Both the position numbers and the translations under genes were made by a program. DNA of 64,000 bases, taken from the NCBI RefSeq assembly GCF_029227915.1, contig NC_079882.1, positions 27,644,001 to 27,708,000 of the forward strand, written 5' to 3'. This document shows, in pieces, positions 1-64,000 of the stretch; positions within the stretch are counted from its first letter, which is position 1, and the number at the start of each line of letters is the position of its first letter. The notes under the pieces are model-generated. The model saw only the letters and a program-made list of their open reading frames with translations, did no database searches and had not been told where the DNA came from. Origin of the DNA: Hydractinia symbiolongicarpus. Lineage: Eukaryota; Cnidaria; Hydrozoa; Anthoathecata; Hydractiniidae.

Positions 1-2544
1 TCAGATTTCGCCAACTGACTTGCAAATAAACAATACCACATATTTAGTAAGCCCAGTACTTCAACCTGCTTGGACATGTTATCACTTAGGTAAATAATAT
101 TTCGTCCCCAGGCCCTGGAAACAAACATCTACACTTCTCACGGTTTTACCCAGCTTACCACCATGACCTCCACGCCAGCACATGCAATTTATGATACTTC
201 AGTGGGACTTCGCAATGCGAAACAATTCTCTAGACAAAATTTCGCGAATGAATATTGATGATATTTCGCGACATATACGAAATATTTGAAATTCTTTTAG
301 ATGTTATAGGGAACAAGGAGTTTTTTTAACATGTTTAAACTTGGAAATCAAATTTATAAAAAAATTAAAAATCTATAGATGAATATAATTTGCAGGATAA
401 ACTAAAAAGAAAATTAGTAAAACTTTGCGAATAAATGATTTCTAATTTTTCGCAAGAAAAGGTAAAATTCGCGAAAGTTTCTCCGATTACAGTAGGTCAA
501 GTCAAAAATGTTTTGTATTATAGGTAGATCACTGTTTGATATTTATCACATTGAAGAGGAAGCATTTATTGAAGCTAGAAGGTGCAATTTAAATCCCTTT
601 GATGAAGAACCAGCTGATGGCAAGTCTCTACGGCGGAGGGCTTTCAGTAATGTAGAATTAAACGCAGCAGGAGATTCGGCCATCTTTCATCGATCATTTA
701 AAGAGAGTTTCTAAATCACACACTTGGTCTCCAGGTTTCTGCATTTCTTTTAAGTAAAATCGTAGAAGTGCAGTACGACATGGCGCATATTGATGGTATT
801 GAAAACTATGCTGATCGGGAAAAAGACGTAAATAGACAACACCGGTTACATTAACATGTGAACATTGTATAAATAATTTGTTTAAATAAATATTCTTTAC
901 ATCAAAAAGCGACATAATATTTTAACATTTGTACAAAATAATAAAAAACAAATTATCTATTGACTTATTAATATGAAGAAAGTTCTGATGCAAGCAAATA
1001 CGCTTCCAAACACACAGCGCAAGCCGTATTTATCAGTGGTCCCATATAAAAAATTTGGTTTTGTCAAATCTCCACAAACAGCTAATGCTAGATATCGCCT
1101 TTGTTCAATGATTGTTGGCTGACAAAACTAGAGGTCATCGATTCAACCTCCTCTTTTCGATTTCTCGCTCAAGCGACAGGTCAAGCAAGCTTTAATTTGA
1201 CGCAGCTTATATCTAGTGAATCGCCTATACCTATTATGCTATCGTATGATTTAATAATTTGACAATGTTTTCACTCATTTGTCGTGGACAGAACAAAACA
1301 AGCTAACGAAGTAGACAACTTGTATTTCATTGAGAATATGAATAAGGACAGAAACGACATGTAACCGATGAAAAGTAAGACTATCAAGAAATCGAATTTG
1401 AACCAACAATAAAGAGGGCAAGATTTGAAATTGATTCATCACAATAAAACTCGTGGCAGGTAAAAGATAATATGGCGGTATATGTAAACAAACATGTTAC
1501 CAAACCAAGCCCTGATAAAAGGGGCGAATGAAAAGTCAACGCCAACGAATGTAAACACAGGATTCTCTTAGCATAAAAACAGATGTCTTCTAGACACGCT
1601 GGAGTCACAAGTATTGTATGCATTTCCTCCATTCTACTTGATAAAAAGAGTTTATAGTGGCTTAGACTTTGGGCTTTATTTCAGTTAGAGTCTTAAGGCA
1701 GAAGGAAGATCAGAAAAAAATAAAAGTAACAAAGTATTCTTGTGAAATAGCGTAGCTGGTGCCATCGACAACAAATATGTCTCACTGGATATGATTTAAT
1801 ATCTTTTTTCGATTTTTACTTTTATGTTATTCATCTGTCACCATTGGAAGTTACCACTCTGCTATTTCTGCATATCATGTTGAACGATTTTCGGTTAGGA
1901 AACACCCGATAACCTTAAAAGTGACAATGGTAATGGATTTGACAGCAGAATTACATGTTTCAGAATTATCTCAAGGAAATATCTTTTAATTTATCTGTTC
2001 CTTGCTGAGGGTTCGATTCTAGGGAAAAAACATCAAAAATTGTTATACAACATAAAGCTTGAAGATTGTATTGATGGTCATCAGGCAAAGGCAATATCTA
2101 AGATTAGCTCGTTTCTTCTCATTTTACTCAGCTCAGATTTACTCAAACTGGATTACGTGTTTGACGCTTTATCTTTCTTAAAAATGCTTTTAAAATTCGG
2201 AATAATTTCTTTAAACAAGTAGGAAATTTTAGAATAAAACTGCCCCAAAAAAGATTCCGAATGTTTTTAGTGATAATAAATGTTAAATTTAAATGTCACT
2301 AATCTTAATAAAATGTGTCGCAAGCAAGTCAAGCTTTTTTTCTGGAAATAGAAAATATTTTGGAAAAACGAAAAAATTTACTACCCTAAGTTTTTTTATC
2401 TTAAAAATATAACAAACAATCTGTGCTCTACGCTCCATTTTGTTTGTCAAAGTACTAAAATCATGATACTACTACCAACATAGATATAGGTAATAAGTTT
2501 AACCACATGACCAAATATAAACCTTACATATGCTTGTATTTCTT
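1..2544. other. No supportable gene; short ORFs only
   Basis: I recognise no gene here. A minus-strand ORF at 694-915 (73 codons) and a plus-strand ORF at 508-714 overlap at their 3' ends. The minus-strand one has a protein-like composition but no family I know. A plus-strand open stretch around 1386-1436 ends in a stop after a charged peptide and could be a terminal exon of a gene starting to the left. None of these has convincing splice context. Confidence 0.4.
694..915 (-). CDS. Possible small unidentified ORF
   Basis: This is an intact 73-codon ORF from ATG to TGA. Its composition is protein-like (mixed hydrophobic, Cys, Arg, His) rather than the Lys/Asn/Ile/Phe bias of the surrounding AT-rich noise. 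I see no signal peptide or membrane segment and recognise no family. It could equally be one exon of a larger gene running off the left edge, or chance. Confidence 0.2.
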   Translation of the reverse strand: MSLFDVKNIYLNKLFIQCSHVNVTGVVYLRLFPDQHSFQYHQYAPCRTALLRFYLKEMQKPGDQVCDLETLFK

Positions 2545-5478
2545 TTAAACTTCCTGCGTCGTTCGTGGAGATTTTTTAGTTGATATTACGAAGAAATGTA
2601 TGTGATGGAGGAAGCGTATAAACCATTGATCGATGTATGTCTTATTTTTTTGGTATATATTCAACGCAATACCACACAAAACAATCATGCCAGACCAGAC
2701 GTATCTATAGACAAAGAAAAACATATTAAATGCTTTTAATTGGAATAAAAAATGATCTTAGTTGTTTAATCCTGGACAAAAAAGATCGTCCAGAAACTTT
2801 TATTCTATCAAATATTTCACTTTTCAATATTCACAGTGGATATAACCTTATCTTTGTTTCCCTAAAATAGCCTTTTTAGAGGAATTTAAATGTTGCTGAC
2901 GTCAAAATGACTTATATGCCAAACTTACAAGATTTTAACATTAGATTTTAACATTAACGTAACATTATTATTGTTCTGTAATATACACATGTTAAAATGT
3001 TAAAGAAGCTTTCCATTAAGGCGTTCGCACATGCATATATTTTTACCCAAGTTTGTAACTAATATAAAAAAAAACACAACACTCAATGAAAATAACTGAA
3101 CTTACTGAAAAACAAACGGCTTCGTAAACAGCACAAACGATAAAATTATAGTAACAGCTTTCCTGCATGTTGTCACTAAAAACGAAAGAAAAACAAAAGG
3201 GTCTTATTTTATGATTTTGCTAAAGCTAAGCATAAAGAGATCTTAATACCTTCTTTTTACATAATATAGGAATTTCTTTTATGTTTACAACGAACAAAAT
3301 CCTTGTACACACCACAAAGGAGTTTATTATCATTGCGTAATATTAACATAACATTCTCTACTCATAACAGTACTGTTATCAGTGCGAGCGTTTTGCGGGA
3401 AAATTGTGCATAAAACTTACATTTCAATAAGTTTAAAAGCATATCATACTTGAGGCAATAACTACATCAAAATATAGGATACAGTAAAAAATAACTAACC
3501 TGTCACGGCTAAGAGTGCACCGAAGGCTCGAACCAAAGTCAGTACAAAAGTGATACCAAGATACCCAGTTAATGAAAAAATAAATGTATAACCATAGCTT
3601 TGTATAGGATTCTAAACAATATATGGTAAGATCAACACTCTAATCAACAGACAAAAAGGATTCTTACTTAATTTTACGTTCTCACAACACAAAACTTAAA
3701 GGAAAATCTTTATATACATATACTTTTTTTCTTACGTCAGCATAATACTGAAATCCAGGAATTAAACTGCCTGATATCAGCAATGCAAAGAGCAGGTACA
3801 CAAACCCAATACCATACGAATACAATACCTAGAAACAGAGTAGAATGACTTAATCGGTACAAAACTACCCGATCTGTAATCACAAAGACAGGTTAATAAA
3901 AAATAGAAAGTTTTGCAAATTTCTTTTTACACATAATGATGCACAAACAGGATCTAAAATCTAAATCACTGATCCAAATTCAAGCAAAATACACCGAAAA
4001 TAAAATCTGCAAAAAAAACCAAGCAAAAAAGGTACTTTCTTCATCAACCAACACTTTGACCATCCCACCTACTTTTTACTTCACCAATAATAAAGACTCA
4101 CTACTTCTACGTTGGAGGCTTTAAATAATTTCATTGACTTCTCTTGTACATTCCCAATTGCTGCATCTGAACACAAGGCTAGACTCATCATTATGATACC
4201 TGTGTGGAAAGAAACATAAGAAATTAAAAACTGTTTCCAATGAAACAGTAAAGGAAACAAAGTCTTCTACTATGACATTGTTCACAAACAGCTTTTTAGA
4301 CTCACCTATGTAATTGAAGTTTGGTTGAATTGTTGAACCAGCCAAAATAAAGAATGTTAAACCTATGCTCATAAGTAGACATGATATAAAGTCAATAAAA
4401 CCATAGTGTTTATCTAAAATGACAAGGTGTACATATACAATAAGAAATATAAAAGACAGGGTGCAGACAAGAGTGATAAAATTGATTGACAATACTCAAA
4501 AAACTAACTAGGTTGAGGGCCTAAAAATTCAATTCAACATTTTTTCAGCGTATAATTTTTAACCAGCGTAACTTACCTTGAATAAATATGCCACCTAGCA
4601 TAACAGGTATTAATTTGCAACATTTGAAAATAACTTGAGTTGGGTAGTTTAGATAACGCAATGAAGAGTTAGACATCCCCATTGTACCAACTGTTAGAAA
4701 TGCAATCAAGAAATACACCTTTATTGGCATTCTAAAAGAAGGCGACATATCATTTTATCGATCAGTGGAAAAACTCAAAGCGAAATCATCCCGAACAATA
4801 TATAGCGCACATTTGATACAAAACTTGATAATATATAAACAAAAAATAAAGGATGATATTCTGATCAATAAAATGTTGTAATGAAATAGTCTCTTTTTTA
4901 AAACACAAGGTTTAATTGACCTTGTGTTTTAAAAAAGCTTCATCATTTATTATTCTAATACAGCAGTCCATGGTTATAGAGTCAAACAATATACAGAATA
5001 CAAATGTACCTTTTAGTAATATCCTTCAAAACAAATATTGCTTCCATAGCTGCAAATATAGTGTAGAAGGCAAACTGCACTAATGTCAAATACCATCCAT
5101 GGAGCTTGAAGCCAGGGATACTAAAAATCAATTCCTAATGAAAAATATTATAATGCATATGTACTGTACTTGAAATAACAAATTCTTAACAAACAGATGA
5201 AAATCATAACATAAATAAAAAAAAACACTGTATATGTCCAGATTTCTGTATTTTGTTTGTAAAAAGATTTTTTACCCAACAATTAAAAACCAGAAATATA
5301 AATACATACATACCTGGTAATAACCATATAATAAATAAAATAGAAATACACCTCCAATGCAAACTATAAATTGTCCACCTCTTGGAAGAAATGACATATC
5401 AATTCCACATAATAGTAGCTGTGATGGATTATTGTCTTCAATTGTGTGAAAAACATTTTTGGGAATGTAACTTCTCAT
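2545..5478 (-). CDS. SLC35B3: SLC35B3-type PAPS transporter, 9 exons
   Basis: The product is a multi-pass Golgi nucleotide-sugar-type transporter, orthologous by eye to SLC35B3 (PAPST2). That family moves the sulfate donor 3'-phosphoadenosine 5'-phosphosulfate into the Golgi for sulfation. Exons on the minus strand are 5314-5478, 5010-5134, 4577-4731, 4306-4413, 4102-4199, 3736-3828, 3500-3611, 3106-3175 and 2545-2704. Every junction has an AG acceptor and a GT donor. Phases agree and the total is 1,086 nt, or 361 residues plus TAA, against about 400 in human. Family landmarks are LNYPTQVIFKCCKLIPVMLG in exon 3, IGNVQEKSMKL in exon 5 and SYGYTFIFSLTGYLGI in exon 7. The ATG at 5478 is the first good start; an AG 10 bases upstream of it could be an acceptor after a noncoding 5' exon. 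The gene lies downstream of the giant receptor gene on the same strand with no evident functional link. Confidence 0.93.
4893..4937. repeat. Perfect hairpin in SLC35B3 intron 2
   Basis: Two 18-base arms (4893-4910 and 4920-4937) are exact reverse complements around a 9-base AT-rich spacer. It lies in the intron between exons 2 and 3 of SLC35B3. It is one of several similar intronic hairpins in the window and has no recognisable transposon ends. Confidence 0.8.
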
Positions 5479-6429
5479 TATTATGACTAAAACTATTTAT
5501 GAAAAGTATACAGCTATACTAATACAATATAAGCTATTTATTTTTCCTGCAATGTTATTTGTTTACATTTATAGCTACTATTATGTTTGCTATAAGGTTA
5601 AGAGTTATACAGTGCTATATAAAGCCTGTCATTTAAGCTTTTTAGCCAATCAGTGCTGTTGATTTCCTGGATAAACCGATAAAAAAAGCTATCAGTTTAT
5701 AATAAACAGATACTAACTGGTTTTGATTTTGTATTTCTATGAAATACAAAGCTTAATGTCAAAATAGTACAGAACAAGTATGCAGGCCAGTATTCCATGG
5801 GAATGTTTGGTCAGTATCCGGGCTACTACCTCACTGCATCTCACCTGAAAAACATACAAACATACAAAAAATGCAAAATTAAAGCTATTATTTTGTCATC
5901 TTCAAGTCCACAAGGAAGAAACTACACTTATTGTTCAATTTTGATACTTTCAGAGTTCAAGATTGTTTGATTTGAAACTTTAAATAATTTGTAATGCACG
6001 TATATATATAGAAAGAGAAACAAAAGGATGATTTTAGGTAAGCAACTTTTATATTTCCTTTTGTGCTATGGAAATCTGTTTTTTATCTGTCTTTGTTTTT
6101 ATGATAAAATTTAATAATGGCTTTTCAAACTGGTTAGTATGGCTCCACACAAAGCCCTGAATGAACTATAAAAGGATCATTGGACTTTTCATTGTAACCG
6201 TTTTTCTTATCAGTCAGGCATTAAACAACCATATATAATGTCAAAATTATGGAGACAAAATATAAGAGTATATTATAATATTTAATTTAAAATCTAGTCC
6301 TGTTGGAAGCAAACTAATAATGGTGCTCACAAATATCAGGGGATAATTATATACCCTGTATGTTAATTCCAGGAGCCATGGTTTAGATGGGAAGTCCTAG
6401 AGTATTTAGTGCTAATTTTGAGTTACACA

Positions 6430-6650
6430 GTCCTAATTAAGGTTTACACCACATATATACCAGACAGCTTCCTGCAACATCCAATGGCCAACACAGTGTG
6501 CCATCTCCTCTAATCCCTCAATGGGTTTAGTTAACCCAGTGCTATATTAACATTCACTCGCCAATATTGAGTCGCTGCCAAGGGGAATCGAACCCATGAT
6601 CTCCCACACATGTGCAACAGTTAAACCACAAATCTACAGCGCAAAAATGT
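6430..6650 (-). mobile_element. tRNA-derived SINE-like sequence
   Basis: Read on the minus strand, the segment near 6560-6580 contains a classical RNA polymerase III B-box (GGTTCGATTCC). About 40 bases before it is a weakly A-box-like GTGGTTTAACTG. After the tRNA-like head comes a non-tRNA body with a long run of unique sequence. This is what a tRNA-headed SINE looks like. It is not a functional tRNA because the acceptor-stem pairing and anticodon arm are not preserved. The exact ends were not determined. Confidence 0.5.
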
Positions 6651-6793
6651 TGATAATAGGTGTGACCAGATAATTCTTTCGTTTACATTTTCAACAGTAA
6701 GCTCTTTAGGTTCTGACATCTGCATGGCAGGCAAAAAGATAGAGACACTAGGTAAAGCAAGTTATTATCAGTCTATTCTGTCACATGTTGGCA

Positions 6794-7837
6794 TGTTCTG
6801 CCCAATCTTGGAACGTGCCCCGTCTCAAGACTGGCCAGGTCAATGACGGTGACAAATGGGTCTGGAATGGACTGCCCAATCTATAGACATACATGTCCAA
6901 TCTTAGAAAAATTGTGGAAAACACAGAGAACAGTGACAATTTTAGACTGTACCTCTTAAAAGGAACTTTAAATTGAAACTTTTCTTGGCAAATCAAAAGG
7001 CGAAAAAATGATACCGTTTATATAAATGTGTTTAAAAAAATTAAAGCTATTCAACCATATATGGCTGACTATAGCTAGCTAGCTAAACTTCTTATTCAAA
7101 ATGAAGTTAACAGTTAACGATTTATCTGATTCTTTATATATAAACCTTTTTTTAAAAAAATTGGTCACTACGAGCTGTATAATGTCAAATGTATAATATG
7201 TGCTAGCTATACACACGTTTTTTTTTATAAGCAACTGCATTTTTGGGTGCAGCCTGTGGTTGCTAAGGCCTTTTCTGATTTAGTATATATCAAGGACAGA
7301 GGAGGGTTATGGCCAGTAACCAATGATGTTTTCGGAATCTTTTGTACAGATTCTTCTTGTGGAAGACTGATCTAAGTGGTTCCTAAGTGTGTAGTAGAAT
7401 TCAGCCTAAGTTGCTTTACCACTCTGCCAAAACCCAGCCTAGGCAGTTGCTTAGCAGTTGCCTAATTTTTGACCATATTTCAGCCTCAGTTTTTTAGCAA
7501 CCAGTTGCTTATAAAAAAAACGTGTAGCTAGCTAACTAACTACAATTTTTACTATGCCCAAAAACTAGCCTGGTCAATTCAACAGTTTCTTGTTTTTCGT
7601 TTCATGTTTATCATATATCCCAAATATGATGTTTTCATGTGCCTGAGAATGGTTGTTGGGTCTTGCAAACAACAGAGCTTGTGTGGCACATCCCTTCTTA
7701 AAATTTAAAAGGCGTCTAGTCTAAAAATGGGCCTAACATGGTCTCCTGCTTAATCTTGTGACGCCTTGCCCAGTCTTAAGACTACTGGGCATTTTTATGT
7801 CCAAAGATTGGGCAGTGTCCTAAGATTGGGCAGAACA
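6794..7837. mobile_element. TIR element (~1.04 kb) with repeated subterminal motif
   Basis: The 16-base end TGTTCTGCCCAATCTT at 6794-6809 recurs as an exact reverse complement at 7822-7837. The motif GCCCAATC or its complement recurs inside both ends (about 6868-6876, 7759-7762 and 7805-7812). No transposase ORF is present. The element is non-autonomous and carries a second inverted-repeat element inside it. Confidence 0.65.
7211..7527. mobile_element. Nested ~0.3-kb MITE with TA-flanked TIRs
   Basis: The left end (about 7212-7237) and right end (about 7502-7526) are near-perfect inverted repeats of CACACG-T(8-9)-ATAAGCAACTG; the two ends differ mainly in the length of the T run. A TA dinucleotide and GCTAGCTA-like sequence flank both sides, compatible with TA target duplication as in Tc1/mariner-type MITEs. 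It lies inside the 6794-7837 element. Confidence 0.6.
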
Positions 7838-9319
7838 GCATCGTTAATCAGAGCTAGCTACATTCTTCTTGTGTATTTTTAGGAAAATTTGAGCATAAAA
7901 AGTTCTCATAAAAAACCTGAATAAGAAGCCTTACACCGCTCCTCGCGCACTCTGAATCTAAAAATAGGTAGCCAGGTAGAGTAAAAGTAGGTAGCGCTTG
8001 TCTTGTGTGCTTGTATATTATATGTCGTATTCAGTGCAGCCTCATTTCTGCCAACACACACACCTCAGCTTAGACGTTTCTTGTGGTCCGCAAATATTTC
8101 TCAGCCTATTTTACCGAACTTAAAAATGCCGGAATCTTAAGTTGACACCAAAACTCTGCGAGGAACAAAACATGTTAAATTGCAACCATCATGACTGCTT
8201 TGTAGATGCATGTGGCTTTATTTATATTAATATTTATTAATTATTATTTCTTATTTTGATAAGGTCGAGACCTTAAGTTTCGTTAGAACATAGTCATATG
8301 ACTATGGTTAGACAGGACCTTTTGTTTGTGATTTTTTTTTCAAAAACAATGACAAAGAAGATAAAGAAATTATCAATCGCTGCAGATGATAAAGGAACTA
8401 TCGATTGATGCAAGGAACATAATTTTTCTTTTTCTTTGTGAACAATTTATTATCGAAAAGAATCGACCTTGTTCCCAGGGCACTTTGCTTGTTGATTGAT
8501 AAAAGTCTTAGGGATAGGGGCCAAAAGACCCTGGACAAGGATGGAAATTGACGCGACCAAAACCTCACATTTAACATGTATATTGCAGCCAATGGTGATG
8601 ATGGATGATCAACATGGTCATTCGTGTCACCTAAAAAATACCATTTAGCTCAAATATCTTCGCACTGAATCAAAAGTCTTGTTTAGTAGATCGCAGTAGG
8701 CTGGATTTACCAATTTTTAAAATGTTAATAAACTCCATTTTTATCAATTTTATCAAAAATGTGAAATAATGTGTTCTTTTGTGCATAGTTTTTAGAAATA
8801 TTAAAACAAATTAAATTTTTTTAAATACTTTTTCCACGTTATAGATTTCGCGAAAGTTCTCCATAAATAGATCCATAAAGCTTCATAAGTTGTTTAACCA
8901 AGGAAACTCGCAAGTGTAGATTCATAACATAGGAACATAAATAGCTTTTTTCAATTAGAAACTCAACATAAAAAGTACCCTCTCAAATTAGCGCCCTCTT
9001 TAGACATAATCCCCAATAAGAGCCCATTTAAGTTTAGCAACTGATGAAAATAAAAAAAAGTAAAATCATATTAGTAAGCAACTTTTCAATATAAACATAA
9101 TTGAGTTTCAAGTCAACCCATAAACATCACTATTTTGAGCGCTTCTTTGAGGTAGCGCCCTTCCTTTAATCAGCGCCCTGATGGGGTAGCAGTGTGTCGA
9201 CCAAAATTGCTCAAACAATTTGAAGGTTTTCAAATATTTTTTCATCATTTTCTGAGTGTTTTTAAGGTTTTTTTACGTACATTTTTGCGAAATTTTATAC
9301 GTTCCAAAATACATAGACG

Positions 9320-9408
9320 CAAAAATAACACCTATGCACAAAGTACTCTAACATGACAGTGCGAAACACTGTCATGTTAGAGTACTTTGTGCATAGGTGT
9401 TATTTTTG
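9320..9408. repeat. Perfect inverted repeat, 42-bp arms
   Basis: Positions 9320-9361 and 9367-9408 read as exact reverse complements, separated by only five bases. It lies about 440 bp beyond the receptor stop codon and could fold in the 3' UTR if that UTR reaches this far. It has no gene-like content. Confidence 0.85.
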
Positions 9409-9847
9409 AATGGATTTGGAAATATTCATATTTTAAGGTGTTCAAGGTCACCTACTCCAATTTTAATTTCTTTATAGGTCTAGCAGGCTCTGTGAATAAC
9501 CGCTATCCCTTGAAAAGATGATAATTGAATAAGCGACACGTTAAGATAAATGCAGTATTTATGAGCCAATCTCACTGACAATAATAATATTACATCGGAT
9601 AAATCTCCCGAAGTGCACAAGTAAAATAGATGCATATCTACAAATCTGCTAAAGAACATCTTCTGGCATCGTTGTATACATAAAAACTTCAACCTAAATA
9701 TCATCCATTGAACATAACATCAGAAACATTTTCTTCGAGTGCATGACGTGAAAATAAAAAATGCGTATATACAAAGCTTACAGGAATAGTTTTCTCCTGA
9801 CACAAAAAAAACAACACACACGGGTTAATGTGTTTAATCATAGCCGA

Positions 9848-10095
9848 TTATGAATCAAGGACATATTTTCGAAGGGCTTTTTTCCGCTTTTTAGTAGGTT
9901 TGTTTTGCACTTCTTCGGGTACTTTTCCCATCCTCCTTAAGTGTCGAGAGTAACTCCTCTTCAAAACAAATAATTCGAATTTTTCATGCGTGTGCTTCTC
10001 ATCAAGCTCAGCTAGTTTTTCGCGAAAGGATTTTGAAAATTCTTCACCAATCTCATTGCATCCAACAATGTCTCTGTGTCGTGCCAACGAATGTT
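9848..10095 (-). CDS. Last exon: basic cytoplasmic tail
   Basis: This exon follows the M3 exon in phase 1 and ends at a stop at 9848-9850. It adds about 81 residues after the last membrane segment. The tail is highly charged, with an acidic-basic helix-like middle ([19 protein letters not shown]) and a terminal basic cluster ([12 protein letters not shown]). No PDZ ligand is obvious at the C-terminus. The basic cluster could be a membrane-lipid contact, an ER-retention signal or a nuclear-localisation-like signal; I cannot choose. Confidence 0.75.
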
Positions 10096-13000
10096 CTATA
10101 AAAAAAGTATTTTAATTTTTTGTTAAAAAAAAAGAAATGAAAAGCGAACACGTGTTGATATCACGTGATACATTTACAGACCAATTTAAAGAATTACAAA
10201 TAGAAAACCGGTTTGTTTTGAAAACTTATAGATGTAATTCTGGAATTCATAGCTGGAAAAGAAAATTTTTTAAGGTATAATAACCAGCAGTTTGCCCTCA
10301 TTTTTACAATACGATAAGCATTCATATAGTAATCGGCAAGTGCTACTGCAAAAAAATTTAAGTTCATGAATTGTCAGAAATATAATAAGGGCAAGTTAAT
10401 TGACAGTAGAAGGTCACAACGAGAAAATGTGACTACGTAAAATTTATATCAATAACAAAGATATTATCACTTTGTTCAATCGTTCATAAATTCACACGTC
10501 ATTTTAAAAAGCAGAAAACGTACTCTGTTTACAGCGGCCATTTAAAATACATATTTTTATATTAAAATGTTGAAACACTAACACAAAATCGCAAAAGATG
10601 CTGGATCGAGTTGTGCGAAACATGGAAAGTGGCCTTTAAATACTACATACACACTGCAAGCGCAGAGCATCAAGCGACAAAATATTGACACAAAGAAATT
10701 TGTTTCCTTATTTTTTAAATAAAAACAAAAGCTTCACACGGTGAATGCAGCTGGAAGGCTGCTCAGTCGCCCTATTTTGTACGCACCTTGGACAGGAAGA
10801 CAGTGTAAAAACAATGATAAGAAATTAAAAAAAAAATAACAACATTACCCATAGGTGCGATTTTTCGCCTGCTGCGATACGTTCTCCAACCATACCAAAT
10901 TATTACGCATACACAAGAGAGAATCAAATATGCGATGATCATATTCAAAACAAGTGAAGTGGATTCTTCAGGTGTCAGTAACATCTCCTCAACATCCAAT
11001 AATTGCGGCTAAAACAAAAGAAAGTACACCAGAAGTTAGCCGAGCACGTCTGTTTGTAAGCCAAATTAGTAGTTGTGCGTAAGGACGGGTGAATCGAGAA
11101 GGAATTTACTCCTTTTTTCTCCACGAGGTTTTTGCTGGTTTGTTCAAATTTTGTATACGTATGGCACGATAATCATTTGGAAAGAAATCTAACAAATGAA
11201 ACAGGAAGAATACGAATTTTTGTCGCAAATAGAAGCAAGGAGAAACATTTTGGACCCTATCTTTGTTTTATTCTTTGGCTTTTTTAGATTTACTTTTCTG
11301 TATGTTCTTAATTCTTCAAGATCTTGTCAAGAATAATGCCGTCAGTAAAGAAATGAACATTTGCTCATTTAACATGAGTAAAGACAAAAAAAATAAAAAA
11401 AATGATATCGGTCTATTTGAACTGATCTTATGTAGAGAGTGTGTATGGAGCTGTTAGAATAACAGGGTTTTTTTTGTCAATGCATAAGTTGTTCTACGTA
11501 ATCACAACCGTAAAACAGCAAGTTGCGTTAAAAATCATCCTGGAGAAATATGAAAGCAAGCACCTGCAACAATCCAATTTTTCTTTGCACAAAAAGTGAT
11601 ATTTCCGCTTGGTTAGATGAAACGAAACTTCGGACGTCGGTTTCTACTCTCTTAAACTCACCAGATAACACCACACCATAACCGCTGTTCAGGTCGAGTA
11701 TTTTATAGATTTTCACATTCATGTCGCTCAAACGTTTCTCGTACCCTTTTGTTGTGACTGCATCAATCAATCCAATCTCAACTTCTTGCCTCGAGACTGC
11801 ATCGATGACGTCAAGTACAGAAGTATAGTTTCTTGTGTCATCTAGGATGGCGTTACGAAGGATGGCTGTTCGATATTCAAACGAGTTTTTAATAGCAGCA
11901 ACCTAAAATATAAATTTTGGTTAATATGTAGTAACGCCGTCAAAGATAAAATTACCTGACCTCATCAAATCTTTTTGGCGTCTAAAAGTGACAGCCACAT
12001 AGTTTATTTAAAGGCGGATTTCCACTTAAACGAAAATAGTCCAACCAATCGACGCCGCTCAAGAAAAAGTCGAGAAATTATTCTTCTTCTGTGAATTTAT
12101 AAGCGAAGCAAAATCCACCCATTTTTTTCATAAACAATAGGCGATTGGAAGGCATTCTAAGTACTGTCCGGTTGTGTATTCGTATTTTTTAAATGAAGTA
12201 TTATTCCAAAAGTTATTAAGACGTATTTGAGATTCTTTGTGTGCAAAACAAAGGAATGACGGTTTGAATATTCTTATAAAAGATAAAAGATATTTTTTTT
12301 GTAACTAAAGCACATTTAAATAATTTCCTGATAAAATATCGCTAGTCGTCCCATTTAGCTGTTTTAAATGTTCACAAGCTTAATGGCTATCTAGGCGTCT
12401 TACGTTTCTGTCCAAAACGTTCTTGTCGCAATTAACCAGAGTAATTTAATAGGCTTCAAAACCTAACATGGTTTGTGGTCACAGGCCAAGTAGAATACTC
12501 TTTCTTCGTTTTTTCCAAGTGTAAATTAACAACAGAATTGGGTGCGTCACCATAGTGAATATATTGCAGTTACACCTTTTTAATAGCGAAATATTGATAG
12601 TTTATGCAGCCTCTGTATCTTCTTTTGCATCAATCAACGTTGATCGATTCACTGATTTCGTTTGAGTGGAAACCCTCTTTAACATAGCAGATAACATGTG
12701 AATGACTGTAACAGTTCCCACCAAATATCACTAGAAAAACCTGTTTTTATGGGCTCTTTAAAATAGACAATTATCGTTGACTTTCCGCGATCTTCGAGAA
12801 GTTCTGTTTATTACAAAGACTCTAAAAAACTTCTGTGCAACAACAACATTTAAAAAAGTACTTACTTTCGCCCCATACAGTTTATAGCTCTTCTCGAGTG
12901 AACTCACGCTCATGCCAGATGATACAGCACCACCAAAAATGCTGACCACGCATAAACCTGTTAGTATCCAGATAATCATTAATCCCTTACCAAGGTTAGA

Positions 13001-16000
13001 TGAAGGAACGTAATCTCCATATCTATTATAAGGTGAAATATTTAATACCTTCTTTAGTAGACACCAATTTTTTAAAGAAAGCACACGAAATTTTACCCGA
13101 GTGTCGTCATGGTGATAAACGAACACCAAAATCCTTCATAAGCACCATATATTGCCCGTTCTTGAGTCAAGTCGCTTTCCTCAGCTGTCTGGTCCTGAAA
13201 GTATATTAAGGTTCATTGCGAATTTAAGTTTAAATGAATTAATATTTATTAATTTATCTCTATATTATTTAAAATTTCAGTAACGAAAAAATAACAAAAA
13301 TAGCAATGGTTTTCAAGCATACTGATAAAAGGGAACGAAAGATGTTTTTAATTTCCCGCGTTTTTTTAAGAAATTTTGAAATAAAGTAGAGAAATACAGA
13401 TAACTCACGGCGAACCATAGTATCCATCCCATTATTGTAGCCAACAACACTGCAATCAAAATTACCGGCCAGGCTGCCGCTACTGCGGAGAGTATATTTA
13501 CAAATCCAACTGTGTTATAATCCGGCTGATACACCAGCATGGCGCTTCCTTGCGATGCCACAAAACCAACAAATGGATGCACACCACCAAAACGTGTCAA
13601 TGCAAACCTGCCAAAGATTGGTAATGATATATCAACATCATTGTTAAGATATTTTTTTACTCCCTCTACATTGTCTTTTTTGACACTCTTCCATCACGCG
13701 TTCGGTTGTAGTAAATTCTGGGCTTATATCCTTTGCAATCTACACATACAGCATTTACGACCATGGACATTAAATCCGGAAACAAGCCCTTGACAATGCC
13801 ATCTTGATTAGACCCAACTTGTTCAATGTAAGGTTTAATTTCGTACCAATTACTGAATAGATATTTTGGACATTTGCATGTTCCTATAAATAAATAATGA
13901 ATAAATGAATGAATGGATAATTGAATGAATGAGATATTTCATGCCAACTACAAAAATAATTCTAGAAATGAAGCAATTTCATACTCTTAAACAATCATAT
14001 CGTCATCTTGTAGCTACTTACGTCCATAAACCGTTGCTATTGGACCATCACCATACACTGAATATCCAAATATCTGAAATTCATAAGTCGTATAACTTTC
14101 CAATCCTTCCACTCTGTACATCGAAGTGTGTCTATCTAATATAATATCATTTACTGATTCCCCAACTAAATATATGCCTCCTTGTATGAATCTTTTGTAG
14201 AATATTCTGTACCCGGTTAAGAAACCATTCTCTTCTTCTTTAGGAATAAAATCCCAAGTAACTGTCAATTCTGTAGTTGAATAAAGGTCAATAGCTGTTG
14301 CATTTGGCGGTGGTACACCAGGAGCTAAAAAGATAATAAAAAGGATAATAACAAGAAAATTTCTTATGGAGCACTAAGCGGTATATGGAATTTTAGTTAA
14401 GGAATTAGATAATTAGATAGTCTCATTGAAATTTATTTATCAAAGTTCAAGATTCCAGATACATGTTAATCATGGAGGTCATTTTATTAACACATGAGTT
14501 ACCTCCAGGAGGGGTTCGGAACACAAACACTTCATGAGGGCCAACGCCTGCACTTGTATATCCAGCAACCTCAACCCAGTACCACGTGTATGCTTTGAAA
14601 CTCTCCACCGTTCTTTGCTCCATCGTGTTATCAACTAAAACTGTATGGTGTTTTTCTCCGTGGTATTTACGATAAGTAATGTTATACCCAAGTAAATTGC
14701 CAGGTACTTCGTGACTAGGAATGTGGTCCCATGAAAAATAAACTGTGTTAAAATCCATAATTTGATGGGTGCAAGATGGTGGTTTGATGTACGGCACTAC
14801 AAGAGAATGAAATGTATTAATTTAATATGTATTTAATTTAAGAGTGCTAATATGAAAAGCACTCACAGAACGAGGGATAAGACATTATAAAAAACCCTGA
14901 TGATGTTATACATGCCACAAAAAAGGAATATTTTCATTAAATACTCTACGAGAACGATGAAAATCGCCTAAACAAATGACATATCTCACCTCCTTCTATA
15001 GTTTGTATCTCAATGAGAGAACTTGCAACACCGTTTCCTGAACTAATTGCAGTTACCACGCGGATTTCATACCACGCCCCTGGTGTTAAGTCAATTATTG
15101 TGTACGTCAAATTGTTTGTGCCAAAATTATCCCATGGCACACTTCGATCGCGTGGTCGGTAATATACTTGATAAAGGTTGAGTGCTCCGTTCAATAAGGT
15201 TTGATTAATTGGGCTCCAGCTGACGTTGATTGAAAATGGAGTAGGAGAGAAGGCCATGACAGTTTTAACTGGTCCCGTTGGAACTAAAAAAGAAGATTCA
15301 TTAGTTACCATATAAATGGATTTATTTGTTCATTCAGATTTCTTATTATACTATACTAGACTGTAAAAAAAAAGAGCAAGGGTGAGAAAAACACATACGT
15401 GTATTGATAGAAATGTCCTCCAAAGATGTTGGCATGGTGTTAAGAAGACCATCTTCCACAGTATGTTGTAATACTAATGATTCGATACTTGGAACAGCAT
15501 CATATAAAATGCTAAATTGTACAATAACACTGCCTCGCCTGAATTAGTAAAAAAAAAATTCAAAATAATATAACTAATATAAGTGGAAAAAAATATTAAA
15601 GTGGTCTTTTAAACCAATAGAAATAATTTGATTCGATAAGTTAATGTAGCAATCCCATCTACTTACGACATTGACAGAAATTCAATCTCGACATTCTCGG
15701 TTTGTTTCGATACTTCACTGGCATTATAGAACACTCTTAACTGTAAAAACAAAACAAAAAACTGTGAAAAACATATCCCTAAAAATCTGTCAACAACCCG
15801 TAAACTCTGAAAATATAAATTTTTTTATTGATTTTTTTTATATATGTTTTGAAATATAAAGTCAAATAGCTTGTATATTATACTTGGAAATATCTTTTTA
15901 CTTGTAGACAAAAAAATTGAAATAATTAAAAACAACAACAACAACAACAATAAAAATCACAATAGCAAAATACAAACAAACAACCAAACAAAACAAGAAA

Positions 16001-19000
16001 ACAAAAAGAAACAAACAAATGGCCAATGATCTGCAGTTATGTCTCATGGCATTTTTCTAACATATATATGGTTAAAGCAGTATGCAGAAAAAACTCTTCT
16101 TTTACTTTTTAAAGTCAATGTCAATTTCGTACCCTTGAATAACAACTTTTTAAATCTTGTAATAAAAGCACGACAAGAATAAAAATCATTAGGTAACTCT
16201 CGAAAGTAACTTTTATTGCAACGACGATATAAGAATGGATAAAGCTGTCAAGATTAATGAAGGACATGCATTATATTTACGTATTACAATAATAATTATA
16301 AAATGTTATGACGCTGAAAATGGAATAGATAGTCATTATGAAAAAATTAATTATCCACTGATACTTTTTTGTTGAAGTTTTTCTGTATTTATATTTATAT
16401 ACTTCAGATGTACCTGTCTGGGTGATTAAAATAAATGCATATATCTTTAAATTACAAAATTACGCATAAAAAGAAAAATCAAAAAACCAACCTCTTTCTC
16501 AATCTTTTTACTCAAATTCACAGATTTCTCGTTTGTTATTTGATACATTGGAAACTCCCATGTCTCTTCAGTAAATCGTACAGTATAAACATATAAAGCA
16601 GCTGAAATAGAAAACTTGGAAAAATATTTGGGTATTTAAAAACAGTTTTATTCTTAGGTTAAAAATTAAATATATTTATTTTGATAATATTCTTTTGAGA
16701 ATGGAAATTGCTAATTTTATCTGACTCTGAATAATCTTGTAATCTGATACAAAATGTCCAAGGGATAGTCTGATCCCTTGGACATTTTGTAAACATAAAA
16801 AGCGTTTGAGGTGCATGTGGACTGTTTTCTCTATTCAATCGAAGTCACTTACGCAAACATATAGTATTCTCGCTACATGAAAAGTTTCTACTGTTCTTGC
16901 CAACGCAATCAGCACCTCCATAGAGCGGTGCAGGTTCATCACAATATCGTTTTTGAACTCGAACTCCATCAAATCCACAAGAATGTTTGCACTCTGAAAC
17001 TTCCTGCCAATCACCCCATTGTCCATGAACTATAAAAAGTAGAATTCAACATGGTTCTTAACATGGTCATTTAGAAACTTAGGAGAAATGTCAATACACA
17101 GCTTTGTTGAAAAATCTTTTTCTAAAAACCTTCAACAAGACAAGACAAGGTACTACATTTCGGGTTAAAATGTTTTATTGGAGAAACAGACAAAAGAAAT
17201 TTTTTGATACAAAATTGAAGTGAAAAAATAACAGAGTGATATTAAACACGTTTTACTAGTCAGTTTGTGAAGCTTGAGATGCAATATAACTTGTTTCACG
17301 CATCCAAGAGAAAACTAAGAAATACATTGAAATAATGAAAACTTTACTCTAAAAAAGAGCAAACTTTCATGAAATTTTATATACTGTAGACCTCTCAGTA
17401 TAAGCCCATTCGATTATAAGCGCCTTTTTGTATCAGCCTATTATTTATATCGTTGCTGACAAGTGTAGGCATTGCAAGAAAAATTAGAACATCAAGTGTA
17501 ATCTTAAATCCCGTAGAGAATTGATGAAAAGCAGATTTGCAGCTAATGTTTTGCAGAGGTGCAAATCCAAGACATTGTTGGTAACCAGGTAACATTGTTG
17601 GTAAACGGGTAACTAGATGTTTATACTGATTTGTTTGTTAGAAGACTACTAAAATCTCATGCGCTTTACCAGGTGTTTTTTTTATTTATTTCGTAAACTA
17701 TTTTTTGTTTCCCGAACTATAGCTTATAACCTATAAACCCACCCGTGTATAGACTCACACGCGTACAAACCCCCCACCCGTGCTTGTGCATGAGCTAATA
17801 ACCTGTGCTTAAGCCCACAATAAAAAGCTTATTAACTTGTACAAGCCAAGGGCTTATATTCAGAGATTTAAAGTAGCATTACCTGGACACGGCATTGGAT
17901 TGCATCCTTCTTTTATATCAATATTGTGGTCTCCGACACAATAAGATCCATTGAAAGCGGGAGCAGGTGAATCGCAGTTCCTGCTCCTTTGTTGATAACC
18001 AAAACCGCAAGTTGCTGAGCAATTAGACCAAGACGACCATCCACCCCACTCACCATCCACTAAATAACAAATTTAAATTGTTTTTAAAATAAAAATTAAT
18101 TATTTCTCTTGTAAAGAGGATAAGAATGTACCTGGGCAGGGGTGAACATTACAATCTCGTTTGTCCAGAGAAGTTCCAGTACAGCCTCCTGCAACAATAC
18201 ATTCTCTGTACCTTTGGTAACGTCCAGTACCACAATCTTTATTGCATAAGCCCCAATTAGCCCATTCTCTATATTGAGCCATCTCTGCAATAGGGAAAAA
18301 TAAAAATATTTCTTCAGAATAAAAGAGAATATTAGTTGTTTATAAACATTATTGAAAAAGTATATCACCTTTGTCGATACATCTACATAATCTCCTGACT
18401 GTGTTGTCTCCAGTAGCATCGCAATCGATTTTAACAGGCACATTAACATATCCCCGGCAAATACCGCTGCTTAGAACTAAGCTCGGATCATATTTTCGAG
18501 AATAAAAATTTGTCTGCACAGATGAGTTGCATTTTACATAGATGGTTCGAGTGTAATTATAACCATCAATAACGTCTTCAAAATACCTTGAAGTGTTTTG
18601 AAAATTTAAGTCCAAAGCACACCCAAACTCTTCTCCTAAGTTTTCGCATGTTGATCTGCAGTTATCTCCAGGTGTTGCTAAATAATACCCTGAAAAGAAA
18701 TTGCAGAAAATCAAAATTATGCAGGTGGAAGAAAACGACAACCCAATAAAATATCTTGAAGGTCAAACAATTAATCAAAATTTAGAGACGTTAAAGAAGT
18801 CTTTATTGGTGCTTACCTGGACATGGAAAGTCGTTACAAGGTCGGAATTCTTGTCTCTCTCCGGGACAATAGTCTCCACCTTCCTCTGGTTCAGGATTTG
18901 TACACCACCTTTGTCTCATTGCATATCCTAATCCACAACTCCTCGCACAGTTTCCCCAATTCGTCCATGATGTCCAGTTTCCATCAGCTTAATAAGAATT

Positions 19001-22000
19001 ATTCAATTCTTTTACATCAGTAATAGTCAAAATTAAAATAACAGTGAAAACTTTAGTAAAGTAAAAAGACAAGTTGAACACGAGAATTTGTTCCAGAGAA
19101 ATAATTCTTCTGATAAAGTTTTTCGACAACAAACAAAACTTACTGAATTCTCCTGTTGTACCATTCGCAACTACGCTCAAAACTCCATACCCAACTTCAG
19201 TATAACCAGCCACGTAAATAACATAAGGTGTATGAAGTGATAAATCAGTCAATTCACAACTTGAGGTGCTGCAGTAATGTTCCCCTTTTGTTCGTCCCCT
19301 TCTGATGTCTGTAAAACCCTCTTCAACTTCAAAGAAGATAACGTATCCCAGTAGTACTCCTTCATGATACCATTTTGGTAATGGTATCCAACTTATATTC
19401 AGGCTACTACTGCTGGTATCGTAGGCTGTAACATTCAATGGAGGAGCACTGGGTACTAAATAAAAGTTAGGCATTTAAAAACACACTTAATTAACTTTAA
19501 ACGTTAGTTTCAATTTTGCAAAAAATACATACCATTCTGTTTCGTTTTGTAGCTTCTTTGGACAGAAACAAATGATTTTCCAGCCGAGGTGCAAGCTGCC
19601 ACGCTTAAATGGTACAACGTATAATTATCCAAGCCGTCTACCAAAACACCCGTTGTATTGGAAATCCAAGTGTCTTCATTTTGATCTTCTATAGTTTGCC
19701 ATTCATGCAAGGTATTTACAACAGTTATGTTGTAGTGAGTAACTATCCCACGCCGATTCATTGGAAAGACTGGCAGCCATGTTAGATTTATCGAATTTGC
19801 TGTAATGTTTGGAGCAAGTAAATGCCGGACAGGTCCATTTGGAACTGGAATTTAGAGAAAAGCAGAATTATAATTGAACTTCAATTGGACCATCTGCATA
19901 TATGCATCTAAACATAGTCCAAGTTATATAACTATATAACTGCCAGGTATCGCAAAATTTTTGTCTTATCAAAATTTAAATAAAAATGTTTAAAATATGT
20001 CATAAGCATCTTCACTTGTTGTCTCAATTATTTTATGTTAGTGAATTGCAAAGTTTGCAAGTCATAGGCAACAGGGAGTAGTTAACTGCGAACTAAAAAT
20101 ATATCATTTTGAATCAATAGTTGTGGCAGCACATTTTACACCATGATAAGAATGATACCATAGGAAGTAACTAAATTAGAAGTAACTAAAAAAAAAGTTT
20201 TACTTTGTATCCTTTTGGTGACCTGAAGAAATTGCAAGACAAATTGAAACCGTAGCGATTATCTCAGACGTTACAGATAAAAAAAAAATATGCAGAAACT
20301 GAATTTACCCATATCTAGCGATTTTGTGAATATGTTATCCTTTGCTCCACATCCAACCCTAGTGCATCCAGCAATGGTGAAATTGTAGAACGTGCCAGGA
20401 AACACAGTGAACGTCGCATTGTATTGCGTTATATTTCGATCAAAGCAATGTAATGAAGCATTATGTAAGACACCACAACCATACAAATGATAATGCTGAA
20501 GGATGCCATGAACAGACCGCGGTGGTATATCTTCCCATGATAGTACAAATGTATCGTTGGATAATAAACTTACATTAAAGTTTGCTGGGGGAAGCGTTGG
20601 TACTAAAAAAAGGTGAAACGGTATCATGACAGACACTCCGTTAAAATAGAAGTTTAGTCGATTCAAAATATTATATTTCCATATATTGTACTTTTCTTTC
20701 TCTCCGAAAACTCATTTTAAGTCACAAGCAACTAATATTAAAAGTTTGACACCATGTAAATCCATCTTTTTCTCATTCGAACTTTTATTTTTGTGCAGCA
20801 ATTGTCGCACTTTATGTGACGACGATTCAATATATAGATTATATCGGCACATATTTTTTTACTTTCACAAATACATCATATTTGTTTTAAAATTAAAAGT
20901 AGAAAATATTTTCTTGAGCTTATACTTAAAAAGTTTATAAAATTGATTGCTTTTTCTTTTTTTTCCACAAATTGTTATGCCTTCATTATTCTTTCAGGAG
21001 TTTCACCCAGGAGCTTGCAAGGACGATTACGCAATTTCACATACGTTGTGTCACATTTACGAAAAAACATGAAACTGCTTAATAGCTTAAAAAAACCCAG
21101 CACGTAAATTTAACAATAATTCTTTTTGAGTATACCTACATACAAAGGACAACGTTAAAGACATTTCTTCAAAATACAGAGTTCAACTTACTATCTTCCA
21201 AAGTCCGATTTTGTAATACGACTTCAGGACCAATCCCTTTCAAAGTAACAGCACTGATGGAAATATTGAGTTGGGTGAATTTCGTTACGTTAAAAAACAC
21301 TGTTGAAGTTAAAACGCCATCAACTTCAACACGACGAAATATTTGATCGTCATACTCAGTTACAATATTCACTTCAAAATGAATAACACCATTCTGAAGT
21401 AACCTTTCCGGTCTCCCGATTGTCAAAGTAAAGCATGTTGAATTAAAATGCTCAATCGAACAATTAAGAGGGATGCCGTGTGGAACTAAAAGACAAAAAA
21501 AATCATGTTACCACAATCCAAAGGTGAACACGTGACTACATCTAATCGAGAAAGCCGTTTCTATGTACGAATGCAAAGTTAACTTTTAGAACTTTTATAC
21601 CTATAACTTTCGTTTAGGTTATTTGGTTAGATTCAAAAGTCAACCTACACCCCTGTCAAAGTAAAACTTTTTCAGCCTAAGGACTGCAGAGTACTGGCCA
21701 AATGATGCTGTTTAGCCATGTCAACGGTTTTTCACAAAAATATCATGTTTAGGGTTGAAATTATATTACATTGTTTTCTTTTTCAAACTGTCCATCATCT
21801 TTTTATGATTAGCTGTCATATGTTGTCATTTAAAAACTAATCCGGAATGAATGCTGTAAAACTTTATAATAATAAATAAAAGGAAGAAAATAAACAGTAA
21901 AAAAACCTATAATTTTTTAATATAATTGTTTTTTACGAAAAAATCTTACCATCTTGGTCCGTCATATTGTAAACTGGATCAGAAACAAAACCCATACCAC

Positions 22001-25000
22001 CATTATTTTGAGCAAATGCAAGTATTGTGTAATTCCAATATTCATGCAAACCAAAATATTCAATTTCCCTGGATAACGTTTCGTTATAAAAAGTTGCGTT
22101 TGATAAAAGGGTTTCTATACTGACATTTTCCCTCACAACATCGAGATATTTTTCTGTTTCTAACAATATTAATCCATAAAACTGCAATTCGCCTGATAAG
22201 CAATGGCGAGATAAGGCATCAAATGTGACTATTAGAGATGTTGAACTTGAATTAAAAAGTTTCACATTGGGTGGTGGACAAAATGGAGAATGTTCTGCAG
22301 TGAGAAATTTAATGGTTAGATTTTCATTGCTGCATCCTTCTTCACTACAAGCTTTGCCAGTCATTGTATAGTTCGTGTAGTAATGAATGGTTAGCATGTA
22401 GTTGACAACTTTTGAAGATACTTGTGGATAAGTCAGGTCGGAACAATTAAGAAAGACTTCCTTTAACATATCCCAATAATCCAACTCGGCTTTGGTGTGA
22501 TTTATACTAACATTAAAAGTGGTGACATTATCCTCCCAATCTAACGACTGGTACAAAATTTGATAGTACATTACAACTGTTGTTTCATCCTCCAATGGAA
22601 TATCACCAATGCTAATGTTGACTGAAGACATTTCATTTGGCATTTGTGGTCCAAAGGTGGTATTTAAGACCTGAATTTGGGGGGGAACTATAAAATGGAA
22701 GAAGATTTTATTAGATTATTGACATACAATCGTAAACCCTATAGTGTAAAGTGGACTTACCAGTTCGGCCTAAAACGTAACAGAATTCATGCTTCACTCC
22801 AACGCCGATGTTGTTATAACCAGCGATTGAAAGATTGAAGAATCTCATATGTTTACAGTTCTCTGGGTGCGTGAGCTCACTAATGTTATTTGCGATTTGC
22901 ACATTTATGTATGGGCATGATAAGTTAAATTCTGGAAACAATGGCACTATACTGATGTCGTATCCATATAGTTTAAAAGAATTATAAATGTCAATATCAT
23001 GTGGTAACAAACTCCAATTAAACGCAACCATGGTGGCATTCACAAGTTTAATTGATGTGATATTTGGTGCTAACTCAGGAACTGAATTAAAAAGATAATC
23101 GTTAAGTGGAATTTAATCCAGCAGCTAATATGTATAAAATGTTCTTAATTGAAAGTTTGACTATACTAATATTGCGAGCTTTAGAGGTGAAATTCAAGTA
23201 TAACAAACAAACAACAACAACAATAACAAACATTCTCCTTACCACCTTCGTTGCTTCTTTGAACAACATTTGCAAGTGCACCTAAGCCTAAATTATTAAC
23301 AGTACCAATGTGTATATCATACTCAGTAAACACATCTAAGCCCTCCAACACAAACTCTGTCACATCAGCACTAACATTCAAAACACTATGATTAAATTCA
23401 CGTATGGTTCCAGTTAGGTTGTTCACTTCGGAAGTTTTTCTATAAAGTATTTGATAACATAAAAGATCTGGAGCGTTCCAGTAGAAAAAATCGTATTCTT
23501 CCCATCTCAGTTTGATTGACGTGCTATTGTGCGGCGATGCTTCTAAGATTGTAGGAGGGTGTGTGTTCACTAAAACAAAAGATAAAACAGCATCAACATA
23601 TGCGCATATGACACTAAATCACATTGTATCATTACTGCAATAGTCTAATAAAAACTTTGATAATACCAGCATAAAAGTTTTAAACATTTTAAAATTTTAA
23701 ACATTTTCTTTGGTCTCTTGCTTTATGATTCTTCTGTTTACTGTTGCCTTATTCGAGCATGTTCTTATTCGAACACATTTTTTAATCCGTCCTGTGTACG
23801 AATTAGGAGATATGTGCTGCATTCCAAAAAGTAGAATCTAAGTATTATAGACTACATATCGCTTTACCTGATGGTGATAATAAAATAACTGTACTGTTTG
23901 CAGGAGGGCCAAAACCCTGATGAGTAATTCTATAAATGGATAGGTAGTATTCACGATAAGGTGTAAGCTCTGATATCAATATGCTGTCAACACCAGTGTA
24001 AAAGAAATGCTCCTGCTCTGGCAAATATTCCACAGTGGTGTTAGGGTAATTTCCATGATAATAAACCGCATAACCTTTATGGTTTGTTGCATCTATTGAA
24101 TGCGAATTTAAAATGTTGATTTTTATATCATATTGCCCTTCTGCTTCGTACTCAACAGCAATGGCAGGTACTAAAAAAGAAAAATGCAACAGTATATTCG
24201 AAAAACATGGCATATGATCTCTTATGTTTTAATTATTTGACTAAACAAAATTTAATTTTTACGTAGTCTTTAGATGGATTGAAAACTAGCTTTTCCAACT
24301 TGCATCTTTTCTGCTTCAAAAGCAAAAACAAAAAAACTAACCTCCAAAGGAAGAATTACTTCTTTCAAATTTATAGTAATGGCCATGATGCTCGTAGAAA
24401 TATGTGCTGGTAAGACTATGAACGATGGTACGTGGTAAAGGTGGCTTGAATGAGAAATTTAACTCCGCAGAAACTGTACCGTCAGATGTTTTCCTAAAAA
24501 GTAATGATTACCCTAAAATAATATATTGAAATGTCTGTCTGTAAAGACCAAAATTGACATTTTTTCTTTCCAATTGCTGTCCGACTGCTGAGATATTATC
24601 TTATCATTAGCATAAGGAAGAAAGATATACATCGTATTTAAAATTTAGAGTGCAAATCTATTCAATATTGAATTGTAAAACTATTAACAGGAACTGGCTG
24701 ACATTAATTTTTATCATTTAGCCAACAAAGCGTTTTGTTTGGTTATTTTATTGATTTACATAGAAAAGAAATTCATAAAACGAGATAATTTTTTCACCAC
24801 AGAGCGAACAAAATGCCGTATGTTTCATCAACTAATAATGGCGGCACCGAGAGCGGACGTGTTGCTCGTGTTGTTGTTATCAATTTATACTTTTATCTAT
24901 ATAAAAAAACCAAGTTTTATAACTTCTGATGGTATAAGCCTTACTTTTGGAGTTGACCAAACACATGATATCTATTTATTGAAACATGGTTATTCCAGTT

Positions 25001-28000
25001 TATGGGTAAACAGAAGAAGATATGTGGATACAAGACCTTATTCACCAAAGAGTTTAATCGCGTTGTTGCTGATTATTTCTGGAGACGTAGAAAGTTGTCC
25101 CGGACCGAGATATACATGCCCAAATTGTACAAAAGTTATCCGAAAGAATCAAAAGTTTGACAAATGCCACAACTGTGCAAATCGTTGTCACCTAAAATGT
25201 TTTAAAGATGTTTACGAACAAGGAGAAGAACGCTTGTTTTGTAACTTATGTGGTACACACGACGCGAACGATTTAGAATCCGATCATTCGCTTAATCCTG
25301 GATTTATATCGTTTCTCAGTCAACGAGGAATGAAAATCATACATCAAAATGTTAATGGTTTATTCGAAAAATTGGATAGAATCAAGTTATTATTATCAGA
25401 CTCGAAAAATCAGGTATCGATTTTTTGTATTACAGAGACACACTTGAACTCTTCATTAAGTACTTCCATACTTCACATTCCAGGATATATTGTTGAACGT
25501 AGAGACCGTAAAAATGGACCGCATGGCGGTGTTTTGATGTATATTCGTGAGGATATAAGTTACCAACGACGGTATGATCTAGAAACTGAAGGAATTGAAG
25601 GTATCTGGATAGAAATTCTTATTCCTAACACAAAATCAATTTTATTGTGTTCAGTATATAAACCCCCTGATAACTCAAAGTACATCGACATAAACTTCGA
25701 CGCAAAACTTAATGACATGATAACAACCGTTACGGATGAAGGTAAAGAATGCTTAATTACCGGTGATCTAAATTGTAACTATTTGAAACCAAACGACCAT
25801 GTCGATATAAAAGATATTTTTGCTACTAATGGTTTTAAACAAATGATAAAAGAAGCAACGAGAAGTATTAGTAAAACGTTAATCGATATCTTTTTGACAA
25901 CAGATTCAACAAAAATATCAAAATCTTTTGTTGATGCCAACTCCATCAGTGACCACGACCTTGTGGGAATTGTACGTAAAATGCATGTAAAGAAATACGC
26001 TTCTCGTAAATTGTTTACTCGTGATTATTCAAAATTTAACAAGGATCTTTTTAAGGATGAACTTAGAAATGTGCCGTGGAAAAATTGCTTTGTTGAAGAT
26101 AATATGAATTCATCATGGAACTTGTTCAAACATTATTTGACAATTGTTATCAACAAACATGCACCATTAGTTGAAAGGAAAATTCGAGGTATGCAAAATC
26201 CTTGGATGTCGAGAGATATTAAAACGAAAATGAACACTCGTGATTATTATCTCCGTTGTGCAAAACGTACAAATAGTGAAAATGACTGGTCAAGTTACAG
26301 AAGAGTGCGAAATCTCGTGTCGTATCTCATTCGACAAGCAAAAGCAAATCACATCCGCTCACTTTTTCGGGAGAACGGTACCAGCCCGAAAGACTTCTGG
26401 AAGCAAATCAAAAAGTCGTATCCTGTAAAAAACAATGAAAGTGCATCTAGATCATTTAAAATTGGAAATGAAACTATCACAGATAAGAAGCAAATAGCTG
26501 ATGGATTCTGCCACTTTTTTGCAACAGTAGGATCTACACTTGTAAATTCCATCCCATCTATCACGAATTTAACATGGTTGCCATTTAATGGATCCTTTTA
26601 TCTAACTAACGTCAATCCACAACATTTATCATTCAAATTCCAACATGTTGAAATTTCAGAGACGATCAAAGTGTTGAAAGAAATTAATTCATCAAAAGCT
26701 TCCGGTATTGACGATCTCCCAGCTTTACTTATAAAGGATGCAGCTGAGGAACTAGCAGCACCGCTATCATTTTTGATTAATCACAGTTTCAAATCTGGCA
26801 TTTTTCCAACGATCGAAAAGACTGCCAAAGTAACACCTATATACAAGTCAGAAGCAAAACATTTGTTCTCAAATTATCGTCCAATATCCGTCCTTAACGT
26901 GATATCGAAAGTAGTTGAAAAAATTGCCTCTGATCAACTATCACAGTACTTTGAATCGAACGGCCTCTTCAGTCCTTATCAATATGGCTTCCTGACACCG
27001 TACACCATTCATGTTTACTTCACAAATTACCATACTACGGTATAACAGAGAATGAGCTATCATGGATAAGTGACTATTTATTCAATAGATCCCAATTAGT
27101 AAATTTTGAAGGTACCAGTTCTAGAACGGAGAGTATCACTCATGGTGTTCCACAGGGATCCATTCTTGGCCCTCTTTTGTTCATCATTCTTCTGAATGAT
27201 TTGCATTTTCGATTAAAGAACTGCTCTATTTTGAAATACGCTGATGACACAGTGTTGTACTACTCTCATAAAAACGAACGTCACATTGTATCCGTTATTA
27301 ACAAAGAAGCTGATGTTGTACAATCCTGGATTAGAGATAATTGTCTTATTCTCAACATGAAAAAAGGAAAAACGGAATTTGTTATGTATGGAAATAGATT
27401 GTCAAATGTGGATGATTGTAATGTTGAAATTTTATCTACTACCATCAGCCAGTCTGCTACTTACGAATATCTTGGTATAACGTTAGATTCTCATCTGAAC
27501 CTGAACGAACACTACAGCAAGGTGTATAAGAAGATTTGCTCTCGTATATACTTATTGAAGAAATTACGACATCAGATTTCTCCTGTGGTAGCTAATTCCA
27601 TATATAACGCGTTGATCAAACCAATATTTCACTACTGTTATCCTGTATATTGTAACCAAAGTAATTCTTGGAAAATGAAATTTGAAGGACTTCATAATCG
27701 TGCTAACACTATCATTCATAATACTGGAGAACATTCGATTTCTATTGAAAACGAACGTAAAAGAAAAGCTGTCACAGATGTTTTCAAGATTCTCCATAAA
27801 ATTGATAACGTTAGCAATATTCAATACGAGCTGGTGAATCATAATATCAACACGAGAGGTAACAAGTCGCAGATAAGATTACCAAAAGTTAGAACAGAAG
27901 CTGGCCGAAAGACTACGAGCTACTATGGTGCACGGTTGTTCAATGCACTGGGCTTGGATGTGCGGAATGAAAAATCTTTTGTGAATTTTAAACGGTATAT

Positions 28001-31000
28001 TTCTAAGCACGAATGGTAATATATATTCATATGTGACACAGGGGATTTTTCATTTCGTGCATCCGGGTTCGGTGTATTGAGCAATTGTGCACCATACGCC
28101 TCTTTTGAAACAGTATCATTGTGTATGATGATGTCTGAACTTGTGCTTTCTTAGTAGTCTGTCATAGCATTTCACCTCAGTTGGTGTTTTAACAATTCTG
28201 ATGCCTCTTTTTGACTCAGTGTCTGAAAGTTTTATTTATTTATTTGATTATTTTGACACATTTTAATATATATATAGTCACACATTCACACTTACGATCC
28301 ACTATGCCATTCTCCTTCACAGTGACTTATCCTGATACGTGCCTACTTGCTTACTCATCACTCGTCTTTATCCAAGAGTGCTACACTTACTAACTATGCC
28401 TCTTCGAAACCAAAATTTTTATAGTATTTTTAGCTTTTACTTTCATTTATTTTTGTACAGGTCCTGCATTGATACCAGATATGTATATATTCTGACGTAG
28501 TCAACCTGTGTAAATATGAATAATAATAATAATAATAATAATAATCTATTTTAAATTATTACAGTTAGAAAAAAACGAATTGAATAGCTTAAAATGGTGA
28601 TAAAAATTCACTGAAAACAGGTGAAAACACCATCACTATTACCACCACCGCCACCACAACACCCCTTTAATACTCAACATATCATCTAAGTAACAGAAGT
28701 TCTGAACTATCTATAACGAACCTCTGCTGTACATCATTAAAGCTGAAAATATTTTATTGTGTATAATTTTACCTTTGCAACGCTTGCATACAATCTGAAT
28801 GTCCTTATATACTCAATGCTTACAAGTATGACCAAAAGTTCCAAGAGTCAATAAAAATTTCAAAACAACAAACCTACTAAAGCAAAACTATTTTTGAACG
28901 CATCCTCGCTATAAAGCCAACAAAGGAGAAGTACTCATAATTCGCCCTAGCAACTGTTAGTTCTTAACTGTCACAATGACCTTCTCAACCATTCGTCAAA
29001 AACACATGATCTGTATACATTATTTATTTTTTTTGTTTCTTCTAAGAATTTTTTTCCACCACCTTACAACTATAGGCTTATCATAAAATATTAAACCAAC
29101 CTAGCTATTTGCTGCTAACGAAACCAACACATTGACGTCAATATATCAAACGAAATTATTGACGTAAATACTGTCTTTAAATTGATAACATTGAATTATA
29201 ATTATAATTTCGAAACAAAAAATCACAAAGCAAAGGAACACATCATCAGAAAAAAGAAGCAAATGTTAAGCCACGGATAATGAGGTTATAATTTCAGGTG
29301 ATAGTGAAAAATTCAAATCGGTTACAGTTGTCGAAAAAAATTATCGTGACACCACACATCCGTGCAACAGGTAACATTCCACCACAGCCAGGAAAGGATT
29401 CGGTATAATTATTTTATTCTGATCGACTGAATAAAAAAATGTTGACTCAGAATTTTTGCTGAAAGTGGTGACACGAAGAATTTCTTTTTACAAGGGTTTC
29501 TTGTTACTCGCAACATTTTTTTGTTATTTAAAGTATGTATTTGTTAGCGACCATTAACAAGATACAAAATTAAGCGAACTGATTTTGTATCTTGTTACTG
29601 GTTACAAAATTAATGTTGATAGTAATTTAAAAATGCTGTGCAACAAAAAGCTGCAATGGCGACATCAGTAAATATTTTTTGCATCGTGGCCTTGTAGCTT
29701 TAGAGTGGCTAAACTGTTTATCAATAAGAATTGCTAAATTCTGCTTTTTTATAAAATGTCTCTCGTTTAAAGCCATTATTACATTAAAATCATGCACGAT
29801 TTAATCAAAAGACGGTATTCAACTTACGAAAATCGTTTGACATCAACCTTGTAACCTTGATCCCAGATTGAAAATTCCATCCAAGAAATTATCTAAAAGG
29901 ACACTCGAATTATAAAAATACATAAAAGATGTTAAAATAATTAGCTGGAAAACATAACCTGTGAAACTAAAGAAAAAAATTCAATTTTAAACTCTGTGTT
30001 GGGAAAACATTTAAATGTTACAGGCGAGAATTTATTTTCAGAGAAAAATAGAAAAATATAACAATTCCATTATTTATAACATAACATATAAAATAGTTCT
30101 AATTTGACTCACAGCATCTTCAAAGTTTTTCTTAACATTAACGTAAACGACACTTTCTTCATTTTGCAAGTCATCACTCCATATTGTGTCATTGGATGAC
30201 ACTTCGAATCTCAACCATGGGTAGTAATTCACTAAATAACAACACCACAAACATTTAAATTTCTAAATTTGCTGGTTACACCCAACTAGATGTACTAAGA
30301 CGTTAATTTTAGCATGCTGAACAGTTAACCTTCAAGCATGTTTAAGGATTTTTACCACACCCAAAGTTCAAATTAATATTTGACATTACAAATAAAGAGT
30401 TGATTATTTAACAATATATCATGATTTCATAGTAATTTGTAGAAAACTGTCATAAAATATTTAACAACGTTTCAATAACAATGTATCGTTTAACAACACA
30501 TTGCTGAGAATGCCTTTAGATAAAAACGTTTGTTCTATAGTACTCGCGACTGTTTTTTGTCCTTAACAGAAATAAATCTTACCTTTTTTAGCTAATTCAT
30601 CACCTTAAAAAAATAGACAAGTGATCAAGTTGATTGCAATAATAAGCACTACATAACATATCCTAACTATAGAATAAAAAGCTTTAATATTGATTGTAGA
30701 GGATAAAATAGTAATCAAATGAAAAACTAATGTTAAAGGGAAATTACCTTAAAATTATTTTTTTATATATAATACAATCGGTCCATAAAACCATGAGAAA
30801 ATATAACTTAGCTCCTGAAATTGGTGGTTTTTTTTGTAAACTTGGCAGCTATTTTGACTCGAAAAATTGTTATTTTTTTTATGGAACCTATTTCGTGTTG
30901 ATGGTCTGCGACTGAGCAACAGCAATGACATTTATGTGTTTGGAGACAAAAAGTCGAGACTTGCGTAAAAAGCATACTAGAAAAACCTTCTGTTGTCTTA

Positions 31001-34000
31001 TTATTTCTTCATAATATCGTATCCAGTTTTAAATCTTACAATATCCACAATCTGCTTTTTACTATAGGATAACAACTTTTGAAAAGGAACTATTGAAAAG
31101 GTTGCTTATAAGTCAAGTAACGCAAACAAACTGTTTTTGTTACAAGGACAATAGAGTACTTTTCTAAATGTTAAAATAAACCAGGCTTAATTAAGCAAAA
31201 AAATAATTAATTTTTGAAAAATTTATGCCCCCGGCTACACAGATAGCCATACTTTCTTTTTTAAAGTTTGTTTATTGCTTAATATTTTTTAATCATTTTG
31301 AGCACATTCAGAATACACGTATCTATTGTAAAACATGTAACTTATTTTTGATCTTTTCAGAATGCAACCAAGTACGAACAATGTTTCGATTTTACATTTT
31401 CGAGGACAATCGATATGCGCAGGTATATATGCGCAGAGAAAACATATAAACATTGGACCGCAACAATCAAGAATATTAAATGAAAAAAAACTGACGCTAA
31501 TATTGTTAAAATTTCCTCTTAAACATTTACAGTGCATTTTATGTCTTGCATTCCTAAAAATCTATAAATTATCATGAATAGCCAATTTGGTCTAACATTT
31601 GCAAATCGTACAAAGCTAACGAGAAAGGAAATGTTACAATGTTAAACATGAATGTTGTTTTTTTAATTAAAAATAACAATATTAAAAAAAATACGAATCC
31701 TGTTTGATCTGTGTTTTTATCATGATAAAAATATATTTTATTGCAAAGTTGTTTCTTTTTTTAAATTTTATTATTACATTAAGTTTCTAAGAAATTGATA
31801 GTGATAGAGAAAGATTTGAAAATGGGCTGTTCAGTAGCGTCAGGTGAAACAAAAAAAAGATGATTGGGTCATATTAAAAGTGTCAATCACACACAAAAGA
31901 AAAAAGGTTGCAGTAAACATCGCAAGGAGAAAAAAAGAGTTTGAATAAACAGATAAAATTACAAACTAACTCATTTCATAAAATACCTTTTTTAATTAAC
32001 GAAAGGATAGAGATGTTAAAATCAGTGTCCAGAACAAATATTAAAGGTAGTTAAAATGGAAAAAAGTCAAGAAATTGTGTTTATTCAAACTGAGCCTTGC
32101 TACTTACTTCTGACATGATAGATTCATTGGAAACAAGGAAATCGTTTTCGAAATTTTGATCGAAAGCGTTAGTTTCTTTAAGGGAACCCAAGGTATAAGA
32201 TGATGTTGGACTTGTATCATAGAGCTCAAACAGTTGGTTAACAAGTCTTTTTTGAATTTTTCAAAAGAAACTTTTCGTTCTCAAGATAATCACATTTGAA
32301 GAATTCAGATATAATTATGCTGTATAATTATGATGTCATATTTAAGTGTTAGCAAATTTTGACATTTTCTATCATCCGTAATTTTACACCTGTTAAGGGA
32401 TGTGCATTCAAACCTTATTAATGCATATATATAGAAATATTTCAAACTAAATTGTGGAAATGTTACTTCAGTAAGCAAAAAATGAAATTTATTATTTTTT
32501 TTACAACAACGAGGCACAATAGTTTCAGACGAAACAACACTTTCTATGCATTTTCACCAATAGTTTAGGATAACAACTTACCTATATGATTACTCAATCG
32601 GTTGTAATACGAATCCAGATTTTCCACTCGATTGTACATTACAAATTCATCAATACAGAGCTTTGATACATTTCCAAAGGAAAGAGATGTGTCAGAGATT
32701 GACAAATCGTTGGCTAATGAAGAGCAGTTGGCTTCATTGCCATTCTCGCCATTAATTCTCCATAAAAGTACACTTGAATTATTGACAATTATATTTATAT
32801 AAAACCAAGCTTTGAATGGTAAATCTACTTGTCCTGAACATATGGCAACAGATGAATGCCATGTTATGTTTCCCATAATATATCCAAATCTAACTGAAGA
32901 ATTTAAATTGAAGATAAAGTCTGCAGTAATGACTAAATTTCCAAAGCGATACAATTCAACAGATTTCTTGTCCTCGTTCTGATCAATGTAAAGCCAAAAG
33001 GCAACTGCAAAACCATTTGGACATCCTTCCAAATCTAACGCACAATTATCAAAGGCACGTGCAATTATCACACTTGTTTTTTCGATACATCTTCCTGAAT
33101 TTATTGGAGATGAGACAAGATAACTTGAACCTTCATTAAACGCGGAGAAGAATTTTTTTTCATCCTGGAGTGATCTGTCAAAGCTCACATAACTTATGGC
33201 ATTTTTAAACAAACCATCATGAAAACCTAAAATATGACCAATAACTTGTTGTTTATAAAGGAGAAAAATAAAACACAATCGATAATTTGACTTTCAAACT
33301 TTAGCATATATTTTACTTTGAATTATTTATTGTGCCGCCAAAAGTAATACCACTTTGACATTTATTGAGATGTCATGACAACAATATACTAACATACCAT
33401 TTTGACAGGTTTCTTGCACATAGTATCTCTTTAAGGACGAAGGACATTTACACATACGCTTAAGGGGCACACAAACACCACCATTGGAACAGCTATATTC
33501 GCAGGACTTCAGCTCTATTTTACAGAACAAAATTGCAATGGTTATAAAAATATTGAAACGTGAAAAATTAAAGTAATTAAGGCGAATTTTTTAAATTTTG
33601 TTTTACCTAATCGATCTGGACAGAATTCTAAAGCTTCAACTTGGTTGGATGTCATGGTTGCATTGTAAAATTGAAAACAAGAAATTGAACCTTTAAAAAA
33701 GTCAGTCGGTGGAGAACCAAGCTTCGATGGATCACGGAAAAAATATAAACTGCTGGGAAATGTGAACAATGACGTCTTCAACTCTGCTGTGACATCATCA
33801 ACCTAGAATAAACATATGTAAACATAAATACAAACTAATAATTAAAAAAATACAAAATAATAATTAACCCACACATTAGCTTCCCAATCGCTGCAAAGAT
33901 AATAGATCGAATGGGACTTGAACCCACAACCTTTAATTGCTGCACTGGTTGCCCTATTAAATATGACACTATTAGCTAGCACATGCAGTAGCTGGTGTAT

Positions 34001-37000
34001 GTTTGTATTGCGCCATATTTCTCTGCCAAGATATAACAAGGAAATATCATGGAATGATACACATCTTGAGATTAAGAACCAATGTTCGCTAATATTTTTC
34101 CAAATAACTCACATATAAACAGCTTTTCTATAATTTACCTATATTTCCTATGTAATGGATTTAAGTCTGAAACTCATCTCTGTTGGGAGTTGCACAACTC
34201 TTATGCTTAAAAAAACCAACTTAACAAATGTTTCAAATATAATTAATAGATTTTTACTTTAGTGATATATGGTTGGCACACGCTTGTAAAAGGATAGAAC
34301 ACAAGGTGACATATGCCTTGCGCTTATACCTATTATCGAATCAATGGCAAAACAATCCCCGGCAGGCTAAAGGTAAAGACTATAATGCCCACTTCATCCA
34401 TAGTTTTTGCAGCACTTAAAAAGCAATTTTGCACGTGCACTAATTTTAATATCACATATATAAACGCTCGTTCTTTTTATACTGACAAGCGAAATACAGA
34501 CATTATACAAAAACGGTTAAAGACCAAGTATAAATTTACCGTATTATTCATGTAAACAGATATTGTCTCATTCAGGTATGTTACAGCAACATAGGTCCAA
34601 GTCCCATTGGTCAGGTCCCAAGATGATGTATATAAAGTATCACCAGAATGTCTAAAAGAAAATTGATTTAGAACTTTGTTTTTAAAAAAGGTTAACACAT
34701 GCAGTAACAAAGTTATTATTTCTAACACCTACTTTCTTCTATACTTACTTTAAAAGCAATTTGCTATTGTCTATGTTTACTTGAAAGTTTTCAGCAGGTT
34801 GATCACCAAACTGGAAAAATGTTACTTCATTTTCTTGTAGTGTTGGTCTTAAGTGAAATATTATTGAAAATTCTTCTTTAATACCACCTAAAATGCTGGA
34901 GAGATCAACCACCTTTAAGATAGCATCGTTTGATGATTTTGAAACATGAAATGCATGTAATGGAAACAAAAGTTTGTCTTCCTTCCATTGGTAAGATAAC
35001 TCTGCGTGTGGTACGATATGTAAATCATTGCCAGAGAAATCATTAAGAGAATGTTTGAATGAGTACAACAAACTTGGTTGAATCAATCCAAATTTCTTCA
35101 AGAGTGTCGGGTTTAAAGTGTTTACTACAAGTAAGAAATAAAGTTTCATGCATTAACATTCTCAAACACTATGTGCTGGTTTTTAAATTGTTTTGATATA
35201 ATTAAAATATTAATACCTTTGAACTTGTAATCAGGCATAAAGTCAGTTGAGTTGTTGCCATAATCTGCAGTAGCTGATTCGATTGAATCTATGGCAATAT
35301 GTCCCGTATACCAATCAGTTCTGAAGGCACAAAATTTAAGCTAAAATAAAAATATGCATATTTTACAGCTGCATTGCTTTATTACTATCTACTACCATTG
35401 TCAATATTATTTTCAACATTATCATTACAAATATCATTATTTCAACATCTAAAACACAGTACTAGATTTGCATTGGCAGTTTCTACCAAATTCCATTATA
35501 TGGAATGGGTTCACCTATACTTGCATTTATTAGTCCCTGCCTAGTTGATTTAGACCATCAGTTGTTTACTCAATGATCAATCTGAGAAACATTTCACTTT
35601 TCTGTTACTGCCTTTAAAATCAACCCACATCGAGTGCTATTGTTAAGTTATTTAAAATAACTGTAGTATATTGCCTAGGGCATTGGCAGGTAATAAAAGC
35701 CAGTTATGATAAATAACCACTTGATTTTAAATTGATTTAAAGATTTGGTTTGTCATGACCAAAGCTAAAATCTAACAATTTATAAAAAGAATTATTTTTA
35801 TCTTTTAGATTATATCTTTCATTATTACAAGTTGTTAGGATAAGTAATAATACTGCAAAGATTTTATTTATAATAGCTTTTGCAAGGCATGCTAATGTCG
35901 CATTTAAGAACAGTTGTGCCAAAGTTTTTAAAGAGTTAAAAATAAGCCACAGAAACCATTTGGAGCAGACAGTAGTCGGTTATTATTGAAGAAAGAAAGG
36001 GGTCGTTTCTTATGTCAGATTAGCACTCAAAAGCTTCATCAACAGTGGATTGGTTCACGTACAAGGAGTATTGATGATACTATTAATTTTGAGATTTATT
36101 CTGCGTGAGAAAAGTATCGTTCCTTTTGAATACACAATTAATTTTTTGTACATTTTAAAAAAAATATTTCCTGCAGAACAAATTTTTAGCAGCCCCAAAA
36201 TAGTATTTTTATGTTGTTCAGGCAGTGGGTCTGGAATTTTAGTATGTGGAAAATATACATTTCCAGGTTGCATTTCTAGAAGTAGTAAATGTTTCAAATT
36301 AACTGTGTGGAAACTTTATGTCATCTATCTGCAAATATAAATACAGTAGAAAACCTACTGTGTTAATAATGATATTTTCTTCCAAATGTCTACTGAATCG
36401 TTACTTTATAGGAACTATGCAAAAAAAAGTCCTGATATGTTACGCTGGAAAAAGTTTGAATATGAGAATATGAACAAGAACTCAGTAGAAGGAATAATTT
36501 TGCAAATAAACATTAAAAATCACCTTCCAATTCACTCCATCTTCTGGAGAACTGATAATTGCTCTCCTCCACAATGCACCCTGATTGCCTTCCTTCACAA
36601 ACACCAATAGCGGTTCTTTCACATTAACTGCATCAATCAACCACACATATAACTTGCCAACAAAATCCCCATACATGTGGTACCAAAACGAAAAACTCTG
36701 TCGATTTTTTGGAAAAGCATATGTTGTATATTGGTTAGGTAGGTTCTTGGCTGAATAATATCTTGGTAAGAACTCCAAAAAATTGTCTAAAAGAATATTG
36801 GGATTGCAGGTTATTTTCAGGGTGTTTTGCCCAGATTTCCCACCCAAGTCCAGAATCTCAGAGCATTTAAGATTTGTATTGAAGCAGTATGGCATATTAA
36901 AATGTCATGAAAATTTTAAGAGGGTTATAGACAAATAACAAACACAAATATAAACAAGTTTTTTTTGCTGAAACATCGGTTTTTCGCTTAGAAAAATGCC

Positions 37001-40000
37001 AAGAAATATATTAAGTGCCCTAAATGCTTTGGAAAATTAGTTCTTGATAGTTTTCAATAAATAAAGTAGATTCTCAAGGTACTCTTCATTTAATTTTATA
37101 TAAAGGAAAAGGCTAGCTGTTGTGTCCTTACATTAAAATTATCCTTGTAATAGATTTCAAATTTTTAATTATTTTGCTATACAAATGCTATGCATGAGTA
37201 GATAGTAAAATATCTTGTAATAAATAAAAATATAACTCGTGCCTAGGACATGTGGCTCAGTCTTAATTACAATCACTCCAATGATACAAACCTGTTTTTC
37301 ATGCATCCTAAAAGTCTTACCTAGCCTACAACAAGGCTATGCGAAATGAATCAATAATTTATGTACTTTCTAGAGTTCGCAAAATTAAAATCAGTTCTAC
37401 CAGTATGGAAATATCTTTAATAGTATTATCAGGTGATTAACATAAAGCAGACAATACTAATAAAAAACATAAATCTAAAAGTCATATTAAATGTTTATTG
37501 AACACAGTGACTTGTTTAAGAAAACAAAACATACTATTTTCTTTTTGATAATAAGTGACTAGCAACCTCATATACTTCATTCGTTTTGCAAATGGACCAG
37601 GATGTTTCCAGAAAAATACAATTGGAATGAACTCAGGCTTTTCCACAGCTGTTCTATAGGTATCAATAAAATTCCGCAGAAGAGGAGAAATATCTTCAGT
37701 AAAGACTTTGTTATCAGCCTGAAATGATTTACTTTCCCATATTAATGTTTGTTTTGATGATAAATATTTCCCAATAGGGTCAAATGAATTCATAGATAAA
37801 CAGTTTGTGTAATTTTGTTGTAACAGTCCAATTTGTATCGTATTTTTTGTACTTGATGCTACATCGCTAAACAGTTGAAATGCTGCATATGTTATCAAAG
37901 GATTTTCACCAAAATAATTTTTCATCACAAAAATTGTAAAGGTTGTGGTAGGATCAGGTAAGGCAGCCAATCGAAATGGATCGCTGTAAGGAATGGTTAT
38001 GCATTGTGTTTGATTCCAAAAACTGATATTCATCACTTGATAAAACTTGCGTAATACATGTCCATTACCTAAAAGTGAAATATTAGCGTTATCTACGTTG
38101 AATGTCATTTTAAAAGTAATTTAGCATAAGTACGTCCATAACCCTATTTAGGGGGGTGGGGGAAGAGTGGCAGTGGGTGATTGGTTGGTGGCAGGAAGTG
38201 GTGATGCTGAGTAGTTATGAAATAGTTATAAAAGAAACGTTGGTAGTCATGGGGAGAATAAAAGAGGTACATAGAAGATTTATGTGAAGATTAACACTTT
38301 AAATTCTGGATTTAATTCTGAATAAAATTTCTAGGGTGAGCTATACTTTCAGATAGCCGGTTAGATTAGGTGCAATTTTCAAAAGAAACAATTTAAAATA
38401 TCTTTATAGCAACTATCAAAATGAAAAAGAATTACTAAAATACAGATTCTTGAATCTGCATATTAATACAAAGCTGCGTCTGTCCATCTGTGACCAGTAA
38501 AGCAAATATTTCCATTTTTCTTTGATGTAACCGAAAAAGTTATGTCTGATAACTTTTGTGACCTTCAACGGGCTTAGCGACTGGTAATAGAATTATATGT
38601 AACAAAAAAAAAACCTACTTTGACACATAAATTGTTTTTTAATATCGCAAGATATTCTACTCCAATCTGTTGGATTAATGTGTGGATTAAATTCTGCACA
38701 ATCTTTGCTATCTTTATCTGCATCGGAAGTAAATAGCTGATAATCATAAGGTGAACCATCCTGCCAACTGCTCCCTTTTAGGCCAACAATCACATTTTTT
38801 GTGGACACATACTTGCTAGATACCATGGAAAGATCGTTGACATCCTCGTCACTGTGAATACTTGCAAGTAAACCACCATTTCTTTTACAAGTAGTGCTTG
38901 CTGCATCAAAAAACCTTGTCTTATTACCAAGATAGTAAGACTTTTGCATGGCAGCTAAAAAGATAAAAAAGGTAAAATTTAATACTTAAAAAGTTGCTGT
39001 TTACGTTATAGATGCAAAATAATTATCTTAACCCTATTCGGTCCAGGGGGGGGTCCTTATTGCTATATTATATGGCTATGACACTTACCGAGTTTCAATA
39101 TTTATCTATTAGACACCTGCATACCAAATTTTTAGGCCCCATACCTTTCAGAGGCCATGAAATTGGCCATTATTCAAAACTACCCCAAAAAATCTCTATG
39201 AAATCCTCATAATGGGGAAAAATTAATAACTCCTGTTAGGATTATCCTTAGAACGTAAAACTTGCAACACAACTTTGTTTTATTAAGAAGGATCATTTTG
39301 CATAACTTGGACACGTGATTAATCCGATTTCCCGACTTTGTCGGATTTTACCCGAAAATCGGAAAAAAGGGGATTTTCAGGCAATTTCTGGCAATTTTTT
39401 ATGCGATCCACGTAAAAACCGGATGTTAAAAATATGTTACATAACTTTTATTTAGCTTTCAGAAACTTCAAACAGAATGCAAAAATTCGCTCTGGAACAA
39501 AAGTAATTAAATTTTAAGCAGAAAGTGGCATTTTTAACAAATGTCAAGCTTCTGATGACGTCACAGAAAATGTGTTGATGCAAGCAAAAATTTATTGCTG
39601 CCATTTTGTTTCTTTTATGACGTACTATAAGTGCTCCAAATTTGATTCAATTTGAACAGCCCTATGAGAAGTTATTGAGGGGAGGGGATTCTCCCCATCC
39701 ACCCTCGTTCGAAAACCCCCGGACCGAATAGGGTTAATAAAGAAGTAAACAGATCGTAAAGAAGTAAACATTACCGGCTTGGTATATATCTGCATCATAG
39801 AGTGGACCAGACTTGCATGGCCAATAGGAACATGATGTCGATATCTTACGGGCAAAATTTTGACTTTCACCATACTCAGTTTCGGAAAATGTGATGCTCT
39901 CTAAATAAAAATTTAGTTTCTTTTTACAACCAAGCCTTTTAAAAACGCAGTGGTGCGTCAAATATAATCAGCCAAAACTGTTAACAGAATAAACTTAATA

Positions 40001-43000
40001 CCTTCAACTTTAGATCGCCATTTAATAAAAACAGTGCCATTCACACAAAGAATATAGCTTTCAGTCACTTTAAAATCATTACAATATTGATCCATTTCAA
40101 ACAACCACTTTTTACCAGTTCTTTTGTATAAAAAACCATTAGCATTCACACACCATAGAATATGATTGTAAATGTATGGAAGTATGCATTCTTGCGATAT
40201 CGTATCACGAACAGTGCCAGTTTGATATGTACCATAGTTTCGCAAGTCATAATTTAAATTATTCTTGGATAAGATATAATTAGCCTTATTGCTAAAAAAA
40301 GCAAAATCTCCATGGTAATTAATCGAACTGTAACCAGTGCAGGTCCTGCTTGTCAATGCACACCTGATATAATCTAAAAAATATGATTTTTAATATAGTG
40401 TAAAATATATGCATGTGGGACTCTATTAGGTCTCGGGGTGGATTTTCTTCTTCTTTTCTTTAATTTGGCTTTCAGAAACTTTAAACAGATTGATCAATTA
40501 GTTGAAAGATTTATGGAAGATATATGGGGCAGGGGGCGAGGGAAATCAACCTTCATGGGTCATATGTTTAGAAAACTTAAAAACAAATAACGTTAAGTTA
40601 AAACAGATCTTACCTTTTAAAGGAAACTTGTGGTAACTAGGATTATTCAAGAAATTTACAAGAATATGTTGTTCATCATGTGCTAAGGTAAAGTCCTTCA
40701 CTTCCTCTGATGAAAATAACTCAATCCAGCTTTTATTAAAATACAAGTACAAATATGTATTATTTGAATCCAAACAAAATAGATAACCAACCATGTATTC
40801 CAACTTCTTGCAACTTTTATCAGAATGATATTTCCACTTGTTATTCGATACAGATGGTTCTATAGGATGTACAAAGATGCCATTTTCAGTAGTGCCACAA
40901 ATCCACTGATCATTATCTTTGTTAATAGCCACGCTAATGCAATCATTTTCGTATGTTGCTGGAACTGGTCCAGATATAACTAAAACAACAAATCAGTAAG
41001 GTAACGAACAAATCCTATTTGAAAGGTATTTTTTCTATTTAAGAATTACAAAGCCCAACAATGGAAATTAGTGTATTTTAGAGAAAAAAAAAACGTTTGT
41101 GTTCCTAATTAACAACTTACCAACGTTTTTAAACTTAGAAACAAATTTATCATGAGTAAAATTATGTTTCCAAACTTTTAAGTCTCTTAGAGCGAAATTT
41201 TGTTCAAATGCTGCTAGATGATCATAATAGCCACCAATTATAACAAAATCATTTCCATTTGATTTGATAGCACTATGAACCACACCATGCTTAGTAGCCA
41301 CTAGTGTTTGATTTAAATACAATGAAATAATGTTATTTTCTCTTGACCATATGAAAGCATAATCATTCCAGTTTGTCAATCCTTCACTTATATTTACAGG
41401 GTAGACTGCTCGTGTTAGCATTGTGGATGTTTGAACAGATACTATTAAGGATGAATGAGCTGATGATAAAGAAACTTGGAATCCAGTTCCACTACTCTTT
41501 TGTTTAACTCTTTGAAGACCAGATGAGATAATTGGAAATTCTGATAAATAATCTTTTCCTACAAATTCAGAAAAAAATATTTATAAGTGTGGGAATTTCC
41601 CCCTGCTCAGCCAATTTAATATCGTATTTGTTATTTGCAGCTTTAAGATTTTGTGTCTGATTTAATGTGACCCAATTGTGACTGACAGAAAGATAACGAC
41701 TTTTATTATAGAGATAAACGGTTTTATATAATTACTTAAGTTAGCAACACTTATTCAACATATAGTAGCAATCCTTAGCAAACTATAAAGAAAAACAAAA
41801 ACAAATTACCAATTGGTAATACTTTGCTGAAAATGTAATGGGGATCATGTGTATGACAGAAGACAGCTGTATTTGTCACATGGAAAGATGTACATTCATA
41901 TTCATTGAAAACAACATGCCATGAATTCAAAACTGACAGAAACCAGATCCCTTGGTACAAACAGAAACAAAGCCCATTGGGAGACATACGGAAACTAACA
42001 CAAGGGCCTGTTAAGTATAATTCTGCAGTGATACTGTCTTTTTGTTTGTAAATATTTCCATCATCCTTTAAAGTGTAAAGAGTATCATTGGCTTTGTCAT
42101 ATTCAAATTCCACAATATCATGTCCATATGCCAAATATGCATTAAAAACTAAATAACCACCATCTATAACAAAGAGGAAATTATATAGGCACATATATAA
42201 AACGAATACACCAACATGATGGCAAAGGACTACTATATACTCTCATAAAACAAATGAAATGTGCACTTTTTTTCAAAAAGAAGGAAGCATGTTATCAAAT
42301 AGACATCTGACATAAAATTAGATTTTAATTTATGTCAGATGTCTATTTGTAAATTTATTTATATACTTGGTGTTTCTATCTCTCTGCTTATAAACTTGGT
42401 GTTTCTATCTCTCTGCTTATATACTTGGTATTTCTATCTCTCTGCTTATATACTTGGTGTTTCTATCTCTCTGCTTATATACTTGGTGTTTCTATCTCTC
42501 TGCTTATATACTTGGTGTTTCTATCTCTCTGCTTGGTGAAAAATTATTTAAACAATTATAAGATAATGTAATAAAAATAGTTTACACACTACATGGCCGG
42601 AAAATAAATCTCTATTAGCTATGTCTCGCACTAAGTTTTAGTTTACCTCAAGGATTCTCAAGGTAAATATTTATGTTATAGTTACTTTATCCCTTACTTT
42701 ATCTACTTTATCTACTTTATCCCTTCATATATTTTTAATCTTCCTAATTTATGTTTCATCCTATTAAGTTTTAAATTCTATCCTCACCAAGTTGCACACC
42801 GATTTTATATTTACAGCACCACATTAAATGTAATATGAAATAATAAGAAAAATGTGCATGGTGAAAAAATGGCTCTGATTTTAATTGACATGTACCAGAA
42901 ATGTCAATTAAAATCAAAGGCATCACTGAAGTAAATGATTTTTAACAAACACAAAATTCCTCTGAAAATATATAGAAAGTTAACAAAACTTATTATTAGT

Positions 43001-46000
43001 AAAAGAAAAATATTTATCTTAATTTTCGCCAAGCTAAAGTAAATAAAATTTATCATGCAGTTTTTCATTCTTCTTTCCCCATAATTGAATTTCCCTCATT
43101 AAATTTTAAAATTTCAAGTCCCTTCACTAGGAAGAAATTTAAAATATTCCCAATAAATGTGTCTTTACGGTTTGTATGTTGAGTTTGTGTTGTAAAGCAT
43201 GTCATATTGTTTAATAAATACTTAACAACATTTAATTATAGTTAAATGTTTAGGCAGGTTTAGCAATAACATTATCCTAAAAGGTTCCACTATTAGCATT
43301 CTAACACAAAGGATACTGATTTAAATAAAAAATGGAATACATATTATCAGGCAAATTACTAAAAGTTATATTGTTCAAAATTAAAAGGTAAGAAAAACTA
43401 GTAGCAAGAGAACGAAAAAAGGGAGGATTTTTATTTTGAAACAAAATTTATTTTTTGTGAGTAAAAAAATGTCTATGGGTATTTTTAAAAACAGCTTAAT
43501 TTTGCAGTATTGAATTATGAGGATTTGCTAAAATACTGAAAAAGTATTACTTTATCATAAAGACTGTGGGTTGATACTATTGTCTCAAAATATTTTTAGT
43601 GTTTCACCCTTAGCTTTTGAGCTTAATTTTGTTTTTGGCTCTGGTAAGGCTATAATTATATATTGACCTTACTCAAACATTTAATGGTAAACAATAGTAG
43701 TTCTAAGAAGTATGGCCATAAGCACTTGATTCCCCTTATGTTATACAGGCCAAAAATAAAAGCTAAAAATGTTGCTAGTTGTTTTGCCCTATATCGAGTT
43801 CTGCCTTTTAAGCTTGATGTTAATCATTTCAAGGAAGTTTTTCGTATGTTGTAAACGCTGTGTTAGGGACACACAATTTGATCTTAATCAATAGCTAACA
43901 CTAAACTGCAAAATATAAGATTTAGAAAGTAATTTACAGTTCAAATTCTTACCCGGAACCAGTTGAACAACATCTTTAGAGACATTAAGAAATAAAATAA
44001 AATTTGCATCAGCATAAAAGTCAATGTCCATTATTTTCCCTTCATAACGGAGGATATCTATATTATTGTTAATATATCGAATACCAGAAGGTTCAATGCA
44101 GTATAACCAGTTGGCAGGACCACCATAAATACGACGGCACACATCTCTATATTCAGGTGACACTGTTCTCAACAATGTCGGTGGAGGAGTGGTTCGTTCA
44201 TAAAGAGTATAACTATACACACCACCACCAACAAAATCATAGATGTAAAGAGTATTTTCATATGATGTTGAGTAATGCTGCCGAGTTAACCCATGAAACA
44301 TATATAAGCCAGAATTGTCTGAAAAACAATAATTCTAAACATTTATACACAATTATGAGTATAAATTTTTTTGTGATACAGTTTTTTTTCATTACATAAA
44401 TTGCTTTGCCATCTAAAAAAACTATTATTATGCAAGTTGGTTTTTTAAATAAGGACAAAAAATAAATAAGCAGCGTTGTGTGTGAAATTTCACAAAAATA
44501 TAAATATACCTTCAGGCGATCTTGGGTACCTCTTTAAATCATGAGAATGTAAACATATAATATATGTACTAGCAACATCAAAGTCTAAACAGTTGCTTCT
44601 AGACATTGCTAATGTCCATCTACCCTTGGAAGGAATCCATTCTAAGATGTTGCCATTACTTAAACACCACAGAACACCATCTTTGCTAGTTCTAAGTTTT
44701 GTACATGTAACTGGTGGGAGTGATGTCCAATCTCCTGGTACTAGTGATGTAGTTAACGGTCTGCTAACAACAGTATTACCAGCTCTGAGGCCATAGATTA
44801 TTCCAGTTGCATCACTAACTACAATCTGATAAACACAACAAGGCGCAATAAGTGTAAAATCCGGAGTTCCTATGTAAATGAATTATTATTGCTAAAATCT
44901 AATTGCAACAAAACAGTTAAGTAAAACATTCTTTTTTGCGTCAGTCAACATAGTAAATAAAGCTGATTTTGGCTGTCTTACTTATAGCACAACATATGTT
45001 CTTTATGAAACTAGAAATAAAAAAAATATTGAAATACTGTAATGTTAGAAAAACATTTGATTAGCATTTATCATGGGAGTACATACATAAAGTTTGTTTA
45101 TGAATACTTTTAAAGATACTATAGATACTAGGCAGGGAACCTACTGTCGAAACACCAGCTTAAGCCACAAGTAACTGTGTTACTCTCCGTAGAAGAAAAG
45201 GTTAAGTACATAAGTGTAGGTAAAACATGTCACAGATTCAAGGGTGGTTTTCAGTAAAAGCACACAGTGTAATTAGGCATGTAAAGCTTTTTTACAAAAT
45301 TTTCTGATTAAAAACATTTGGCCTTAAACCTAGAACATGTATTATTCAGACCCTATCTGCCTTACTTTTTATGTTTTCTGCACACGTCTCTGTCAAAACT
45401 AATATATTGTCAAAAAGTATTTATTAACATCACCAAACATGCCTTAATTTAAAAACTAAGCCAACTACGATGATTGGACAAAAAACTAAAATTAGCTCCT
45501 TTTCATCAAACAGGTCTAAGAACATACAATATAAAGTGTTAAATCACTGTTTCATGTTTAAAGAAGCTAAAGTTTAAAAGTCAAGTAGGTTTTTATAGTA
45601 ATTGGTTTGGAGTTATTGTGTGAAATCTTGATTTGTACTAATATTAAAGACCTGAATGACTTAATCTTGAATTCTCAAGGTGACATATCTTGTGGTAAGC
45701 AGTAAGTGGTAAATATATTCATTGCTAATATCACCATTCACCATTGTGTTAAGAAGGGAAGACCAGCGCAATGAGGTATTCAAGATAGCAAAACAAACGA
45801 AGAAGATTAATCAAGATGTTGTAGGTGAGAAGTGTGGAGAGGAGGAGAAAAGGGTAGCTTGGAAGAATTATTATCAGAGGTTGCTTAACACTGAGTTTGA
45901 TTGGGATGAGGATAATATGTCTGATGATGATGTTGTAGAAGGGCCAGCTATGCAGATCAAGACAGAATGGGTAGCGGAGGCTATTAGGAAATTGAAGATC

Positions 46001-49000
46001 GGCAAGGCTGCAGGAGTATCAGGTATTGTTGCAGAGATGGTAAAAGCATCTGGACATATTGGAGTTGAGCTTATTACAAGTCTTGTTAATCAGATTATAA
46101 AGGATAGTGCTATTCCGAGTGAGTGGCAGTTGAGTGTAATAGTGAATTGTTTCAAGAGCAAGGGTGATGCATTAGAAAGAGGTAACTATAAAGGTTTGAA
46201 GTTGGTTGATCAAGTAATGAAAGTTATTGAAAGAGTAATTGATAAGTTACTTAGAGAAAGTATTGATATAGATAAGATGCAATTTGGTTTTGTTCCAGGG
46301 CGTGGCACTACATATGCTATATTTTTACTCAGACAGCTTCAGGAAAAGTATTTAGAAAAGAGAAAGAATCTCTATTTTGCCTTTGTAGATTTAGAGAAAG
46401 CTTTTGATAGTGCCACGTAAAGTTATTTGGTGGGCTATGAGAAAATTAGGTGTGGATGAGTGGCTAGTTACGATGGTACAGTCTATGTACAGCAATGCTA
46501 GAAGTCGTGTCAGGATTAACGATTCACTTAGTGATGAATTTAGTGTAAATGTTGGTGTACATCAGGGTTCTGTACTTAGTCCTTTGTTGTTTATTCTAGT
46601 CTTAGAAGCGCTGTCGATGGAGTTCAGAACAGGTTGTCCATGGGAGTTATTGTATGCAGATGATTTGGTTCTCATAGCAGAGTCGATGGAAGAATTAGTA
46701 GAAAAGTTTGAGAAGTGGAAGAAAGGACTAGAAGAGAAGGGGCGAAGGGTGAACACAGCAAAGTCTAAAGTCATGATTAGTAGCATTGCAGCCAAGTGTG
46801 ACCTTGTAGTTGGAAAGTGGCCTTGTGGAGTTTGCAGGAAAGGGGTTGGTAGTAACTCAATTTTTTGTCAGACTTGCAAGCATTGGGTACATAAGAAGTG
46901 CAGTAGTATTGGTGGAACGTTAAGGGCTGACATCCAGTTTGTATGCAAGTGTTGCAAAGGTGAGATTATAGAGAATGAAGTATTTCCAGCTTCAATGATG
47001 TACAACAGTGGCTCGTTAGAGATAATTGAGAACTTCTGTTACTTAGGTGATATGTTGGGCAGTGAAGGGGTGTTGGAAGAAGTGTTACTTGCAGTATAGG
47101 TTCTGCTTGGAAAAAGTTCAGAGAGTTACTTCCTTTGTTGACTAGCAGAGTCTTGTCAATTGAGTTAAAAGGTAGGTTGTATGAGGCCTGTGTAAGAAGT
47201 GTTATGTTGTACGGTAGTGAGACATGGGCAGTGAAGCAGGAAGATTTTGACCATTTAGAAAGGAATGATATGAGAATGGTTAGGTGGGTGTGTAACGCCA
47301 GTCTGAGAGACAGGAAGAGTTCAGAAGCAGGCTAAGTATCCGTAGAATTGAAGATGTTATCCCGATAAGAAGATTGAATTGGCCGGGGCACTTGGAAAGA
47401 ATGGTGGGGATAATTGGGTAAGAAAGTGTAGACTTGATAATTCCTAGGGCAAAGCCCAGAGGCAGACCGAGAAACACTTGGCAGGAGGTTATAAGGACAG
47501 ACTTGATACAGAGGAAGTTGAGTTTAGATCTAACACAGTCTAGATCAGATTGGAAGAGGGTCATTAATATACCCCGTCCAACCCATGCTAGCATGGAAAA
47601 CGGATGTTAAGCCGAGAATGATGATGATGATGATGACCACCGACACCTAATATTTATTATTTGAAAACTTTCCTGCTTAAAAAAAAAATAAAGGCTGACA
47701 AACTGGACAGATTGACAAAAATGCTGCCATTGATATGTCTGTTTACCCATACTTTTAGCTGCTATGCCAAGTTCATAAGACACTCAGAAATTCACCAAGA
47801 CACAGATGTAAAAGCAGTAGAATTATAAGACCATCTAAGAATTGTGGCTTGCTAGCTAGTGATGTATTTTCACTTTTACTAGAATATAAAAAAAAGGAAT
47901 GGAGGCAGATTTTCGACAAAATTTTGGACAAAAATTTTGAGATAAGAGCAGTTTTTCCTAGCTGATAAAGCCAGTGGAAAAATCCACTGAGGCAGGATAA
48001 AATTGAAAAAGAAGCGTCATTTGAATTTTGATGACGTCATCAATCCGTCCCTTCCGAAATGGATTTGGACACAGGTTTGGAAAAATTAATGGCTTCAGTA
48101 ATTTAATATAAGATATTGATGCTAAAATAGTAATATTGACGTTGCTCCTTAACGTCAGATAATAAAATTTAAAAAATCACTTTTTCGGCTACATCAAAGG
48201 AAAATGAATACATTCACTTTGCCTAGCACAGACAGAAGGACACACACTCTTTATTATTATAAGAGCTGGTATTATTATTTTTTCACATCAACAATCCCTC
48301 CCAGTTCTGAAATAACTGGGTTTACCAAACCTTGTAATTTTTTAACATTTACAGCCCCAGGTTGATTCTTCTTTCTTTCTTTTTAACAGTTGTAAATTTA
48401 TTTGGCCTAAAAAATTTATTTGGTAATCTAATATCTCCTTTGAGGGTAAACTTTTATGTTAAGGTCAAAATAATACATCTTATTTACTAAGATTGCATCC
48501 ACTGCGTTACAGCAATTTAACTGGACAGGTTATAAGAAACAAAACAAGCCTTCCAACAGGATAATATAATGAAAAACCATACCTGGCAAAGAGCTTCTAT
48601 AGACTTGGCTGTCGATTCCGAGGCACAGTATGTATTCGTCAGAAATAAAGTCGTAGGATTTACAAAGTTTATTCACATAAACATAAGAGTTAGTTGAATT
48701 TGTTATTCGAGGTTGTCCATTGTATTGAATTCTAATGAAATATCCATATTTATCCACTCTAAATGCATCAGAATTTTTAGGAACACTACTGCCCTCAAAA
48801 TGGACTATTTTTTTGGTTGGTTGATCCATGCCATCAATTCCAATATATTGTTCATAAACAAAATAACATTCAACGTAACAACATTTGTGACACCTCGTAG
48901 AGTGGAAAAGATAAATCACAGATTCATCAAAACTTATTTGCACCTCATGTGTATTAACTGATTTTCGAACTTCGTGATGCTCACCTAGAAAGAGATTGAA

Positions 49001-52000
49001 AACAATACAGTTAATACCACATCAACAAGATACTCATTTATACTACATAGACAGCCTAAAAAATGCAACAGCAAAAATACATAAATAATAACAACAATTT
49101 GCATCTAATCATTAGTTTGTTTGACTTACCAAATGTGTTGCATAAAACAACATCTAATTCCAGTTGAAAGAAGGACCCACGATAAGACACAGGGTAAATT
49201 CGTAAATGTTGAGCATAGATGGGGAAAGGAAAGGATAAATATTCAATTCCAGATTTACTTTTCCTAAATATCTAATAAAAAATATAAATCAATTGTAATG
49301 TAAAATATTTTTCCCCTTGGGCTTAATAAAATGTTTAGGCTTCATAAAATGTTAGTACAAATTACATAGGCTTTTGTTGTTCATTTCTACTGCAAAGTGC
49401 AGATACCGATTTTAGAGACAGGAGAATAATAAAGTGTTATGTTTAATAGTTTAAAAAGTTTTTAAATGATTGGCAACAGATATTTAAAAGCAACTGTAAA
49501 AAAGCTCTGAATTGTTGCCAAAAAAATAATTGTTTAATTGTTTGAAGGCGCATACAAAAAGAAAGTATTCTTTTGAAAGATTTTGCTTTCTATAATCAAC
49601 CAAAAAGCTAATTTTACATAGACAATAACAATCTTTATATAGTTATAATCTTGTGGATATACTCACAAGTTCACCACCATCTGCATTTGAAATGTTATGC
49701 CAAATCGTATAATTTACAGCATAACGTATGCTAAATTCATCCGCGTAGTATAAAGGGTGACTAGCAACTTTTATCATTGCTAGAAACAAAGTAACACCAA
49801 AATCAACCTCTAAATAATTTTCAGGACCATGACAGTTTCTCCACTGATCTTGTACATCAAAACTTGCTGCCGTTGCTGTGAGAGCATTGTCTGCACAAGA
49901 TACTCCAGGTTGTGAAAATTTTAGTGGTATTGGACTTCCGTATTGCAACTCGTAACATTCTAAAAATTTTTGTTGAATAATTTAAAATAATTTAGCAGAA
50001 TAAGATGGATAAAAACATATCACAACGCATAAATTATGTCATACTCAAGAAAGTGTTTGGAATTATCAAAGAAAACAAAAAAGAGTTATTTGACAAGAAT
50101 CTTTTAAGTTATGTATTCACGGGTAAGAAGAAAAATATAGGTAGATAAGTATCTTTGATTGATTTGTCAAGGTCTGAGCAAGAGATGAATGCAAGCTAAG
50201 TGCAGGCAAAGTCTATTTAACATTGAAACATATCCTTTTTAAAATGTGCAAATAAAAAAATCAGGAATTCCTTATGTTTTATATCTATACTCTCCTCTCC
50301 TTTGAAGAACATATTCTCATTAAATGTCCTAAGCATTTGTATATTACCAGTGAACACTGTAGAATAATCAGTTATTGCTAGTTTTTATTGATTTTTCTGG
50401 ATTTACAAAAGATTAAAGAGATGCAAAAAAATGTGAATTTGCATAAGGAAATAAACACTGAAATTCAAAAAATGCTTATTGGTAATGGCATGTCCCTTTG
50501 TCGTAGTACTCAACAGCCACAAATCTATTTGGGTGCTTTGGGGATAGCACACAATAATTATTTATTTTAAAAGAAGCTGTAATAAGTATGAAAATAACCA
50601 GGTGAATTATTTGGTTTAAAGGAAAACAGTAACATTAAATACTATATAATATATGTATAATGAAGATTTAAATCAAGACAGATATTATATTACCAACTTA
50701 AATTATAAAACCATTGTACTGTATTAAAAATGAAACATACCAAGTTTTTTTAATTGCATGGTATTTTTAGTGAAACAGTCCTCAACATGAGAAATTTCAG
50801 GTATATTTTTTATCCATAAGTAAAAACCTTTAAACCCCAATATCTCTGCAACTGTTGGTCAAAGATACATGATCCTATACATTTTCTTGATCAGTGTTCA
50901 AGAGCTATATGGAAAAAGGCAACAGGTTTACAAATTTCTAAAAAAACGTTCTTGTCTTCCAGTCTTTGGTAACAGCAGCAAAATTTTTAAACCCTTATAT
51001 TTCCTTAGGTGTTTTTCAACCTCTACACATTACAGGCAACAAATAAACTAAATTTCACCAATCTTTTTTGTATTTGCAGTGTTGACATCAGCAAAAATTT
51101 AAAGTAACATTATTTTTTATTGTCCTTCTGCCTACGTAGATTTCTCCATGGGGTTTATCAACTGGTTACTACAATAATTATGTTTTTCATCTTTTTTTAA
51201 AAAAAATTGTACTTAAAGGGATTTCAATATAATATAATTATGTTCCCAATTCATCAGTTTTTTTATTTCTGCAGTAATATATTAGACTAGTAGATAAGAA
51301 CCTTGAAAATATCCACTTAAGCAAAAAGAAATAAAAAAGGTCTATAATTTGAATTTACTTAGTGCACAAGAATAATTTTTCACAATTTTTAGCCATTATG
51401 TAGAGTTTGAAATATTAATCAAAATAATGTATAGGACCACAAGGTTTTGATCAGCACTTAAATAGATATAAAAGTTCAAACATTTTGCTGGTATCAGCAA
51501 AGTCGAAACAATATACCTAAAAAAAATATTTAGAAATTTGCTTACCCATTTGCTTATTGCATAGGGTTAGAAATGCTGTTTAAAAAAATTTATATGATGG
51601 TATCATTTTCTTGTCTGTTTTGAAACAGGTGATTGGCCAGACTTTGAAAAAATTTGTTCTAATTTGGTCCTAGGTGGTCCCTAGTTACCAGATTAGTAAA
51701 AAATAACTTATGGCACCATCCTGTCTTCAACATATATTTAGTGTCAAAGTTATAAGTGCATAGTAATAGCTTCATTGAATTAAATGAAGTTGTGTTGTGA
51801 AGTTTACTTTGTCAATTAGTATTTGAGAACTGCATTTTTCATCAATTTCAAAAAATTGAAATATCCGCTTATGTTTTTCACTAACGTAGCCTAATATATA
51901 TTGTATAAGATCCCAATTTTGGGGATTGTTAACCTATTCTTTTTAACATAGCAGAAATCAGAAGATATGTTAAAGCATCCTTATTTAGGTTGATGAAAAT

Positions 52001-55000
52001 TCAAATAGAATTGAAAATTACAGCTCACATCATCCTTATTCACAATTTTAATAAAACATATTTTTTTGGCATTCTTAATTTTGGCTAAGTTAATCTTTTC
52101 TTATACTATATTACTGTCAAATTTTATCAGTTCACCCTTATTAATGTCCCTGACAGGATTATCAATGCACAACAGAGACTGTAAAATATAAACTTTTTAC
52201 CATCACAAATTTGACGAGGTTGCACTTATCTTAATGAACAAGGAAACAATATAAACACCAAAGGTAAAAGACTAATTTTTAAATAAAAAAACATACCAAG
52301 ATTGACATGTTTGTTTAGCTTCCATGTCTTACCAGACAAAGCAATATCTTTCTCCTCTCCATTAAAAGGTTCGAAAACAATGACCAGTGATGTTCCATAA
52401 TGCCAATTTGGCATGTTAAAAACAGCTTGCAATAATGTTGACATACCAACAATCCTGTATGAGTCGAAAGCTCCTTTAACTAATACAATGCCTGACCTAT
52501 TTTCTTGAATGGATAAACTATTATATTCACAAAAAGCAACAAAATCTTGTGATTTATTGATATACATCGTAGCTTTTAACTTGAAGACTTCATCAGCAGA
52601 CCCAAAAGAAGATATCAACATATTAGTAGTTGATAAGACTGTTGCACCTCGTGCATTGTTAACTTCTTTAATGTATAAACCTAATTTCTTGTTTAAATTA
52701 AAATCTGCTTCGTTATTTGAGCATGTTCCATCCAATACTGCTGACAAGGGCATTACAAGATCGGTTTGCATCGTTCCATTTGGAATGTCAGTCACTGAAA
52801 AGTAATAGAAGTAAAAGAATGATATTTAACATTGTCATATAATTGCAATCACTGATTTTCACACAAAATAAAGATAGGCAAAAGTATCACAAAATTAATG
52901 CACAATAACACGCAAGTTAACCTATTAAAAAACATCGGGAAAATACATAAACTAATAATTTAGTTTAAATCGAATCCAAAGTGTAAACTGATTTTACCTT
53001 CTTTTAAGCTAAAAACATCAAAGGTTGTTTTGGTTATGTTAATACTCCCAACAATTTTTCAATATATCATTTTTAATATAGCTCTGTTTAAAGCAAATTT
53101 TAAAATAGATTTTTTTATTTTAAAATCTAAAATTTGTAAATATATTGTTTAGGAGTCTCAGAATGCTGAAACGTTAGCTAAATTTTGATTACAATTTTTT
53201 GGAAAGTGTTATTTCCATCCTCCCCTTATAGAAATAGGGTTAATAAGACAGAGTAAGTAATAATAACATACCCTTCGCAGAAAAAGAAACAGTAAGACCC
53301 GAACCACAATTGTCAGGGTTTACAATGCAATCATCTGAATCATAAGGTAGTGTCTTTAACTGAGATTTCAATGTCGAGTTAATAACCAAACCATCTGATT
53401 CTAGATATGCTCCTTCAACAGGAGAAAAATCTTGCATACTCTGTTTATCTTCAAAAGATCCAGTTAATGGCCAATGATGGGAAGCTTTAAATAAATGTTT
53501 TTTTGATAATAATTATAAAATATTAAAATATGTAGAAAACTATTAAAATTGAAAAGTCTAATCTGGCCTTAATAAGCTTTGAAATTATTTACAAGTTAAA
53601 ATGTTATGTTGGGAACAAGGTTTGTAATAATTAAGGACTCTTATTACGTTTTGTAATTGACTCCTCATATAACTCCACACTCATAGAGGATTTGCATGGT
53701 TGGCATCTTGGGTAAAACTCAATATATTCTGCAATCAAAGGATATTTAAAGATATATCTTGAATCTCCTTCCCCATCAGCATATGTGGACCAGACAGCCT
53801 ATTTAAAAAGCACTTAATAAAGTTAATAATTTGCTAACAATGTTTACTAAACAAAAATAACAAAACTGACCGTACATAACTATACATAATTGCTTCTTTG
53901 TACTCACCACTGGTTTGTTCGTCGGATAGTAGAAATCTTTCTTCTGAACACCAGTGTATGGCTTCTTGGACCAATAAGATTCCCCATAGTATATAAAAAA
54001 TCCTGTTGTGGAGTAGTCACTTGTGTATTTAAATTTACGAACAACAATAGAAGTCAGTTTTCTTTTTCGACCTAAATCAATTCCAAGCCAAACCTTTTTC
54101 TCAGTTTCTGTTTGGTAGTAGTCACTTCCTGAAATTCTCCAACCTTCAAATCGAGCTGTATTCAACCTTGCAGCATTTGCATTTAAGTAATTAGTAATTT
54201 CAGTCCCGCCATGTGACATTTGCGCATCACTTATGAGGCCACTTTGTAGACCAACAGGGGAAGCATCTACATGTTAAGAGATTTAATGAAATAAAGAATT
54301 ACCATGTTTAACGTTTTATGCAAAATGAAAGAAACATAGTACTTACATCCCCAATAAGGGCAACCATAAAGCTCAAATCTTGCATAAAAGTACGGAAAAG
54401 TGTAATTGTATTCAATTGGGATAAAAGAAACTTCCTTCGTGATTATAGCTTTATCAAACCAAACATAGTTTTCATCATTGCTTAATTTAAACACCTAAAA
54501 TATATAGTCATAAAATAATGATTACATAGCTGTTATAAATTATTATACTGCTCAGCAGAGTTTGTAGAGAAGTATTGCAGCGTACATGTAACATGCATGC
54601 CTTATAATATTTAAAAAGAAATATATTTACAAACTTGTTTACATGCCATGTTTGATTTGAACACATGAAAGGAAAGTTGTACATTATGTAACTTGTTTGA
54701 TGTAAACATCAAAACATCTAAACACATCTAAAACACATAGCGAATCATTTTTTTTTTGTACATAATCTATCTGCATTTTGCCGATTACATGACTTGTGAT
54801 GTATCAAAGAAATAATAACAAGAAAATATTTGCACATGCAAATTGTGTAAATTGGAAACTATTTACTTAAGATCATTGGGTTCATACAATTATTGTCATG
54901 TAAAGGCGTTTTAAAAACTTCATTTAGGCAGCACACTATATAAAGTTGTATAAAATATTTACATGTTGGAATTACAATTATGAAATAAAAAGTCATGGTA

Positions 55001-55717
55001 GATTTTTCTACATTTTCGACGTTTTTAAAGTTAATATAGAAAATACTTGAATTTTATCATAAACATTTAGTGTATTATTGGAATCATATGTGACAGTAAT
55101 TATTAAGTACATCTTCAATCAATATTGTTTTTAAACCAATGATTTAGTTTTGCAAAATCATGACACATCTTATTTAGCAAAAACATGGAAAGTAAACTTT
55201 ATTTTAAAGAGATTAAAGTTGCCATAATTGACAACGATAGTTAAATTCATTAATTTAAAGCACATTGTTTGAGAGATAAAATAAGTATTTTATGGCTTTA
55301 AGGTGGATAAGAAAATCACAAAAAGTTGGATGTGCATCAGTTTATTTTCTCATTGTGTTACTGTTAACATATTGTAAAAAAATAGATAAATGAAAAAACT
55401 TACAGTTGAATTAAAGCCATTTCTTTCAGACTCATAGCCAAATTTAATTGTCTTTATTCCACAATGCAAACATGTTTTTCCAGACTCGACAGCAAAGCCA
55501 GTGATAAGGCTGAACTGATTCAAATTAACTTTGTAATAACCATAGCTATTGTTATCGTAGCTACCACACCAATAACTTTTACTAGAAGAAATATTGTAGC
55601 GCACATATTTGCACTTATTTGCACAAGCATTGTCATTTGTCACACTTGGTGGTATAGTACAACTGATAGCATCGTCATAAATAGCACCATTTTCCAGGCC
55701 GAGTGGAGAGGTACATT
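9848..55717 (-). CDS. Giant multidomain receptor fused to iGluR-like K+-filter channel (5' end missing)
   Basis: About 53 exons, each bounded by AG and GT, can be read on the minus strand with matching phases, giving about 4,850 codons. Domain order is F5/8C x2, half-LamG, unknown module, F5/8C, six unknown ~120-residue modules with an embedded LamG, C-type lectin, unknown module, MAM, LamG, EGF, LamG, SEA, FnIII x9, TSP1, Cys-rich, TSP1 x3, SEA, FnIII x3, and then an ionotropic glutamate receptor-like channel with a GYGD filter and a basic tail. Nearly all module borders are phase-1 introns, as in shuffled extracellular proteins. The expected place is the plasma membrane with the modules outside. 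No signal-peptide exon was found upstream of 55717, so the N-terminus is incomplete. Evidence that all exons form one transcript is only phase continuity; a gene boundary between 30.6 and 32.6 kb is the main alternative. The S1 exon carries an apparent one-base frameshift. Confidence 0.6.
10849..11008 (-). CDS. Exon with M3 membrane helix of the channel
   Basis: The exon encodes an acidic lead ([10 protein letters not shown]) followed by a hydrophobic segment containing [20 protein letters not shown] and then the basic stop-transfer RTYRSRRK. This matches the third membrane segment that follows S2 in eukaryotic glutamate receptors. Acceptor at 11009-11010, donor at 10847-10848, phase 0 in and 1 out. 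The basic residues after the helix fit a cytoplasmic C-terminus. Confidence 0.82.
11564..11902 (-). CDS. S2 half of ligand-binding domain
   Basis: A single 113-codon exon, phase 0 to 0, lies between the pore helices and M3, which is the S2 position of ionotropic glutamate receptors. It contains [10 protein letters not shown], in which the Asp (codon 11762-11764) sits where glutamate receptors have the acidic residue that binds the ligand amino group. It also contains [10 protein letters not shown], which resembles the SGYGI strand near the end of S2. The domain is short for S2 (about 125-140 residues up to M3). The assignment rests on position plus these motifs. Which ligand it binds cannot be told. 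Confidence 0.65.
12866..13194 (-). CDS. Pore exons: P-loop with K+ filter, and M2
   Basis: Two exons, 13097-13194 and 12866-13022, join in phase 2 inside the selectivity filter. The P-loop reads [20 protein letters not shown] followed by YVPSSN, which is the canonical potassium-channel signature (T-x-x-T-x-G-Y-G-D plus the downstream Pro). The next segment, with [20 protein letters not shown], is the inner helix. It lacks the SYTANLAAF motif of animal AMPA/kainate/NMDA receptors. A GYGD filter in a glutamate-receptor frame is known from bacterial GluR0 and rotifer AvGluR1. Predicted property: K+-selective conduction. Confidence 0.88.
13409..13883 (-). CDS. S1 half of ligand-binding domain and M1, with apparent frameshift
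   Basis: The first part has Cys-rich iGluR-like sequence including [17 protein letters not shown]. After the shift it reads [20 protein letters not shown], where an Arg (codon 13592-13594) sits close to the ligand-carboxylate-binding Arg of S1, and then membrane segment M1 ([20 protein letters not shown]). Exon phase is 1 in and 0 out, but the length is one base short. The frames meet at a run of six A on the minus strand (T run 13676-13681 on plus). One extra A would make the exon continuous and give the phase required by the next exon. This is either a homopolymer base-call or assembly error, or a real null allele. Confidence 0.78.
14022..14324 (-). CDS. FnIII domain 12 (adjacent to channel)
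   Basis: A 101-codon exon, phase 1-1. FnIII hallmarks are VTWDFIP (Trp strand B), GYRIFYK (strand C Tyr), [15 protein letters not shown] (strand F) and YGDGP. This is the last extracellular fold before the channel's S1 half, so it probably sets the distance between ectodomain and ligand-binding domain. Confidence 0.88.
14503..14796 (-). CDS. FnIII domain 11
   Basis: A 98-codon exon, phase 1-1. It shows [19 protein letters not shown] and [18 protein letters not shown], the strand B, C and F signatures of FnIII. Confidence 0.9.
14990..15283 (-). CDS. FnIII domain 10
   Basis: A 98-codon exon, phase 1-1, beginning right after SEA-2. It shows [18 protein letters not shown] and [18 protein letters not shown], plus several N-x-S/T sequons. 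If SEA-2 self-cleaves, this is the first folded domain of the membrane-bound fragment after the SEA remnant. Confidence 0.9.
15399..16601 (-). CDS. SEA domain 2 with intact GSVIV autocleavage motif
   Basis: Three exons, 16492-16601 (phase 1 to 0), 15667-15740 (0 to 2) and 15399-15538 (2 to 1), encode about 108 residues with the SEA pattern: [10 protein letters not shown] at the start, KKIEKELRVFY helix, [20 protein letters not shown] hairpin, then a second helix. Gly-Ser-Val-Ile-Val at 15520-15534 matches the G|SVVV-type site where SEA domains such as that of MUC1 break themselves by an N-to-O acyl shift. Cleavage here would leave about 830 residues (FnIII x3 plus channel) attached non-covalently to the rest. 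Predicted from motif only. Confidence 0.85.
16748..16791. repeat. Intronic hairpin, 18-bp arms
   Basis: The arms at 16748-16765 and 16774-16791 are exact reverse complements with an 8-base spacer. It lies in the intron between the last TSP1 exon and SEA-2. Confidence 0.8.
16853..17029 (-). CDS. Thrombospondin type 1 repeat 4
   Basis: A 59-codon exon, phase 1-1. It starts [17 protein letters not shown] and has six Cys in TSP1 spacing. The usual WSxWS Trp ladder is reduced to two Trp. It is the TSP1 repeat closest to SEA-2. Confidence 0.85.
17883..18059 (-). CDS. Thrombospondin type 1 repeat 3
   Basis: A 59-codon exon, phase 1-1, and the most canonical TSP1 copy: [20 protein letters not shown], then an Arg-rich strand, ending [15 protein letters not shown] carries the C-mannosylation-type Trp motif, and CSATCG is followed by the Arg layer. 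Confidence 0.95.
18132..18284 (-). CDS. Thrombospondin type 1 repeat 2
   Basis: A 51-codon exon, phase 1-1: [20 protein letters not shown], six Cys, ending NVHPCPG. Slightly shorter than the neighbouring TSP1 copies. Confidence 0.9.
18369..18689 (-). CDS. Cys-rich domain between TSP1 repeats, unidentified
   Basis: A 107-codon exon, phase 1-1, with eight Cys ([19 protein letters not shown] at the start, CRCIDKG at the end) and several N-glycosylation sequons. It separates TSP1 repeat 1 from repeats 2-4. I do not recognise the family; the GDxCxxxC start resembles a Cys-rich unit seen near TSP1 or lectin modules in other marine invertebrate proteins, from memory only. Confidence 0.7.
18817..18987 (-). 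CDS. Thrombospondin type 1 repeat 1
   Basis: A 57-codon exon, phase 1-1: [20 protein letters not shown] with three Trp in WxxWxxW spacing, ending NDFPCPG. First TSP1 after the long FnIII array. Confidence 0.94.
19144..19455 (-). CDS. FnIII domain 9
   Basis: A 104-codon exon, phase 1-1: [11 protein letters not shown] start, LNISWIPLP strand [10 protein letters not shown] strand [17 protein letters not shown] strand F. It has a Cys pair ([10 protein letters not shown]) in the middle that FnIII domains usually lack. Confidence 0.92.
19533..19844 (-). CDS. FnIII domain 8
   Basis: A 104-codon exon, phase 1-1: [20 protein letters not shown] and [17 protein letters not shown]. FnIII hallmarks are clear and N-x-T/S sequons are frequent. 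Confidence 0.9.
20309..20602 (-). CDS. FnIII domain 7
   Basis: A 98-codon exon, phase 1-1: [12 protein letters not shown] start, [12 protein letters not shown] strand [17 protein letters not shown] strand F. Carries Cys in the C strand and F-G region. Confidence 0.9.
21192..21485 (-). CDS. FnIII domain 6, divergent
   Basis: A 98-codon exon, phase 1-1. The B-strand Trp is missing, but [16 protein letters not shown] matches strand F plus the G-x-G-P turn, and [13 protein letters not shown] matches strand C. It is called FnIII from these motifs and its place in the array. Confidence 0.75.
21950..22687 (-). CDS. FnIII domains 4 and 5 in one exon
   Basis: A single 246-codon exon, phase 1-1, holds two divergent FnIII-like units. 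The second begins [20 protein letters not shown] and ends near [16 protein letters not shown]. The first has a Cys-rich insertion near [12 protein letters not shown]. All the other FnIII domains read here have their own exon, so an intron has probably been lost. Dense N-glycosylation sequons. Confidence 0.75.
22761..23081 (-). CDS. FnIII domain 3
   Basis: A 107-codon exon, phase 1-1: [20 protein letters not shown] and [18 protein letters not shown]. Two Cys (LSCPYINV and ENCKHM) could form a domain-specific disulfide. Confidence 0.88.
23243..23569 (-). CDS. FnIII domain 2
   Basis: A 109-codon exon, phase 1-1: [20 protein letters not shown] and [20 protein letters not shown] are the B, C and F strand signatures. 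Confidence 0.9.
23868..24170 (-). CDS. FnIII domain 1, divergent
   Basis: A 101-codon exon, phase 1-1, directly after SEA-1. It has [12 protein letters not shown] (strand C) and [20 protein letters not shown] (strand F). The B-strand Trp is absent. Confidence 0.8.
24342..30231 (-). CDS. SEA domain 1 (three exons, LINE in its second intron)
   Basis: Exons 30113-30231 (1 to 0), 29828-29892 (0 to 2) and 24342-24493 (2 to 1) have exactly the same phase pattern as SEA-2. Landmarks are [16 protein letters not shown] (first strand), [20 protein letters not shown] (helix), [19 protein letters not shown] (hairpin) and then a second helix. The cleavage motif is degenerate: Gly-Thr-Val-Ser-Ala instead of Gly-Ser-Val-x-Val. 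Self-cleavage is therefore not expected. The 5.3-kb second intron contains the LINE at 24739-28543. Confidence 0.82.
24739..27045 (+). pseudogene. LINE ORF part 1: 2A-like motif, Zn finger, endonuclease, RT start
   Basis: 768 codons. Residues 41-62 are hydrophobic. Residues 115-123 read GDVESCPGP, like the 2A ribosome-skipping motif at the start of some LINE ORFs, but with Cys where Asn is required. Residues 127-171 are a C-x2-C ... H-x3-C ... C-x2-C zinc finger. Residues about 196-410 are an AP endonuclease with [16 protein letters not shown] and SISDHD catalytic blocks. The RT begins with [19 protein letters not shown] and YQYGF, then the frame breaks near 26990. The region that should hold the first catalytic Asp (F-x-DLSKAFD) is deleted, so this copy cannot make a working RT. 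Confidence 0.88.
27045..28019 (+). pseudogene. LINE ORF part 2: rest of RT and C-terminal domain
   Basis: After the break the protein resumes in another frame around 27040 with [17 protein letters not shown], then [14 protein letters not shown], the catalytic [10 protein letters not shown] and a C-terminal [11 protein letters not shown]-type end common to CR1/L2 elements. From 27177 the frame is open to the stop at 28017-28019. Confidence 0.85.
28020..29827. other. LINE 3' UTR, then SEA-1 intron
   Basis: 28020-28543 is the LINE 3' UTR with its (AAT)n end. The rest is intron of the receptor gene. It holds a 16-bp-arm inverted repeat at 29555-29597. Nothing else is recognised. Confidence 0.6.
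29555..29597. repeat. Intronic hairpin, 16-bp arms
   Basis: The arms at 29555-29570 and 29582-29597 (TAACAAGATACAAAAT and its complement) are exact, with an 11-base spacer. Confidence 0.75.
30583..30603 (-). CDS. Possible 21-bp micro-exon before SEA-1
   Basis: On the minus strand a T-rich tract ending AAG is followed by 21 bases encoding Asp-Glu-Leu-Ala-Lys-Lys in frame, then GTAAGA. The phase is 1 at both ends, exactly what SEA-1 exon 1 needs upstream. Short enough to be chance. Confidence 0.35.
30604..32581. other. Gap between SEA-1 and LamG-3; possible linker exon or gene boundary
   Basis: The only coding-like stretch is minus-strand 32108-32246, an open acidic Ser/Thr/Asn-rich peptide (for example [17 protein letters not shown]) ending at a good GTAAGT donor. 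Its phases (2 in, 0 out) do not fit the phase-1 neighbours, so extra small exons, or a separate transcript, would be needed. A dispersed repeat shared with 56 kb lies at 32358-32430. Confidence 0.4.
32358..32430. repeat. Dispersed repeat, second copy near 56 kb
   Basis: The segment matches 55993-56063 closely, including the shared core CCTGTTAAGGGATGTG and ATGCAT. Both copies lie in the same orientation. Family unknown. Confidence 0.65.
32582..33226 (-). CDS. LamG-like domain 4 of the protein (LamG-3), single exon
   Basis: A 215-codon exon, phase 1-1, with concanavalin A-like sandwich features: C-x-(6)[14 protein letters not shown], then [35 protein letters not shown] and the closing [11 protein letters not shown]. 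Two Cys near the start (CALDLEGC) are typical of the LamGL form found in invertebrate receptors. Last recognised module before the SEA-1 region. Confidence 0.82.
33398..33514 (-). CDS. EGF-like domain
   Basis: A 39-codon exon, phase 1-1: [20 protein letters not shown] then CP, with later Cys in ETCQNG. The CxNGGxCxxxxxxCxC core is that of an EGF-like repeat. No calcium-binding signature is seen. Confidence 0.85.
33607..35124 (-). CDS. LamG-like domain 3 of the protein (LamG-2), four exons with EGF after it
   Basis: Exons 34749-35124 (1 to 2), 34540-34651 (2 to 0) and 33607-33802 (0 to 1) form one LamG fold: [20 protein letters not shown] start, [31 protein letters not shown] and the closing [20 protein letters not shown]. 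The call says four exons only if the neighbouring EGF exon is counted; the fold itself uses three. Confidence 0.85.
33858..33970 (-). mobile_element. tRNA-derived SINE fragment
   Basis: The minus strand contains GGGTTCAAGTCCC, a tRNA T-arm/B-box, preceded by GGGCAACCAGTGCAGC. It lies in an intron between LamG-2 exons. Not a tRNA gene: no complete cloverleaf. Confidence 0.4.
35217..36786 (-). CDS. MAM domain, two exons
   Basis: Exons 36524-36786 (1 to 0) and 35217-35340 (0 to 1). [20 protein letters not shown] and [12 protein letters not shown] are the mid and C-terminal MAM blocks (usual form G-x-IAIDDI). The acceptor chosen at 36787-36788 follows a pyrimidine tract and gives the phase the upstream exon needs. 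The N-terminal MAM segment with its first Cys is short or missing. Confidence 0.8.
37535..38068 (-). CDS. Unrecognised ~178-residue module (X2)
   Basis: A 178-codon exon, phase 1-1. The predicted strands include [13 protein letters not shown] and the ending [12 protein letters not shown] ... MRLLVTYY. It resembles the exon at 52297-52794 in length, in the extended beta pattern and in an xxLL...F motif before a final hydrophobic strand. The pattern recalls DNRLRE-type beta sandwiches, but I cannot assign it. Confidence 0.65.
38619..38954 (-). CDS. C-type lectin domain
   Basis: A 112-codon exon, phase 1-1, with CTLD marks: [40 protein letters not shown], then DCAEFNP and [15 protein letters not shown]. 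The WxDGS block is clear. The EPN/QPD sugar-binding triplet is not evident, so carbohydrate binding is uncertain. Confidence 0.92.
39028..39737. mobile_element. piggyBac-like MITE, TTAA duplicated
   Basis: Terminal inverted repeats starting CCCTATTCGGTCC are at 39032-39050 and, reversed, 39715-39733. TTAA stands immediately outside both ends (39028-39031 and 39734-39737). A TTAA target with a CCC end is the hallmark of piggyBac-type elements. It is 702 bp with no transposase. It sits in the intron upstream of the C-type lectin exon. Similar half-ends occur near 38142 and 53228. Confidence 0.75.
39775..39900 (-). CDS. Short Cys-containing exon, unidentified
   Basis: A 42-codon exon, phase 1-1: [16 protein letters not shown] then [20 protein letters not shown]. 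Two Cys. It lies between the sixth 120-residue module and the C-type lectin domain and is probably the strand that introduces the lectin fold. Confidence 0.6.
40002..40373 (-). CDS. Unrecognised 120-residue module, copy 6
   Basis: A 124-codon exon, phase 1-1, with [20 protein letters not shown] followed by [19 protein letters not shown] and a final VEG. It carries the family signature C-x-x-F/D-F ... YILC ... G seen in five other exons. Propeller or tectonin-like by eye. Confidence 0.75.
40614..40979 (-). CDS. Unrecognised 120-residue module, copy 5
   Basis: A 122-codon exon, phase 1-1: [55 protein letters not shown]. The Cys of the C-terminal YILC motif is replaced. Confidence 0.75.
41121..41558 (-). 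CDS. LamG-like domain 2 of the protein, between module copies 4 and 5
   Basis: A 146-codon exon, phase 1-1: [20 protein letters not shown], then [15 protein letters not shown] and [12 protein letters not shown]. This is the second half of a pentraxin/LamG-like sandwich; the usual N-terminal half is short. Confidence 0.75.
41810..42163 (-). CDS. Unrecognised 120-residue module, copy 4
   Basis: A 118-codon exon, phase 1-1: [58 protein letters not shown]. The alternation of W/Y-x-x-DG-x-I-Y strands fits a beta-propeller blade. Confidence 0.75.
42296..42349. repeat. Intronic hairpin, 21-bp arms, next to a minisatellite
   Basis: The arms CAAATAGACATCTGACATAAA (42296-42316) and its exact complement (42329-42349) flank a 12-base loop. 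The 29-bp tandem repeat begins about ten bases later. Confidence 0.8.
42361..42537. repeat. Minisatellite, 29-bp unit, about six copies
   Basis: The unit contains CTTGGTGTTTCTATCTCTCT and GCTTATATA, repeated head to tail with only one or two substitutions per copy. It lies in an intron of the receptor gene. The near-identity of copies suggests recent expansion. Not a CRISPR array. Confidence 0.92.
42873..42919. repeat. Intronic hairpin, ~19-bp arms, one mismatch
   Basis: 42873-42891 and 42901-42919 pair with a single mismatch around a nine-base spacer. Confidence 0.7.
43953..44318 (-). CDS. Unrecognised 120-residue module, copy 3
   Basis: A 122-codon exon, phase 1-1: [55 protein letters not shown], ending LVPG. 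The family Cys residues in the last strand are replaced by hydrophobics. Confidence 0.75.
44510..44869 (-). CDS. Unrecognised 120-residue module, copy 2
   Basis: A 120-codon exon, phase 1-1, and the clearest copy: [33 protein letters not shown] then [25 protein letters not shown], ending PEG. The strand repeats recall tectonin-type beta-propellers. Confidence 0.78.
45755..47635 (+). mobile_element. RTE-type LINE, 5' truncated, frames broken
   Basis: Plus-strand RT-only fragment in an intron of the receptor gene. Three open blocks, about 45755-46420, 46404-47099 and 47135-47335, are shifted relative to each other. Landmarks: [77 protein letters not shown]. After the RT comes a zinc finger (CGVCRKG ... 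[12 protein letters not shown] ... CKCC), then YGSETWAVK. It ends in an (ATG)n tail near 47614-47634. The layout matches RTE-like elements common in corals and other invertebrates, recalled not searched. Non-functional. Confidence 0.85.
47636..48582. other. Intron, no recognised feature
   Basis: AT-rich sequence between the LINE tail and the first 120-residue module exon. I see no exon or repeat end here. Confidence 0.5.
48583..48984 (-). CDS. Unrecognised 120-residue module, copy 1
   Basis: A 134-codon exon, phase 1-1. The first half is Cys-rich ([19 protein letters not shown]) and unlike the other copies. The second half has [14 protein letters not shown] and [19 protein letters not shown], then SLPG, the family signature. 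Confidence 0.72.
49130..49959 (-). CDS. F5/8 type C (discoidin) domain 3, two exons
   Basis: Exons 49667-49959 (1 to 0) and 49130-49271 (0 to 1). It opens [12 protein letters not shown], has [19 protein letters not shown] (the W/Y-IDLG strand) and ends [20 protein letters not shown] then LDVVLC, the classical closing beta strand with Cys. Discoidin domains bind lipids, sugars or collagen. Confidence 0.88.
49960..52296. other. Long intron, no recognised feature
   Basis: About 2.3 kb of AT-rich sequence. A plus-strand ORF at 50388-50570 and others are short and have no motif. No exon with matching phase was found. Confidence 0.5.
52297..52794 (-). CDS. Unrecognised ~166-residue module (X1)
   Basis: A 166-codon exon, phase 1-1. 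Strand-like segments include [19 protein letters not shown] and [13 protein letters not shown], with the xxLLQAVF segment before the last strand as in X2 at 37.5 kb. It follows a half-LamG exon directly. Function unknown. Confidence 0.65.
53272..53484 (-). CDS. Half LamG-like exon
   Basis: A 71-codon exon, phase 1-1. [20 protein letters not shown] and [18 protein letters not shown] are the opening of a LamGL domain (HHWPL ... C-x-(6)-C-x-x-GLTVSFW). The second half of the fold is not the next exon; module X1 follows instead. Confidence 0.75.
53648..54266 (-). CDS. F5/8 type C (discoidin) domain 2, two exons
   Basis: Exons 53908-54266 (1 to 0) and 53648-53798 (0 to 1). [16 protein letters not shown] start, [20 protein letters not shown] core, end [20 protein letters not shown] then ELYEE. 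Same intron position as the other two discoidin domains, which supports duplication. Confidence 0.9.
54347..55717 (-). CDS. F5/8 type C (discoidin) domain 1, two exons (first recognised exons)
   Basis: Exons 55404-55717 (1 to 0) and 54347-54494 (0 to 1). [20 protein letters not shown] start, [20 protein letters not shown] core and [16 protein letters not shown] end. The exon starts in phase 1, so it cannot be the first coding exon: a signal-peptide exon must lie further upstream, outside what I could find. Confidence 0.88.
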
Positions 55718-58217
55718 CTAAATTATCAATGATTATTACAAAGTACAGTATATACTACATAAAGTTTCCTAGTATTGGAAAATGCATTGTAGACCTTTTG
55801 ATTCATGTGCAACATATTCTTCCTTATTGTGTGTCAACGTAACTGAATTTTAGTTACCAGATTTTTACAAGCATGCAATTCATATAACCAATATTGGTTA
55901 CGAAGAAAGGGTAAATAGGGAAAAAGTAATAGCAAAATAGTAATAGTAAAAGTAATAGTAAAAGTAATAGTAAAATAGTAATAGTAAAAGTAATGACATT
56001 TATTGTCATCAGTAATTTTAGACCTGTTAAGGGATGTGTATTCAAACTTTATCAATGCATGTAGATATTATAAAGGTGAATGGATTAACATAAAATGTTT
56101 TGCCAAAATGACATTCGTTTGCTCGTCCCAGGCCTCCTAATTTCTTGCTGACGATCCCATAACTGGGATCTGCATGTCAGTTTTTAAAACTTGTATGTAA
56201 AAATGGGTAATTTTAAGATTTTTACAATATTTCCTGAACACATCCAGTTACAGAAAAAAAAAACAATGTTGGAAAACTAGAAGTTTTGTAGAAGCAAATA
56301 ATAACAGTGTATAACTTTTATAACCCAAAGTTTTAAGACAAATCATTCTGAGGTCCAAGAACTATCGATATGGCATTAATAAAAGAAAATATATCTCAAA
56401 AAATGAACATTTTGATGCCAAATATTGTTAAATGACCTAATTGTTGCTGACATTAGCATGTTTAATTTTTCATGTTGTAAATTATTCCATTTATAGTTTA
56501 AAAGTAATTGAAAGTGTGACTAACAGACTTTTATAAAAAAGGCTCTTTACCTTGCTATATATTACATTTACAGTCTACTTGCAGTTGAGTAATGACCATT
56601 AGATGGTTATTAGTCAACTGCTTGATGCAAATTATAGTTACTTTCTTAAGGCAAAGCTCTGAGTGTGATGGTATTAAAATGGTCTATTTGAAGAATGACT
56701 TTCATTTAAAAAAATACAAAAAATACCTGAATAATTTTGACCATTTTGAAGCAATTCTCTAGTTTTTATAAAATTAACACATATTAATGAGATCAAACCA
56801 ACAGTGACCCAATCCTAAAACATGTTGATACAAAGAAACTATGATTAAAAGATTTCATACATTCAATAATAACATAATTGCTTAAGTTATCAAAATACAA
56901 GCATCTGCTGGAACTAAAAAGACTGAAATATAACAATACTTCACCAATAAGTCTAATTATTGATTGGTCATTTATAAAAAGATAAGAATAAAATATGTAG
57001 AGGGTATAACAAGAAACAACTTTAACCATTATCTGTTTCATATAAAAACTTTATATATCAGAACCTATTCTTTAAGTGACAAAAGAAGAACATAACTTAA
57101 GAAAGAGTTTATTCATAGGATTAGGGAATAGTTTCAGCATTAAAAAATGTAGGAGAATGTCAAATGATGTTTGGAAAAATCCTTGTGAGAATTAGGAATG
57201 CAGTTTCTTGCAGCTAAATGAAACCTTGCAACATCACAAAATTGCATAGTATATTTAAAAACAATTATTGCAATATCAACAATCAGTTACCAAATTGAAT
57301 TAGAAATTTACAATCAAGGTTACAGTACATACGTACAATTTACAAATTAGTAGAATTTCTATGTACCTTTCATGAAGGAGCATTTGAGATCTGCTAAAAT
57401 GTCTCATGATTAAAAATGGTATGTAATGTAAATTGTTTTTTTATTCTAGATCATAGTGATACAGATTGTCAACTTAAGGTTAAAGAGTTCGCACATTGGG
57501 TAAAGAGAGTTTGCAAACAGGCCAAGACAGTACTGAAAATATATACAACAGAAGGTTTAACAGGCATTATTTCCAATATTTCTTCTGAATAAATAAGTTT
57601 TAACATGTGTTCTTCTGTAAAAAAAACTGTACTTAATCTTAAAAGGATCCCGAGGTGATAATTACTAAAATTACTGGTTTTTTCATTTTCTATAAGACTT
57701 TCTTATATTCGTCCTTTCTCAGTAATCTTTTGCTCCAATATTCTTTGATCTTTCTGATGAAAACCAACAGCTTGCTCTCTAATATTCTTCCTTGCTCAGT
57801 AATCTTTTCATCCAATACTTATATATGATTTTTCTGATGTAAACCAACAGCTGCTCTGCTAATATTTACAGAGTCAATGATATTGGCTTACTCTTTGTTC
57901 TATATGACAATAAATACATGTTAACAACCTTCCCCTCTTTTTTCTTTCTTTCTTTTATCAGTTTAATCATCTTTTAGTTTAATTAAATTTATTAACATAA
58001 TTGAATGGATATCCATATTCTGCTACATCCATGTTAACAACAACATAAGTCATTTGACACAACAGCAACTTTAACCAATCCATATTGTGGTCAATATCAA
58101 CGAAATAGAACTCCAAAATAGTTAGTATCAACAAAATACAACTCCAAAACAGCAAAAATGTTTAAACTATGTACCACATCATTTCTCAGATCTCCATATC
58201 TTTCTTTTTCTTGTTTC
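55718..58217. other. Upstream flank or first intron; simple repeat only
   Basis: No exon found. Contains an AGTAATAGTAAA-type simple repeat at about 55925-55994 and the second copy of the 73-bp dispersed repeat (55993-56063). A minus-strand ORF at 56793-57041 has no motif and no splice context. Confidence 0.5.
55993..56063. repeat. Dispersed repeat, partner of 32358-32430
   Basis: Same-orientation match to the copy in the LamG-3/SEA-1 gap, sharing AATTTTAGACCTGTTAAGGG-like sequence with a few substitutions. Confidence 0.65.
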
Positions 58218-59470
58218 AGTACACCAGTTGCCAATGTAAAAAGAAGATTCTTGCAATTCGTTTGGTAAGACAATCAGCAATTTGCTGTTCTTTTTTGAAA
58301 CCCATGCTATCTGATGCAATTCATTATTTCAAATCATTTCTTTCAAAAAAGCCAAATTTACTCTCAAACTTTTGTTTTGTGGAAGGTACAGCATCGTATA
58401 GTGTTACATTCGATTAAACATTGAATTGTTGGTGAAGTATATTGAAAATTTCCCTGAATAAACATACAACCCAGCAGCATTAATCAATTGCATGGTTCCT
58501 GCAGAAAGACTGCCATGGCATCAAGGATAGTGATTGATTTAGTTGATTCGCTAAGAAAATTAGGAAATTAGGAACACACTATAAGAACCTTCTTCCTTGA
58601 TGATGCATTATGAACTACAATAAAATTAGCTTCTTCTATGTTTCCAACTGCCCTGAATTTCCATTTCACAGACTCACACTTCGCTTTTTTATATTATCAC
58701 GTTGGCTCTTAGCATATCTGCAACAGTGGCATCTTTGATGTTACCATTAGTACGCAGCAATCAAAAAGAATGTCTGGACGAGTCTGCATAACTAACCAAA
58801 TATAGATCCACACAATATTCTCTAATCATGTTTTCGTCATCATCAGTTTCCACTTCTACACGTGCTTCTAATTTTCTTCTTTCAATCGCAGTCTGCATGG
58901 ATGCAATCTAACATATATTGATCCATGCTTTAACAGGACCTTTGAGTTTCGCTGTCCTATCACAATAACAGAGTCTTTTCCAGTGTCATCAAGTCTCTAT
59001 TTATAGTATGCGTTATCTCCTGTTAGACACTTCACAACTGTAATACTACAAGGTCTTACATTAAGTCTCAAGGCTCTTTTAAACTTTTTAGAGTATTCAG
59101 GTTTTATAAAGGCTTTTCTTGCAGCATGCAACTCATTAATCAGCAACTAATTGACCACTAGTCCCTCCTACTAGAACTGGTGGATCATTCTTATTTTACA
59201 ACTGGAAAATTGGGGTTGCTGCCAAACAATAGTTGATTTTGGTGAAAAGCCATGTATTTTTTCAAGGAATTCTTGTAACAATATTGATGTTTAAATTCTT
59301 ACACATGCTACGATAATCCTTTCTTATTATCAAATTCCCACCATTACCGACTAAAAACTTTTTAGCAGAAGCAAATACAGACATCCAGATCCTAAAAATT
59401 AAATTAATGATAACTTCTTTCCTTTTACTTTGAATAACACAGGGTGCACTAGAGTCTTCATTTATCTTTC
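58218..59470 (-). mobile_element. Decayed Ty1/copia-like retrotransposon pol remnant
   Basis: On the minus strand, integrase-like pieces come first (near 59.3-59.4 kb, SAKKFLVGNGGN resembling the conserved SPKKFLSDNGGE block with the catalytic Asp changed; near 58.9-59.1 kb, ELHAARKAFIKPEYSKKFKR and KHGSIYVRLHPCRL). Then come QTRPDILFDC near 58.75 kb and a copia RNase H end, QQIADCLTKR, near 58.24 kb. Integrase before RT/RNase H is the copia order. Stops and shifts throughout; not functional. Confidence 0.6.
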
Positions 59471-60615
59471 TTGTCCCTTGATTTCAAACTAGCTCCAGTC
59501 TTTTTTTGTGGCACCTGACCCAATTAGATAGGAATTACGATTTATAGCTGAAAAATGAAATGAAAAATCTAACATATTAGCAACCAGTGTATGCTAGATT
59601 CTTTTGTTTCGAACTGAAAAGAATTTATTTAAATGAACAGGTTGAAAAATTTACTGATTTATAACCTGCCATACTGGTCTGTATCCTCTTTAACCTTGTT
59701 TCAAGAGGTTGCTAGAAAAAACCCGCAATAATTGGAGACAAGGTCTCCCAAGTTACCCAAAAAAGAACTGCCAAAGTAAGTTTGAAGCATTGTGAAGAAT
59801 ACTGCTTTAATGCATCCCATGATTCCAATAGTAGCGCAAACATCAACGCTGTGTATTTAAACGTAAGAATGCTTACATACAAAAATGTTAGGTAACCAGT
59901 TTAGAATTTAGAGTAAGTGAACCTCTTCCTCAGGCCTTTTGCTTCTAACTGCGCTGTACTTCCATAATAACAGCTTTCAAAAGCATGCATTAAACATGCA
60001 TTCATCTCTAGCAAACTTAATTATAAAAACATGTTTTTTACCTCCTTTCTTCGGATATTGTAAAACAATGGAGAGCCGTGGGAACGCATGTACAATTAAA
60101 TTATCCAATAGATGCATTCTCCTTCAAAAAGTCAACTGGTATTACTGGAAAGTTTGAGTTCACCAGGAGTTTAAGAATCCCATTTCTTAATCAGAATCAC
60201 TTGTCAAGAAGTAGCTTTATTACAAAATGAGTCGTTTTTATTGCAAAATGCCTCAGCTTTTTTTTTACAAAACAAGCTAATAATTTATTACAAAACACAT
60301 TGAATTACTATTACAAAATAAGCTGTTTATTGTAAAATGTGGCACAACAGTGGTGCCATACCAACTGGTTTATTTTTTTACAGTTTAAATAGTTTTTTCT
60401 CAAAACTATATTAGAAACAAAAAAACTACGTTTAGATATAAGGAAAGGGCATTTAAAGCATTTTCTTTATAGACAAGCGAATTTAAAATTCTTCCAAGAA
60501 AGGAACTTGTGATAACTATATATATAGGTTACAGTTTTTGGTAAGGAATATTTCTAATACTAGAAAACTAGAAAGTTTAAACTAGAAGACTATCATTGTG
60601 GCCAATATTATAGTG

Positions 60616-60812
60616 TCATCATCATCATCATCATTCTCGGCTTAACGTCCGTTTTCCATGCTAGCATGGGTTGGACGGGGTATATTAAGACCCTCTTCCA
60701 ATCTGATCTAGACTGTGTTAGATCTAAACTCAACTTTCTCTCTATCAAGTCTGTCCTTATAACCTCCTGCCAAGTCTCTCTCGGTCTGCCTCTGGGCTTT
60801 GCCCCAGGAACT
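60616..60812 (-). mobile_element. 3' fragment of the RTE-type LINE
   Basis: Reverse-complement match to 47.43-47.63 kb, ending in the same trinucleotide tail, (ATC)n here. The copy is cut at about 60812, close to the start of the 60833-62474 element. Confidence 0.85.
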
Positions 60813-60832
60813 CAAAAAACAGAAAAAGAGCT

Positions 60833-62474
60833 ATATGTGACTATCCAGAGGAATTTGATAACAAACAAATTAGCGTTAAACTTTAATGTTATATTGCTAT
60901 GAAGAACAAAAGAATTAACGCTAATCAACGCTAGATAAAGTCCACTTTAACATTATAGTGTTAACATGAGATAACATTATATATAGCGTTAATTTTTATT
61001 GCAAAATAGTGCTAACGTTCGACAATACATTATTAGCGCTAAATTAATGTTAAAAGTGTTAAATTAATGCTAAAAGCGTTAATATAATTAGCATTGTCAT
61101 TTCATGTCATTAATTTAGCATTGTCTATTCTTAAGCTTAAGAATTTTTTAAAAAATAATAGGGCCACGTCGTAACTTTGTATAAAGGTCACAAAAACTTG
61201 AATGAATACTACTCTAACACTAATGAATACTAATCTCTATTCCATGTATTAATCTGTAAAGCAAAAGCCCACAATGCATTCTTACAGTGTTTTTCAGGAT
61301 TATTTGAGTAGGTGTGCGATGATTTGCACGTGTAAATCAATTAATGCATCAAGTAAACATGTAAATTAACTGTGATGTAAATATGCAAAGGAAGTTATGT
61401 GTGCTCCAAGGTTGATCTTTGTTGCACATTTAATTTGTCATAGAAAAGTGGGGGACGTTTTGAATTGTGAGCCTAAACACAATGATCGAGCGTCTACTGG
61501 TGAAGCGACTCTCTCAATCTTAACTTCCTTTTCTACATGTCCGAAATAGTATGCATGAATATACTGTTATTTTCATAAATTCAACAAGCAAATAGTCAAA
61601 ATTATGCTTCGTTTTCAAATTAAAAAAAATCTTCATCCACGTGGCTTAAATAAAACTTCAAAATTCATTCAGAAAATTCAGCTACCTTTTAACAAAGTTT
61701 ATATATATAGAAACTGTTTAAAATTGTATAAAAAACACTTGCATAAAGAAAAGAATCCATTAAATTTGAACATGCATGGTTTCCAATTCTTTTGTCAAAT
61801 GAAGAAATTATCTACAATTAAATCCATAATAAAATGTCTCTTCTACCTGTAAGTGCAGTTTTGCAGACTTGCTTTATCCGTGTTCCATTGGCGTTCACTT
61901 CTGCATTAGTTAAGAAACGCATGGCTGGATTTCTTGTGTAAGACCTGGTTACCAACGATGAAGGGGGCAGGCAAAAGAGATTTATGTCTACGTAGTTCTT
62001 TTAACTACATCAGGAGTCGGTGAATTAGCTAGGAGGGTCAGATCAGCTTTGAATAGGCTTCTTCATGGATTAAAAGGACCAGGACTATTCCATAATTCTG
62101 AGACCTAAAAGTGTCTGACCTAGACAAAAATCTATCGTACGTTTTGTCCAACAAAAGTTCGAAACGAGCTATGGGGAAGTCAGTCGTGCAGGAAAGGTCT
62201 CAGCCCTGTTATTATATACTTGACATGGCTAAAAACAAATTTTGCCAGCACACGAAAAATCAAAATGGCGTAATCATGCTTTTTAACGTTAATAGCATTA
62301 TTTTAACGCTAATTATTATTAACGTCTTAACGTTATTACCATTATAAAAAAAATTGTATTAGCGTTAATAATGTTGTAGCATAAATGTTAGCGCTAAAGC
62401 GTTAATATTAGCGCTTTAAACGCTAATTAACACTAAGTGTTTGTTATCAAATGCCCCTGGACAGTCACATATAT
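60833..62474. mobile_element. TIR element, 1.6 kb, rich in TTAGCGTTAA subterminal repeats
   Basis: The ends 60833-60868 and 62438-62474 are imperfect inverted repeats about 36 bp long (TATATGTGACTATCCAGAGG versus the complement of CCCCTGGACAGTCACATATA). Inside both ends, short palindromic variants of AGCGTTAA, TTAACGCT and AGCGCTAA are repeated many times. No recognisable transposase. The element follows the LINE fragment at 60616. Confidence 0.7.
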
Positions 62475-62942
62475 ATAAATTATAAAATAAAAGAGAACTT
62501 TTTCCATATTATTATTCAACCTTGTTTTGTAGCAAAATTAAATAACGTTTCAAAAGATTCCTAATCCAAGGTGTACTGAAAATTCGCGAATTACAACACG
62601 ACACAAGGTCGGGGGTTTAGGATTCAACACTGGTACCCAAATGTCAACAAAAAAGTGCCAAGATAGGTGATAAATCTCTCAAAAGAGGCTTTTCTTTTTG
62701 GTACTTCTTGTATGCTTTGTTACCGAGAACAGAGGCTTCAAATTCCAACTTGCACCAACTGCGGGAAAAATAAATTTGGCTGCGCTGACTCTGAAAAGAC
62801 GTATTTGTGACATCTCTCCCTTTCTCTCTTCAGGTCACAGAAAGTTGATTGCATTCAATGTTTTTTACTATAAACAACAATCTTAGTCCCAGTGGATATA
62901 TATATATATATGCAAATAGGCAAAATACTTTTAAATCCAGAG

Positions 62943-63652
62943 GTCATCATCATCATCATCATCATCATTCTCCGCTTAAAGTCCGTGTTCCATGCCAGCA
63001 TGGGTTGAGGGAAATCCTCTTAATTAAGCTGTATAGCTTAATTTGGAAATCTCCTAAATAAGCTGTATCATACAGCTTAATAAGTTGATATACATCTAAA
63101 TTAAGTGGGTAGAAAAAGTTTTTCCCTGATTTCTCGAAAAATGTAAATTTTAGCAGAATCACCACTGCAGCTCTTTCATCATCAGTTTGACCACAAAATT
63201 ATAAAAGAAGAACGGTATTTACAGCACCCCGGGTTCAAAAGATATGGACTATAAACAATGGTTCATTGTTAGCGAAAGTCTATTTAAGCTGTACTGCATC
63301 CTAATTAGGATGTCACATCACGTGATACATCCTATTTAAGCGGATATTTTTAAAACTTTATATTTAGCGGATCTCCGGGGTGCTACGAAAAAACTAATGT
63401 ATTGGAGATGTTTATATGCACATAAATATTGGATTTATTCAGTTAGCTAGATATAGATGCTAAAATTCAGTTAAATGTGTGTTTTAGACGATCAAAGTTT
63501 TGTACATCTTAACTAAGCTGTAAAACGCCTAATTAGACTGTATCATACATCCTAATTAAGCTGACATCTAAATTAAGCTGTATAGAGCTTAATTAAGAGG
63601 ATTTCCCTGACTGTATGTTAATGACCCTCTTCCAATCTGATCTAGACTGTGT
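62943..63652 (-). mobile_element. RTE-type LINE tail split by a 0.6-kb TIR insertion
   Basis: 62943-63008 is a (CAT)n tail plus the LINE end sequence CCATGCCAGCATGGGTTG. The next part of the same LINE sequence resumes at about 63611 with AATGACCCTCTTCCAATCTG. Between them lies a separate inverted-repeat element. Confidence 0.75.
63009..63610. mobile_element. ~0.6-kb inverted-repeat element nested in LINE tail
   Basis: The ends AGGGAAATCCTCTTAATTAA-GCT at 63008-63030 and the exact complement at about 63587-63609 are inverted. Variants of TTAAGCTGTATCATACA and TTAATTAAGCTGTATA recur in both orientations inside. No ORF. Its insertion inside a LINE copy gives a relative age. Confidence 0.7.
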
Positions 63653-64000
63653 TCATACGTATATACTCATCTGGCTAACTAAGTGGAAAATGTCCCTGGT
63701 ATTGACACACATTTAAATAACAAATGGTTTACATAACATGGCAATTTTTATCTTAATACTTTCACAGGTGTCACGGGTGCAATTTTGCTTGTGGGTGCCC
63801 ACCATTTGACTTTACTTTTTGCTCCGCTTTACTTTCGTTTTCATTTTTGTGATTCCACCTTCTTTGGCTATGATAAAGCGGACCAAGAACCTTGGGTAAA
63901 GAGGGCGAGATCTGCACATAAATTTTAGATAAATTTTAGACTTCGTTTACATTGCTGAATTTTGCAGGTGCATAATGTTTGTTTTGGAGGAAATCATCAT
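63653..64000. other. No recognised feature
   Basis: I see no gene or repeat end in the last 350 bases. Confidence 0.5.

Follow-up and report, generated by a model that had tools for sequence, protein, structure and literature searches.

The iGluRs of animals are familiar as cation channels gated by transmitters. A locus on C8 of the hydrozoan Hydractinia symbiolongicarpus raises the question of whether a receptor of this topology can carry a K+-type filter beneath an ectodomain made of adhesion modules and, if it does, how far that ectodomain extends. The window, i.e., the whole stretch of DNA that was analysed, covers 64,000 nucleotides (C8:27,644,001-27,708,000 of the 480.9-Mb assembly) and is AT-rich, with a GC content of 30-36% in 4-kb steps. 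A preliminary description of this DNA, made from its letters, proposed that about 53 minus-strand exons form one reading frame in which an adhesion-type ectodomain is fused to an iGluR-like K+ channel. We conclude, with a probability of roughly 0.8, that the window gene is a member of a family of channels with iGluR topology and a K+-type filter, whose ectodomains are built from phase-1 adhesion modules.

The exons were located with a home-made gene finder, trained on hand-picked open stretches of the minus strand of the window and run with higher penalties than its first version, followed by manual refinement. The result was a chain of closely spaced minus-strand exons, bordered by GT-AG, that reaches from 55,717 to the stop codon at 9,848 (Table 1). 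The chain bears out the earlier count: the model has 54 exons, one of them a 21-nt candidate, and a coding length of 14,516 nt, with phase 1-1 in 31 of the 54 exon entries. The exons match in phase, yet phase also served as a criterion in choosing them. Beyond the stop and upstream of 55,717 the finder continued with weak exons, which were dropped from the model; a candidate first coding exon was placed by the finder at 56,814-56,727. Splice sites along the chain are mostly good, with four weak acceptors (EGF, -2.9; discoidin-2b, -1.0; the second tectonin-like exon, 0.6; SEA-1a, 1.2). Over an extended stretch of 84 kb the minus strand scored 671 and the plus strand 84, a comparison biased by the training of the finder on minus-strand exons of the window, and the strong plus-strand exons sit in two retroelements. 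Despite this biased strand control, the exon chain together with its Pfam matches is an observation far beyond chance. An Rfam search of the window at gathering scores gave no match. Repeat copies with up to 96% identity are found at 60,615-60,810, 47,441-47,637 and 62,950-63,007.

The module list given earlier stands in part. Lectin_C, MAM, Laminin_G_3, fn3, TSP_1, the second SEA domain (SEA-2) and Ion_trans_2 were matched above the Pfam cut-off, while the three F5/8C (discoidin) domains, EGF, LamG4, the first SEA domain (SEA-1) and Lig_chan all fell below it. Six tectonin-like exons, at 48,984-40,002, were missing from the list.

Table 1. Predicted features of the window, in the order of the minus-strand gene model. 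Values are Pfam E-values unless stated otherwise.
Feature	Window positions	Strand	Details
Discoidin (F5/8 type C) x2	53648..55717	-	Exons 55717-55404, 54494-54347, 54266-53908, 53798-53648; F5_F8_type_C 1.1e-4 and 7.3e-4, below cut-off
LamG N-terminal-like exon	53272..53484	-	By eye; Pfam without match
Extracellular-type exon	52333..52794	-	Pfam without match
Third discoidin domain	49130..49959	-	Exons 49959-49667, 49271-49130; 1.1e-4, below cut-off
Tectonin-like beta-propeller exons 1-3 of six	48984-48583, 44869-44510, 44318-43953	-	
Broken reverse-transcriptase element	45713..47332	+	In intron between first two tectonin-like exons; one frame also matches PHD-finger (2.5e-5)
Tectonin-like beta-propeller exons 4-6 of six	42163-41810, 40979-40614, 40373-40002	-	
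Further exon, Pfam without match, within tectonin-like block 40002..48984	41558-41121	-	
Linker exon	39775..39900	-	
C-type lectin domain	38619..38954	-	Lectin_C 1.4e-9
Extracellular-type exon	37535..38068	-	
MAM domain	35217..36786	-	Exons 36786-36524, 35340-35217; MAM 1.3e-9, second half of profile only (positions 68-151 of 158)
LamG/ConA-like domain	33607..35124	-	Exons 35124-34749, 34651-34540, 33802-33607; Laminin_G_3 1.5e-10
EGF-like exon, six cysteines	33398..33514	-	EGF_2 0.13, below cut-off; weak acceptor
LamG-like (LamG4), last upstream module	32582..33226	-	0.0066, below cut-off; strong donor, score 7.6
Junction: intron if fused, intergenic if two genes	30604..32581	-	
Candidate 21-nt exon ahead of SEA-1	30583..30603	-	Phase 1-1; score 14.0
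SEA-1	24342..30231	-	Exons 30231-30113, 29892-29828, 24493-24342; split over 5.9 kb
Non-LTR retroelement	24688..28016	+	Endonuclease and reverse transcriptase in two overlapping frames; zinc-finger-like N-terminus (by eye); inside second SEA-1 intron
FnIII array, eight exons	19144..24170	-	Pfam fn3
TSP1 x4	16853..18987	-	18987-18817, 18284-18132, 18059-17883, 17029-16853; TSP_1 3e-10, and 1e-23 (three stretches)
Cysteine-rich exon among TSP1 repeats	18689-18369	-	
SEA-2	15399..16601	-	Exons 16601-16492, 15740-15667, 15538-15399; SEA 9e-7
FnIII x3 adjoining channel	14022..15283	-	fn3 2.9e-27, three stretches
S1 + M1 exon	13409..13883	-	Changes frame in A run near 13,680
Pore + M3	12866..13194	-	Exons 13194-13097 (FITMTTLG), 13022-12866 (YGDYVPSS... 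M3)
S2 half of ligand-binding-type lobe	11564..11902	-	
M4 exon	10849..11008	-	Emerged only at low finder penalty
Basic C-terminus and stop	9848..10095	-	Last exon, placed by hand

The filter of the window channel reads TTLGYGD, with an intron falling inside GYG, and Ion_trans_2 matches the pore at 9.7e-12 (45.0 bits against a cut-off of 22.5). Its best solved-structure matches are K+ channels (KvAP, 4.3e-7), and the predicted pore would prefer K+. With an extracellular N-terminus, the pore would be inverted, its loop entering from the cytoplasmic side as in iGluRs. The Lig_chan match of the window channel, at 1.8e-5 and 25.0 bits, is below the cut-off of 30.8. The S1+S2 lobe by itself found no Pfam family at E-values up to 10 and no relevant PDB chain, and hhalign with a profile built from seven ordinary iGluRs of the same genome misses the window channel (probability 0.3%). 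Judged from the window member by itself, the iGluR assignment is weak. A search for prokaryotic relatives of the channel produced 25 pattern matches, of which none was confirmed.

Relatives in the same genome were sought in 260 kb of flanks (324 kb including the window) and at two of three sites with short M3 matches taken from a list of Lig_chan matches. That genome list holds at least 43 matches, and many of them lie in open frames some 300-500 aa long, so that ordinary iGluRs appear to be numerous here and often free of introns in that stretch. Both sites that were read (2/2) proved to be family members, termed CH3 and CH4, and a third relative, CH2, lies in the flanks. Because the Lig_chan list misses both the window gene and CH2, more members may exist. 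A short M3 match with two internal stops at C12:23,072,602-23,072,766 (minus strand) is a possible fifth member or a pseudogene.

CH2 lies on C8 at about 27.81 Mb, some 110 kb from the window gene and on the same strand. It reads FnIII exons (two tested, fn3 4.6e-15), S1, M1, TSTTVG/YGDKIP (the stroke marks the intron), M3, S2 and M4, preceded by an exon that by eye resembles part of a TSP1 repeat and has no Pfam match. From S1 to M4 it aligns throughout with its counterpart in the window, the two being 21% identical (E 2e-25, a pairwise and not a database value), so that the order S1-M1-P-M3-S2-M4, with segments named by eye, is present in both. Its Lig_chan score of 19.5 bits is below the 30.8 cut-off, only Ion_trans_2 exceeding its own. 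The gene finder split CH2 between two FnIII exons (a stop and a new start), and the extent of its ectodomain is uncertain. About 1 kb of simple repeat, translating as FIYL/FIHS repeats, stands ahead of CH2 (L032, ~5.5-6.6 kb).

CH3 (C12) carries five EGF repeats (EGF_CA 1e-36) ahead of S1, and its filter is MTTVG/YGDKAP. In CH4 (C13), S1 follows immediately on a stretch that by eye resembles a signal peptide, and the filter is MTTVG/YGDRTP. Both are above cut-off for Lig_chan over M1-P-M3 (7e-11 and 42.6 bits in CH3; 8.7e-9 and 35.8 bits in CH4) and for Ion_trans_2 (4.2e-15 and 4.8e-15), the latter family being above cut-off in all three relatives. GYGD is common to all four members, as is an intron that splits the first G codon of GYG between its second and third bases, which makes this intron a simple mark for finding orthologues. 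In CH4 (L036, C13) it appears to begin with GC and not GT. Since GYGD and the GYG intron occur in 4/4 members and two members exceed both cut-offs, we take the four for one family, iGluR-like channels that combine a K+ filter with ectodomains of different make-up. The three relatives in this genome, of which two carry FnIII or EGF modules ahead of the channel, show this to be a family trait. The part of the preliminary description that joined an adhesion-type region (SEA, FnIII, TSP1) to an iGluR-like K+-type channel was borne out.

The usual mode of ligand binding in iGluRs may be lost in this family. The motif R-x-x-x-[hydrophobic]-x-F-[ST] after the ligand arginine, which binds the alpha-carboxylate of the ligand, a pattern that we composed after inspecting ordinary iGluR sequences, occurs in 7/7 ordinary iGluRs (seven of eight fetched loci, the intron-split L002 being left out) and in 0/4 family members, of which CH3 and CH4 may have an incomplete S1. 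This difference is a hint, short of proof, against the usual mode of binding and makes amino-acid gating doubtful for the four members.

Ahead of the channel, the ectodomain gives the channel half the order SEA-1, FnIII, TSP1 x4, SEA-2, FnIII x3, S1-M1-P-M3-S2-M4 and tail. That this half with FnIII and TSP1 is well supported, as was said earlier, agrees with its coherent exon chain (30,231-9,848) and its Pfam matches, fn3 covering nine stretches, some below cut-off. SEA-2 is above its cut-off (29.4 bits against 26.4) and includes the sequence GSVIV. Eight constructs of SEA-1 were tested in all, a one-codon variant of a listed candidate being left out. Pfam SEA matched only the construct with the middle exon 29892-29828, at E 0.0042 and 17.6 bits, below cut-off; the seven others (six other middle exons, one without any) had no SEA match. 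Because that one construct bridges the retroelement between 30.2 and 24.5 kb, the channel gene is predicted to extend to at least 30.2 kb.

Further upstream, between 55.7 and 32.6 kb, the modules are of adhesion and lectin type. The six tectonin-like exons have no Pfam match and align loosely among themselves (13-21% identity to the first). A structure model of one of them (pLDDT 85) had tectonin 2 as its best Foldseek match (E 4.3e-4), followed by fishelectin (3.8e-3) and many other propellers, and on this ranking the six look like blades of a lectin-type propeller. No relatives of the upstream half were found in the fetched flanks. Minus-strand exons of coding appearance were seen in the flank stretch L010, at ~2-7 kb of that stretch and ~12-17 kb past the window edge.

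Whether the upstream half belongs to the channel depends on the gap between LamG4 and SEA-1. The preliminary description took the join to depend on phase only; we agree, and phase itself carries almost no weight, since the module after a signal-peptide exon likewise begins in phase 1. The gap (32,581-30,232) measures 2.35 kb on the same strand, or 1.98 + 0.35 kb if one counts the 21-nt exon. It is among the longer gaps of the chain, three of which exceed it (2.4, 3.7 and 5.6 kb, the last becoming 5.3 kb with exon 29892-29828), and the two longest contain retroelements. On the minus strand at 1-9.8 kb and 56-76 kb no finder exon scored 16 or more. A search for a hidden stop and start in the gap gave nothing above controls in a test of low power, in which the true last channel exon scored 8.2 and the best false one in the junction 6.0: the best stop-plus-start pair reached 7.1, and among seven domain-splitting introns of at least 300 bp four were higher (8.8, 8.4, 7.8, 14.3) and three lower (6.4, 2.5, none). 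Signal-like starts are as frequent elsewhere (14 in 14.7 kb, 30 in 23.1 kb, 4 in 6.1 kb, 6 in 8.3 kb) as in the gap (2 in 2.35 kb), and the nine poly(A)-like motifs in 2 kb of the gap are uninformative. As to the 21-nt exon, three null strands of 64 kb each yielded no phase 1-1 candidate scoring 14 or more, and the seven minus-strand candidates above 14 are all inside model exons. It may nevertheless be false, since short plus-strand exons of other phases score 14.0 and 13.9, and it does not itself reach LamG4.

Taking these points together, we rather favour the upstream half as the far end of the same protein. This estimate is a judgement, not a computed value, in which a short same-strand gap is weighed against two independent genes. 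The short gap, the sparse flanks, the lack of a stop or start exon above controls, the strong LamG4 donor and the 21-nt phase 1-1 exon count for the join, and the weak SEA-1a acceptor and relatives without such modules in the stretches read count against it. The competing reading, to which we leave a substantial minority of the probability, places two genes in tandem on one strand, the first for a secreted adhesion or lectin protein (55.7-32.6 kb) and the second for a SEA-FnIII-TSP1 channel with a K+ filter (starting at 30.6 or 30.2 kb and ending at 9.8 kb). Matching phase would then be the ordinary outcome of phase-1 modules, expected either way. A signal-like start exon does lie in the gap at 31453-31396, with a weak donor and in the company of equally frequent starts elsewhere. 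The relatives could be cited for two genes as well, with EGF repeats in CH3, the signal-like stretch of CH4 immediately before S1, and no upstream-half match in about 30 kb ahead of the first recognised exon of CH2. However, the gap has no terminal or initial exon that stands out from the control introns, and it is short for so sparse a stretch. In tblastn searches the upstream half had no convincing match in the stretches read (~30 kb upstream of CH2, 3.6 kb before S1 of CH3 and ~2 kb before the start of CH4), which neither favours nor rules against the larger fusion.

Two further readings concern the channel itself. The earlier claim of one reading frame fails at the S1 exon, where the frame changes within a run of six A (window 13,670-13,690, minus strand); this change reflects either a faulty assembly, a polymorphism or the decay of the gene. 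A decaying copy, i.e., a pseudogene, would also account for the large retroelement in the SEA-1 intron and the four weak acceptors, and CH2 is open over the stretch that matches the frame change. However, the remaining model exons are open with mostly good splice sites, and a change in homopolymer length is a common error of long-read assembly, so we regard decay as improbable. More improbable still is a channel unrelated to iGluRs, in which an ordinary K+-channel pore has been fused to extracellular modules. The K+ channels as best matches among solved structures, the S1 and S2 unrecognised by themselves and the low Lig_chan scores of the window channel and CH2 all lean that way, but over M1-P-M3 the Lig_chan scores of CH3 and CH4 lie above the cut-off, the alignment of CH2 with the window channel takes in S1, M1, pore, M3, S2 and M4, and an extracellular N-terminus would force the inverted iGluR topology.

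If the window gene is a K+-filter channel of iGluR topology, as we favour, its ectodomain hints at contact or matrix sensing, as do those of its family, and contact gating may be predicted. The adhesion array outside would set the state of the S1-S2 clamshell, which would then open or shut a K+-favouring pore. SEA domains cleave themselves at the site G/SVVV, which GSVIV of SEA-2 resembles, so that the ectodomain may be cleaved and held on the channel as a force-releasable subunit. The upstream half, if joined, would add three discoidin modules and tectonin-like lectin, C-type lectin, MAM, LamG and EGF modules. The fullest version is a single receptor of ~4,840 residues with the whole module set from discoidin to K+-filter iGluR-type channel and no usual amino-acid binding, in which contact with glycans, cells or matrix, perhaps through a cleaved SEA hinge, would directly set K+ conductance, within a family of interchangeable ectodomains; we hold it tentatively, at somewhat less than even odds. 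A family with a K+-type filter, varied adhesion modules and no usual ligand motif would be a candidate for connecting contact, glycans or matrix directly to membrane voltage in an early lineage of animals.

Large modular adhesion ectodomains, possibly self-cleaved, are carried on a membrane unit by adhesion GPCRs and SEA-domain mucins; here, the membrane unit would be an ion channel. Conventional metazoan iGluRs (NMDA, AKDF, epsilon) have the same topology as the window channel. The ordinary iGluRs of this genome, at seven loci, differ in holding M1 to M3 in one open frame of 324-396 aa together with the arginine motif, and the sole one aligned (L001) has no GYG, unlike the family members.

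Adhesion ectodomains on K+-filter iGluRs were not met in a limited literature search, from which we claim no absence from print. The combination of a K+ filter with an iGluR was held in 2010 to be bacterial only, according to an excerpt of that paper (PMC2950845), and K+-filter iGluRs are already known from cyanobacteria and a rotifer, as excerpted from PMC12332018. AvGluR1 of the rotifer Adineta vaga has eukaryotic iGluR architecture with a K+-filter signature (excerpts of PMC12332018, PMC3483616); those excerpts mention no adhesion ectodomain, which the window channel has. A rotifer iGluR with a K+-type filter is said in PMC3483616 to be permeable to Na+, and K+ conductance of the window channel remains a prediction. 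The cyanobacterial GluR0 is described in excerpts as a glutamate-activated K+-selective channel with the filter TXVGYG (PMC12332018; group 1 of PMC2950845), and the window channel shares this K+-type GYG filter. GluR0 has two transmembrane segments only (same excerpt of PMC12332018), whereas the window channel adds M4, a tail and adhesion modules, and the canonical arginine motif was not found in it. If our reading is true, the family would stand midway between the K+-type glutamate receptors of bacteria and the iGluRs of animals.
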